Source: Tribonema minus
Lineage: Eukaryota > Sar > Xanthophyceae > Tribonematales > Tribonemataceae
Reading direction: 5' to 3'
DNA length: 64,000 nt
Assembly (NCBI GenBank): GCA_017506865.1
Contig: JAFCMP010000547.1
Coordinates: forward strand, 620,001-684,000
The translations under genes were made by a program, and so were the position numbers. Position 1 is the stretch's first letter. Each line of letters opens with the position of its first letter. The notes under the pieces are model-generated. The model was not told where the DNA came from. It made no database searches and saw only the letters and a program-made list of their open reading frames with translations. Shown piece after piece: positions 1-64,000 of the stretch.

Positions 1-672
1 TTTACGCTCATCTAACACCGTCATGAGGTGCCAGCATGCTTCTACGCCGCTCCTGAAACCAGGTGAACTTTTGGAAAGCCAGCTGCTGTCTCTCGGAGCC
101 TTTTTTGGGGTTTGGCTACACTGTTGGCTGCCTTTCTGTCTGCTCTGCACGTTGCTGACAGCGCATGCAGGCGCACACATAATGTGGTGATGTAGCATGA
201 GTCACTGAGTGTGCTTAGTACACGTACGCAGAGGGTACATGCTGCGTATGCATGTGAGAACAAAGGGGGGGGGGGCACATTTATATGAGTGAAAATTAAG
301 GGTGGGGCGTCATTTAATGAGGGCTTGGAAACTCATAAAAAACTCGCCCCATGGGCTTAATTGTAGATAATACGGTAGTTGGTTTTTTGGCCACCGTACC
401 GACTTGGACCGACTTTGACCGACTTTAACCGACTTTTGCTCAGCATTGGCCCTACAGCAGTGCACTACGCCATCTGCTGGTCTGTATAGAGTCCTGTCAG
501 TGAGCGCATCACTGATGCATATACACACATGCATTGCAATGACATGCACATGGTCAATGACTCAGCGCACACAAGCTACGCCTTCTGGCTGCCAGCAGCA
601 ACAAACACCTTGGCTAGCACTGGTGCTACGGCAGTGTCTGCCTCGTCTGTGTCAGGGTCCAGCACCTCAATA
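1..672. other. No gene recognised; short 10-bp tandem repeat
   Basis: No exon can be supported here. A ten-base unit of the form ACCGACTTNN is repeated four times at 398-437. The reverse-complement of its last copy (AAAAGTCGGTC) occurs near 1293-1304, so the two may be outer inverted ends around the MITE at 673-1187. A G-run lies at about 264-275. The missing 5' exons of the anoctamin gene could lie here or before the window, but nothing resembles an anoctamin N-terminus. Confidence 0.4.
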
Positions 673-1187
673 CCGTAGATCACGGAGTATGAAAACCCCC
701 GTCTTAGCACGCTGCGATGCCCGTGTTCGGAAGACGGGGGTTCTTATACGGGGGTCTTATACAACGTATATCCCATCTTGCACGCGCGTGTGTGGCTGCG
801 GTAGCATGGTATCGCATGACATATACAGCAGCACACACGTACTGCAAGCAGGCCTAAATGAATGTTCTGCAGCTCCTATTCTAGCACGCCTGGTTCAAAC
901 ACGCCCTTCACACTACAAACTCACGGCTGCAGAGGCATTGCGCAGCAACGCAGTTCACACCACCTGCTTTGGCGCTGTACCACAACTCGCGCTGAATCAT
1001 GCCGAAACGACTTGAAGTTTGTTCCTTTTGTCTACAACCCGGTCTTATACAACACGTGCTTATTACAGCGTACCCCGGGTCTTGCGCACACACACACACC
1101 TCCCTTCGGGTAACGGGGGTCTCATACTACAGTAACCGATGGGAGGGTCTTATACAAGAGGGGGGTTTTATACTCCGTGATCTACGG
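673..1187. mobile_element. MITE-like element, TA-flanked terminal inverted repeats
   Basis: The element begins CCGTAGATCACGGAGTAT and ends with the near-perfect reverse complement of that sequence, flanked by TA on both sides (671-672 and 1188-1189). The inverted ends continue into a G/C-run followed by TTATAC-like sequence. The interior carries several short 'GGGGGTYTTATAC' blocks and has no long coding frame. TA target duplication and short terminal inverted repeats are typical of non-autonomous Tc1/mariner-type elements; superfamily assignment is inference. A second copy lies at 11402-12072. Confidence 0.7.
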
Positions 1188-1835
1188 TAGCCTCCCCATC
1201 GCCATTACTGCCCTCTACGGTATCCGCCATAGCACTACACTCGTCTGAACACCACCACAGCCGTTCAAACAGTGTTTTGAACACGTTTAAGAGAAAAGTC
1301 GGTCATCTGAACTTTTCGACTGCGGTTCTTCAAAGTCGGAACCGACTCGGAACTCTATGGTTCTGTGTTGGCGAAGGCGTGAGACGGTACCGTTTGATGG
1401 CAGAGAGTGTCACTAACAGTTGGGTATTGCCATGAGCTCAGGCGTGTACTGTGTGATGTGTGATGCCAGCGGCCATGGCGGCAGGGCTGGTAGCTGTCGC
1501 GATGACTGTGATATCTTTCCATTAGCACCTGTTGCAATGCGATCGACCTGCTTGCACAATTTGTCATGCTTTTCTTCAGGCTTTGACCCCTGCGACAGCT
1601 CATGTAGATTTTTTTTTCGTGCTTTTCTTCAGACTTTGATCCCAGAGACAGCTCGTGTAGAAATCCAAGCGACTGCAACCACCCCCTGCAATTCAGCAAG
1701 TGCACTCACCCCCCTCGCGAACACCGCTGGAACGCCCATTGCCTCGGTGTTGGTGTCCCTCGCACACAGCTCTGGACCACTCGCAGCCTCTTTGTCGAAG
1801 CTGACTCACCCGCTCACCCTAACCCTCATTGCCCG
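1188..1835. other. Upstream of first visible anoctamin exon; 49-bp tandem duplication
   Basis: No exon is supported. At about 1568-1665 a roughly 49-bp unit is tandemly duplicated, each copy containing the acceptor-like stretch TGCTTTTCTTCAG followed by RCTTTGAYCCC. It looks like other duplicated acceptor edges in this window, so an older or unrecognised exon edge may be here. The reading after the second copy does not resemble an anoctamin. Confidence 0.35.
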
Positions 1836-2115
1836 CCAAGGGCGATCGCACCAATTTGTTCGTGCATTCATTCCGCCTCTTTGCCCCCACGACAGGACGT
1901 GTATACAATCAAAATGGCCAGAACTGCTGTACCCCTTGAAATCAGGAATGGCCATTGCACCCCTCTCATGAACTGAAAACGCGCGTGCAGCCTCACTGTT
2001 GAAGTTGCCTAACCCTAAGCCCTTAGCCCTTGCTGTTCGCCAGGGGCGACCGCATCACGACCGAGGTGCTACAGAAGCGGTGGGTGCTGTGGCGGCACGA
2101 GGACCCCAATCGCAT
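1836..2115 (+). repeat. Ghost copies of the 5' edge of anoctamin exon 1 (visible)
   Basis: Two diverged upstream copies of the exon start at 2265. One runs 2044-2115 and reads GDRITTEVLQKRWVLW before diverging; an older one is at about 1840-1855. Each follows the same telomere-like CTAACCCTAA tract and a CAG/AAG acceptor. The shared flanking intron (for example 1950-2007 versus 2170-2231) shows that units of about 205-221 bp were duplicated, not just the exon. Confidence 0.85.
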
Positions 2116-2264
2116 CTGAGACTGCTCTTTTATGAAACTCAATTGGGGACAACTACCCCTTAAACTTCAGGAGCTGACCTCGCACCTCTCACGAGACTGA
2201 AACGCGTCGCCATCTCAATATTGAAGCTGTCTAACCCTAAACCCTAACCCTCGTTGTGTGTCAG

Positions 2265-5200
2265 GGGCGACCGCATCACGACCGAGGTGTTGCAGAAGCG
2301 CTGGGTGCTGTGGTGGCACGAGGACCCCGACCGCATCGGCGCGCCCATGGTGAGGATGACTCAGCAGGTTTCAAACTGCGGCAGCTGAGAACTCATGGAT
2401 CGCATGGCCCAAAGGTCGGGTCGCAGTCAGGCTTAGCGCCAGCCTGAGGATTAGGGTTAGCCGCGCAGAGGCCGCGTTGGCCGCGCTCATGGTGAGCACG
2501 TCTCATCAGTTTGAGAAGCTTGGCAGTTAGAAGCTCGCCGATCGGCATGTAGGTCCACCACGGCAGTCCACTGTGTGGCATGGCCCAGATGAGGTCTCGT
2601 TGCGCCCAGGCTGAGGCCGACTTCAACTGTTGAAGTTTTTTCTGCCGCCCTGCCCTCACTGTAGGTCACTATGGATGCGATGGACGAGGGCCGGCGCGTC
2701 TTGCACCCACCTTCTTGGTTTCATTACACCCCTGTTGACTGCAACTGCTGAAGTTTCATCGCCGCCGTGCCCTCTTTGTAGGTCACCATGGACGCGATGG
2801 ACGAGGGCCGACGCGAGTCTTGCCCTAACCTTTTTACTCTCGTTGCATGTCAACTTCAACAGTTGAAGTATCCTGGCCGCCCTGCCCTCTTTGTAAAGCA
2901 CCATGGACGCGATGGACGAGGGGCAGCACGTGTCTTGCCCCCACATATTGGTCTCATTACACCCCTGTCAACTTCAACTGCTGAAGTTTTTCTTGCCTCC
3001 TTGCCCTCCTCTCAGGTCACCATGGACGCGATGGACGAGGGCCAGCGCGTGTCGTGGTACATGCGGCCGTTCAGCCAGCCCCTGGACGACGTGCGCTGCT
3101 ACTTTGGCGAGAAACTCGCCATGTACTTTGCGTGGCTGGGGTGAGTCCGCTGAGCATTGAACGCGTGTTTGCGGCAACGCTCGACATAGCCGTTACAAGA
3201 CCGTTCCAGTTTTGGCGAGAAGCTCGCCATGTACTTTGCGTGGCTGGGGTGAGTCGGCGCGGGTCCGCTGACGCACTTGTTTGCAGCAGTGCTCGACGGA
3301 GCCGTTACAAAACCGTTTCAGCCGTCTGCTGCAGGGTGTTCCCTGCCGCTGCTCGGCCAGAAGTCGGCGGTGATATCCGCATGGCTATGGAGTGTCCGTA
3401 GAAGAATTATTGATGCTGATGGAGGTGGCTACGGCAGTGCTCAGCAGAGTTGCACAAGGCGGTGCGCCCCTGGTGGACTTGACACGCGCTATGAGGCACC
3501 TGAGAATAGTGTAGAGTGGTATAGTATATGCTGGTGCAGTGTACAACAGGGAAGCATACGCGTGTTGTGAGGCTCGTTGTTGTCTGTGCAGAACTAGGGT
3601 TTGCTGCAGCGCTTGGCAAGATGGCTCACTTGGCCGTTTCAGCCAGCGCTGGATGCTGCTTGTGTCAGGAGGCGGCAAAATTGCGCTGTGAGGGACCAGA
3701 CCAGGCTCAGCATCCCTCTTCTCTTTCCGCGGTGCGGTTACAGTAGTGCCACTGATGCCTTTTTTCTCGCTTCTTGTGTGTGTGTGTTTGTGTGTGCAAT
3801 GTGGCGCTGCAGGTCTGTAGAACTTCATGTAAAAGTAGTTGTTTCATGCAGTGAATGTGAGTGTGAAGTAGCTTACAGTCATGCATACGGACATCCCTCG
3901 GAATGTGCCCTGTTGCTGATACATCGGTTGACAGCAAGTCATGTGCCTAGTACGCTCCATCTGCATTGTAAATATGCCCCTGCTCTCACCACATATTGTC
4001 TCGTTGACGCGTCACACCTGCATCAAAACGGCATAAGTGTGAAGAAGTGATGTAGAGACACTATTTTTTCATCACCGGTGCTCAGCATTGTGAAGTTCCA
4101 CAACAAAAGCAAGTGCATGCTCTCACTTTAAAAACATCTTGTATCGCAACTGTCTTGCAGGTTTTACGGCTGGAGCCTCGCGTTTCCCGCCATTCTGTGC
4201 ATGGCGGCAGAAATTTACATGTGGTCACATGGCATCTCGTTCGGCTCCGAGCTTGACCCTGTGCAGGTAATGGCACAGCTCGCTTTGTGAATTACGCGCA
4301 AAAGCGGCGTTTTGTAGCATGTTGCTTGGCGCACTTGTCAGAGGTTCAACCCTCATTCCATTGACATATTCACCTGCTGACCACCTACCACTGGGTTGGG
4401 ATTAGAGCTAGGCTAGGCCTGCAGCTACATAGGTCATTGAGCCTTACTATTTTGCAAGTCGTAAATGATGAGTAGGTATTATTTGCATCTTCTTCTGATG
4501 TACTCTCAACGAAGCGCAGGTGTGAGGTTGAGTTGTTCAGTCCTGTAAATGTACTTGCTGTGCATAATTTTCTTGTAATTTTGTATATGAATTCTGCAAG
4601 TCATGTGAGCGCATTGCTGTGCATCTTAAAGTCCCTTCCGTGACTCAATATGAGGCACACAGTCTTCACCTTAATGGCGGTGGCAATAATCATAGCGGGT
4701 CCGTCTTTTCGAAGCTGTACATTGATGTAGGCAGACCTGCCCATCTCCTTAACTACTGTACTTCATAATCACATGAAGTCCACAATCTCGACGTGTGCTC
4801 TCAGATCGCTGTTGCGGCCATGATACTGACGTGGGGCGCTGTGTAGCAAGCGTTCTGGGACCGCATGGAGAAATTGCCCGGCACACATTTCGTAGTTGTT
4901 GCGCTCAAAGTTTGCCGCAACGCTGTCCGTTGAGCCGTGCCAAAAAAAAAGAAGAGCGTCCGGTGTGCACCACCCTCTGGTAAACTGACCTCACATAGAA
5001 CACCTGTCTCTTAGCTCTTTCTCTGCTAGCCTACCAGCTAGTACTCTGCTACGGCTGTGTGCCGAAGTAGTCTTGCTGGTTGGTGCCAAGCAAGGAACTG
5101 ATGCACATGCTGCTGCCTGTCCCAGGTCGACCTCCTCGCAAAAACTGCACACTCTTTAAGGCCTGTACCCTATTTTGCAACCATTTCCCTTAGATCGGTG

Positions 5201-8200
5201 TGGCAGCCATGATAGTGGTGTGGGGCGCAGTGTACCGAGAATTCTGGGAGCGCGAAGAGAAGGCGCGAGGCACACGCTTGGTAACCGTTTTGCGTTCAGA
5301 ATTCATGTGCTAACTAGCCGTGCAACAACTTTAACCGCCCAGCCTCCGTTGTGCTCCTCTCAATAACTGACCTCACATTAAACACTTGTTTTGCAACGCT
5401 TTTCCTCAGATCGGCGTGGCGGCCATGATAGTGGTGTGGGGCGCCGTGTACCAAGAATTCTGGGAGCGTGAGGAGAAGGCGGTGGCCGTCAAGTGGGGCA
5501 CGCGCGGGTTCGAGGAGAGCGAGAAGGACCGCCCGCAGTTTGAGGGGGACAGGTCAGTGCTCAGGCAGCAGCCATATTCTTATCGCGCTTCAGGTACTTC
5601 TTCTTGCCTCAAAGTCAAGTTCGAGGAGAGCAAGAAGGACCGCCCGCAGTTTGAGGGGGACAGGTCAGTGCTCAGCCAGTCTGTGCACTCTCAGTGGTCA
5701 CAATCAGATACTATTAACAGTGTATTATCTTCAGTTGAAGTACTGCATTCGAGGAGAGCGAGAAGGACCGCCCGCAGTTTGAGGGGGACAGGTCAGTGCT
5801 CAGCCACACTCTGTGCAATCTCAGTGGTCAGATTCAGAGACAAGTAGCAATGTAACATCTTCAGTTGAAGTACTGCGTGTGCTTCTTCAAGTTTCCTGCG
5901 CTTGCGACGAGGCCAGCTCCTAACCCTAATCCTAACCTTTACTCTTGGCGGAGTGGCGCTGCTCGTAGTTTGAGGGGGACAGGTGAGCGCTGAGGCAGCC
6001 AGTGCTCAGGAAGCGAGATCGGCCATCTCCTTCTCTGCACTTCAAGCACTTCTTCATGCCTCAATAGTGTGTCTAGTTTCTCTGAGGAGACAGGTCAGTG
6101 CTCCAATTCTCAGTGGTCTGAAGCAGATGAAGTGGGGTGGGGGGTGGGGGTCTCCATCATGATAATTGAAGTTCGACGAGAGCGAGAAGGACCGCCTGCA
6201 GTTTGAGGGAGACAGGTCAGCGCTCAACCAGACTGTGCACTCTCAGTGGTCAGATTCCTAGATACGTAGTTGCAGTATTGCGTTGAAGGAGTGCGAGAAG
6301 GACCGGCCGCAGTTTGAGGGGGACAGGTCAGCGCTCAGCCACTTCATGCAGTTTCAGTGGTCAGATTCAAAGAGAATTAACAACTTTCTATTTCCATAGT
6401 TGAAGTACTGCGTGTGCTTCTTCATGCTTCCTGCGCTTTCGGTGAAGCCAGCGCCTAACCCTCGCCCTAACCCCAATCTTAACCCTCGGCGGAGCGGCGC
6501 CGCCCGCAGTTTGAGGGGCATGGGGCAACGCTCAGGCAGACAGCGCTCGAGCAGAAAGAGCGGCCGTGTGCTCCTGTGTGCCTGAAGCACTTGATTTGCC
6601 GTGGCTTCGGTGATGGACGTCAACAAGGCCGCGGTGTGTGTGTGGGGGGGGGGCTGGGGTCAAGGCAGTGCTGAGGCAGCGCAATTGGCCAAATTCTGCT
6701 TCCCTGCACTCAATTTGTCCTCTTCTTGCCTCACAGAGACTGAGTCGATATTTAGTGGAGTTTCGCTGCTGCATGCAACGCGGGCACGTCAATGCTCAGC
6801 CGCTCGGTGGTCAAAGTCAGAGAATGTTTCTCTTTAAAGGTGTAGAGGCCAGCAGAGGCCAGCAGAAGTCGGCAGAGCGGCATCATCTTTTTTTTTGGGG
6901 GGGGGGGCAGCGCTCAGGCAGGTAGTGCTCAGGCAGAGAGAGCGGCCGTATTCCGAAAACTTCAAGAGGGTGCTCTCAGTTGTGGCTGTTGTTACATACA
7001 TAAAGGAGGAAGAAGCGACTGGCGCACAAAATATGTAAATACACGTATTCTGTCAAGTGCAGCCGCAAAACGGCAATGTCACTAGGTGGAGCGCCACGTT
7101 TTCAATTCCCATGTCCGTGATTTCCGGTGCATAGTGCTCAATGAGAATCTTTTGTTCAGCTGATAGCGAGACGGTTCGTAGTTTTCATGCACAGTGGCCG
7201 GAAGGGGGGATCTAGAGACAGACCCTATGCCTGGCCCCCTCATTTGGCGGTCAAAAACACACTTGGGCTATCTTCACACACGGAATAACGACAGGCATGT
7301 TGAGCCGTGCGATGGGTGTCAGTCTTACATGCCTGTCATACTGGAGCAAGGCCCCGAAACGAACACTCGCTTGGTGCTCTCGTGCAGGAGTACTCCGGGC
7401 GGCAGATGGTGGCCGAGCGCTGTCACCAACCCTTGCACACTGTGGTACCTCAAGTATTTGCATTACAGATGGACTCGAGAAGCAGTCATCTGCGCCTGGT
7501 CACGCCTCAGATTAGAGCTGCTAGAATGTGCCATTGCCGTTAGCGAGTCGACTTCCAAGCATCTTCGCCCTGGCTCGCTGTGGTATTTGCATTGCAGATG
7601 AAAGACTCGAGAGGCAGTCATCTGAGGCTGGTCACGGCTCACACCAGAGCTGATAGAAAGTTTCACAACCGTTAACGGGTCGACCTGAAAGCATATTTGC
7701 CCTGGCTCACATACAGGAGCGCGCCGGGCGGCGAACGGCGGCGGAGCGCTGTCACCAACACGTACGAGACCTACTTCCCGGAGGGCAAGCGGCGGACGCG
7801 GCAGGTGGGTGCGACAAACCCTACTCTTAACCTAACCCTAACCCTAACCTTATTTTAACCCTGCGGCAGGTGGGTGCCACAAACCCCACCCTTGAGCTTA
7901 TGCCTACCTATTGACCCTAACCCTCACCTAACCCTAATCTAACCCTAACCCTAATACGGCGCGCAGCGGGATTCCAGCAAACTCGTGCTCAGCGTTGAGA
8001 GGTATGCTGTGCAGCGGCAACCTCTTCCTCCGACTCCAGTGATTTCATGAGATTCATGAATCCCGATCATTGGGTCCGATTGATTTTCATGTGGCACAAG
8101 ACAGGAAACGGGAAGCGCATGCGCCTGGGTCAAGAGCAAGTGCACTGAATACAAACATGAAACAGAGAGCTTGTGTTTGCCATAATTGAGCTGCAAGATG

Positions 8201-11200
8201 CTCGTTCGCTGCACGCAAGCTGCATTTGACCGACATTGTGCACTTCAGTAATGTTGCCAGCACATGCTCACCTGCAGCTTGCCGGTTCTGGTTGAATTTG
8301 TGGCGAAAGCACATGTTTAGCTACAGGCCGGCTGAAGTTTCGGCTGTTGCGTATGATCCTCGGATCTCCATATCCAGACATACGAGCTGAGAAGCTGAGC
8401 TCACTTAAGGCTGGAAAGCTCTCGATGCTTTGAGCCAAACGTGTGCTTCCTTGATCAGTCAAAAATGACGCAACCAATAAACTACACGTCAAAGTACTTC
8501 CTGAACACCATTTCTGTGAAGCGTAATGCCGCTGATGCTTCATTCGCCCCGTACGCACCCCCCCCCCTCACAGGCACTGGGGCTTGCGGTGGTGAGCCCA
8601 GATGTGTGTACAATATGCAAAAGACGAAGCATCGTACACTTTTTTTGCGGTATTTTACAGCTACCATCCCTGTCACGTGCAGCACCGCCGCTGCTTCATC
8701 CCCTGTGCTTCCCCCCCCCCCCCCCCCCCCCCCCCTCCCCCTGTCCCCCCCCGACAGGCACTGGGGCTTGCAGTGGTGGTCTTCTTCATCGCCTGCCTCC
8801 TGGCACTGGTGCAATTCACCGAGTGGCTCGAGCACTACCTGCAGGACACTCGGGGGTACAGCTGGGGGGGCACCGCCGGATCCATCATAAGCTCCATACA
8901 GATACAAGTGCTCAGCTACTTCTACGGCAGCGCGGTGAGTAACACTTGAAGGTGCGGGCATAATTCGAGCGATTTCAGCTTTGAGTGAGGCGCTGTTGTG
9001 GCAGCAGCATGGCGAGTCGCGCCTGAGCTGAATGCAAGTGCTGAGCTACGTCTACGGCAGCATGGTGAGTCACGCTTCGAGTTGCTGGCATGTGCGACCC
9101 CCCCCCCCCCCCTCCTTTTTGGGGCTGGCAGGTCACAGTTGCGCTGTCAGGTCACAGGTTAGCGTGTGCGTGTGCGAGGGTCAAGGCTTGATTATTTTGC
9201 CTGCGGCTCACAAATTCTCAACTCTGACCCTAACCCTTCCTCTATGGCCTGCCATGACCTGCGCACCTGACCCTAAATTAACCCTAAACTGGTAAAACTT
9301 TACATTGGACCGAGTGCTCCAGGGGGCCCACGGCAGCAGCAGCAGGCCCTGAGGCCACATGTACTGCCAAGCATTGTGGTGCACTTGAACTTCACGTTTG
9401 AATTAAGCATAGGTGCATGAACTGTATGCTGCACTGTCGGGCCCTCGCATGATTCATGATCATGGTGTGGGGATCTGGCATACTTCAGTTGAAACCTCAA
9501 AATATCCTACGGTGCCGTTACCATTGCGCGTCTCTTGCGCCACGATTTACGGGAGCTCTCTGCTCAAGAGCACCATCGCTGTTTGTGAAAAGAAGGAAAT
9601 ATAGACTCTGCTTGTGGTCACTGTGTTGTCGCTCAGGGCAAGGTTCAATCCACCTGCAGCGGAATCTTTAGGCACAACATGCAGCCGTATACAACGTGAC
9701 AGTCACAACATTTGAAATATGTTGTACCTGCTGACCTCTTCTGGAGTCGCTGAGGTTCGATTGTTGTACTGACTTCACTGGCCCGTGCCTCCGCAACAGG
9801 TCACAACGCTCAACGACTACGAGAACTACCGCACGGAGACGGCGTACGAGCACAACCTCATCTTCAAGACCTTTCTATTCCAGATGTTCAACAACTACAG
9901 CGCGCTGTTCTATCAGGTGCAAACCTCGCCAACCTTCACCCTGTAAAACACATCAATTTCGAGTTGATGGGTGCCTTGCATGTGAACATCGTCGGTAGCG
10001 TGCGCTGGCACAGCATCTTTCAGTCCTGCGTCACCCATGTTGACGAGAATCGGCTGGACTCATCGCGCAAATCCGTGTCAGCATGCATTGGCGGCAGCGC
10101 TCAATGCCGGTGTGTGCTGTCTTACACCGTCCATGTTCACGAGGCCCAACCTCCACTCACTCATCGCACAAATTCGTGCCAGCTGACCCCCCCCTGCCCC
10201 CCCACCCCCCCTGCCCCCCCCCCCCCCCAAACTCATCTTTGCAGGCGTTCATTAGCGGCAGCGTGTATGGCTGTTCGCCGTCGTGCGTGAGCGAGGTGCG
10301 CGGCCTACTGGTGTCCATCTTCGTCGTGCGCTTCGCCATGGCGGGCGTGGAGCTCGTACGCCCATGGGCGCAGTCTTTTCTCACGGTGAGAGGTGGCGGG
10401 GGGGTCGGTTGTTCAGTTCAGAAAGCTGAAATATAAACTTTGAGATGGTTCTGCTGGTGTCCATCTATGTGGCGTTTTGCCATGGCGGGTGTGGAGCTCG
10501 TACGCCCAAGGGCGCAGTCCTTTCTTACGGTGAGAGGCGGTAGTGTGTTTGTTCCGCTCGTAGTTTTGAAGTTGTACGTGTAGTATTTCAAAGGGCCCAG
10601 CCCTTTTGCACGGTGAGAGACGGTGGTGGGGGTAATCTACTAGTTGCTTTGCCATGATGGGCGTGGAGCTCCTGCGCCATGGTGAGCAGTGTTGACGGAT
10701 TGCTTGTTGTGTGCCAAGTCTTCCTTCAAATTGAGAGGGGTCGACATTATTGAGTTGTACTCCAATGTTTTGTACTGGGTAAGGCGCTTGGAGTCGAGGT
10801 GCACCTCCTAGGCCCCAAATGCGTTCTGGACTCAAGTCAATGCGTGATGGTTGTCTTTGCTTATTGTACTCTGAACATGCATCCCTCCTGGCGTCGGGAA
10901 GATGTCGTCCACTTTGAAGTACTTCAACAGGTGACTCTCAGGAACTTCAAAGCACCTCCTCTTTGCCACATGCACCATGGCTGCTGCTTTTTGTCACCGT
11001 TCCTTGCGCTGTATTGAGGTTTTCTACGCTGACCCTAACCCTAACCCTAACCCTCTGCGCAGGCACGCGCGGCTACCAAGCGTAAAGCGCAGCAGGAGGA
11101 GGAGGCCAGCCTCCTCGGCGACACGACCGCCAGTCAGGTGAGAGCAATGCCTCGATCACCCACTTACGGTGCCGTGGAATCTTGGTTCAAATTTGTTTAT

Positions 11201-14200
11201 TGCGGCCTGGCTTTGCCAATATCGGTGTGGAGTTGGGGATAATTACTGAGCCTGCGAGTACAACATCACGAACCTCGGAATTGCGTGATACCAAATTTGC
11301 ATAGTGTGTGCCTCTACTCTGCTGCAGGACGCTTGGTGCAGTAGCGTCATCAATAAGCAACTTGGCCATAAGCCGCTACGTTGATCCGCAAAACACAACT
11401 ACCGTAAATCACGGGGTATAAGGCAGTGCCTCTGTATAAGAAATGGGTATCTTATACGGCGTATAAGATACCCGTTTCTTAGAACATTTTGATAGGCATG
11501 TATGTAAGATACTAGGTTTGCTGTAAAAGAAACTCCCTTTCTTACACACGGCATTTGGAACTCTTGCGTGTAAAAAAGGGGGTTCCTTACGCGACAGTAC
11601 AAGAAACCCCGTACCTTGTGCAGCAAGCAAGGCAACTTGCAAATTGTAGCGAAGCACTAACAACAGGCATGCAGTAGGCAGTACATGAGCCTCTGAGCTT
11701 GGCAGGCCCCTCGCTTGCGCTTAGCAGAATGCTGTGGTGGTAGCGTTCATCTGATTCACCATCGCTGGTGGCGCTGCTGCTGCTGCTGCTGCTGCTGCTG
11801 CCGCTAAACCGGCTAAACCAGCTGCACTACCACCAGCGGCATTCATTTCAGCCGTACTACGCTCAAGGCCCCCCAAAACCGGTTGTGACGCACGCGCATC
11901 GCCGTGTAAGATACCTGTTTCTTATAGCATGTTGACAGTTGTGTATGTAAGATACTAGGTTTGCTGTATAAGATACTCCCTTTCTTATACGCCGTATAAG
12001 AAACCCGTATCTAAGAGGGCCAAACAGCTGGCGTTGTTAAGGAACGGGTATCTTATAACCCGTGATTTACGGTACGTCGCGGGTGTAGCTACTAGTTGCC
12101 TCATCTTGCTTGGTGCTGAAGAAGTACTTTACATCTGGGTTTTAAGGAAGCGCCTTGACGTGGTGTGCTGATGGCCTTGCGTCCTGCTTCAAGTGTGTAG
12201 TACGCCACCGTGAGCTGGTGTAGTGGTGCCCCTTGGGCCTTGCTTCTCGCTCATTTGGACTCAACAGTGCAGGACGAGAAGCCGCTTTGCATTGCTCACC
12301 ACCTCTTTCAGTTCTGCGTGTATACCAATCGACCAGTGTGAGAGCAGACCGTTGCTCACTCTGCTTGTCTCGAAAAAAAAAAAAAAAATTTGCTATATCA
12401 TGGAGACTGCTGAAGTCCTTACACTTTCTGCCGCTGCGGCAGGAGGAGGAGCCGTTTGAGCCCGTTTGTCGCTCTCCGTGCAAATCTCCTTATTTTGTAA
12501 TGTTTGACTCCCCACACTTCCTGCTGCTGCGGCAGGACGAGGAGCCTAATGAGCCCGCTGTCACTCTCCGATCGAACAGCGCTATGTTGTGACATGTTGA
12601 CTCCCTTCTTTGTGTTGCTGCGGCAGGAGGAGGAGCCGTTTGAGGCCGAGGTGCACCTCCCCGCGTACGATGGCACGTTTGACGACTTTGCCGCCATCGT
12701 GCTGCAGTACGGCTACGTGACCATGTTCGTCTCGGCGCTGCCGCTGATCGTGCCCCTGGCCATGCTCGAAGTGCTCCTACAGGTCCGTCTCTTGTGCCCA
12801 GAGGCTCTGATATCATGTAGTATTCGAAGTGGTGTGTAGTCCAGTCATGGCTACATGATCATGTTCGTCTCGGCGCTGCCGCTCATCGTGCCCCTGGCCG
12901 TGCTCGAGGTGCTCCTGCAGGTGCGTATCTCGTGCTTGGGGGGTGTCATCATGACACTGCCACCTGTACCTGAGCTGCTAATGTTGTCTCGGTGCTGCCG
13001 CTCATCGTGCCGCTGGCCATGCTCGAGGTGCTCCTGCAGGTGCGTGCATCTCTCGGGCTCGGTGGTCGTGATATCAAGTAATCACATACTCGCAGTACAT
13101 GCATCGATGCACCTAATGTCAGAGTGAACGGCACACTAGGGCGTTCATATGTACAGAGTACTGCCACCTGTACCCTGAGCTGCCCAAGTGCCCTGGGCCA
13201 TGTCTGCTTGAGAGATGCGCTCGCTACATGGCAGCAGCACCATCCGGCGACTCTGCGGCCTTTGCGTGATGCACATTCATCGCAGATTCCCTACATGGAA
13301 GTTCCACCGGCCATGCTGAACCGCATCCGCACGTATCCTGCTCTCATGCTATAGTTCGAGGTCGGTCCGGGCATGACTTGAAGTGTGCCTGTGAACACGT
13401 GCCAAGCCCTGGCGACACTGCGGCCGTTGTGTTGCGCTCTGGACCCGTGCCTTCGTCACCTCTGCTCCCCTCTGACCTAGGGTGAGGGCCAGGGATGAGG
13501 GTTGGCGCTAGGGTTGGCCCTCTGCCGCCGACCGCTCATCATTCACCTAGGGTTTAGGGTTAGGGGTGAGGACTAGGGTTCGAGGCGCGCTCCTGCGTGT
13601 GATGTTCGCTGTCACACTTGGCTCGCAGGCCGTGCAGATGCGCGGCGTCAGCGCAGCTGTTGTCGTTTTGAGACTATGTGCACCGCGCTGCAGAGCGCTT
13701 CACGACCGTCTGGTTATAATAAATAAAATATAATTTATAAAGATTATTTCAGGTCTGACAAGAGAAAAATATATTCAATAATTTCAAATGAATACAAGTA
13801 TACAAAATACAAAGTCGGCGCTGCCGCCCAGCCCGCCGCTGATCGTTATCGAGTCAGCGTGTGCTGTCATTCGTTCCAGGGGCTTACACCATGAGCACTG
13901 TGCTGCAGCATGCAGCGTTGCTCGCAGTGCCAGTACAACTATAAGGTATAGGGAAGTATGTGCTGTAATCAGTTGCATAGGGATAGGACGATGTTGTGAT
14001 CTTGTGGCTAGCTGCCCCAGAAGGGGGTTTTGGTTTGTGGGACCATACGCATGCAACTAGAAGAGGACGGGCGCTTGCGGCCCAGTGTGTCCGGTTCTTA
14101 TTAAGCAATGGGGGCAGACACAGTGGCACCCAATCTGAGCCTTACCTATTGCAGTTGATGCGTGAATGTACCCAGGTGCGTCAGCCATCCGATGTTTATC

Positions 14201-17200
14201 CATTTCTGTGGTAACGCTGTACACTGACTGCTGCTCCTTTCGTGTCTGCGTGCATTTTGTTCTTGTGCCCCCCCCCCCCCCCCCCCCCCCACCTCCGCCC
14301 CGTCTTCACCCTGCCTTGCGCTCAGATCCGAGTTGATTCGTACAAGCTGGTGAGCCTCATGCGGCGGCCGGACCCGGAGCTTGCTGAGGAGGTGAGCGTC
14401 ACCATCAACTTCAACTTTGCACTGAGAAACGTGAATGTGCACGTGTCTCGCATCCTGCTAAAATCTATTTTGATGCGGAAGTTTGCCGCTGGGGCAGGCA
14501 TGCATCACCATTCACCTGAGATGTGAACTGAAGGTAGGCCCGGACCAACTTGCATTCTTGAAATAGGCATATGTGCGCAGCGCAAAACAACACAGCGAGC
14601 AACCTGAAAGCGCATTCACAGCAAATTGACGCAGGGAGAGTTTCCGCGCGTCACGAGACTTGCATGATTAGATGCTCCGCAAGGCTCTTCTGAATGCAGG
14701 AGGTTGCAGCCGGGGGCAACGCGGACTCGGTTAGGGTTAGGGTAGAGTTTAGAGTTAGGGCTAGGGTTTGATGTACATTGCTGTGCTTTTGCCAGAGAGC
14801 AAAGCACCAGCGCAACGGGACTGCCTCACCAAGGGTGCCTCTCGTTGCCGCTGGCAGAACTTGAGCGGCGGCGCGCGCAACAGATCTGCGTCGTTCCTGA
14901 GGCTGTGGTTGCAACCAGTGTCTGCGCTGCGGTGCTTACAGGCAGGCATGTGGAGCACGCCATGTGAAGGCCACCAGAACTTGCCAGAACACGCAAGAAC
15001 GCACCAGACGAACCCTAGTACTTCTGCAGAACAACTGACCCTCGCTTCTACATATTCCAGTACCGACCTTGTCTGCGCTGCGCGGTGTGCAGGTGGGCAT
15101 GTGGAGCACGCTGATGCACGCCATGTCCTTCCGGAGCATCTTCACGAACGCCGCCATCATCTGTTTCAGCGGAACATACTGAGCTCGCTACATGTTATAA
15201 TACCGACCTTTGGCTGCGCTGCACGGCGTGCAGGTGGGCATGTGGAGCACGCTGATGCACGCCATGTCGTTCCTGAGCATCTTCACCAACGCCGCCATCA
15301 TCTGCTTCAGCGGCGGCGCGCTCGACGGCACCTCCGTTGCCAACAAGTTCCTCATCTGGCTGGTCGCCGAGCACGTGATGCTGGGCGTCAAGGTGAGTCG
15401 CTGCGGCAGCGCGCGCAGTTGATGAAAGGCCGCAGGTGGAACAAGTATGGGGCAATGCGACTGAGCAGCGCTGCATCTGCTGAAATTGAGGTGCAAGTGA
15501 GGCATGATGAGCGTTGCAGACTGTGATGTCACGTCCCCTGTCGGCTGATCGGAAAGCCCGCAGATGAAATGGTAACGGGTCAATGCGGCTGAGCAATGCC
15601 GCGACGAAAGTGAACTTGAGCGCAACAAAGATCAAGCATATGCTGTGCCGCCAGGTTCTTTGCAGGGGCTGGTTGCCACATACATGCTGCTTGATGCAGG
15701 TGAATGAACACTACTTTGTGATGCTGGGCGTCAAGGTGAGTCGCTGCGGTGGAGACTGAAGGCGTTTGCAAGCTGCTGATGAAACAACGGGCGCATCGCG
15801 ATCGTGCAGCGCTGCGTCTGCTGAAATTGAGGTACACGTGAAGCATGACGAATTGAAATGTTGCCAGGTTGTGATGCCAAGTTTGGTGTAGGGCTGGTTG
15901 AGTTCTGCGTGATGTGTATGACTGCAACTGAGCAGTTCTGCCCTCTGTTAAGCGGCAGCAGACGCCACGTCAATGCGCAGATGAGTGCGCAGCGGTAAGT
16001 CACAGTAGGGCTAGCCGGTGTAATGTGGTTTCTGTTGTCATCAGAGCTCAGTTGGAGCTGGTCTGTTGTGCATGTACTTGATGAAGACACTGCATGAAAT
16101 TGTTTTGATGTACCTAATTCGGCCAGCTCCTGCAGCAGTATTCGGTGACCCCCATGCGCGCTTGCGGTCTGAGGAGTGGCAGAGCTCAGCACTATGTTCT
16201 CAGCAATGATCAGATCAAACACTCGGCAGCGACATGTGTGGCACAAACATGGCCAGCAGTGCAATGCAAACATGCATCCATTCTGGCCCTTGCGCTGGAT
16301 GCTGCGAACATACCCCATGGCAGCACTCAAATGCGTACCTGGTAGTGCGGTTGCTGTTCGCCGTTCACATGCTACGCTTCTAGAAATGCAAGCAGCTTGA
16401 TAACTCATCTCCACCGCAATCATTCACTCTCATACCTACCTGCCCTCGCTGGTGTGTGCATCCACCTGAGCATCGATGACATGCCTGAGTGGCTGGCGAC
16501 CATAGAGGCGCGCCGGTGTACCCAGGCATGCTCTCACCGCTTGCCTTTCGTACGCTTCACTCCAGCAAACTCTTGATGGCTTGGTTTCACTTTACCTATT
16601 CATTCATCCATTCATTCATTCATTCATTCATTCATTCATTCTTCACGCCGACACCTACCTGCCCTCGCAGGTGTGCATTGACCTGAGCATTGACGACGTG
16701 CCGGGGTGGCTTTCACTGTACCTATTCATTCTTTCATTCATTCATTCATTCATTCACTCATTCATTCCAATACCAACCTCGCAGGTGTGCATCCACCTGA
16801 GCATTGATGACGTGCCGGGGTGGCTTGCGACCATAGAGGCACGCCAGCGCTTCATCGTGCAGAAGCACAAGCACGGCTTTGTGCGCGATGACGGCAACGG
16901 CGATGATGGGTGAGCCGTTGGCCCACAACGTGATGTTTGCTGGTGCCGCTGCTGCTTCTTCGTGTTGCGAATGTCGCCACTCACAGATGCGCAAGTGGTA
17001 CTTTACTTTACCAGCAAACCCACTTGTTGAAAGAGTGCAAAAATGTATGTGCGCAATGTGTGCGCTGTGAAGAACTCCAGGTGTAGCTATACATTGCCCC
17101 ACTTGCCTACCTCAACCAGTGCATCAACCTAATAGCACTCAGGAATATGCTTGTGCCACCGCTCGCACTCACACGACGCCCGCACTGCACTTGCACTGCA

Positions 17201-20200
17201 TCAGGAGCACGCGGAAGCAGCAAGCGGGGCACCTGGACATTGTCGGACTGCAGTTCCAGGCGCGCAAGAAGCGGCGGCAGAGCTCAGCGGCGACTGAGCA
17301 GCTGTCGCGGCTCGCCGCGGAGCGCAGAGACGTCACCAGGTCAGCGCAGAGCCACAGTTCTGGCTGAGGTTAGGGTGGAGGGTGAGGGTTAGGGAGAGAT
17401 TTAGGGTTAGAGTTCGGGGTTAGGGTTAGGTGTAGGGGCTAGGGTTAAGCTTCGGGTTCGGGTTAGGGTTAGGGTTGGAATAGGTTTAGGGTTAGGGTTG
17501 GGGTTAGCACAGGGATGTCACCAGGTCAGTGCACAGACGCTGGCGCGGCAGCAGATGTGCGCAAGATGGGGGAACCGGCCTCGGAATGTGTACCTCCTGC
17601 CAAGAGTCCAGGGGGAGGAAGCAGCACGTGCATCACTTTTTTGACGGGTACCGTCCAGCAAGTGTAGGCACGTAGCTGCAGCAGAGTACCAAGTAGCTGG
17701 TAGGCTAGCATAGAAAGCTGTGCAGATGTGCGCATGATGACATCGCCAGCGTGCAACGATTGCCACGCCTGCTAATGCATAAGAGCACCAGCAGCTGCTA
17801 CTGTGATTCTACTCGTGACTGGAACCAGCTGCCTGCGTAGATTGTGCCACCAGCTGCAGTGACTCTACTCGTGACTGGGAAAAGCAGCTGTCGCGGCTCG
17901 CCGCGGAGCGCAGGGATATCACCAGGTCAGTGCAGGGCCACAGTGCTGGCTGATTTTAGGGGCGAGGGTTAGGGTGAGGGGTAGGGTTAGGGTTAGATGT
18001 AGGGTTAGAATTAACGTTAGAGTTAGGCACAGGGACGTCACCAAGTCAGTGCAGGGCCACAGTGCTGGCTAAAGTTAGGGTTGAGAGTTAGGGTTGGGGT
18101 TTGGGTTATGCCTAACCCTAACCCTGACCCGATCACTAGCCCTCAACCCTAGAACGTAAGGCTCACTAAAACTTTAGGTTGTGTTGAGGGTAAGGGTTAG
18201 GGTCAGGGCGATACAGAGTCAGCGCTTCTGGCATTCGCCCTTCGAGCTGCTGTATATCTGTATGGGGTGCAGGTGATTCTGATGGACCACCGTCTTGTCA
18301 ACGATTGAGTTCAGTAATAATATGCTGTCACGTTTTACCGTGCCTGCGAGTACAGAGGCCACATGTCTGATCATGCGTGTCTTGCTCAATCCACCAACAG
18401 ATCAGTCGCTGATGCTGTAGCACATGTGCATGATGACATCGCCAGCATGCAACAATCGCCACGTCTGCTAATGCATAAGAGCACCAGCAGCTACCGTGAC
18501 TCTACTCGTGACTGGGACTCGCTGTCTTCGTAGATTGTGCCATCAGCCGCAGCTGTGACTCATCTCATGACTGGGACTCGCACCGTGACTGCGACTTGCC
18601 ACCTGCGCAGGCTGCTCAAGACCGCCAAAGAGCAGCTGCAGACGGCATATCAAAATGAGATGTTCAATGAGGCCACCGGCATCGGCGAGACCAAGCACGG
18701 CCTGCCGCTGGGCTGCCTTAACGTCAAGCTGATTCGGCTCGAGGGCCTGGAGGTGAACTTGAAGTTCGTCACCTGCTTTAAAGTTGTACTTCTATAGCAG
18801 TACTTTGAGGACAAACTCATGATCCAGCACGGCCTACCACTGCGGTGCTTAAGCATTGGCAAATTCACGCTGCCTGAACGTCAAGCTGGTTTGACTCGAG
18901 GGAGTGGAGGTGAAGTTGAACTTTATTGTGTGCTTTGAAGTTCATAGCAGTACTTTGAGGACGGACTCATGATCCATCACGGCCTACCACCTCAGTGCTC
19001 AAACATTGGCAAACTCATGCTGCCTGAACGTCAAGCTCATTTGGCTCAAGGGCCTGGAGGTGAAGTTGAGCTTTGTCACGTGCTTTGAAGTTTTGTAACA
19101 GTGCTTTGAGTATGGGGAAGCAAATTTGTGCTCATGACCAAGCGCAGCCTACCACTGCGGTGCTCCGAGCATCGGCAACCTCAGTCTAGGAGATTCAACC
19201 TGTCACTTGGCTTCGCGCGCAAGGAGCTGATTCACATTGAGGGGCTGGAGACAGTGACGCAAGCGCCGTTCGCTTGGCAAACAAGTAGGTATGCTGTCAC
19301 GAAGCAGCGATTTGCTGTGCAGACAGAACTGCACGGTGTTTTTTGAGAAGAGCTGCAACTTGCAGAGAACTCTGCATGTATAAGTTTGCTTCAAGAAGTG
19401 TGCTGCCGAGTAGAATGCGCCCCGCTTCGCCATTGCACCAGTGCTGACCCTCCAAGCAGGCGCAAGCCGGTTTGCACCCCAGGCAGAAATCCGCACTCTA
19501 AAACAAATCAGGGCACGCTACCCACTCCTCAAGTAACACGATGAAAAGTGACCATCACTCGCAGACAGGAGCCCCTCACTGATGATCAATTTATGTTACC
19601 CCCCCCACCCCCCCCCCCGCAGTCCGAGCCGGCGCAAACAAGCGTAGTGCTGAGCCTGAGCGCCATCAAGCAGGGGGACAGCGCCGCCCCCGGTCCCCCG
19701 CCGCAGGCCTCGCGGCCCGCAGAGAGGGGCAGGGCATCGCTGCAGGCCGAAGGAGGCGGCGGCAAGGTCATGGAATTCAATCAGGTACTGCTGGCATGTC
19801 AACAAGTACTGCTGCTCGGTGTTTCAGGCAGGGTTGGTTCATGAAGCGGGCTCTGGGACTCCGAGAAATTTGCATTTGCATACAGCGTCAACGTGCATGC
19901 ATGCGGTGTTAAGGTCGATGTCTCACTGCAGGCCAAAGGCGGCGTTGGGGGCCAATGTGTGGTGTGTAATTGGGCATTTTTCCATTGCTGGGACGTGCTG
20001 TTGGTGATTCCAGGACCCTGAAAGGCGCACCTGTTCCACTTGTAAAAAAAACACCACAAAGTGCTGTAGTGCACTTGAGGACAACAGGTCGCAAAGCCTA
20101 GTGGCTTGATGCGCTGAGTTTGGGCATTTCTGTGGGTGCACTATATCATGAATCTATTCGTGGCAAAAAGATGGGGTCGCCGAGGTTCTACTTTGCAAAG

Positions 20201-23200
20201 TTTGCGGTATCTGGACAGCAGCAGTAGCAACCCAGTGGTGCCGAAAGTAGATCAGCGATGCGCAAACCTCTAGCACGTGACAAGTTACCATTATGTGTAC
20301 CCGAAATTCCCACTCGGCATTGTACTCATACAGTTCTTTCATACAGTTCTTTCATGCCGCCACTGCCTGCATGTGCTGCTGCCAGGTGTTCGTGATGGCG
20401 CCAGTGCGCACTCAGGTAAATCGATGGCCGTTCAGCGTTAATAAGCCTTGGTCGAGACAGCGGCAAAGCGTGTCGCTGAATTACAAGTGTACGAAATCGG
20501 CATGTGCATCTCTGCTGCGCAATTGCAGTTGCACAAGGTTTGAGCGGCTGTGCTTGCAAACAACTGGCACCACACCAGCAGAACGAACACTGTGATATTT
20601 TACATGATTTGAGATCGCCCGTTCAGCGTCTGTGCAAGCAGTGCTTGGCACCACGAGTGGGGGTGAGACATGATCAGCAGCAGCGCTCAAAAACGCTTGG
20701 CACGCTCTGGAGGCACTCTGCACGAGCTCCATTTGACTTTCTGGGATGTACTCCACAATCAGTTTGGTTTGCGTATAAAGTTGTATTTTTTCTTGAAGAC
20801 TCGTTTACCCATCAGTTTGGTTTGCGATCACACACAAGTCTTTCAACACGCACGTTTGATGACGCGACCCAGAGGGTGACACATGGTGCATCGCAGCGAC
20901 TTGTCAGGCTGAACGCTTTACATTATGTGTCTGCAAATGAACGTGCATTTGCCTACTGCGCGCTCCAGCGCGCCCTGTTTTGGGCCGAGCACTGAGCATG
21001 TAGGTACCCGCGCAGCACCAGCGAATGCTTCGAAATAGTATTTTGACAGCGCCTCCACGCCGCACCGTCAATCGCGTTGCGGCGCGCTGCCAAAGTGATG
21101 CTAACCCTAGTCCTAACCCTAGGTGGATGCGTAGATGGTGACGCGCACCGCTTGATGCACGGGACTACTCCGACTGCCGGCGTGAAGTTCCGGTGCCGCA
21201 AGCTCTTAATCGTGTTGCTAGCACTGCTTGTGCCGCATGCCGAGTGGTATGGTGGGTAGGTCTGCGCCAGCACTGCCAGCTGTGATGTGGGCCCACAGCA
21301 TGTCCCCAGGCCTCCCTGCCTCAGAACGTGCACTGTGATTAACACCAGCACCCACGCTCAAAACATGTCTTCATCATGTCGATGCTTGTGGTCAAGCCGC
21401 ACACCTAAACTGGCCACCTGGGAGTTGCGCACGGCGTTGGCGGATGCAGCTGTTGCGCAGTAGCGGTGGAGGCCAGTGTTTGCTGCTGCAAGCTTTGTGG
21501 GTGCGCTCTTGTAGGCTGCACAGCGAGCTGAACCTGCAAGACCCGTCAGCCATCCTGGGAGGCCGTGCGCTAGCTTCTGATCACGCAGCTGCGCCGACTG
21601 TCACTGTGCCCAGCTACGCAATACACAGCATCAGCTCACGCAGCCTCAAGCGACCAACTTCACACACTGACTTGCCTTGACGCAATGCAGTTGCGCCAAG
21701 CGTTGCCGCGCCCAGCTACGCAATACACAGCATCCGCTCACACAGCCTCAAGCAACTGACTTTATGTTGCGTTGCCTGGAATGCACAGCATCTACAGATC
21801 ATCCACTGACTTAATCGCGAGCAAGTGACTTTACACTGCGTTGCCTTGACGCGATGCATGTGCTTAGGACGCGGAGCTGGTGTTTGACGTCATGGTCAAG
21901 GCCGCGGGGGCGCCGCCGCGGCGCGCCGGCAGCTGCCGCATCGCGCTCCGCGAGCTCGCTGACCAGGTCAGTGCTCAGCACGCTAACCCTAGATATGGTC
22001 TGAGCGCTAACCCTAAATGTGACATGAACACCACCATTGCTAGCCCTAACCCTAACCCGCACGGCAGGTGGTGAATGCAATTTTGGCATCTTCCTCAGTG
22101 CTCAGGGGGCGCTAACCCTAGGCATGACGTGAACGCTAGCGCTACGTGCGACTTGAGCATCACCATTGCTGCTGAGCATAGTTGCTTCCGGCAGCGGCCG
22201 CATCGCGCTCCGCGAGCTCGCAGACCAGGTCAGTCCTCAGCGCTAACCCTAGGCGTGGCCTGAGCGCTAACCCTAAATGTGATGTGAACATGACCATGGC
22301 TGCTGAGCATCGTTGGTGCCGGTGGGCGTGTCAGGTGCGTGGGTTTCGGCGTCACCCTCAGGCAGCGTGCACAAATCAACCGCATGCAGGCTGTCCAATT
22401 CGCACGATGTTGAGCAATGGGCACAGCGCACCACAGACGCTGGTGCACAAAACCAAGAGGTTCTATATATGGTTGTTCGTGATGGCACGAAGCCGCTGCG
22501 GCCCTGCGGCAGAGCGGAAGTTGCTGCTTCACTGAAGAACGCCACTGCTTTCAACGCATGCTGTGATGGGCAGTGTGCTGCCGATGTCCGACGACTGTGC
22601 AGGGGGTGACGTCCAGTTGTGTGGTTGCATGGCTACTGCCGACGGTGAGGTGCGATATGGCTGATGCGCACCAGTATCAGCCTTCCGCACGGTGAGGTGC
22701 GATGTGGCTTATCAGCCTTCCGCACTGCAGTCATGGCCGTCCGCAATGGCACAGTTACGTTGCCGCCCGGCGGCAGAGGAGCAGTGGCTGCAGACACTGC
22801 TCTGCAAGGGGTCGCTGTGTGCAGACGGTCAGGCGCCAATGACGGAGTTTTGACAGGGGGTGACGTCCAGCGTATGTCGTCTGAGGTGCAGCGTCGTCGT
22901 TTGTCGAGACACGGTTGTGGTGGTCGTCAGCACATGCGGTATGAGGGAGACTGCCACTACCCTCCTACTCTGCTGTGACCCGAGGTCACTCAGTGCCGCT
23001 GACGCCCAGCCTTTCCGCTGCACTGTCGTGCGCCACAAGGGAATCACAACTACCCTCTCACGTGGACATGGACATGTCAGCCACGCGATGGTGGGCAGCC
23101 ACGCGATGGTGATTGTTCTCATTCTATGCCTCAAGCGCGAATCGCTGCTCGCTGCGCTGCGCCGCTGCGTCCTCACAGACGGAGCATGACTACCCTCTCA

Positions 23201-23973
23201 CGCTGCAGCAGAAGGTGGCCGGCAAGTGGGAGCCTGCGGGCGGGGCGCGCCTTTTTGTCAAGGTCAGTGGTCGATGCGCCACGCTGCGCGCGCTTCCGCG
23301 GCATGTGTGCGTCCAGGTGTTGCCGCTGCGACGCATCTCGGTACCTGTACGACATGTACGACAGGGTATTGAGATGCGATGCACCGACAGCATGTACGAC
23401 AGCATACCAAGATGCGGTGCATTGACAACACCCGAGCGCACATGCGCATCGACGTGCATGCTTCCGTGGCAGGTGTGCGCCCAGGTGTGCGATGGGACGC
23501 ATCTCGTACTTGCGCAGCGTGCGCCCAGGTGTTGTCGATGCGTAGAGGTACCAAGATGCATTGTATCGGCACCATCTGAGTGCACAGCACATACATACGA
23601 CACTAGTGCTGCCGATGCAACGCGTCTTGTACATGCGTGCGTATGCAGAGATGTATGCAGTATTTTTTCGCGATCAAGCAACAACAACCAGAATATACAA
23701 AAACCAAACCCGGCAGCGAATGAGTCACAGCACAACCTGTCTGAGGTGGCGCATCAGCCTTCACCAATGGACCACCATCTCTCTGCGCTGAGTGCTGCGC
23801 TGCCATGCTTACCCCCCCCCCCCGTGCGCTCGTCGCAGGCCAAGTTCATGTACTCGAAGATCGTGCCGCTGCGCAACAAGATCTACGCGCTGCAGGACCG
23901 CAAGCGCACCATAGAGCGCGAGATCACCATGGTTGAGATGGGCGGCGAGGACGGCGGCGCCGCTGCCACATGA
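2265..23973 (+). CDS. Anoctamin/TMEM16-family membrane protein with C-terminal C2-like domain (5' partial)
   Basis: Anoctamins are dimeric membrane proteins acting as Ca2+-activated channels or lipid scramblases. I join 19 exons: 2265-2349, 3016-3140, 4161-4266, 5410-5552, 7717-7804, 8758-8934, 9800-9916, 10245-10385, 11063-11137, 12627-12782, 14326-14391, 15234-15392, 16785-16909, 17205-17339, 18611-18752, 19623-19784, 21868-21966, 23179-23262, 23839-23973 (TGA). All phases match, giving 772 residues; upstream exons are not visible. Family landmarks in order: QPLDDVRCYFGEKLAMYFAW before TM1, RPQFEGD...YFPEGKRR between TM2 and TM3, NDYENYRTETAYEHNLIFK before TM4, YGYVTMFVSALPL in TM6, IRVDSYKLVSLMRRP, and AEHVMLGVK...DDVPGW at TM8/9. 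This resembles the ANO10-like branch. Exons 15-18 read as a C2-like beta-sandwich (LNVKLIRLEGLE ... RLFVKV) without obvious Asp-rich Ca2+ loops. The last exon is a short charged helix, probably coiled coil. All introns are GT-AG. Scrambling versus conductance cannot be told from sequence. Confidence 0.93.
2475..2520 (+). repeat. Ghost donor edge of exon 2265-2349
   Basis: GCGCTCATG|GTGAGCACG with following intron sequence repeats the exon end and donor at 2349/2350, 142 bp downstream. The donor GT is intact. Confidence 0.7.
2665..2937 (+). repeat. Three ghost acceptor edges of exon 3016-3140, exact 117-bp period
   Basis: Copies of the exon start (encoding VTMDAMDEG) begin at 2665, 2782 and 2899, each exactly 117 bp apart and 117 bp before the real exon at 3016. 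Each carries its own pyrimidine-rich tract (CCTGCCCTC...) and AG. The copies decay after about 38 bases of exon, where they return to intron sequence. The third copy has lost the GT that follows the AG. Confidence 0.93.
3211..3260 (+). repeat. Ghost donor edge of exon 3016-3140
   Basis: The last ~38 exon bases (FGEKLAMYFAWLG codons) plus donor GTGAGTC recur with junction at 3248/3249, 108 bp after the real junction, almost identical in sequence. Confidence 0.92.
4267..4790. other. Intron interior without recognised element
   Basis: The first half of the intron between exons 4161-4266 and 5410-5552 shows no exon copy, inverted repeat or known element that I can support. Confidence 0.4.
4805..5300 (+). 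repeat. Two ghost acceptor edges of exon 5410-5552
   Basis: Copies begin at 4805 and 5194 after TCAG/TTAG acceptors and reproduce the IGVAAMIVVWGAVYQEFWERE coding sequence over about 80-90 bases. The older copy (4805) carries an in-frame stop (GTGTAGCAAGC). After the shared part both go into a related stretch ending in CACACNTTSGTA-type sequence, showing that intron and exon were duplicated together. Confidence 0.93.
5610..6535 (+). repeat. Seven ghost donor edges of exon 5410-5552
   Basis: The exon end FEESEKDRPQFEGD plus GACAG|GTCAGTGCTC recurs with junctions at about 5663, 5791, 5982, 6093, 6215 and 6326, and as a degenerate copy at 6507-6530. With the true junction at 5552 this makes eight copies in about 1 kb. 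Most keep a usable GT donor. Intronic flank (CAGCCA...CTCTCAGTGGTCA) is co-repeated, and telomere-like CTAACCCTAA stretches occur at about 5920 and 6455. Confidence 0.93.
7380..7630 (+). repeat. Ghost acceptor edge of exon 7717-7804 and 137-bp tandem intron unit
   Basis: At 7385-7435 a copy of the exon start follows a GCAG acceptor (GGAGTACTCCGGGCGGC...GCTGTCACCAAC). Downstream, the intron segment starting near 7467 (GATGGACTCGAGAAGCAGTC) is repeated about 137 bp later near 7600, each copy ending with a CGCCCTGGCTC-type tract like the one before the real exon. Confidence 0.75.
7805..7960 (+). repeat. Telomere-like tract with ghost donor edge
   Basis: Immediately after the donor at 7804/7805 the intron runs into TAACCCTAACCCTAACC. 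Then the exon edge CTGCGGCAG|GTGGGTGCCAC recurs near 7870, followed by a second telomere-like CTAACCCTAA stretch to about 7955. Confidence 0.8.
8555..8600 (+). repeat. Ghost acceptor edge of exon 8758-8934
   Basis: CCCCTCACAG followed by GCACTGGGGCTTGCGGTGGT copies the polyC acceptor and first ~20 bases of the real exon about 185 bp upstream. The real exon is preceded by one of the longest C-runs in the window (8711-8735). Confidence 0.85.
9030..9095 (+). repeat. Ghost donor edge of exon 8758-8934
   Basis: The exon end encoding QVLSYFYGS plus GTGAGTMAC recurs at 9033-9075, about 130 bp downstream of the real donor. A C-run and degenerate CCCTAA repeats follow (9225-9290). Confidence 0.85.
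10440..10690 (+). repeat. Three ghost donor edges of exon 10245-10385
   Basis: Junction copies at about 10529, 10612 and 10681. The first keeps ~75 bases of exon (VSI.VVRFAMAGVELVRP) and the donor ACG|GTGAGAGGCGG. The others are shorter and more diverged. Confidence 0.9.
11402..12072. mobile_element. MITE-like element inside anoctamin intron, same family as 673-1187
   Basis: Ends CCGTAAATCACGGGGTATAA and its reverse complement, flanked by TA (11400-11401 and 12073-12074). The 671-bp element sits in the intron between exons 11063-11137 and 12627-12782, orientation neutral. Its interior contains several 'GTATAAGAAACCCGTAT'-type sub-repeats and a (GCT)n run at about 11770-11803. No transposase frame is visible. 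Confidence 0.8.
12430..12560 (+). repeat. Two ghost acceptor edges of exon 12627-12782
   Basis: Copies starting at 12443 and 12536 reproduce GCTGCGGCAG|GAGGAGGAGCC, spaced 93 and 91 bp up to the real exon at 12627. Sequence after the exon-like part (CTCTCCG...) is shared between copies. Confidence 0.9.
12845..13050 (+). repeat. Two ghost donor edges of exon 12627-12782
   Basis: Junction copies at 12920/12921 (with ~75 exon bases: YVTMFVSALPLIVPLAVLEVLLQ) and 13039/13040. Both have the better donor GTGCGT, whereas the real junction at 12782 has GTCCGT. A further degenerate trace may lie at 13812-13850. Confidence 0.9.
13051..14325. other. Intron interior: TTAGGG-type tracts and a C-run
   Basis: Degenerate TTAGGG/GGGTTAGGG-like sequence lies at about 13480-13570, an AT-rich stretch at about 13718-13800, and a C-run at 14269-14290 just before the acceptor of exon 14326-14391. 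No further exon is seen. Confidence 0.5.
14938..15178 (+). repeat. Two ghost acceptor edges of exon 15234-15392
   Basis: A long copy begins at 15093 and follows the exon for about 80 bases (VGMWSTLMHAMSF... NAAIICFS), preceded by the same GCTGCG...GTGCAG context. A short older copy is near 14946 (GGCATGTGGAGCACG). Spacings are about 147 and 141 bp. A TTAGGG-like tract lies at 14730-14770. Confidence 0.92.
15540..15860 (+). repeat. Ghost donor edge and duplicated intron flank of exon 15234-15392
   Basis: GTGATGCTGGGCGTCAAG|GTGAGTCGCTGCGG at about 15718-15747 repeats the true exon end. The following ~130 bases of intron (GCAGCGCTGC...CTGCTGAAATTGAGGT) match those after the real donor, and a partial copy of the same flank lies at about 15560-15640. 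Confidence 0.9.
16450..16780 (+). repeat. Ghost acceptor edges of exon 16785-16909 with ATTC microsatellite
   Basis: A copy of the exon start at 16671 (VCIDLSIDDVPGW) has an intact CTCGCAG acceptor. An older copy near 16453 has lost its AG (CTCGCTG). The duplicated unit includes an (ATTC)n tract, present at 16601-16640 and again at 16725-16770. Confidence 0.9.
17370..17530 (+). repeat. TTAGGG-type telomere-like tract with ghost donor
   Basis: Degenerate TTAGGG repeats begin about 27 bases after the donor of exon 17205-17339 and extend about 140 bp. They are followed by GATGTCACCAG|GTCAGTGCA (junction 17524/17525), a copy of that exon's end. Confidence 0.88.
17880..18215 (+). repeat. Further ghost donor edges of exon 17205-17339 and telomere-like tracts
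   Basis: Copies of the exon end occur at 17886-17926 (long, encoding QLSRLAAERRDITR) and at about 18030-18044 (GACGTCACCAA|GTCAGTGCA). Each is followed by GGGCCACAGTGCTGGCT and then TTAGGG-like repeats, so telomere-like sequence is part of the repeated unit. Both orientations of the hexamer occur near 18105-18150. Confidence 0.88.
18825..19255 (+). repeat. Three ghost donor edges of exon 18611-18752
   Basis: Copies of the exon end (KHGLPLGCLNVKLIRLEGLE) with junctions near 18909, 19059 and 19250, spaced about 150-190 bp. Each contains a shared ~17-base interruption (AAGCATTGGCAAA-like) absent from the real exon, so the later copies derive from one another. The last has lost the GT spacing. 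Confidence 0.9.
19785..21867. other. 2.1-kb intron between anoctamin exons, little recognised content
   Basis: This is the longest intron of the anoctamin gene. It has short telomere-like traces at about 21095-21125 and an 18-base local duplication near 20330-20356 (ACAGTTCTTTCAT). No exon, ghost edge or known element is supported. Confidence 0.45.
21975..22300 (+). repeat. Ghost donor edge of exon 21868-21966 and CTAACCC tracts
   Basis: The last ~40 exon bases (encoding CRIALRELADQ) plus GTCAGTSCTCAGC recur with junction at 22228/22229. CTAACCCTA units occur at about 21985-22060, 22110 and 22245-22280 as part of the repeated flank. Confidence 0.88.
22940..23070 (+). repeat. Probable ghost acceptor edges of exon 23179-23262
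   Basis: Two short matches to the exon start (CATGACTACCCTCTCACG) occur at about 22950-22970 and 23045-23065. They are shorter and more diverged than other ghosts. Confidence 0.5.
23290..23620. repeat. Array of imperfect hairpins in last anoctamin intron
   Basis: The motif GCGCCCAGGTGTTGCCGATG / GCATCTCGGTACC and its reverse complement alternate several times, forming at least two overlapping stem-loops. The same family forms a compact hairpin at 44505-44640 and a single arm at 45157-45215. It looks like a small mobile or hairpin repeat rather than coding sequence. Confidence 0.7.
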
Positions 23974-26508
23974 TCACATGACCACATGACAATGCGTGAT
24001 CAGGTGACGACGCGACGCCGATGCTCTCTGTCGAACGCGTCAAATGCGGACGGCGCTGCCACTGCACCATGGCAGAAACCGCCCCTCCATTGTATTTGTT
24101 GCGGAGCCCTGAAACCGCCTGTGGTCACAGTGTCGCCGTGCAGCCAATCACAATGGGCACATTGACCGTTAGGCATCCATGCCAATACCGTGAGCACTGG
24201 CCCAGGCCGGTTACCTCAAGTTCTGGCCCGAACACCATCCCAGCGAGCTGCGATGGAGCAGAGGTGACTCATGCGGTCGTGCGCCGAGCGGTTGCACGAC
24301 AAAAGCTCGAGGGGGGTTGCGGTCAGGGCTGAGCTCTGCCACCGAGGCGCGTGTGCAGCGCTCGTTGTCCACAGCTTGCGGCGGCGGCGTGACGAGCACT
24401 TGTGTCCCTGTAGCATCAGCGCTTCATCTACACCCTTCTACTACCTAAGAGTTGGGCAGCCGACATAGAGGGCCTAGCGCAGCAGCAGGCACCGCTCCTC
24501 GCCTTTGTGAGGCAGCTGCGCTGGCGGCTAGGCGAGGGTGGGCGTGTTTGTGGCACCAGCAGCGGCGATTTCCACGCTGCCTCGATCATGGCAGAATCTG
24601 CTGTGCTGCTCACGCTGCAACATCCTTATAGCACATGCAACTCGGTGCGCGCTGCATGTCTGTGCAGCACGGTGACAGTGCTCAGAACTGCTGCCCTTGA
24701 GTGCGTTGGTTTGCGCAGTCGTGAACTTGAGCATCTGACGAGTCGCCTAGGCGTGGAGTGGTGTGCCTTGAGCGCTGCCGCCTCCTCGGCAGTGCGCACG
24801 AAGCTTGATGTTGTTTACTTAGGTCCGAAGGCTGGCACTGCGGCACAGTGGGCGCTGCTACACAGCGCAAGTGGCCGCAGGTAGCTTGCGAGTGTGCGTC
24901 GTGACATTGCTGGAATAATACACTGTGAAATGGATGGGTGCAAAAACAGATTTCCACGTCCATGGAAGATTTGACGTGCCTCGCTCAGCACACTAGCACA
25001 TGCATTAACTTTATCAAAAAGGTCAATCGTCAGCAGTGTGCATGGTCTAGCAATTGTGGGGTGTTTGGGTACAACGTGGGATATTAGTGATGAACTAGCG
25101 CCATCAATGTAGACGTTGTTTGCTTTGCTTGATGTCAGGTTACTGACAAGCTCAAACGGTGTGTCATTCGGTTGGTAGTCATCAACGTGTGCGTGTTTGC
25201 ATTCCGAGCAGTGCTGCGGCAATGGCAGTAGCATGATAGTCTGGTGGCATGTGTGCTACCCTTTTCGGCTGCCATGAGCTGCAATTGGTGGACGTCAGCA
25301 TCGGCAGAACAACCAGGACATTGCTGCTTCAAGCCCCCATCACCTTGGCCCGCACGATGAAACCCTGCACCCACAGCCCTTCCAAAAAGTCATTGGTCAC
25401 ATCAGGTCAGTTGCATGGCATGTCAGCGTAGTCCCCCCCGCAAGCACTGGACGCAGTCCAAGCCCCTGACTTTTGAAACAAAGTCGGCTCGGGCACCCTG
25501 TGACGAAGGACGCCGCTTGCAAGCGGCGCGCATGTCGTTAAACTGTGGCCCTGACTGTGCACGCACCTTGTATTGTCCTGCCGCTGTCAGCTGCCACCCC
25601 AGCCGCCATGCGCTCTTGCCGCATGTACATAGGTACCTGCCTCGTCGTCGCAGCAGATACGCCAGCGGGCGCTACACGTTCGCTTCGAGCGCTGCTCTTG
25701 GCAGCGGCGGCGGCGGCCGAAGCCCATGAGCGAAAAAATGAAATCGGCGAAGACCCCGCCGTCGCTGACATGTAGACTGGCAACTGTCTTGCAAAGTTTC
25801 TGTGCGCGCACGGGGGAGGAAAAATCACATGCGCGCATGCTTAGCGAGGGACAAAGCATAGGCGGCCGGCGCCTGCGCCAACGAGGCTTTGCTCCCTAAT
25901 ATCAATGACACTGCAGACATTCTGGGTCGCGTGCTGGGGGGGAAGGGGGGGGGGGGAAGGGCAGTGCTTGTGGCAGCTCACGTAAGTGGTAGGTAAGAGA
26001 GACTAGAGCAAGGGTAGTGCGGGGATGCCTCAGGACTGTGTTGTCTGTCCCATAAGGCCATGTATCTAATGAAGCAGCACCGCCGCGGCCGCAACAGCAG
26101 CTGCTGCAGCCCGGCGGTGTCAACACCCCTCCCTGCGGTTTTCGGGCCCGGGGAGCCGGTGAGCCGTCAGCATCGGTCGCTGCCGTGGTTGCAGCGCTGC
26201 TAGCGCCGGCAGCACGTTGTCGATTCACACTTTTGAACTTTTAATAAAAAAAATAATTAATATCAGCCAGCATTTTCTTTGCGTCAGAAATTTATCTGGA
26301 AGTTCGACTGGAAGTTCAACAACTCGTTTGTTCACCGATGCGGATGCGGACAAAGCTACATGCATGCGGCCACATGGTGTCTGAGACCGGGCCGTGCAGC
26401 ATTTCATATGCTGCTGCTGCCGTAACTCACTCTCAATACATCGACGCACAACAAACTAGTAAAGCAACACACAAGATCTGACCAAAGACCAAAGACCAAA
26501 GACCAAAC
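23974..26508. other. Intergenic between anoctamin and globin
   Basis: The sequence has only short open frames without recognisable domains. The longest on + is 125 codons at 24507-24884, with no resemblance I can name. A G-run lies at about 25935-25955. No convincing TATA box or polyadenylation signal could be assigned. Confidence 0.5.
26462..26508 (+). promoter_or_regulatory. Globin 5' leader with ACCAAAG tandem
   Basis: Directly before the globin ATG the heptamer ACCAAAG is repeated three times, followed by ACCAAAC and then ATG. The context AAACATGG is a good eukaryotic start. Function of the heptamer is unknown. Confidence 0.5.
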
Positions 26509-27868
26509 ATGGCTTCTGCTGCCTATGCGACCATGAAGCCTGCCTACGCAAATGCCAATCCCAACGTCACGCCGGAGCAGGTGAAGCTCCTGAGGGCGAG
26601 CTTTGCGCTGGTATCGTCTGGCAACACCGTGGGCTGCAAGTCTCAGTCAGAGCAGACAGCGCCGACGGTTCACCTGGCGCTTGTTTTCTACAACAGGTGC
26701 GAGGCTCTATTGCAGTCCCATCGTGAGCATTGCATGGCAGCTTGTCTCGCCTCGCTCACAGCGCGCTGTATAGGGACTACCAGTGTTATCGAGGCTTGCG
26801 AGCGATTGCCTGGTCTGGCCGCATTTGCTGTGCACACAAGTCGGAATGCTTGCATTGTTTACTTTTGTACACACATCCCATTGTGTATGCATCGTGTGCG
26901 GTTGCTCCGCTACAGTAGTGAACATACTGGTTCTGTGTCACCATATTTGATGGATCCGTTGCAGCCTTACTCAGTTTGTTTGATGAAGGTTGCCAGCACG
27001 GGCATGCGGGCGCGTTGAACGCTTGCGACTCACAATGTGCTGCTGCATGCATGCTTCACTCGCAAACATCAGCAGTATCCTTAACAAAGAGCTTAAGACG
27101 AGCAGCTCTCAACTCGTCAAATGCACTTGATGAGTCCCATCTGCAAACATCACGAACATCCAGCAACTTCAACTGTACCCCGCAGGCTCTTTGAGATCGC
27201 CCCGGAGACGAAGCCGCGCTTCAAAAAGCCCCTCACCAAACAGGGCGGCATGCTCATCAAGACCCTGGCGCTGTCTATCGCGACACTAGCAGACCTCCCA
27301 TCCCTCGTGCCGCGGCTGCAGTCGCTCGCGGCGCGCCACATCCGCTACGGCTCCACCATCGCTCAGTACGGCGCCGTAGGCGAGGCGCTTGTGTGGGCCC
27401 TCCAGACAGTGGCTGGTAAGTCGCAGTGGAGGTCTACAATATCTCAGTCAACATGACTCAAACTTTCATGTACCGTCTTATCTGTGTATTGATCAGGCAT
27501 ATCGCACTACGTGCCCTGTAGCCATGCACGTGGGATCGAATGCCGCAGCCACTGCAAACGTGTCTCCGATGCTGCTGTGTGTCACGCCGGTTGTGTCGCC
27601 TCGTCAACCGCCGCTGCCGCTCCCTGTCCGCCAACAACACCCGTGCCTGTGCTGGCATCAGAGTGCGCGCCCTTGCTCATCTCTGCTCTCTGTGAACGCC
27701 CCCCCCCGCGCGTGCCACACAGGCGACGCCTTCACGCCAGCCATGGCCGGCGCCTGGGTAGAGGTCTACTCGCTCATATTGAGCTTCATGATACCCGCGC
27801 AAGTGGAGGCGGAGGCCAAGCGCAGGGCGACGCAGGCGGCCGGCGCGCCCCTGGAAGTTTCCGGCTGA
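26509..27868 (+). CDS. Single-domain globin (3 exons, 187 aa)
   Basis: Haem protein of the globin fold, likely binding O2 or NO. Exons are 26509-26696, 27186-27415 and 27723-27868 (TGA); phases join exactly. The joined protein has the A-helix start NVTPEQVKLL, the B/C region FYNRLFEIAPETKPRFK (Phe75 in the CD1 position), the E helix TKQGGMLIKTL with Gln82 at the E7 distal position, the F helix LAARH with proximal His114, and the G/H end GDAFTPAMAGAWVEVYSL. Gln at E7 and the 'YG...GEAL' pattern match bacterial and algal single-domain globins and neuroglobin-like proteins. About ten extra residues lie between the A and B helices (residues ~37-54) compared with usual globins. This could be a real insertion or a small unrecognised intron. 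The N-terminal 20 residues precede the fold and show no clear targeting signal. Confidence 0.93.
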
Positions 27869-28539
27869 TAACGGCGCGCCATGGAGAAGTCGCTGGAGAA
27901 CTCCTGGGAGAATCCGGCGGTCGGTATTCTGCTAGATGCGGCGCGCGTCTGTGCGGCGGCAGCGGCGGCGGCGACAGCGTGCCGAGGTTTTGTGTCTGCA
28001 GCCGTGTAAGTTTCTGAGACGAGCAGCATTCCGTCGTGCTGCCCCAACGGAGTACGGTCCGTGTGTCCGTGATACAGCATTTCGGAGTTTGTCATACTTC
28101 ACAGAGTTGTTGCGTAGGGGTTTGAAGACGGGACGAAGGAAGGCGCGCATCCAAGGCGGGGGCGCCTTAGTGGGCACGCCTGCTAGTATGCACGCGTGCT
28201 TGCATGGCGGCATACGTGCCTGCCTGTTTCTGCAGTTTGCAGCTGCGCCGCTCCGCACCGTAAGGGGCCTCGCTGTTTGGCGATGATGGTAGCTTTCGGT
28301 CATTCGCGCACACACGCTTTCCTGACCGCAAAAGCACGCATTTGGACATGTTCATCCATTCCCAGGCCGCCTCACGTAAATGTACATACTTCAAAGTAAT
28401 TGTTCTGTTTTCTTAGTGCGAATGATTTTGCCGCTGTTGAGCACCACCTGACGTGCTTGTCACAGGCTGCTGCTGAGCACTGGGGGATATTGTTGAGAAC
28501 GCTACACGACCTTGAGGACTGGCTGGTGTATGCATTCTG
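27869..28539. other. 3' flank of globin
   Basis: No exon or repeat recognised. It presumably contains the globin 3' UTR; no clear AATAAA signal seen. Confidence 0.4.
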
Positions 28540-28640
28540 ATTGGTTGTGCCTTGCTACTGCGCGACGGTCTCTTTTGCCGCGCCTTGTCGGTGGCTGCCC
28601 TGCTTTATAGAGGGCTCGCCCACTGGCGCGAATAGAGCGC
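28540..28640 (+). promoter_or_regulatory. Promoter-like module, copy of the one before the Zn2Cys6 gene
   Basis: Contains a CCAAT box on the minus strand (GATTGGTT), the block CGGTGGCTGCCC, a TATA-like CTTTATAG at 28603-28610 and GGCTCGCCCA. The same blocks in the same order occur at 30115-30241 upstream of the Zn2Cys6 gene. No coding gene is recognised directly downstream of this copy. Confidence 0.5.
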
Positions 28641-30104
28641 ACTAGGGCGCACGAGCGCTGGTTACAAAGCTGCATTTCATGGCATTCAAAAATTACCGCT
28701 GCACGTTAGACACCACATGGACCATGGTGTCAAAATACATGTACTGATGAACGCTAGATAACGCAACTCGTTGTCAGTTTACATTTGAAATCAGACATTA
28801 TATGTAATGCAAACGTTAGTCGTCGCTTGCAGACAGAGTGCAGGTGTCTCTTGCCACAATCTATACAATTGCGGCTTTCTTCAGAAGACCGCCAATAAAG
28901 TTGTTCGGGTTGAGCGTGGGCATCACAGTGGTGAGTTGTCGCTGCGCTCTGTTTGATGTTAACCGCCAGTACCGACATGGCGCGCGCCATTCTTTCATCT
29001 GTAGAGATACTCATTACCATCCAGCTTGTGGTTGCGCTGTTGCCGCCGACTAGTCACCCGCATGCTGCATACCTCACCTTAGCTCAGGCATTGAAACGTT
29101 CAGCATGTTACCAGAGGCTGTGATAGCGGCATTCCAGGGCTGCAATGCAAACTCAGCGACAAATCCATCTAGCGTGCACTATGGCCCAACAAGCTTGCTG
29201 TTGCCACAGGTGCACAGGGCTGCTGTACTCAAGCTATGTCACACCTCTGCACTGCTGGCACAGCCTGCTCGAGAGGTGTGCCAAGTTAGACATGCATGCC
29301 TTGGCAAGTCCACTGCCACAAGTGCACACATAACAAACGGTGTGGATCCACTTCTTTGTACGTATGGACTTGTATTTATAAAGGCCCTTGCAAGGGAGGC
29401 CGGGTTGCCTATGCAATCGAAAAGCTTGCGTCAACGCATTACAATTTTTGCGTGTCTTGACAGTGTGTATCGAGTGAAGGGTCGAATGTGTTGCGGGTGT
29501 TGACGTATGGTTAAAGGCTGCTGACTCACCCTGCCTGGGGTTCGCTTCAATTGGTCTCTCAGGCGACGGTGCGCTGATTTGTGACGTGGAGAGGGGTCAT
29601 GGGGGTTCTCATATCCCCCGGCGGCGCAGCCTGTGCTTAAAATCCCTGCTGTGAGGTAGTTCCTTCTGTGCACTCCTTCCTTACGTGCAACACCGCTCAG
29701 CAGTTTGATGCTGGGGGCAGTGCTCTGGCAATGCAGTGTCAAACCGCTTGACAAGTCATCAACACCAAGCGCACTCGCGTGTATGTGTGCCAGTTTTTGT
29801 GACCAAGATGACCAAGATCTGTATCGAGCACACACAACTTCAAGTTTGAAATGCTTTCCCTCAGGAACGGTGGGTGCATGCAAGCGGCGCGGCTTTCCGC
29901 CGCTGATGTCGTCCTAGGCTTTTGTTTTCACTGTGGTTACCAGTCAAAATACAACATTGTCATGTACACATATGTATGTATGCGAGTGCTGCTGATGTTT
30001 GATGTGTGCTGATGGTGGGCGCCCTCAAGTGTGCTGAGCATCAGTCGCGCATCTGTGGTATCTGTCATGAGCACACAGTATGGAGCAGACCCATTTTTTT
30101 GTGG
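28641..30104. other. Intergenic, no gene recognised
   Basis: Several open frames of up to 150 codons exist, but none shows a domain, conserved motif or supporting splice structure. Confidence 0.4.
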
Positions 30105-30245
30105 GGAGTCCGATTGGGTTGCGCCTGCCGGTGTACGGATTTTGATTGGCTACGCCCCCCTAGCGCTCTTTCTCGCCGTGGCTTTGCCGGTGGCTGCCCC
30201 CGCTAGTTCTCAAAGGAGGCTCGCCCATCAAGGGGCGAGCCATCA
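30105..30245 (+). promoter_or_regulatory. Putative promoter of Zn2Cys6 gene with 9-bp palindrome
   Basis: About 145-280 bp before the ATG at 30388 lie two CCAAT-type boxes (GATTGG at ~30113 and ~30157), the block CCGGTGGCTGCCC, and a perfect inverted repeat GGCTCGCCC-ATCAAG-GGGCGAGCC at 30218-30241. The order of blocks is shared with 28540-28640. Zn2Cys6 dimers commonly bind inverted short repeats, so the palindrome is a candidate site; that is inference. Confidence 0.5.
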
Positions 30246-30387
30246 TCAGGCGAGGGCTGCCACACACCTCTACCACCTTGATAAGAACTGTTGCTAGGGT
30301 TTGCTCTAAACCTACTTACAGTTCCCCCCTGCCCTCTCCCGCAAAAAGAGAAGACGTGCTTCACAGCGGTGTACAGAGACAGTGGAG

Positions 30388-33300
30388 ATGTTCGTGCCTG
30401 TGTCGTCGGTGGCGCCAAAGAGCGAGGATGGGGAGGGTAAAGGGGCCCGTCTGGCGTGCGATTACTGCATCAGGGTGAGACACGGAGAAGATTGTCGATT
30501 TCGCGCCCAGCGTCCAAGTCTTAGGTAGTGACATCAGCCCCGTGCTTTCGCACGCGCTGCTGCCCCGCTCTTACCTCAAGCTGCAGCAGCGCCATAGTTT
30601 GTGATACATGCTGCTGTTTTCACGCGCCAGAGCACCTCAGGCGTCACATTTGCCGCCCACTTTCAGTAGAAGTCTCTCCCCGAACTGCAACATAGGCATG
30701 AGGCATGAGGCAAGGCTCCCCACGAGATGCACTCCACGATTCGTGGTCCGACTGCTCATAATATCAGTGCCCATCGCTGCCACCAACATGCTTTATGGTT
30801 CAACTTGTGCTTCATGGCATCTCGATGTGATGTGCGGATTCGAAAGCTTCGTGCTGCACTATTTCCACTCGACGCCTGCTCGCATCTGCGCGCCTATCGA
30901 TAGTGCATTACGAGACCGACCCAACTTTTTCGGTTTGCAGCAACAACCCAGCCGCACATCAAGTCTGTCGATCAGCCTTTGCTGTGGACCAGACTGGATA
31001 AGTTTCCTTCATGGCAAATGCAGCAGCATAAATCACTGTGGCTGTGGAGTTTCAGTCTGAATCCAGCAACGACATCAGGGTCCGTGCCTCCGTGTTCATT
31101 CAGCAGCAGCCTGAACGATCACCGTTGAAGCTCACAATGAGCTCGACAGCCGCTTGCCCATTCTCTTCCTCCTTACTTAACGTCGGTGCGTTTGTCACGA
31201 CTGCCTGTGCGCAGGAAGTAGGCTAGCTCCGTTCGAGCCACTCATGGCACGCCCCAACTTCTTGCCGAGTTGGCGTCGCAACGACTGTGCACATACTATA
31301 AAGCTGTGATTCTGTGCCACCCTGTTCCTGATCAAGCGAAGATGATAACCGATCGCTGACGCAGCGCCACCCGTGTGCCGCACACGCGCGTAACCATCCA
31401 CCGATCATACAGTACATCTCCCTTTGTAAATGCATGGCATGCAACATCCAAAATATCATCGCCTTCTCACCCCCCTCGCCTGCCCCCCCCCCCCCCCCCC
31501 CCCCTTGCACAGCGCAAGCGCAGGTGCATCGGCGAGGGCACGGAGCCGTGCCAGCTGTGCATCGCGCGCGGCGTCCCCTGCATCTACTCGCCGCGCGCCA
31601 AGCGCGGCCCGAAGCCGAAGCGCGCGCGCGAGGGCGGCAGCGGCAGCGACGGCGGCGGCGATGCGCCGATGAAGGCGCAGCGCGCGCTCGCGGTCGTGTC
31701 GCGCCGCTACCGCAACGGCGGCGGCGGCGGAGGCGGCATTGCGGTGGATATCGAGCGGCCGATGACAATAGGGCCGCTTTTCGCGGCGGGGTTGCTGGGG
31801 GCGAGGGAGCAGGAGTACCTGCGGTTCTACATGAGTGCGTATGCGGGAATGCTGTTCGTGCCGCCGGATGGTACGGAGGGGGGCGGCGGCGCGGCGCTGC
31901 AGGGCTCCGTGCTTGACCTGCTGCGGTATTATGATACGGACAACGGCGGCAGCAGCGGCAGCAGCGACAGCGGCATGATGGAGGTGCGTGCGCGGTGGCA
32001 GTTTCGCTCTGAAACGGCGGTTGCGTTTTGAAACTGTGGTTGCCCCGAATGGCGGGTGTCTCTACCCTGTGCTACGGTTGAGGATCTGCACCATTTAAGA
32101 GGTGCATTGAGACGTCTCGCGCGAGCTAGTCAGGGGGGAGCAGCGGTGCCTGCAGAGCAGCAGCACTGTGGGAGGTGTGCGTGCCTTAACTACACATATA
32201 GTATCCACAAATGGCATGTGCCCTCTTACAGGAGTGAAATGGCACCGTGACAGTGCGTGGCGTGGACCATATCAACGACAGAGGTGGATTTCAGTGCCAT
32301 TCATATTCATGAAACAGGTGGCTGATCAGCTGCGGCAGCGGCGTCACTGTGGTGCATGCGTATCGGTGGCTTTGATCATCTTATCGAGATCCCACAGATC
32401 AGTGCAGAAGTTGCTGTAAGATGACATCATTTCGGAACGGACGCTACGGTCACTCAGCTGCAAATACGGTTGAACAGCGGGTTTGCAATGGCAGGTTTGC
32501 ATAGTGGCACATGCGTTTTAAAATGCGGAATGCATCCGCTTCAGTGACCAAGACTTCAGCAGGTCATCCAAAAGTTCAGCTTGCTATGTGTATAGTCCGC
32601 AGGAAAGTAGCAATGACAAAGCGCGCACACGCGGTGGCCGCCATGTCCGTGCTCCCCTTCTAGCTACTTCATGGCTCAAACTTCAACACGTCATTGCGTG
32701 ACGGCTCATGAAGAAACTTCAACATGTGGTGAATCTGAATTGAATGCGCACACACACAGACACACACACACACCCCTACACCTACACACGTGACCCTGAC
32801 TGTTGATGAAGAAACTTCAACACGTGGTTACTCAGAAACCACAGCACGTGACGCGTGCGCGCGCGCGGCAGGACAACAGCGGCGACGCTTACTCCATGAC
32901 TTCAACTTCAACATGTCATGGGCGACTGTAGAAACATCACCATTTGGTGACTTTGAATCAGACGCACACACACACGTGACGCGCATGCGCATAGCAGGAC
33001 AACAGCCTCGACGAGCGCGCCAACGCCGTGGCTGTGTCGGCCAACAAGTGCGCGCTGTGGGCGGCGATCGCGTACGGAGCGCTGCTGCAGGGAACTCCAA
33101 CACTCGGTGACTCTGCAACAAACACGCACACACATACACACACAACGTGACGCATGCACGCGCGCACTGCAGGATAACAGCAGCGACGAGCGCGCCAACG
33201 CCGTGGCCGTGTCGGCCAACAAGTGCGCGCTCTGGGCGGCGATTGCGTACGGAGCGCTGCTGCAGGGGAGAACAGCGTTGGACGTGGTGGAGGGGTATCT

Positions 33301-36300
33301 TGCGCGTGCGCGCGACGCGATCAAGGAGGTGTATGACGACGCTGCGCCGGAGGTGCTGCGCGCGTACCTGCTGCTGGCCATCTTCCACGCCACGCAGGCA
33401 GACTACCCCAGGCGAGTGGCGGGGCAAGCAGGGTTAGGGTTAGGGTTGAGAAGTGTGTTGGAACAGCAGCTGACGCGGCGCGGGGCTCTGCATCTGGCAT
33501 GAGCTCGCTGCTGCCGCCGCCGCTGCGGCTGCCGCAGCAGCAGCAGCGTCCGCGCCGTCCTCCCACCAGAAGTTCGCCTCTGCGGCGCGCGCGACGTGAT
33601 AGGCATGCGTGAACTCATTGCATCCACCTTGACGCATGTGCACGCAGTGTGTCGGGGCAACTGCTGAAGCGGCGGGGGGTGCTGCGTTTGGCATGAGCTT
33701 TGCGTGTCCATTCATGCAGGATGCACATTGCATGATCACTTCTATAAACGCGCACACATCCGTACGTCCTCACATGACTGTTGGCCAACAACCGTGCGCC
33801 AGTGGTGTCGCACAGAGCGCCACTGTCACCACAGCGGCCGATGCTGGCGTGCTTTCACGTCTCCCACTATCAGCCCCAGAAACTCACATGCACTGACAAA
33901 AAGATGCACTCCTCCTCAGGCTTCGAGTGCACTCGCGTTGGCCAACTCTTTGAAAACCTCAACTCCCTCCAACTTCACATCACCCATCCATCCGCGCACG
34001 CAGGTTCTACCGCTACTTTGGCTTTGCCAACAGCGTCGCGCAGAGCATCGCCGCCGCGAACGCCGCCGCCGTCGCGCGCGCCGCAGAGGCGAACTTCTGG
34101 TGGGAGGACGACGCGGACGCTGCTGCTGCGGCGGCGGCGGCGGCGGCGGCGGAGGCGGCAGCGGACCCCTCGGAGAGCATTCCCGCACCCGTGGACGAAG
34201 GTTTGTTGCTTGGTGCTTGTTGGAGCATATGGCGGTTACATGCTCATTACGAGGGTTAGGGTTAGCCCTAGGTACGTACTACTACACACGTAAGTGCGCA
34301 TGGTATGCATAGTCTCAATATAACACAACTTTCAGTGAGTAGTAGAAACTCGTTTGATTTCGACGAAATAATGTGAACAGACTACAATACATTCACTTGT
34401 AGCAGCACACGACTGGCGTCGGTCTTCTGTTGCATCGGTCACCTTGACGTCTGCCTCTGCCGGTGTGGAGCAACAGGGTAGTGAGCAACAGCTCTCTACG
34501 TTGCCTCAGTGCTCCACACGCTATGCGTCATGTCGGCCGCTCGAGTACAGTGCCTGTCAGGGGTTAACAGCGCATAAGTGTTGCGTTCACTTGTGCTTGA
34601 TTCAATGCCGCCTTTTGGGTTTTTACATACAGTGCTGCATGTCGTCTCCGTCATTTCTTCTCTTTGTGGGTCTTGACGGGATGCTAGGTTCATCGACTTT
34701 AATGTTCAACCTGGACTTGGACTTGACTTTTTTTTGCTGTTTGCTGCGTCGCCCGTATCCCTTTTTTTAGATGTGGGCTTTATGTTGGAGGGGCTGCGGC
34801 TGTTCAAGAGCTTCGTCGACGCGGAGGTGGCGGAGGCGGCGGGCGGCGGCGTGGACGGCAGGAGGGAGCCGATCGAACGCACGCTGTCCGTCAATTTTGC
34901 GGGGTGAGCGCGTTGCGCTGCGGCCGCGGTTCACGCGGCTTCGTTGATGATGATCTGCCTCAGCGTGAAGCAGCGTAGACTGGTGGCAGCGAAGGGCAGG
35001 GGACAGGGATACCTCGCGCTGCGCATGTTGCAGTTGGCGGTGATCGAGCGCACGCTGTCTTTAAGTCTGCGGGGTGAGCGCGCTGCGGCGGTGGCGCCGC
35101 TGACGGGCCGCTAGCCATGCAGCGCTGGCACTGATCCGCCTGAGCATGAAGCGGTGTGGGGTGGCGGCAGCGCAGGGCAGGGGACAAGGGATCGCTCGCT
35201 GCGTGTGCGTTGCGATTGGCGATGACTCTGTCACAATCGTCGCGCGATCGCGCACGCTCTCCGTCAAGTCTGCGGGGCGAGCGCCGTGCGTCGGCGGTGC
35301 TGCTGGCGGGCTGCAATGTACGCGGCTTCGCCAATGACGGTTTGTCTGAGTGTGAAGCGCTGCGAGGTGGTGTCGGCGCAGTGGAGGAGACAGCGGCGCA
35401 GATGAGGGTGTGCCTGAGCGCGCAGCAGCATATGCATACTGGTGGCGGCACGAGGGAGGGGACAGAGGGACCGCTCGCTGCGCGGTTTGCGATGTTTAAA
35501 CCCTGAGCTTCAGGTGCAGCGCCGCTCACGTGCACATCCACTGTGCTGCGGAGCACGTGCTTTAACTTCCAGAAGCCTCCTGTTAGAAGACACCACGTGC
35601 AGTGCCGTAAGGTCCTCCTTATCGCGATGCCGACCCTGCACAGCACGGCGGCACCTCAAAACACCCCTTTCCTTTTGCCTCATGACTCTGAATCTGATGG
35701 ATGACTCACTTTGACTCATGACGTGACCCCTGCTGCGTTATTCTCGCGCAGAAGCGGCAAGCTCAACCCCGGGCGGCCTGTCGGTGACATGGAGCCCGGC
35801 ACCATCATTGCGGCATTCGCGCCCACTATCGATGGTGAGTATGTGTATGTGGCTGCGTCATCGGGGCAGCGGAGCGCGCGCGCGTGTGCAGCCCCCCCCC
35901 GCCCCCACCCCACTCCCCTGCCATGTACTGACCTACCCTTCGTGTGCAGCGCTCAACTGCTCCGCGGCCGTGCATCATGGCAAATACCAAACGTGCAGCC
36001 CCCTGCGACGTACCTCCCCCCGCTGTCGTGTTCAACCCTCAACTGCTATGCAGTGTATATGCATCGCAGTAGGCGGTAGCAGATGGTGCGCTGCTGGAGC
36101 CTGCAATGTTGATTGGTCGAGCCAGTTTATTCCAGTTCAGACACACCTGATACAACTTCCCCTCTGCTGCAGACCATAACCAATGTGATGCTTTCATGCG
36201 CAAACCGTTTTCGCTTGGCCAGAACAGTCACAAGACAAGGCACTCGTCAGCGTCTGCATCTTGACGAGTCAGTCAGGTAGCTTTGTCTACACACGCACAT

Positions 36301-39300
36301 GTAACACGCGCACATGTATAGGGCCGCCTGCAGTCACGAGCGCAGAAGCGCACAGTGACCAGTTGGCACCGTGTTTTTGGCACAACAATGCGCGCAGCGG
36401 TGTATGCGACCGACTGCCTAACCGTATCAGAGCTGCAGGCTAATGTGAACTGCGCGGGCCTCCAGTGCGCACTTGGCAGTCTGGTTCTTGAAGTCCTCCA
36501 ATCTTCAACAACTCCGTGATGTTTATCTCACTAGCGCACGCGCCCTATGTGGCTTCGCAGGTCTCCCCACATACAGGGCGGAGGACATACAGGCTGTCAT
36601 TGAGTCGAGCCGGTGTATGACGCCCAATCAGGTGAGCAATGCTGCTGCATCACGTCTGGGTAGGTCAGCAAATCAAGTCGAGAAATTGGGTTCTATGGAA
36701 TATTCAAAAGATCATAGAGCTCTAGGTGACAACGAGTGGTGAGCCGCAAGTGCCTCCCACCAATAACCGTGGTCGTCGCTGTTGCAGTCATTGGCCATGA
36801 GTCAGACAGTGCCATCATATCCACAGTAGTCAAAAGACTTCTGTGTGCAAGCTTCTTATTTTTTGGAAAAATGCATTTGGCCAGACGTCGACGTGAGGTT
36901 GGCATGATTGCACCGGCGCACGCGCGACGCGCACTGTCGACAATGCGCACGCAACGGGTGCTCAAGCGTGTGGCGAACGCGTCAAGCGAACGATCTGGGA
37001 ATGATCCGGGGCTGATCCGGGGCTCTCGCGCGCACCCTAACCCTAACCCTAAGCCAATCGTCTCGTGACCGTGAGTCAATGACATGCCCGTGAGTCATCA
37101 CTAGGTATCTCTCTATCATCGTAGAGTCTAATTTTCCATCATCCACCTGATTCCGAGTGTCGTCATCATCATCAAACGACGCCTCATTGTATCCTTCAAC
37201 GCGTCTCTCGCTGCCGCGCCGCGCTAACCCTAACCCAACCCTAAGCACATCGTCGCTTGCCCGTGCGTCATCGCTAACCCTGAGTGCCAGTACCATTTTC
37301 ATCAAGCGGCCGCTCATGTTTTCCATTGCACCTCTCGCTGCCGCACGTGCGCCGCCGCCGTGCGTCAGGCGAAGCAGCTGTCGTCCACAACATCGTCGCG
37401 TCTCTCAGCTTTACCTATACACAAGCAGTCAAAATAGAACGCTACAAGCAGTCGAAACAGAACTCTACAAGCTGCCCCTCCCCCCCCCCCCCCGTGCTCT
37501 CTCGCGCGCATGCGTGTGCAGGCGAAGCAACTGTCAAGGCACAACATAGTGGCGTCAGCGCTCACGCAGCTCGCGCAGCCGCACGTGCGCGGCGTCGAGG
37601 GCCTCGTGAGCGCCGCCACGCGCAACGGCACGCGCATGCTGCCGCTCGTCATGGCCATCGACCACCGCTGCGTTCAGGTGAGCGCGGATAACGCGGAGGC
37701 GCGCGAGAGTGATCAGACTGCAAGCATCACACTTTGAACACGGTTTGAAAGTCGCACGCGCATGCTGCCGCTCGTCATGGCCATCGACCACCGCTGCGTG
37801 CAGGTAAGCGCGGCTTAGAAAGGTGCGCTATGATGGCAGGCACAGCGCTACCAATGCATCGCAGCAGAGGGAGCAGGGGATGCTGGCTCGTGCGAAAGTG
37901 GAGAGGTGATCATTTATCAGACCAAACACAACTTGGTTCCCCTCGGGTGGGGGCAGAAACTTCAACAGAAAATGACAGAACCTGCCAGAACTTGCCAAAG
38001 AAACGTCCAAGAGCAACTTGGTTTGAACCAGTGCTTCCAAGAGCAACCTGCGAAAGATCTTGAGCTCTTCCTGAACAATCAGTCTGAGAGGCGTACTCGC
38101 TGTGCCCATTTTTGGACCATTGCACCCCATGCCTGCACTCCCGTCACGGTATACCTGTGCCCATTACGGCAGTTCACTCACCACAGTACACCTGCACACC
38201 CGTGTCTCTGCCTGTTCGTGTCCCCAGTGCATGCACATCACCATGAACTGCCACCCGAGCTCATGCGCGGCGGCGCGCGCGGCGGGTGCGCGTCTGCGTC
38301 TGGTTGTGGAGCGCGTCATGGAGGTCCTCGGCGAAGAAGTGGTGCAGACGCCCGGATTCAACAACCTGAAACTCATCATGTGAGTGTACAGTACGCGTGT
38401 TGTCCTCATTTTACGTTGGTGTTTTAGACGCCCGGCTTCACAACCTGAAACTTATAATGAGGGTGTATGTATGTATGTATGTCGTCCTTCTTAGTTGTGG
38501 ATGTTTCAGCCGCCCTGAAACAATTCATGCGGGTGTACAGTTTGCACAATGACCTTCGTCATTGTCGATCCGTCGACATTTGGGTGTACTGTACGCGTAG
38601 TTGTCATTTGGGTGTACTGTATGCGTAGTTGTCGTTCGTAGTTGTTGATGTTTCAGCACTGAAATCATGTGGGTGTACAGAGCGCGTGGTTTTCTTCTTC
38701 AATGCTGATCTTCAACAACCTGGCGGGGGTGCAAAGTGCGCACCTTGTGCTCCTTTGTTGTTTGGAACTCATCTTGTGGGTGTACAAAACGCACGTCGCC
38801 CTTCTTCAACGTTAGTTTAGCCATCTTCAATGACTTGAAGCTCATCATCTGGGTGTACAGTACGTGTGTTTGTCCTTCTTCATGGTTGATGTTTCAGCTG
38901 CCAGTCAGGCCTGTTTCCCCACTTGCACAGTCACCTTCTCGGTATGTGATGATCGCTTTTTTGCTGTCTTGTTCAAGCGCTGTTCTGCACGTCGGTCAAC
39001 GTCCACCTTGTACATACATGCACACGTGTACATGCCTACATACTCCATGGTAATGAGCTCCATCAGTCCTCACACTCGCTGCGACCACGCCCGCCCCTCC
39101 GTGCATTTTGCGCCGCAGGGAGGCCGCCTTCTTGCGCATCCTGGGTGGAAATGAGGTGCGCCTCCATACATACATACCCAGGCTGGCTTCATTCCGACCG
39201 CGCGCGCGCCAATAAATGCTTCTCGCCTGCAGCTGCTGCCTGAAAGAGACGCCCGGTGCATGCTGGGTTGTTCTGGTTGATTCTCTACTATTGTGGGCGG

Positions 39301-42300
39301 AAATGAGGTGCGCCTCCGTACATACATACCCAGGCTGACTCTTCAAATCCGATGCTCTCAAGCGGGGCCGGGCGCGAAACAGTAACTGCCGCTCGCCTGT
39401 GGCTGCCGTCTAATGCAGGCGCCCGTTGCGTGCTGGGTTGTTGTGGCCGATTCACTGCGCGAGCAGAGTCTGTTGGAGAAAGAACACCTGCCATCTGAAT
39501 GGCCAGTGCAATACAGAGCAGTCGGCTGCAGCGTGCATGTGGAAACTGCCATTTGATGGCGCCTGCGCTGTTGCAAGGGGCATGGCGTTAAGCATACTAT
39601 TCGGCGAAAACGCAATATGAGCAGACTCTACTGTAGGTAGAGGACGCCAGCTCTGTACGGATGCAGAATGGACATGCTCTCAAACATGGCCGTGCAGCAC
39701 TGCTCAAAAGCTCATGCCGCATCTATGTCGTCCTCAAGCTGTGCTCCTTTTGGTGCCGCTGTGTCGGCAGCAGCGCTTGCGCCAGCTGCCGCCGGTACAC
39801 CTGAGCTAAGAGTATTTGTTGAGCACTGCGGGCCGGCTACCTGTGCAGCACTGCTGACAAGAGGCGCTTTGCTATACAACTCTCTGCGCCAGAAGCCCCT
39901 TGCTGCCATCTGATTTCAATTCTGCGATTCCGTCAACGCGCCAACAGCAGCGAAACTAATCAACTTCTACACAGCAGCGCTCGCGCTCACCGCTCAACCT
40001 CAAAACTTGATGCACATGCGCTGCATGCGACCTCTGCAGGAGGGCTGCCTGCAGCTGCTGGTGCAGATGGTGAAGATGGTGCGCGCGGCGCCCGGCCTCG
40101 TCCGCTTCCCGGCGTGGCGGCACACGGTGAGTCAATGGCCATATAGGTATTGATTCCAGATTATTATCAAAGTAATGGATATAACAAATAATTATTCAAC
40201 AGTCTCTTTTGAAGGTATTACTTCAAGTATTATTATTTGATTTCAACCGGCCTCGTCCGCTTCCCGGCGTGGCGGCACACGGTGAGTCCATGGCTATATG
40301 TTGAATTGACAAGACTTTTTTGCACTGGGCTGCGGCCCTCCCTCTATGCAGCGAAACATACCACTATGCAGCCAACCTCCCTCTATGCAGCGAAATGCGC
40401 GGCTAACCCCCCTGAGGGCTTCACATCCAAAGTTGGAGCCGCATTTTATAACCTGCTGCTCTGCGTGTGCATTTATGTATGTTTTAGGTGCACTGGGCTG
40501 CGGCCCTGGTGAGCGCTGGCATGCATGACGACCTCAGCAAGGGTTTCTTATCGAATGCTGGAGGGCTGCGCATAACCTGCTGCTCTGCGCGTGCATCCGC
40601 CTATGTACATTGCAGGTGCACTGGGCTGCGGCCCTGCTGCTGAGCGCTGGCATGCGCGACGACCTCAGCGAGCTCGTGCGCATCTACAACGCGCTCCAGC
40701 TCGACCACGGCCGCGACAGGCTGCCGGAGGACGAGGCCGGCCGCATGCGCATGTGCCAGTGCAGGTCAGTGCTCGGCGCTCCGTTGTTCGTCGTACAAGT
40801 AGAAACCTTCAGTGACGATAGTTTTGCAGGTACAGGAAGGACGAGGCCGGCCGCATGCGCATGTGTCAGTGCAAGTCAGCGCTCGGCGTCAGTCGCGCAC
40901 GCTCCGCTGTCTGTCTCACAAGTGAGCATCCCTGTGTGTGCGCGCGCGTACGCCGCTGCCCGACAAACATGGGATGAAGACGCTTTGCACGTATCACGCC
41001 TTGCTGTGGCTTATCCTCATTACATTTTGGCATCGCCGGCTGATGCAAGCGCTGTTCAATTTCCAAGCATGTGTCAGTGCAGATCAGCGGTCGGCGCGTG
41101 TCGCGCGCGCTCCGTTGTCCGTTCACTTGAAGTACCACACTTCTCCCTGAAGTGCATTTGATGCAGGGCATGCTCTAGGCCAGGAAGGACTTGTTCGAGG
41201 CTACTGATATATCTGACGTCAATCACACGCTGCTCCGCCGAACAATGAGCAGTCGTGGCAAGAGCTGCACTTGGATGATGCACGCCGCGCGCGTACGATG
41301 CTGCTCGGCAAACATGCGACCAGAAGACAACACTGACGATGATTTGCTGTGGCTTGTCATCGTTTTTCGGCATCACGCGCTGATGCAAGGGATCTTTGCT
41401 ATCCGAGCCCACCTTCGACTACACGTGCCGCGCACAGGTCACATGCCAAATACGCTCTGTTGCCACTGTCTACCAGCTTGAGGCATACATGTCAGTTCAG
41501 GCACACACCGAATTGTTGTGGTGCAATCAAGCCTACCGTCAGAGTGACCATGCCAGAGCCTGAAGCGCAACGCACCAGCGCACATCCGCTGCGCGACATC
41601 ACCACTTCCAGCCGCCCACTTACGGCACCGCTGCCCCCCCCCCCCCCCTACCCTTCCCCTCAACGAATGCAGGCAGTTCCGGTGTCGGGCCGTGCACAAG
41701 ATCGTGGCAGAGCTCAACATTCGCGGCGCCGCACGCGTCTTCACCGACTACACGCTGCACTCCGTACAGCTCGGCGACGCCCCCGCGACCCGTCTCGATC
41801 CGCCGCCGCGTGCCGTCGGCACGTACAATGTCGGCGGCGCGCAGGCGGCGCTCGCTGCTGCTGCCAAGTGCGAGCCGCGCCTGCTGCTCGAGGGCGACTG
41901 CGCGGGCGGCGCGCTGCCGTGCGACGTCGCCAGCGCGTACGCCGACTTCCGCGGCGGCGACGGGGGCGCGCCGCCGCCGCAGCCGCAGCAGCAGCAGCAG
42001 CAGCGGTGGCGCGCCGCAGAGTTTGGCGGCTTGACGGCGGCGCAGCGCGCGGGCATGGGGCCTCACATCAATGCGCCCGACATCAGCGGCGGCGGCGGCG
42101 GCGGCGGCGGTGACGGCGCTCTGCTCGCTGCGCAGCGCTCAAGCTTCCAGATGCTGCTGTCTCGCGACGACAGCTTTGGCAGCGAGGGGTTCACGCCCGC
42201 CGCTGCCGCTGCTACCGGCATCGGCAGCAGCGGTTACGCCGCCGCTGCCACTGGCTCAGGCGTTCCGATCAGTTTTGGCGCCGCTGCGTACAGCGACGCT

Positions 42301-42771
42301 GGCAGCAACGCCAATGGCGCTTTCACGAGTCTGCTACGCGCCCCCGCCACGCCGCTGCCGCACGCGCCTGCCGCCGCCAACGGCAGCGCTAACGTGCCGC
42401 CGCAGCAGCAGCAGCAGCAGCAGCACGACGCTTACGCAGACGACAGCGGCGGCGACACGGATGTGGAGCTCTTTGCCGACGCGTTGAACGAGCTCAGCGG
42501 CGGCGGCGGCGGCGGCGGAGGCGGCGGCGGCGACGCGTTCGCCGAGCACTTTGACGATCCGCTGCTGGCGTCGCTCGCCGCGGAGCTCGCGTCGGACGAC
42601 GTCATGGCGTTCGATGACGCCGCGGCGTTCTTCAACGTCGTCAGCGGCGAGGACGGCCGCGAGACGGACGCCAGCTGCACGCCATCGCCGCAGCCGCCGC
42701 CGCCGCAGACTGCGCGCTTCGCGTTCGCCGCGCCGCCGCCGCCGCCAGTGCCGCTGCAGGACGCGCGGTAG
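30388..42771 (+). CDS. Zn2Cys6 (fungal-type binuclear zinc cluster) transcription factor, complete
   Basis: Nuclear DNA-binding regulator. I join 13 exons: 30388-30474, 31513-31983, 33173-33411, 34004-34200, 34771-34903, 35752-35834, 36561-36631, 37522-37677, 38228-38379, 39119-39155, 40040-40126, 40616-40764, 41673-42771 (TAG), total 2961 nt. The zinc cluster is Cys24-x2-Cys27-x6-Cys34-x7-Cys42-x2-Cys45-x6-Cys52 and is split by intron 1 after CDYCIR. A basic linker (KRGPKPKRAR) follows. The middle region is mostly helical and matches the paralogue at 54893 exon by exon (for example HNIVASALTQLAQPH and GLPTYRAE). The 365-residue last exon is Ala/Gly/Gln-rich and ends in an acidic-hydrophobic stretch (residues ~907-945) of the kind seen in activation domains. 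Intron 3 uses a GC donor (AG|GCGAGT at 33412), which the paralogue's frame supports. The binding target is unknown; the start is the only ATG in frame with the cluster in this exon. Confidence 0.9.
30475..31512. other. First intron of Zn2Cys6 gene
   Basis: Holds no recognised repeat apart from a C-run at 31486-31504 forming the polypyrimidine tract of the acceptor at 31511-31512. It interrupts the zinc cluster between the second and third cysteines. Confidence 0.7.
32740..33092 (+). repeat. CA repeats and two ghost acceptor edges of exon 33173-33411
   Basis: A full-looking copy at 32998-33091 reproduces the first ~95 exon bases (DNSLDERANAVAVSANKCALW...) after a GCAG acceptor. A short one starts at 32872 (GACAACAGC). 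Each unit also carries CACACA tracts and an ACTTCAAC-rich stretch. Spacings are 126 and 175 bp. Confidence 0.93.
33455..33715 (-). repeat. Inverted partial copy of exon 34004-34200 in upstream intron
   Basis: Bases 33535-33597 are nearly identical to the reverse complement of exon bases around 34068-34130; read on the minus strand they give ARAAEANFWWEDGADAAAA. Adjacent sequence is itself duplicated (33465-33510 versus 33650-33700, both ending TTGGCATGAGCT or CTGGCATGAGCT). A folded pre-mRNA would pair this with the exon. Confidence 0.85.
34920..35420 (+). repeat. Ghost donor edges of exon 34771-34903 in ~180-bp tandem units
   Basis: Copies of ATCGARCGCACGCTGTCY...GCGGG|GTGAGCGC lie with junctions at about 35073 and 35276. 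The latter's donor is mutated to GC (GGGGCGAGCG). The shared flank (GCCTGAGCATGAAGCG...GGCGGCAGCGCAGGGCAGGGGACA) occurs at about 34965, 35140 and 35345. Confidence 0.9.
37030..37290 (+). repeat. Telomere-like tracts in intron 7 of Zn2Cys6 gene
   Basis: CCCTAACCCTAACCCTAAG at 37034-37052 and GCTAACCCTAACCC-like units at 37224-37275, within duplicated context (both flanked by 'TCG...CGTGCGTCATC / GTGAGTCATC'). Confidence 0.7.
37740..37815 (+). repeat. Ghost donor edge of exon 37522-37677
   Basis: The last ~48 exon bases (TRMLPLVMAIDHRCVQ) recur almost unchanged with junction at 37803/37804 and donor GTAAGC, 126 bp after the real junction (GTGAGC). Use of the second donor would insert 42 codons containing in-frame stops. 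Confidence 0.95.
38420..38880 (+). repeat. Decayed donor-edge array of exon 38228-38379
   Basis: A recognisable copy (GACGCCCGGCTTCACAACCTGAAACTTATAATG) lies at about 38428-38462. At least six more copies of the short edge ATCATG...GGGTGTACAGT follow at 50-100 bp intervals up to about 38860, with an associated TTGTCSTTCTTCRTNGTTGATGTTTCAG stretch. Confidence 0.85.
39140..39450 (+). repeat. 152-bp tandem duplication carrying donor edge of exon 39119-39155
   Basis: GGTGGAAATGAG|GTGCGCCTCC followed by TACATACATACCCAGGCTG is repeated with junctions at 39155 and 39307. The flanks GCTCGCCTGCAGCTGCTGCC and GCATGCTGGGTTGTT are also duplicated. Confidence 0.9.
40240..40290 (+). repeat. Ghost donor edge of exon 40040-40126
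   Basis: The last ~36 exon bases (GLVRFPAWRHT) plus GTGAGTCCATGGC are repeated with junction 40281/40282, 155 bp downstream. Between the two lies an AT-rich stretch (40140-40240) unlike the rest of the locus. Confidence 0.93.
40325..40600 (+). repeat. Ghost acceptor edges of exon 40616-40764
   Basis: A copy at 40488-40540 (VHWAAALVSAGMHDDLSK) follows TGTTTTAG. It is missing nine bases (CTGCTGCTG to CTG-type contraction) relative to the real exon. A shorter one at 40322-40340 (GCACTGGGCTGCGGCCCT). The upstream ATAACCTGCTGCTCTGCG flank is duplicated too. Confidence 0.92.
40825..41110 (+). repeat. Ghost donor edges of exon 40616-40764
   Basis: GACGAGGCCGGCCGCATGCGCATG... recurs at 40837-40874 with donor GTCAGC. 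A more decayed copy near 41068-41085 has lost its GT (GCAGATCAGCG). Flanking TCGGCGY...CGCGCRCGCTCCG is shared. Confidence 0.9.
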
Positions 42772-44504
42772 TGCGGTGGTGCTGCAGGCAGAGGATGGCG
42801 TGGCGTGCGGGGGCTTGCGCGGAGCAGCGTTGCAGGGTGAGAAAGGAGCTTCGCCACGCGGCCGTTTTTGTCACACCCCGCGGGCAACTTTGAGACGGCG
42901 GATTTTGAGCTACCACAGCACTGCGGCGATGCAGCGGGCCGCTGTGCAGTGCCTCTGTCAGGGCAAGTGAGTGCACGGACTTTGAGGTGCTGCTGCAGCG
43001 TCAGACGTCATGCGCAGGTGCTGCTGGCGTCGCGTGCCGCACCTACTTGATAGCGTCCGCAGTGCTGATCCACGGTGCTGCAGCGGTGGCGCGTAGGTTG
43101 CGGGGGTGCGGAACACCAGCTTCTTGCAGCGTGCTTGTTCTCCTACACGTGGCTAGGTGCGGAAGCGCTTTGCGTCTGTTCTTTGCAGCAGGCCCGCCAC
43201 CATACCCCACCCGTCATGCTGTCGCTGCGCTTTAGCTTCCAAGTTGTTGCTCTCATGGCGTGACGGACTCGCCGTCGGCCGCGGCAGCTCAGTTACCATT
43301 ACAGCCGTGGTCACGCCAATGCACGGCATAGCGCAGCACCATCGAGTGACCAAACGCTGCGGTATCCGCCTCCGGCTGCACATGGTGATGGTGTGCTGGT
43401 GCTGCCGCGCGCTACGGCGCGGCTTCTGCGTGGACCTCCGGCACATATCTGCCCATGGCGCTCCTGCGAATGGCCACCATTTGCAGGCGTAGCGCGCGCC
43501 CTTGGAGGCAGCAGCGCTCAGCATTCAGGCTTTCGCACGTGCGCATGTACTATCCATGATGCCGTCCCTTTCATTGCACCGTCGTGTTCCACCTTTCCAT
43601 CGGCGTTTTCCTGCGCCTTGTACTTGAGGAGGGGGGGGGGGGAGAGTCCCTTTCATGTTGGTATCCGCGCATGCGTTTGCGGTGAACTAGTCATCATGGA
43701 GGCCTTCAGTAGGGCAATGATTGCCAATGGGCACTTTCCAACAGCCAACTGTATATTTATGTAGGTACAGCCATTCCATACGCCAAGCGTTGGTACGCGC
43801 ATGTGCCAGCGCGTGATGCAAGCAGCAGCGGCGCACACGTGCGTCGGCGGGAGCGATGTGCATGCCTGCTGCGCCAGACAATCACTGCGTATCGTCCGCT
43901 GCTTTAGCGCGTGACAGCTTGCAGAAACCCTCAGGCTGGCACTGTACGTGGGGGGGGGGGGGGGTGTAGCTGTGCCTGATGCCCTTTCAGCATCATTGGC
44001 ACAATGGAGTGACAGTTGCTGTACACACCTGCTCAGATCCCCTCTGTCAACAATCTCAACCTTGTGGGCATTACGCAATGCGGGTTGAGGCTTGCTATTG
44101 GTCACAACGTCTGCAACAACATGCTGCCGTTGCAGAATTTGTTTTGCACAAACGAATTGATATGGACGCCTGCACTGTATTGTTTTTCTCTTGCGACTAC
44201 AGCACTTGCAAAGAGAAAGGTTTGACTTCTAATATCACAGTAGTGACTCAAACGCACGACGTGTTGGAGGACGTAGTGTGGGGGGGGGGACGCCATTTGA
44301 CGATGCCATCTAGGACTGATCGTCAATGCGCTTCACCGCCAATCACACCTAAGACACCGGTGACCAAATGCCGCTGTGGCGAGTGGAGAGCAATTCGCGA
44401 CAAACTGACGCGAATAAGTGGTTCTTCTTGGCGGTCTGGCGTGCTGAGCACTGCCCGCTCCACACAGCTGTCCAGGGCTAGACAGCAGCGACTCGGAGGT
44501 GTAA
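42772..44504. other. Intergenic downstream of Zn2Cys6 gene
   Basis: Presumed 3' UTR then non-coding sequence. G-runs occur at about 43630-43643, 43950-43965 and 44279-44288. No recognised gene or ghost exon. Confidence 0.45.
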
Positions 44505-44640
44505 AACAGCTTCAATTCAGCTGTGCGCCCAGGTGTTGCCGATGCAACGCATCTCGGTACCTGTACGACACCGAGATGCGTTGCGTCGACAACACCTGGG
44601 CGCGCACAGCGCCCGATTGCGGGGCCCAGCTGAAATGCAG
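44505..44640. repeat. Compact hairpin element
   Basis: Near-perfect inverted repeat: CAGCTGTGCGCCCAGGTGTTG...CGATGCAACGCATCTCGGT on the left, and its complement on the right, around a short loop near GTACCTGTACGAC. Outer CAGCTGAA ends also pair. Same family as 23290-23620 and 45157-45215; probable MITE or snap-back repeat. Confidence 0.8.
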
Positions 44641-44814
44641 TGCAACGCTTTCATCTTGCGGACACCTCCCATGAAGTCGTGACGTTCAGCAATGTCAGGC
44701 CAATAATGCGCTCACTCCATTGAGAACGAAACCGGACAAGCTCCTGTGCCCACCGTACAGGTTTCAAGAGCGCACAGCGGGGTTCATTGCAATCATGAAG
44801 CATTTGAATATCCG

Positions 44815-45030
44815 CCCAGTGGATTTCCATGAAAAGTCCCGAGATGCCATTTGGCGGCGGCGCCGTTTGAGTGGTTGTCGTTGAGACACGTTCAAAAGTC
44901 ACACGACACACAGATTCCGTACAGCAGCATCAATTTAGACCATCATCTGGGCTTTTTCGCGCCCTGAGCGAGAATTAATAAAAAGTACAAATGCGCCCTG
45001 AGTGAGAATTCATAGAAAGTGCAAACGCGC
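44815..45030 (+). mobile_element. 3'-end fragment of LINE-like element
   Basis: Matches the end of the element at 45357-46005 (GATGCCATTTGGCGGCGGCG ... ATCTGGGCTTTTTCGCGCCC ... GAGCGAGAATTAATA). The last ~38 bases (CGCCCTGAGYGAGAATT...) are then tandemly duplicated. No usable coding frame remains. Confidence 0.65.
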
Positions 45031-45156
45031 AGGATAACATCAAGAAACCGGTGTGAAAACTGCACATTGCCAGTGTATTTAAAAACTCCACCTATTGGTT
45101 AATCACCTACTTGTACATTTTGCTACAGGCTTGAGCTTGATACGTTTGAGGATCAG

Positions 45157-45215
45157 AGCCGACAAGTTGAAAATGCGATGCGTTGTATCGAAAACACCTG
45201 GGCGCACAGCTGCAA
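45157..45215. repeat. Single arm of the hairpin family
   Basis: AATGCGATGCGTTGTATCGAAAACACCTGGGCGCACAGCTG matches in pieces one arm of the hairpin at 44505-44640, without the partner arm. Confidence 0.6.
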
Positions 45216-45344
45216 ACACGCACTGAATGGTATGCTGGGACTAGTCCATAATATGGTAAGTGCCTCAGTGAAGGTGGTTGGCAAGCCTTGGATTTGAATT
45301 GAAAAAAAAACGGGACCTGAAATAGGGGATCCGCCGGGCCGCCG

Positions 45345-46005
45345 GGGAGTCGCAGGATGGACATCGTGCTGCCTGCCGACGCCTTCCCGGTGACCGGCTA
45401 CGACAACCCGACACGTCAACTACCGCTCATGGTGGAAGTCACCTGCTTCGAGGCACAGGTGGCGTCCGGGCGCAGAAGACTGCAGCGTTCCGAGCGTTGC
45501 TGCCGCGACCAAGAGGCCGCCAAAAGTACCCACTGTTCTGGTCATGATGATCAGAATTGCTACAAACTTGCCACTTTGGCAATCGGGTCACTCGGCAGCA
45601 TCGGGGAGCAGGGGCGGAAACTGCTGGAGGCTGTGGCGACGGAGTATGCCAGCACTGGCAGGATGTCAGTGCCCGAAGGAGTGCGCCCTAAAGCTCTTAA
45701 GGGCATCGCCCTAGCGCGCTTACACTCGGCACTGTCAGCAGCGCTTCACATGGCGTACTCTGGTCGTGTCATGACACACATATGGCAGAATCCAGGGGGG
45801 GGGGGCACATGGCGGAGGACATAGGCCCTGGGGAGGATCCCGAGACTCTCGGATGCCATTTGGCGGCGGCGGCGTTTGAGTGGTTGTCGTTGAGACGCTT
45901 TCAGAAGTCACACGACATGCAGATTCCGTTCAGCAGAATCACGTTAGACCAATCATCTGGGCTTTTTCGCGCCCTGAGCGAGAATCATAATTAATAAGTA
46001 CTCAT
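45345..46005 (+). pseudogene. 5'-truncated LINE-like retroelement: C-terminal end of polymerase frame
   Basis: An open frame from 45357 reads RMDIVLPA...RQLPLMVEVT...YKLATLAIGSLGSIGEQGRK, ...RPKALKGIALARLHSALSAA. This pattern (aspartate-bearing 'DIVLP', then 'L-x-L-x-V-T', then 'x-x-x-PLAx-x-x-x-G-x-x-G-x-x-x-x-x-LL') resembles the C-terminal end of reverse-transcriptase proteins of non-LTR elements. A ten-G run at about 45797-45806 shifts the frame; the second frame continues to ALSENHN and a stop at 45994. The 3' tail is AT-rich (TAATTAATAAG). Three other copies of only the 3' end in this window fit 5' truncation. The family call is my reading and uncertain; the upstream polymerase core is absent. 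Confidence 0.5.
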
Positions 46006-46368
46006 GTGACTGCCAGTGGCAATTGCAGTGCTGGTAGCACAACCGTGACGCCCAACAACCTGGCAGTTTGTCACGTTGAGGTATTAAAGACTTAGTTTTG
46101 AAATTCATACTTATTTATAAATATCATTGATATAATAGTACACTATAGCACGCGAGTTGAAAGAAGCTTGAAGCAACGCCAACGGTTAGCAGCGGTACCG
46201 CGGTCACTGTAGCTGTGGGGCAGCTTATACTTGTGGGATCATCTGAGGAATCTTGAAAGAATTTGAAAATTTTGAGAAAATTATATGCTCCAGATGCTAG
46301 CATATGTAAGGTCTTCGGTAACACATGTACCAAGACGACATCAGCGCTTCCCATGCAATATTCTTAGA

Positions 46369-49362
46369 ACAAGGGAATGATCTTCGACGTCGGGCGTCAT
46401 GCCATGTAACTTTAATCCAAGCAGAACAAGCTATGGTGAATGCGGCGATGGTGTTAGGTGTGTAGATGAGTGGTCATAACCTACGGTCAATCAAGTAGGA
46501 ATTGATCTAGGTTTTGCATCACCAGTGCCAAATCAGCAGGCATGCAACACCCAGGACATCGCAGTCAAGCACAGGCAGGGCAGCATTGTGGTTTGTTGTG
46601 AAGGATACGGGCAATTTGAGAGCGTATGGCACAGCATGCTGCAGTGAGCAGGCCACGGCGGCACAGTGCAAAGCATCACAAGGCACACATTCATGTATGC
46701 AAAATCATTATGGTGGGGCAGAGACTGAGCCATCTATTGCACTGCATAACATGGGCAAATGTCAGCACACGCATACTATGTAGTAGTTGTTCCAAATATG
46801 TGAGCTCGGACAGTTCAGGGGGACATGGTTCAAGGACCATATGATTTTGAACGCTGAAGACTGGTGGGCATAACAGCACTCGATGTGCGCAGTCGGTAGG
46901 CTTTGTACGGACCTATGCATTCGCTACAGATGAAAATTGCAGGTTGAACGAAATGAGCATTGCTGTGCATAGCTTGCTGACACACGTCATAGGTCTCCTG
47001 TGGCCAAGCTCCATGATACACACGGCAAGGCTTGACTCAATTGGTAGGAATACAAACGGTTATAGAACTCCTCTGCCAACCCTAGAACATGAGGACTCTT
47101 GAGCAAATCTGCATGTGGAGGCAGCCCATCCGGTGATCCTCCTGTAGCTGGTTGCCCGTGTAGCAATTGCACATGCGCAACTTGAGGGTCCGCACAGTGA
47201 TAAATCACCAGGATGATTGCGTCCTCGGGTGAGACATTCACGGATGAATTCATGTCAGTTGTGCGCGTTTGTCCAACACGTATTGTTCACTCTACGAGAA
47301 GCCACTCTGGCACTATCTGCAACACGTCGCTGCTCACGTTGCTGCGGTATCTCTCGCGCATGAAAATCAGACTGCCTAGCACGACGCGCAGCGAGACGTT
47401 GCTCACGTTGCTCTGGTGTTTCTCGCACAGACCGCCTAGCACGGTCAACAGCAGACAGTTGCTGACGTTGCGCTGTTGTTCCTCACATAGGCCGGGCCGC
47501 CTAGCACGGTCCACAGCAACCCTGTTGCTCACGCTGCTCTATCGCGGTGGACACGACTAGCCACTCTTCGCTTGCGACCTTGCTGCTCTGATGCGACGGC
47601 CGATGAAGTGCTACTGCTGCACGTTGCGGCTGCTGTTACTGCTGCTGCCACTGTCGCCGACACTGCGCCTCGCCTCCTCTGTCGCCGACACTGCGCTCGT
47701 TTCTTCAAAAGTGGTTTCGGTTTCGAATTTCAACTTTTGCGGACACAGATACTTGAACTTTAAACACCATCCCTTAGTCCTCGCACACGAAGTAGAAGGC
47801 GTGCGCACGGCGCGCGCTCGCTTGCGCTCGCTCGCGACCGTTGACGCCCGCCGACAAAGTTGATGCAGGACTGATGCAGGGGGCAGGGAGACGCGCATTA
47901 ATTTTTTTATCGGCGGGGCGCGCGCCGTGCGCATGCCTTCTACTATCGTGCTTAAAGTTCAAGTCTGTCTGTCCTCATTAAAAAGTTGAACTTCGAAACC
48001 GAAGACCACTGAGTTCGAACCGAAGTAAAGAACCAGCAGAAGCGAACGAGGCGCAGTGTCGGTGACAGTGACAGCAGCAGTAACAGCAGCCGCAGCGAGC
48101 AGCAGCAGCACTAATCGGCCATCGCATCAGAGCAGCCAGGTCGCTGGCGAAGAGGGGAAGAGTGGAAGAGAAGAGTGGAGAAAACGTGGCTAGTCGTGGA
48201 CACCGCGATAGGGCTGACGCCTCCTTGCGGGGTCAGAGTGGCTAGTCGTGTCCAACGCGATAGAGCAGCGTGAGCAACGGGCTCGTTGTTGACCGTGCTA
48301 GGCGGCCTATGCGAGAGACAACAGCGCAACGTGAGATGGTCTGCTGTTGACCGTGCTAGCGGTCTGTGCGAGAAACACCAGAGCAACGTGAGCAACGTCT
48401 CGCTGCGCGTCGTGCTAGGGAGTCTGATGCTCGCGCGAGAGACACCACAGCAACGTGAGCAGCGACTTCTTGCAGATGGTGCCAGATTGGCCGCTCGTAG
48501 AGTGAACAACACTTTTTGGACCAAAGCGCAAAACTGACATGAAATCATCGGTGATGTCTCACCTGAGGACGCATTTATCACGTGCGGACCCTCAAATTGC
48601 GCATGTGCAGCTGCTACACGGGCAACCAGCTACAGGAGGATCACCGGATTGGTTGCCATTACATGCAGATTTGCTCGTGAGAATGCTCCTTTCGTTCGTC
48701 CTGCAGTTTTTATCTGCAGCGAATGCATAGGTTCATACAAAGTCTACCGACAGCGCACATCGCGTGCTGTTACCTATGCCACCAGCCTTCAGCGTTCAGA
48801 ATCACATGGTCCTTGAACCATGTCCCCCTGAACTGTCAGCTCACATATTTGGAACAGCTACTACATAGTATGCATATGCTTACATCTGTCCATGGTACAT
48901 GTGTATCGCCTTCCGGGCTCAGCCTGGTGGACAAGAAGGTTACGCAGGGCATGTGACAACGCTGGACAATACAAATGCAGTACAACCGATGGCTCAGTCT
49001 CTGCCCTACCACTTTGCATACATGGTTGTGTGCCTTGAGATGCTTTGCATTGTGCTGCCGTGGCCTGCTCCCTGCAGCATGCTGTGCCATACGCTCTCAA
49101 CTTGCCCGTATCCTTCACAAAAAACCCCAATGCTGCACTGCCTGTGCTTGACCGCAATGTCCTGGGTGTTGCATGCCTGCTGGTTTGGCGCTGGTGATGC
49201 ATGAGTGCAGCATGACGTAGTACATCAATTCCTGCTTGATTTACCGTAGGTTTTGACCTACTGACCTACACACCCAACACCATCACCGCATTCACCATAG
49301 CTGCCCTACTTGAATCAGGGTTTCATGGTATGACGCCCGACGTCGAAGATCATTCCCTTGTA
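46369..49362. mobile_element. 3-kb foldback (long palindrome) element
   Basis: The left arm (46369 to about 47815) and right arm (about 47915-49362) are reverse complements over almost their whole length, around a centre near 47866. Landmarks: CTTCGACGTCGGGCGTCAT at 46382 pairs with its complement at 49330, and GAAGGCGTGCGCACGGCGCG at 47791 pairs with 47920-47940. The left arm has an extra ~150 bp (about 46975-47090). Sub-repeats of about 70 bp (CCTAGCACGGTCAACAGCAG...GTTGCTCACGTTGCT) occur in both arms near the centre. No transposase was recognised. Confidence 0.88.
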
Positions 49363-50850
49363 TTAAATCATGGCTGGATTTGCTGGATTTGCACACCTGC
49401 AACGATGGGACTGAACACCTGTACTTTTATCAATTTCGCTTCGCAAGGGGCGCGAAAAGCCCTCTCTTTGGATGTGCACTCAATGCAACATTCCTTCTCC
49501 GAAGAGAGACTCAAACGCAAACAGGCTCCCCCCTCTTCACACTACCACCAACACCCCACAACCAAACCCTACTTAGGGTTGCCCAGCCGTGAGGCACACT
49601 TGCCCCGTCTTGAAAAAGATTTATGCAGGCCTGGGTCGCCTTTGACAGCGCCCATAAGTGAGGACCGTGCCGACACGTCTGAATCACGCCTCTAGGCAAA
49701 ATGATCACTGGGCACCAGGCACTGGTGCTAAGGGTATCAATGCTGTTGCTACGAAGAGTCCAACCCAACCCCAACAAACCCCACCCAAACCCCGATCGGT
49801 CCCCACTATCATGCTGCACCAAAGTGCCTAAGCTACTGCCTCTACACGACCAGACCCACTTTGAGGCCTCCCGTGTCTCTGCCAAAATGGTCCTAACCGT
49901 GAACAGCTTTGTGCAGGCCTGGGCTACTGTTAGCAGCGCCCAGAACGGAGGACAATGGTCATGGATCTCTAAGTGCCAGGCACTGGTGCTGCAAAGGCTG
50001 ATGCTGTCACTAAAGCAAGCATATCTACGAAAACCCGCCCTTCTATTTGCTAGTGTTACCCCCCCCGGTGTCCCCGGCCACACACTGGAACCCCTGCTGC
50101 GAACTCCTTCCTCCTGCTGCTCCTGCTCCTCCGCGCTGCTCCCGCCAAGCAGCTGCCGCCGCCTGCCCCGTCGCCGCGCACAGACGCCGCTCTCTAACCA
50201 CATTGCTTGGACAACACTCCGCAGAGTTGTATGACTAACAATCAAGGGTGCCGCGAGGCCCCAAGATAGTGTCCTTGTGTCGGTTGTGGGTTGAAGGCGT
50301 GCGCCATCGCCGGCGGCAGGGACGGCGGCAGAGAGGCTCCGGTCTTCGACGGTGTGGTTGCAGGTGTTGGTGTTCGCGTTGATGATCTTGGCGCAGCAGG
50401 CAGCAGGCTTGACACTCGGTCGCTGCGTCGGCGTAGGCCACCAAGCAGGCGAAGCCGCCACCTGCCTGCGCTGTCGCCGCATCGCTGACCCTCCCCACGG
50501 ACAAGACTCTGAAAGAGTGTGTGTAACAACAATCAAGGGTACCGCTAGGTCCCCAGATAGTGTCCAGATGTGAGGTGCTGGGGCAGCTAATGCGGTGTAC
50601 GGCGGCAAGTGCTGGTGGAGGCAGCGCAGGTCCGATGTCCACAGTCGCCGATGCAGCAGTCGGGGCCAGATGTGCCAGCAGAAGCTACAGTTTGCCGCCA
50701 CACGAACAACACTCCGTAGGAGTAGGGTCAACAATCCAGGGTGCCGTGAAGCCCCGGGATAGTGTCCTTGGTGGCGAACTTCAAGCGCAGGTTGGTCGGC
50801 ACATGGCGGAGAAGGCACGAGCCCTGGCGACGGCCGAAAAGGCGTAGTCT
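49363..50850 (-). repeat. Tandem-repeat region with 435-codon minus-strand open frame
   Basis: Two ~285-bp repeats start near 49622 and 49907 (TGCAGGCCTGGG...AGCGCCC; GCCAGGCACTGGTGCT). Three related units occur around 50241, 50529 and 50731 (CAATCAAGGGTGCCGC...CCCMAGATAGTGTCC). An uninterrupted minus-strand frame spans 50818 to 49511 across both families, with internal protein repeats such as 'SWGLAAPLIVSHTTL' / 'SGDLAVPLIVVTHTL'. No known domain. It could be a repeat protein or a chance frame in GC-rich repeats. Confidence 0.4.
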
Positions 50851-53800
50851 GCAGCAGCTACGCACAGCTGCATGAGCCCCACTCCTTCTGCTTCAGCCAC
50901 GGATCAGCTCGAAGAGCAATTGTACTTTCGGCGGCTTCTCAACTTCAAGAAAATTGTTGACTCGTTGAACCTTTCTTTTGAACTTCCACTTGCACTTCAT
51001 AGGAACACACATGGATTAGTCTTCTCACCTGCCATGCTCGGGGGGCCTGGAGAGTGCGCTCGCTGCTTGCATGCTTACATGGTTGCTCACGCTGTGTGAG
51101 AGCAAGCAAGCAAGAAGGCCGTTGACACTCCGCTCATCGGCTGCGGAGGACGCTGTTCCGTAGGACTTTGAGCCGTAATTTTTCTAGTTTTTCTAAAGCT
51201 GATGAACCTGCACATGACGTTGACGTCAACGTCGGCGCGACGTGTTTCCTGCACAGCTTCTCTAGGATACTAGCCTGCCTTGCTGAGTGCTTTTGGAGTC
51301 GACGCAATGCAAGGCAGTGACACTGCGGGTGCACTTGGAGCCTTCACTTGCCTTCTGTACGGAAGCCCTCCGTTCTGACGCGAAGGTCACAAATCATAGT
51401 CCCCCCCAAGCCAAAGTCTCCTTTTCAGGGCGATAGTCATGCATGATGCAGCAGGCTGAGAGAGCGCGACGATGCAGGAAGGGCAGGAGGGCCGTGGCGC
51501 GGGAGCAGCGGCTGCAGCAGCTCCGGCATCAAGGTCAGACTCCCTGAAGCTGATAGCGCTTGCTTCGCACAAATAAGTGGACGTTGGGTTGAAGATGCGT
51601 GAAGAGAGAGAGGCCGTGTGCTGCGCGTAGCACAAAGTGCGCTGTCAACATTGCGGATGACTCGCGACACTCGCGCGTGGTTGGACTGCGTGGCCTCGTC
51701 ACTCCATCTTCGTTCTGTCGCGTGAAAGGAAACTCCGTGCATGCTTTCCGTTTTTCTGAGAGCGTTGGCACAGGAACCAAGATCAACGGAGTGTAGATGG
51801 AGGCAGCCAGTTGTAATTGCCAAGCCTGACTTAGTTCTGCGGTATCTCAAAGTATCAAGTTGACACAATGCTCCCATCTCTGGCTGCATCATTGTGTGAT
51901 TGACTCAAGCATCTTCGTGAGAGATGGCTGCCTCAGACTTTCGTCATATTTTGTCAGTAGCCTCCACTTTACCCAGTGCTCCAGGGTTGTATTAGTTAGA
52001 TGGTATCAGCACCACTCCCATGTCTGTTTTCCGACAACAACATTGATGGTTTTCTCCGTCATTAATTTTTTTCAAAAAATACAAAAAAAAATGTATTTCC
52101 GCAACCTGATAATAGTATGTAGGTTATTTTTATAAATAAATTACAAGGATGTGTACTATGTCGTATACAACCCATATGCTCCCATTAGGCTCGTGCACGC
52201 CTTCCCTCTGATCTGCTGAGAGCATGCATAAATCACCTACTATCAGGTACATACTGTACCACCCAAATTCAGACAGACACGAGTCGTTACACGAACGAGT
52301 GAGAAACCAGGACCTGCCAGTGCTGATTGCGAGCTATTGCCACTGACAGCGGCTCATATACCAGAATCTGAGGTGCCGTTTGTATCTTTTTCGAAATTGA
52401 TGCCACGAACAAACTTCAAAGACGCGCAAAAATTACTTTATCGAAGGTCGTGCTTCGGGTTGCCAATGGGAAAATTGTAACTATGATAATCAGATAACCA
52501 TAGTCTGCCAGTGAACGGAATAATTATAATTTAGTTGTGTACTCACGGCTCTACAGATGCATATTTTGAGCAGAACGGCGGCGAAGAGTTTATTGACAGT
52601 CATACCTGCGTGGTACCGTACGGTGTGCCTGTCATAGACTCACTGACAGGAGCGGCTGCCTTGAGTACTCAGTAGGCTACACTCAGGCTGTGGCACATGA
52701 GGACTGCCAGTCTGAGAACTCAGGTTGTCAGTAAGTGCCACAGTGACAGTGACCGTCGCGGCGTCAACAGTTGGTAATTGTCACACACAACGGTGATCTC
52801 GTGCAATCATCCACTGGCAACAACAGGACTCTCTGACAATGGACACCGGACAGGAAGCATCATGTTTGGCATCATCCTTGCAAATTGAAAGTAAACTTTG
52901 AATTTCAGTAAAGCGTTCAGGGAGTCACGGTGTCCTCGAAGCGACTCGCGTGCGCGTGTTGCGTTATTGTCAGCGAAGTTTTAACTCGTAGAGTATGATT
53001 GTGTCGCAGTACAGGTGCCGATGTGCTACAGTTACCGAGACGCGTTGCATTGAAAACTGTAACAGTTGCCGTCATTGCGGCGGGGAAACAATGTTTGGCC
53101 CCAAAATCATTTAAGCCTGGGTATACCTATAGTAGTACATGTGCCGCATTCAGTATAAGCCGACCGCCCGTTTTGCTTGTGGGCATGTGAGGCATGTAGC
53201 TGCTTGCACTGCACACTGAACTGAAAGTTGCTGCACGAGTGGCAGAGGGTGCCCTCTTGAATTTTCAAGGTATCTGTGATGCAACACTGCCATCAACCGC
53301 TGCGGCTTCTTCTGAGCTTGCTTCAGCTTCGCACGGAGCCATGTCACGCGAAACTCAACAACAAGTTGAACTTGAATTTGAAAACCGCAGGCTGCCATTG
53401 TATGGGGACTGCTGTGTGGTGTGTAAGGGTGTATTATATAGGGCAACTTAAGTCAATTGATTTAAGCCTGAGGGTACCAAGGCTTGCTTTAATTTGCTTG
53501 TCCGCCGTATACAAACGCCGTTTTAATTAGGTGCCCCGCCGGCTTAAAGTTGAACTTCGACATGACGGTACACCTGGGCATACAGCCAGCATTCTTAGTC
53601 TACTTAATAAATTGTGTTTTAATTTTCTGCAATCACTGTGCATGCGAACACAGTGACTGTCACAGTGACAGCGCATTGTATTTCTTTGAATTTGACAATA
53701 ATTATGATGGTCACGGTGATGCTTCTTCGAGTTCCATATGCCGTGAAGTGGCGTGCCGCCGCATGTCGCGCCTTGCGCGCCATCTCTGAACTTCATGTTA

Positions 53801-54524
53801 TCATTTGTTTGCACACGATCAGGGCTAAGGTTAGGGTACTACTACAGATAAGGGTTAAGGGTAGGATAACTGGCAAGGGCAGTGTTAGGATTAGAGTTTG
53901 GTCAGTGCACCTGGGCCGCACTGGCAGGATCAATGCCATCATAATGGAGACAAATCGAAAGATCGTAGAGCTCTTCTAGGTGACAAGGAGAGTCGTTCTG
54001 ATCGATACTCTCATGAGCGCACTTGGAGTGGCTCAGGCTGAGTCAACTTCAAATTGTTTGCACAACCACTTTCTAGGTTCAACAGTGAATGCAGCGCTTG
54101 GTGTACAGCACCATTTGATGTGCACGTTGTGGGGGCGATCCCAATGTTCAAATTGATGCAAGGGAGTATACTTCAAGGCAAGTCCTTGATCAGGGAGCTG
54201 CATGCTGCTATCATAATCGCCATTGAAAACAGCGGCTGCATTCATTTGTCTCATTAGTCCCATGAGTGCTGCTAAATTGGAAGGGCAAGGCCTTTACGCA
54301 CAAGCGTGCAGTATCACTATCTGTTACAGCAGCTGCCTGAGGGCATTGCAGATCGCGACCCGCATTGCGGCGTGCAGTAACTTCACAATTGTGCAGATGA
54401 AACGCGAAGAACCCCAGACCGGTGCCTGCTTATCATTCTGTCGTCAAACGCTACATAAAATCACCGCTTAGTGTGCCCAACGGGAGGTTCAACGAAGGGT
54501 GGGCTTGATTTGCGTCAGAGTCAT
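50851..54524. other. Intergenic, partly AT-rich, no gene recognised
   Basis: Only short unsupported open frames. AT-rich patches lie at about 52060-52150 and 52490-52545. A degenerate telomere-like (TTAGGG/AGGGTTA) stretch lies at 53820-53900. A 45-bp segment at 53941-53990 resembles 36693-36735 in intron 7 of the Zn2Cys6 gene. The first exon of the downstream paralogue may lie here but cannot be identified. Confidence 0.45.
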
Positions 54525-54650
54525 GTACTTTTTATTAATTCTCGCTCAGGGCGCGAGACAGCCCAGATGATTGTCTAACTTGATGCTGCTGTACGGAATC
54601 TGCATGTCGTGTGACTTTTGAAAGTGTCTCAACGACAACCACTCAAAGTC
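54525..54650 (-). mobile_element. 3'-end fragment of LINE-like element, inverted
   Basis: Reverse complement of the 45853-46005 end: TATTAATTCTCGCTCAGGGC ... ACGGAATCTGCATGTCGTGT ... TCAACGACAACCACTCAAA. The 3' tail (poly-A-like AAAAAGTAC in sense) lies at the left edge. It sits just upstream of the first visible exon of the Zn2Cys6 paralogue. Confidence 0.75.
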
Positions 54651-54749
54651 ATATACTTCTACTCAAGTATGCCTGCATTTATCGTTTCATGTGAGGATGT
54701 GCCACCGAACTTAAACACCGGCCACCCCCCTAGCTTTTGCCCCGCATCG

Positions 54750-54775
54750 TGTGCGAGAGCGTGTGCAATCCACAC
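54750..54775 (+). repeat. Ghost acceptor edge of exon 54893-54998
   Basis: GCGAGAGCGTGTGCAATC is a copy of the exon start GCAGGAGCGTGTGCAATC about 138 bp upstream. Confidence 0.7.
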
Positions 54776-54892
54776 GCGCAAGCCCCGCTGACGGGGGGGT
54801 ACACCCGCCTCTCACGCACTTCAAATTTGAAGTATAATTCCAAATGCCAAACATGGCCCCTGCGCCGCCGCTGTGTGCTCTTGTGCGCGCAG

Positions 54893-57800
54893 GAGCGTGT
54901 GCAATCTCTGCGTGAAGCGCAAGCGCAGGTGTCTCGGCAACGGGACGGACCCGTGCCCCCTCTGCGTCTCCAAGGGCACGCCGTGCGTGTACGGTCCGGT
55001 GAGTGAGTGTGTGAGTCATCGAGAGAGTATTTTGAATGCAAGTATGCTCTGCGTCTTCAAGGGCACGCCGTGCGTGTACGTGTCTGGTGAGCGAGTGAGT
55101 GTGTCATAGAGTGAGTACTTTAGACGCAAGTACATTACCCGTGCCCGCTCTGCGTCTCCAAGGGCACGCTGTGCGAGTACGGTCCGGTGAGTGAGTGAGT
55201 GAGTGAGTGAGTCGTAGAGTGAGCACCTTGAATACAAGTAGGTATATTCAACGTAGCCGAAATGGGGCACTTTCAACTGTACCAAAAAGGTACACATGAA
55301 CGCTGACATTCCTTTTGGACCAGGCAGCCAGTTGCGTCTCGTGCACCGCTTCCTCGCAGACAGTTGCGCCAGGGCACTGCGCCCACATTGGGTCTCAAGA
55401 GTTGTGCAGAGTGCGTACAGGAGCGTGCGTGCGTCAATGAATGGGAGAGGGCAGGTGAGCAAGGGAGTGAGTCAGCAATTCCATGAGTGCCTTCCTATTC
55501 AGTTTCTTTGCATCCAAGTTGATGCATCGAAGACTACTTTTACATGCGCCGCATGAGTGGGGAGTCACCAGCGGAAGCAGTACCCGAACCTCAACATCAT
55601 TGATCTGACCTATTGCTGTGACTGCTCTATGCATTGCAGGCAAATGCATATAGCTGTGGAGGCATGGTGTGATGCGAGTGAATCAGCGGAGGCGGACAGG
55701 CTCTGAGCCTCCCAATGATTGCATGCGTCTGTGATGCGGTGTTGAACCTCAAGTTCAGGTAGTCGCATGGGGTGCAGAAGCGCACTTCTGATTGCAGGAC
55801 AGTTCGGCAGACGCTTTTTGTTGCTGTTTCCTGCGTGGGGCGTAACAGAAATTCCTTCTATGACGTTGTTGCTGTTGTTGTCCTGCGCGGGCGTTAACGG
55901 AAACTCCTTGTATGACAGGCGAACTTAATGTGTGCGTGCTGAGCCATGCTGCTGCTTGCGGCTGCAGCATGTGTACTGTCACCTCGCTTTCAATCACTTC
56001 TTTTTCTGGGTCAGGAAAGTGCACAAGCAAACGGTACAGTACAATTGGTGTTTTGCCACACTGGTGTGAATGGACAAAGCCCTGGTTCTGTACACAGCCA
56101 TAGCCTGCGGACATCGACTGTCTCAACTACAACATACCACCATACATGCGTTCACCAACTTCAAGTTGCACTCAGACACATTGCACAGGTGCGCCTGACG
56201 CCACCGTGCGTGGCAGCGAACTTGAGAGTGTGCTTTGTCTGCACATATGAACACACCCCTCCCATGCCGCTGAAAGTACACCCAAATGATGAGCCCATCT
56301 GGGTACTCTGCTGGAGGCGTGCAAAGTACTAGAGATGCCAGCAGCACTGCTTTGACGCTTTTGTTACATGCAACACACTCACAGACACCATCTGTAGCAC
56401 CAGAGCACACATTTCATTCATACCCGCATACCGCATTTCTGCGTGCAGCTAAACACGGGTAGGTATGTATCATTTGTAACGCGGTTAAGCGCATCGGCAG
56501 CGCTCAACCCAGCCTTTATGCCTACCCCGCAACTCAACGCTGCAGCACCGCTCGCTCGCCTCCGTACCGCCGCCGCGCAGCTCGTCAAGCGTGGTCGGAA
56601 GCCAAAGCATCAGCGCGCCCGCGCGCGCGCCGCCGCCGCCGCCGCCGCTGCCGCCGCCGCCGCCACCCCTGCCGCCGCCGCCGCTGCTGCTGCCGCCGCC
56701 GCTGCTGCTGGCAACCAGGGGTCGTACTCGCCGTCGCTCGACAGCGGCTCCGACGCAAATGACTCTATGGATGACTCAGAGTCGGAGTCCGCAAGGTGGT
56801 CGGGCGACACTGCCGCGCCGAACAGACATCAGGCAAGCCCTGCGCAGCACGTGCAGCCAGCCGTGCAGGGCAGCAGCGGCGGCAGCGGCGGCGGCAGCGG
56901 CGGCGCCTTACAACCCCACTTCACGGGGCGAAGCGAGAGGGGTGACGGGCGGGGTTACAGCGGCAGCGGCAGCGGCGGCCGCGGCGGCGGCAGCGGTGGC
57001 GGCGGTGGCGGCGGCGGCGGCGGTGGCGGCAGCGGCAGTGGCGGTGGCAGCGACGGCGGCGACGGCAGCTGCAGAGCTGTGGTAACTGCGTCGCCAGAGC
57101 GGCAATTGCTGAGCCCGTCTATCGCCACAGGGATGCTGGGGCTGCAGGAGAACAAGTACCTGTTCATGTACATGTCCACATTTGCAGGTGAGCGCGCGCG
57201 CGCGGTGCTTGCCGCCACTCTGCGTGCGCGCGCGCGTAATGCGGTTGCTGATCCGTACGGCGTCCATGGCTCTCGTGTGCGCACTGCGCTCGTTGCTGAA
57301 TGGGAAGACTCGACAGAGAGTGTTCTGTTTCTCAAAGCAGCTTTTGAAGTGGAGTGACCGATACTCGGGCATCGTCATCCAGAGCTACTCCACATGGGCG
57401 AAGTGCCGCTGCTCCCCCCCCCCCACCTCCCCCTCTCCCCACCCCTCCATCACCTTCAAGTAGACGTCAAGCACAGCCCATCGCTGCACTACGCGCGCGC
57501 GCACGCGACGCGCTCACCCATTCGCGCCCCCCGCGCCGCCGCCGCCGCCTCGGCACCGCCACCGCAGGCGTGCCGTGCGTCGCGGAGTCCGATTTGCAGC
57601 GCTCAGTTGTTGAGCTCATGGGCCCACGCGCCGCCACCGGCAGCAGCGCCGCCGCCGCCGCCGCTGCCGCGCCCGACAGGGCGGCCGCCGACGCGGCGAA
57701 CCGCTGCACGTTGTGGACGGGCATCGCCAACGGAGCGCTGCTGCTCGGCGCGCCCGAGCACGTGTACGGTAGGTACATGGAGCGCGGCATGCGCGAGCTG

Positions 57801-60752
57801 CGCGGCGGCGCGGCGGCGGCGGCGGCGACGGCGGAGACGCTGCGCGCGCACATCCTCGCCGCCAACACGTTCGCGATGCTGGAGGACACTGCGAGGTACG
57901 TGTGGCTGTGCACAGACGCGGCCGCGCCGCTGCGGTCGCGCTAGTGCGCGTGCGCCATATGCTAGCGCGCCGCGGTGGTTCCTTGCTGCAGCGCGCCGGG
58001 CCGGCTCTCTCTGCCGCGGCATGCGCGTGCGCTGCTGACGCGCGTCTGCTGGCTCTGTTCCACGCACGTGACCATCGAAGCACCATATGATGGTCTGGGG
58101 GCTTTGCACTGAAAGGATGCAATGTTGAAGTTGAAGTTTGAGGTCTAAACAGTGATCCAGATGCAGCAGTGCGGACAAGCCCTCTCTGTCGCAAGTTCTT
58201 GTCAGGCAAGCCTTGCACATAAGGAAGCTCTACACACATGCACGCGTTCATGCCCAGTCAGCACCAGCGCGGTGTCAGCATGCTGATGCAAGCCCGATGC
58301 ATGTCGTTTCTAATTTCTACCCTAACCCTTATCGTCACCCCTGACCCTAACCCCAACCCGTCTTGCCGCGCCTGGTCACCTTGCAAACCACTCAGCTGCA
58401 GTTCATGCCAGCACCCCTATGGACGATGCACTCCTCAAGAAGTATTGCTTCACGAACAATGTACTTGACCATTGGCCATCACCGTACGCCAATACCGTCG
58501 CTGCTGCTCACAAATTTGATTGGATGACGGGTGTACTCCTAACCTTAACCTAACCCTAACCCTAAGCCTAAGCCTAATTCTTGGATGACGGTTGTCAGTG
58601 CAGGTTCAACGCGCATCTGGCCATGGCGGAGAGGGTCGCGCGTGCGATGGCGCGCGCGCATCAGCAGAGCACTGCCTCTGCTGCCGCAGCAGCAGCAGCG
58701 AGCAGCGCGGCAGCGACGGCGCAGCAGAGCCCGCCGCTGAACGAGGACCTGTGGTATCTGATGGAGGGCCTGCTCCAATTCAGGAGCATGCTCGACTCCA
58801 CAACGACGTCGCATACCACTGCAGCAGCGCTCGACACGGCCGATCGGGACCCCCCCGACGATCACGCGAGGTGCGCTTGACATGTCGCACATACACCAGA
58901 GTACATACCATATATGGCTGCTTTAGTTCATGCTCACGTGAAGCAGTGTTTCGGGGCACGGCAGTGCGCTGCTCTCAAACATGTCGTATGCCCCCAAGAT
59001 GGCCAACAAGATGTCGTACACCACCACAGCAGTGCTCGACGCCGCCGACCGCGACCCCCCCCCACAGTCACGCGAGGCGTGGCGTCGCTTGCTGTCACAC
59101 GACATGTAGGTTCCGTACAGCGAGCTTCAAGCTAGATGCCATTCATCTGGGCTTTTTCATGCTCTGAGCGAGAATTTTGAAATACCTCATTCGTGATCAT
59201 TCAGACTACTTCAAAAACGTCATGTACTTTGATTTACATGAGACACTTGAGGCATTATATAAAAAGTACATGTCATATACTTTGGAAGTATATAGCTACT
59301 TGAGCTCATGTCGTTCGCGTTGAGCAGTATTTGGGAGTGCCCCCGAACATACGACATACTGATCTGCTCGCAGCACGTCGGTTTGCGTGAGTCAGTGTTT
59401 GGTGATAACCCTAACCCTAATCCTAACCCTAGCTCTCACACATCTCGGACGCCCCCGGATGGAGATGCCCCCCGCAATTCTTCGACCCCTGTTGTGCTGC
59501 GCAGCGCAAGAGCGCGCAGAGTGCGTAGTGTAATGTGGCAGGTGCAACGCCGCGCTCATGAGAAGAAAATCCACGATCACTGCTTCGCATTGGATGTGAA
59601 AACACATGAGCGTCCACCGTCCATCGTTGCCGCTGGGCCGCGCTGCGGGTGCGGCGTCGCGTCATGCCATGTTTGGCTGCAACATGTGCACGGCGGCCCG
59701 CTTTTGCACTGCGCGGCGCGGCGCGCTGTTGTGCTGAGTTTGCCGAACACGGGGCAGGAAAGTCATGATCATTGCTGCGGCCTGCTGCGGCATGCACACA
59801 TCACAGTTGTGCGCCTGCACATTCATGACAGCAGTCATACGGCTGACCGCTAGTGTATAAAGGTGTGATATACTTATATGTCGTGTTTGCTGAGCCGTGC
59901 AGCAGGTGCGACATCATGTCTGTGGGCCACCCTGTGGACGACGAGCCGTTTTCACCCATTGTGGGCTACATGCCTATCATACGGGTACGTTCTCTCAAAC
60001 TTCAAGTGCACTTGTTCATTCATTCGCGCTCAGCGCGCAAAAATCGGATGTACTCATGTGTGTGCTTGCATGTACTTCAGGTGTACTTGTTCATTGATTC
60101 TTGCTCAGGGCGGAGAAAACGGACGCACTCGTGTGTACTTCGGGTGTACTTGCATGTACTTGAGGTGTACCAAAAGAGCGATGGTACATGTACATTGTCC
60201 AGGCATGGATTCACTTTATGATGCAGTTGAGCAGGCTTGCTCCAGCCGCCTGGCTGACTGGCGTTGCCGTGTGCGCAATGGTGCTCTGGTCTTGTCTTAC
60301 CTAGCAGAGATTGAATGCCTAGCGACCACACACTCGCCTTCCCCTCTTTCTGTGTCCCCTTGCTGGTTCCTGGTTGTCGACCCCAATTTTGTACACCAAA
60401 TTTGCCAAACACCTGCTGAACTTTGTTGCGTGTTTGGCGTGGGTTGATGGCCATCAAATTAAAACCGCACTCACCTGTGTGCGTTCACGTGCATGCACTT
60501 CATGTGTACCGGTATACGACACCAGACCTCAAGGAATTGTTTATGACCTATTCGTCAAAGTTCACGTTTCTGTTGTGAAGTTTGTGGTGCAACTGTGTAG
60601 CGGTTCAGCACGTGCGCGCCGCCGTTGCGCGATCATGCAGTAGTATGTTGACAACTCGTGGGTCGTGGACGACGGACAGCAAAGCCCTGTGCGAACAGGC
60701 ATCACGTCTATCAACCTGGGAGCGTGTTTGCGATCTTGTGTAAGCCTGCTGC

Positions 60753-60786
<34 letters not shown>

Positions 60787-63425
60787 GCTGCTGCTGCCGC
60801 TGCTGCTGCCGCTGCTGCTGCTACTGCTGCTGCTGCCGCCGCCGCTGCTGCTGCTGATGCGTTTGTCATGCAGGGGCTGCCGACATACAGCGCGGAAAGG
60901 GTGCAGGCGCTGGTCACAGAGGAGGGCTATCTCAGCGAGCAGCAGGTGGGCGGCGCAAACTTCAACTCTGTTCACACTTCAACTCTGTTGAATCAACCTC
61001 AACTCTGTTGCGACAGCACGCACATCTCACCATCAGCGGGAGCGCGTTAGGGTTGAGACTAGGGTCAGGATCAGGGTTGAGAGTAGGTGGACTCTAGTTC
61101 TATCTCTGGGGCAGTGCTCACAGCTTCAGACATGATCTGATGCGAGAACTCACCGGCAGCGGGGAGGGGTGCGTTGCGACAATTACCGCCCCAAGTCGCA
61201 CGCGGTTCGGCGCCCGTGCCCATAACCTAGCCTGCTTCACCCGCTCAGTAATCCATGTTCAAGTTACACTTGCATTTTGAGATACTTCGAGGGCGTGCTC
61301 TACAGCTTGTTGAGGCCGTCTGCGTTTAGAGATGCGCTGAGGGCGCGCTTTGCAGCCGGTACCGACGCGAAACGTGCCTACTACCTCCCCCATTTCGTGA
61401 CAAGTGCTGCCGCTCTCTCCCTCTCCCGCTTGATGCATGCTGCACACGGCAAGGCAAGCCTACAAAGCTTCCAACGTATACACAAGCAACCAATACAGAA
61501 TGCTACAAGTCCCCCCCCCCCCCCAGGGTACAACCCACACACAAGCATTCGAAACAGAACGCTACAGCTACAGCCCCCCCCCCCCCTTCCCACTCTCGCG
61601 CATGTGTGCGCAGGCTCTTCAATTTGCGCGTCACAACATTGTTGCGTCAGCCCTCACGCAGCTCGCGCAGCCGCACGCGCAGGGCGTGGAGGGCCTAGTG
61701 AGCGCTGCCACGTGGGGCCTCACGCGCCTGCTGCAGATGACCATGTCCCTGGAGCACCGATGCGTGCAGGTGAGAGCGACTACAGGACGCATGAAACTCA
61801 TCAACTTGCACCTCACAAGGCAAGACATGAGAAACATTGCCACTGGTCGCAGGGCTGTGATGAAGGACTCTGACTCTGACTCCTGGCCTGGTGAGCGCTG
61901 CCACTTGAGGCCTCACGTGCCTGCTGCAGATGACCATGTCCCTCGAGCACCACTGCGTTCAGGTGAGGGTGCCTAGGTACAAGCCCCATAAAACTCATCA
62001 ACTTGCACGTCATATGGCAAGATGTGAGAATGTCTGCCTGTGGCCGCAGCGCTGTGATGTAAGACTCTGACTCTGACTCCCGCCCTGGTGAGCGCTGCCA
62101 CGTGGGGCCTCACGCGCCTCCTGCAGATGACCATGTCCCTTGAGCACCGCTGCGTTCAGGCGAGGGTGGCTACTGTACCAGCCCCACTGAATGCATCAGC
62201 TTGAATCTCACAAGGCGAAGTGTGGAAACATTCTGCCGCTGGCCATCGCGCTGTGATGTAAGACTCAGTCTGACTCCTGGCCTGGTGAGCGCTGCCATGC
62301 ACGGCCTCACTTGCGTCCTGCAGATGACTGCATCTGTGAAGCAGTGCTGCGTTCAAGAGCGCCTCGCTGCCAACCTCGCAAAACGACAGGTTGATTTGCG
62401 CTCGTAACGGTACCTCACAAGGCGAGTTTCTGATCGGTGATACCTGCCCTTGGTCAAGGTGTTGATCAGAGACTTTGACTCAGTAGGTACTGTAGTGTTG
62501 TCATCACCGCCCCTTGCTCAGAGTTACGGTAAGACCCTCCTGCGCGACAAAGGCATCCCTGCCCGCAGCTCACGTAATTGGTGCAACCACAACCCTGGGG
62601 GTACAGAGCGGCGAGTCACCTGCGTGCCGCCCCCATCTCAACCTCAACTTTGCTGCCTCTGTCGACTTCAACTCTGTCCGCAGCTGATGCAACCGGTGCT
62701 GGAGGACGTGCCGCTCGCGCGCATGCCGCCCCCCATCTCAACCGCCTTTGTCAATTTCAACTCTGTCCGCAGCTGATGCAACTGGTGCTGGTGGACGTGC
62801 CATCCGCTCGCGCGGTCAGCGCGCAGCTGCTCGACCTGGTCGACTTTAACTTCACCTCGATGAATCTCAACTTAAACCTACCTTTGTCAACTTCAACTCT
62901 TTCCGCAGCTGATGCAACTGGTGCTGGAGGACGTGCCGCTCGCGCGCATGCCGCCCCCCATCTCAACCTCATTGCCTTTGTCAACTTCAACTATTTTACA
63001 ACTTAAACTCTGTCCGCAGCTACTGCAACTGGTGCTGGTGGACGTGCCATCGGCGCGCGCCGTTGACGCGCAGCTGCACGTTGTGGTTGACTTCAACTTC
63101 TCCCTGATGAATTTCAACTTGAACTTGCCTTTGACAACTTCGACTCTATCCGCAGCTGATGCAACCCTTGCTGGTGGACGTGCCATCCGCGCGCAGCACC
63201 CCACGTCAACCTCAACTTTGCTGCTGTCAACTTCAACTCTGTCCGCAGCTGATGCAACTGGTGCTGGTGGACGTGCCATCAGCGCGCACCGTTGGCGCGC
63301 AGCTGCTCGTCTTGGTGGACCGCATCATGGGCGCGCTCGGCAGGGACTTCTTTAGGCGCCCCGGCTTCAGCCAGATGCAGCTCGCGACGCAGGCTGCCTT
63401 TTTGAAGTTGCTAGCGGGCGACGAG
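54893..63425 (+). CDS. Zn2Cys6 transcription factor, paralogue of the gene at 30388 (partial at both ends)
   Basis: Exons: 54893-54998, 56581-57187, 57568-57895, 58604-58870, 59906-59984, 60874-60945, 61614-61769, 63249-63425. Phases agree throughout. The zinc cluster lies wholly in the first visible exon with the same spacing as the other gene: C-x2-C-x6-C-x7-C-x2-C-x6-C (CNLCVKRKRRC...CPLC...C). The basic linker is KRGRKPKHQR, then Ala- and Gly-repeat stretches, then the helical middle region. Matching blocks: NEDLWYLMEG versus DEDVGFMLEG, GLPTYSAERVQ versus GLPTYRAEDIQ, RHNIVASALTQLAQPH in both, PGFSQ...QAAFLKLLAGDE versus PGFNN...EAAFLRILGGNE. The start exon and everything after 63425 are missing. 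The last junction would be a GC donor (GAG|GCGAGT), as at 33412; otherwise the frame stops 11 codons later. No match to the next exon of the other gene is seen up to 64000. Confidence 0.86.
55040..55225 (+). repeat. Two ghost donor edges of exon 54893-54998
   Basis: CTCTGCGTCTYCAAGGGCACGC...GTGTACG... recurs with junctions near 55086 and 55186, each followed by GTGAGTGAGTG-type tracts expanded to (GAGT)n in the last copy. Confidence 0.93.
55226..56580. other. Intron of Zn2Cys6 paralogue
   Basis: A short tandem (TTGTTGCTGTTGTTGTCCTGCG-like, ~65 bp apart) lies at about 55815-55900. No exon is supported. The acceptor of exon 56581 has a weak C/T-rich tract. Confidence 0.5.
58310..58600 (+). repeat. 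Telomere-like tracts before exon 58604-58870
   Basis: CTAACCCTTATCGTCACCCCTGACCCTAACCCC at 58320-58355 (in pieces) and TAACCTAACCCTAACCCTAA at 58545-58565, ending ~40 bp before the acceptor CAG at 58601-58603. The CTAAC units match a branch-point consensus. Confidence 0.75.
59020..59180 (+). mobile_element. Ghost donor edge of exon 58604-58870 next to a LINE-like 3' end
   Basis: 59027-59076 copies the exon end (CAGYGCTCGACRC.GCCGA..G.GACCCCCC...CACGCGAG) but with donor GCGTGG. From 59085 to 59180 follows a diverged copy of the LINE-like 3' end (TCACACGACATGTAGGTTCC ... ATCTGGGCTTTTTCATGCTC). Telomere-like CTAACCCTAAT units are at 59405-59435. Confidence 0.7.
59985..60135. repeat. Short tandem intron repeats resembling the LINE-like tail inverted
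   Basis: Two ~80-bp units (CTTGTTCATTCATTCGCGCTCAGCG and CTTGTTCATTGATTCTTGCTCAGGG) with AGGTGTACTTG motifs follow the donor at 59984. Confidence 0.5.
60745..60860 (+). repeat. (GCT)n triplet tract just before an acceptor
   Basis: About 110 bp of GCTGCTGCC-type triplets end ~14 bp before the acceptor CAG at 60871-60873 of exon 60874-60945. The tract is open in the exon's frame as poly-Ala, so use of an upstream acceptor would add alanines. The paralogous intron lacks it. Confidence 0.85.
61268..61362 (+). other. Possible extra exon or ghost, not supported by phase
   Basis: One frame reads YFEGVLYSLLRPSAFRDALRARFAA before a GTACCG donor-like site. It looks protein-like, but it does not fit phase 0 on both sides and has no counterpart in the gene at 30388. 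I leave it out of the gene model. Confidence 0.3.
61880..62370 (+). repeat. Three ghost donor edges of exon 61614-61769, ~195-bp units
   Basis: Copies of GTGAGCGCTGCCACGTGGGGCCTCACG...GAGCACCRCTGCGTTCAG end near 61962 (donor GTGAGG), 62159 (donor mutated to GCGAGG) and 62356 (no donor). The flank AAACTCATCAACTTGCACST...GGCAAGAYRTGAGAA and TGTGATGTAAGACTCTGACT is repeated with them. Confidence 0.94.
62680..63235 (+). repeat. Five ghost acceptor edges of exon 63249-63425 in a higher-order array
   Basis: Copies start at 62684, 62773, 62909, 63020 and 63156, each after CTNTNTCCGCAG. Copies 1 and 3 share one variant (GCTGGAGGACGTGCCGCTCG, then CGCATGCCGCC). Copies 2 and 4 share another that follows the real exon further (GTGGACGTGCCATC...GCGCAGCTG). 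Copy 5 is short. Spacings are 89, 136, 111, 136, 93 bp. Confidence 0.95.
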
Positions 63426-63431
63426 GCGAGT

Positions 63432-64000
63432 TGCCTGTTGAAATTTGTGCCATGAACTGTATCATTGCAGCCAGGGGCCACTTTCAAAACGAGCATGCGC
63501 CAAGACGGTTGCCTGCCTGGGGTCGCTGACAACTTTGTTGCACATGGCGGGAAGCTCCAACAACTTGAAAGTTCCTCAGATGCTCACGCGGTCTTTAGAA
63601 ACAAACTTTAACAGCACAGTGCAAAAGAACCAGCAGTGTTTTGTGGGTGCACACAGAGCTTGAACGTCCGATTCAAATGCGTGCACGTCACATGACCAAG
63701 CGAAGCGGCCGTACAGTGCTGCCATCAGAGCCTAACACTGCTGCAACCCAGCGAGCTAGTGACCGCTAGTCTGTTGAGGCACAGCCCGCTAGCCTATTGC
63801 TGTACACCGTCAGAGGCAGACAGCAAGGCGGCTCAAGCATTAGCATCAGCAGACCGACGACAGTTGTGTGCTGCTTGAAGTGATCGTCTTGTACTCTGTC
63901 CGCGGGCAAGCATAACTGCCGTAACTGCCAGCGTGGCACGGCAGCAAGCATGCAACTGCCACAGCAACCTCAACACCTAAATAAACACGTGCACGCTCAT
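63432..64000. other. Right end of window
   Basis: If the GC donor at 63426 is used this is intron; otherwise it follows a stop at about 63455. No match to the EGCLQLLVQMVKMV-coding exon of the other gene is visible. No other feature recognised. Confidence 0.4.

Follow-up and report, generated by a model that had tools for sequence, protein, structure and literature searches.

Introns of Tribonema minus hold local, diverged copies of their own exon edges

Intron lengthening is usually ascribed to transposons and small insertions. In the 64,000-nucleotide stretch of Tribonema minus DNA analysed here (the window), introns carry pieces of the exons that border them, which raises the question of how such copies arise and whether splice junctions are their preferred source. 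We call a diverged copy of an exon end plus its splice site, lying inside the adjoining intron, a ghost.

Exon-edge copies in three genes

The first gene encodes an anoctamin (profile match PF04547; nearest protein match P0001, 60% identity), and its homology-backed model comprises 16 exons with GT-AG edges and an open joined reading frame. Genes 2 and 3, referred to as B and C, are paralogs; a Zn-cluster match was found for gene B. Their edges were judged by eye, except for the exon end common to both.

A preliminary description of the window had reported copied exon edges in neighbouring introns, about 27 in all. The copies were confirmed, at 15 of the 30 internal edges of the anoctamin gene and, as clear ghosts, at ~7 edges of genes B and C (Table 1). 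Together with two at E1, this documents ~24 edges, part of which were read by eye. When a 100-bp window around each internal anoctamin edge was compared with its own intron (significance: z > 5 and a score above the best shuffle), 18/30 edges were significant, with the copy spanning the edge in 16 of these 18. Windows in intron interiors were often positive too (108/255), partly because many are themselves ghosts; since this control cannot separate ghosts from intron-only copies, we counted duplicate families instead. By this stricter count, 15 anoctamin families include an edge, against 3 confined to the intron. The duplicated exonic stretches, which involve 10 of the 16 exons, all extend to an existing edge (15/15; none internal), and none of the 15 would provide a new intron with both of its splice sites. 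Nor does any of the 16 exons lie within one duplicated stretch from edge to edge.

Local direct duplicates make up 31% of the anoctamin intron sequence, and introns with more of it tend to be longer (Spearman 0.66, p 0.007, n = 15 introns), a correlation partly built in as longer introns hold more. The five ghost-free introns measured are 218–340 bp long. The earlier proposal that introns were lengthened with no need for a change in the mRNA is supported. The rule it stated for sides, with donor copies downstream and acceptor copies upstream of their exon, holds in all families with modelled edges, but by geometry any mRNA-neutral tandem duplication must obey it. The single inverted exception is real. 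At the one homologous edge, the gene B ghost is 96–97% like gene B's own exon; the corresponding figure between the exons of the two genes is 77%.

Table 1 Exon edges, ghosts and related features in the window (positions in window coordinates)
Feature	Position or region	Strand	Ghost edges and remarks
Anoctamin E1, 2265-2349	2042..2349	+	acceptor ghost 2043; weaker one near 1839
E2, 3016-3140	2619..3140	+	three acceptor + exon 5' end ghosts upstream: 2664, 2781, 2897
E2 3' end + donor, edge 3140	3103..3321	+	one ghost, 3248
E4, 5410-5552	4800..5552	+	two acceptor ghosts: 4804, 5193
E4 3' end + donor, edge 5552	5508..6949	+	six ghosts: 5663, 5791, 5982, 6215, 6326, 6523
E4 donor array, block duplication	5617-6051 / 6169-6592	+	
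E5, 7717-7804	7376..7804	+	acceptor ghost 7387
E5 region, intron-only pair	7454-7576 / 7583-7708	+	
E6, 8758-8934	8561..9091	+	acceptor ghost 8573; donor ghost 9064
Intron 7	9917..10244	+	328 bp, without ghosts
E8, 10245-10385	10305..10540	+	donor ghost 10529
E10, 12627-12782	12421..13080	+	acceptor ghosts 12442, 12535; donor ghosts 12920, 13039
E12, 15234-15392	15022..15851	+	acceptor ghost 15092; donor ghost 15735
E12, weaker acceptor ghost	14941	+	beyond region 15022..15851
E13, 16785-16909	16417..16909	+	acceptor ghosts 16451, 16670
Intron 13	16910-17204	+	295 bp, without ghosts
E14, 17205-17339	17297..18108	+	donor ghosts 17524, 17925, 18044
E15, 18611-18752	18712..19183	+	donor ghosts 18909, 19059
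Gene B (Zn-cluster) acceptor + exon 5' end, GCAG|GATAAC at ~33172	32966..33267	+	ghost upstream, 94%; edge by eye
Inverted pair	33514-33596 / 34070-34152 (33514..34152)	.	94%
Gene B exon 3' end, edge 37677	37600..37813	+	donor ghost 37803, 97%; flanks of the pair unrelated
Gene B donor-type pairs	40092-40144 / 40247-40299, 40728-40778 / 40838-40888 (40092..40888)	+	edges by eye
Gene C Zn-cluster exon 3' end + donor ghost	54949..55204	+	94%; edge by eye
Gene C exon 3' end, edge 61769	61692..62364	+	three donor ghosts, two spanning the edge; homologous to gene B edge 37677
Gene C acceptor-type array, CCGCAG|CTGATGCAAC...	62622..63320	+	edge by eye

Loci beyond the window and genome searches

Across 264 kb, local repeats within 1.5 kb comprised 407 direct and only 10 inverted cases, in line with the preliminary view that introns hold arrays of their own junctions as local, direct copies. 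The three genes are not alone in this: in eight kinase loci outside the window, 14 of 15 duplicate families reach an exon end, bringing the anoctamin and kinase total to 29 edge-touching versus 4 intron-only families. The kinase count covers first to last modelled exon, leaving outer duplicates uncounted (for example in L030, L033, L036, L037 and L038). Because their edges were unclear, two loci stayed outside the count: L032, where duplicates were absent, and L034, with a single duplicated stretch (3016-3273) that meets none of the modelled exons. From L039-L042, only L039 entered the analysis, for comparison with its paralog L038; the others were scanned for exons.

Six ghost-bearing stretches (E4, E10, gene C, L038, L036 and L033) were searched against the genome. 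Introners are described as elements that spread copies of themselves through many genes; like ghosts, they change introns genome-wide, but the E4 array and the E10 array each match their own locus alone, and the E4 stretch is single-copy in the assembly. A single dispersed element was accordingly rejected as the source of these two arrays. The gene C stretch finds matches elsewhere over its exon end only, and L038 is present as whole-locus copies. A mobile, introner-like element finds support in the sequence adjoining the L036 and L033 ghosts, which matches many other genome positions, and in the common short interspersed motifs TTGAAGTA and TTAGGG. Copies range from identical down to about 70% identity, and paralogs share some of them, which makes invention by the assembler implausible; a mobile element or an assembly artefact is, on the whole, a very improbable origin.

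Untargeted duplication and junction preference as candidate explanations

Our favoured reading, to which we assign a probability of roughly 0.55, invokes untargeted duplications of ~100–200 bp, selection against exon change, and subsequent decay. Many local tandem duplications of this size would have occurred across the genome. Those within an exon or covering a whole exon would alter the protein and be lost; those within an intron or across one edge would leave the mRNA unchanged if the outermost splice site was used, and could persist. An edge-straddling event would copy the exon end and splice site into the intron, where the ghost would mutate freely while selection held the exon copy, and later duplication and exchange within the array would multiply and shuffle ghosts. 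The copies are local, direct and edge-reaching, and their decay is near-neutral; from there we infer a tandem mechanism and the loss of exon-internal events. Introns were presumably short when duplicated, and the process stronger in the past.

A tentative alternative is that duplication is biased to junctions, with breaks, nicks or template switches several-fold commoner at edges than in the intron interior; candidate causes are transcription- or splicing-linked structures or a base-composition step. Besides the 29:4 family ratio, the separate ghosts that paralogs B and C carry at one homologous edge speak for it. Whether edge copies outnumber those expected from random tandem duplication, the comparison proposed in the preliminary description, drew a divided answer from simulations in which exons were frozen, the cost of competing ghost sites was ignored and one gene architecture was used. 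A run matched with at least 13 edge and at most 4 intron-only families, a less strict requirement than the observed counts of 15 and 3. Untargeted duplication alongside other intron growth matched in 0/360 runs. With duplication first, 44/360 matched, 42 of them from introns of 180–220 bp (26/120 starting at 180 bp, 16/120 at 220 bp and 2/120 at 290 bp). Three- and six-fold edge preference matched in 149/360 and 209/360 runs, so that within these models a 3–6-fold junction preference reproduces the counts more easily. Counting against the untargeted model, the ratios of 15:3 and 14:1 exceed most of its runs, and starts at 290 bp rarely match, yet the five ghost-free introns measure 218–340 bp. 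Junction bias, however, is less needed if introns measured ~180–220 bp at duplication. Moreover, families occur at only half of the anoctamin edges although nearly a third of intron bases are duplicated, the kinase count omits L034, and edge pairs stay recognisable ~2x longer than intron-only pairs because their exon copy is under selection. Of the original interpretation, arrays, locality and intron lengthening stood; junctions are a candidate target.

In the open literature searched, no report presented repeated junction duplication as a general way for introns to grow. Related events have been described. In tandem exonic duplication (Rogers/Hellsten), a duplicated AGGT segment yields a new intron or an intron-exon unit is added (PMC3443670). 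There as here, the mRNA is unchanged and one copy is spliced out; in our case, however, the introns already exist and acquire partial copies of exons at their present edges, repeatedly across many genes. Repair-mediated proximal capture in humans also makes short local copies, some with exon-intron boundaries, but as described these are rare (4 partial exon/intron donors among 824 duplications) and on average 1.2 kb apart, copies ≤50 bp apart having been removed (PMC2671141); ours are dense, mostly 50–600 bp apart and nearly all direct. The Drosophila account derives novel intron positions from intron sliding or exon tandem duplication (PMC2891723) and shares with our case a duplication of coding sequence at splice sites, one copy of which became intronic, whereas here existing introns grow. 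Direct repeats at splice borders have likewise been reported, as 4–30 bp repeats read as insertion footprints (PMC11782384); ours are copies of one edge, 35–110 bp or longer.

These arrays offer a visible, datable record of growth by copying a gene's own sequence, in which exon edges act as internal clocks, one copy held and the other free. Preferential duplication at splice junctions becomes a directly testable question. Decoy exon edges are a warning for gene finders, and ghosts are material from which new splice sites, exons or shifted introns can be made.

Decay, possible exchange and age of the copies

By a fixed rule, 20 of 37 exon-ghost pairs with known edges have recognisable flanks; the notion that copies were never flanked was thereby rejected. 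In these pairs, exon-side differences amount to 55/584 (9%) and intron-side differences to 156/804 (19%), a ratio of ~1:2 that matches the prediction of one-sided decay. The other 17 differ at chance level in their flanks (203/652), and their exon side is no older (46/531). The paralogous kinases L038 and L039 have a donor ghost in common; between them, its exon-derived part shows differences at 11/94 positions. Their introns differ at 82/680 over three stretches (hand-summed) and 15/103 in the remaining pieces, exons 0 and 1 at 21/284 and 6/75, and two acceptor ghosts at 11/122; at this one locus, the common ghost has diverged at the intron rate. Overall, ghosts look nearly neutral in their decay.

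That ghosts are functional, as selected alternative or decoy splice sites, seems improbable. GT or AG is kept at 32/37 ghost sites (AG lost at 3/15 acceptors, GT at 2/22 donors), but by our own arithmetic this is near the neutral expectation at 6–12% decay. Exon-ghost differences favour third codon positions (34/471, 28/470 and 71/461 for positions 1, 2 and 3), an excess that either silent exon change or mild constraint on ghosts could produce, and positions 1 and 2 do change (62/941). The L038/L039 donor ghost, a single locus, disfavours selection on ghosts as the principal cause; the codon-position data are ambiguous.

Less improbable, though tentative, is that gene conversion or unequal exchange from exon to ghost refreshes the copies, making the arrays concerted exon-end families. 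Two E4 ghosts are 56/56 and 56/57 identical to the exon beside a flank that is unrelated to the exon's and common to four ghosts, which suggests copying from the exon. A matching flank is absent not only from the 17 pairs above but from 37 of 85 young pairs (34 match on one flank, 11 on both). Ghosts also resemble one another more in exon-derived (704/799 identical) than in intron-derived parts (819/1109), which strict neutrality does not predict, although the ghosts had been identified by their likeness to exons. All three observations also weigh against simple duplication followed by decay. Yet in the E4 block duplication, exon parts (84/94) and flanks (104/127) are similarly conserved (three pairs, hand-summed), pulse-and-ageing simulations without conversion place 21–48% of pairs in the class lacking both flanks, and the L038/L039 donor ghost diverges like an intron. 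A combination in which junctions are preferred duplication sites and exon ends overwrite ghosts by conversion is rather unlikely; if true, introns grow mainly outward from splice sites, carrying near-identical spare junctions.

Returning to untargeted duplication followed by decay, the process had been portrayed as old and continuing, which is half supported. Near-identical copies alone do not prove continuation. Among 85 young pairs, just 3 abut (3/81 when compared with simulations; 0–13% in ageing simulations), and this scarcity points to a past pulse or a falling rate. A regime of steady, ongoing duplication alone is disfavoured, as the faster steady rates simulated gave an abutting share of 0.14–0.44. 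An initial scan of young pairs for splice signals was uninformative, with 1342/1640 random segments also passing. The pulse-and-ageing setting that best fits young pairs (introns of 220 bp at the start, growing fast, and an age of 0.15) overproduces pairs overall (113–137 total matches vs 38 real). It yields 8.2 young pairs per gene, 0–2% abutting and 67–71% exon-touching, where the real anoctamin gene has 8, none abutting and 6 exon-touching.

Exon-edge copies in the anoctamin gene and beyond

Exons E1-E16 of the anoctamin gene were placed by tblastn with two related proteins (P0001 and P0002), plus splice consensus, within an assembly of 158.18 Mb in 554 contigs (window at C544:620001-684000). 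Joined, they gave an open protein whose top match reached 60% identity; among named ochrophytes, Aureococcus matched at 41% identity over 44% of the query and Laminaria, through an incomplete record, at 57% over 28%, from which an ochrophyte source alga, perhaps akin to pelagophytes, may be guessed. Comparison against shuffles returned significant copies for 18 of 30 exon-intron edges, 16 of them spanning the edge. Merging overlapping self-hits yielded 18 families, 15 including an edge and three without. Among intron bases, 4778 of 15518 lay in duplicates, as did 711 of 2002 exon bases; all 15 covered exonic stretches started or ended at an edge, and the gene's only two introns below 350 bp were free of duplicates. 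Two donor ghosts—diverged copies of an exon end and its splice site within the adjoining intron—were also seen by eye at an additional exon 5' of the window (donor at about -3220). In the preliminary description, an exon's 3' end is copied on its downstream side and its 5' end on its upstream side; this arrangement holds, but follows by definition, since whichever copy stays joined to the remaining exon is the exon. GT is retained in 20 of 22 ghost donors and AG in 12 of 15 ghost acceptors, a level that does not clearly point to selection either favouring or opposing these sites.

Ten further loci were chosen for a split or partial kinase match, blind to repeats. Edge copies, previously described in the window's three genes, recurred there: 14 of 15 families at the eight kinase loci with usable edges contained exon sequence and one did not (14 to 2 if L034 is included, a locus left out for its unclear edges, whose single duplicated stretch touches no modelled exon). 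Three of the 14 touch an exon while the edge falls outside the blast interval; their alignment revealed a common acceptor AG (L035) and decayed donors (L037, L038). No families were found at three kinase loci with introns of 218-340 bp, nor any duplicates at L032 (intron of ~1.5 kb). Over 264 kb, window included, local direct pairs made up 20% of bases (0-47% per 8 kb). One duplicate-free stretch contains an ORF of 1782 residues (L027:315-5660) that encodes a reverse transcriptase domain (PF00078, E 2e-10).

Untargeted duplication versus junction preference

Untargeted duplication was modelled as three nulls. As the sole mode of growth (starting introns of 220-290 bp), it gave a mean edge share of 0.44-0.87 but overproduced pairs, with 57-230 hits in ageing runs versus 38 in reality. 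Alongside other insertions, the share was 0.30-0.57, and the real value was reached in 0/360 runs. With duplication first, it was 0.56-0.85, and at least 13 edge families with at most four intron-only ones arose in 44/360 runs (26/120, 16/120 and 2/120 from introns of 180, 220 and 290 bp, respectively); by the same criterion, a 3-fold junction preference succeeded in 149/360 and a 6-fold one in 209/360. The claim that edge copies exceed random tandem duplication is favoured by the parallel-insertion runs and weakened by the 44 duplication-first runs reaching this threshold, which is looser than the real 15 and 3. Junction preference lies anywhere between none and several-fold, depending on how long introns were when they were duplicated.

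Some component processes are known: new introns can arise by tandem duplication (PMC4974935, PMC3443670), local repair-mediated duplicates at times include splice sites (PMC2671141), and coding sequence is duplicated near splice sites (PMC2891723). Searches of the open literature turned up no report that introns generally grow by duplication of their junctions.

Divergence and possible conversion

Edges are known for 37 exon-ghost pairs. In 20 of them the intron flank is recognisable (z>3.94), and the exon side differs at 55/584 positions against 156/804 for the intron side, a contrast consistent with tandem copies whose decay is neutral and one-sided. The other 17 differed at 46/531 and 203/652 positions, respectively, the latter at chance level (random 44-mers align at 69%); their exon side indicates no greater age, and the flank was lost or never present. 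At the single locus allowing a paralog comparison, L038/L039, introns are collinear save one insertion in L039, and differences amounted to 11/94 in a shared donor ghost, 11/122 in two acceptor ghosts, 82/680 in three intron stretches and 21/284 in exon 0.

Across the 264 kb, 85 pairs were at least 93% identical (three abutting, 34 sharing one flank, 11 both and 37 neither), many appearing by eye as 40-75 bp of exon end plus splice site. On the face of it this resembles copying of exon ends alone, but ageing simulations of plain tandem duplication already yield 21-48% sharing neither flank, versus 44% in reality. Two E4 ghosts are identical or almost identical to the exon, with an adjoining unrelated flank common to four ghosts; unaccounted for by plain tandem duplication, they suggest conversion.

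Dispersed sequence and neighbouring features

Six ghost-bearing stretches were searched genome-wide. Those of E4 and E10 matched only themselves; that of gene C had six other matches, all across its exon end. The whole L038 locus (C312:1016099-1017699) occurs essentially unchanged four times: once on C312, twice on C455, in opposite orientations, and once at C544:1830448; L039 is an 81-87% copy of the region. Dispersed repeats do contribute to some ghost-bearing introns, because sequence adjoining ghosts in L036 (beside the exon 1 donor and after exon 2; 2610-2724 and 4242-4595) and L033 (after exon 2) recurs at many genomic places, some matches lying at contig ends.

Genes B and C are paralogous, and gene B matches Zn(2)-Cys(6). 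Homologous edges across the series of paralogous Zn-cluster genes may have gained ghosts independently more than once, because a donor pair beyond the window (64149/64294) resembles the pair 40092/40247.

Features in and just beyond the window
Feature	Positions	Remarks
Short interstitial telomere-type repeats (TTAGGG/CCCTAA 8-mers)	e.g. 2233, 5922, 7834, 11037, 17401	in or just before modelled anoctamin introns; 38-105 fold over first-order expectation, window and 264 kb around
8-mers around TTGAAGTA/TACTTCAA and ACTTCAAC/GTTGAAGT	e.g. 2620, 2853, 5733, 6398, 62666	20-36 fold enriched, both strands; some adjoin ghosts, acceptors
Globin-like reading	26482-27868	26482-27018 without Pfam match
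Paralogous Zn-cluster genes in series	31.4k-42.8k, 54.9k-63.9k, 64149-64356	last just past the window
Dispersed element, ~80-150 bp	44843-44989, 45852-46001, 54524-54647, 59094-59176	both orientations
Large imperfect inverted repeat	46369-49361	arms 85-87% identical

The globin-like reading is presumed from resemblance. The inverted repeat is possibly a foldback element.
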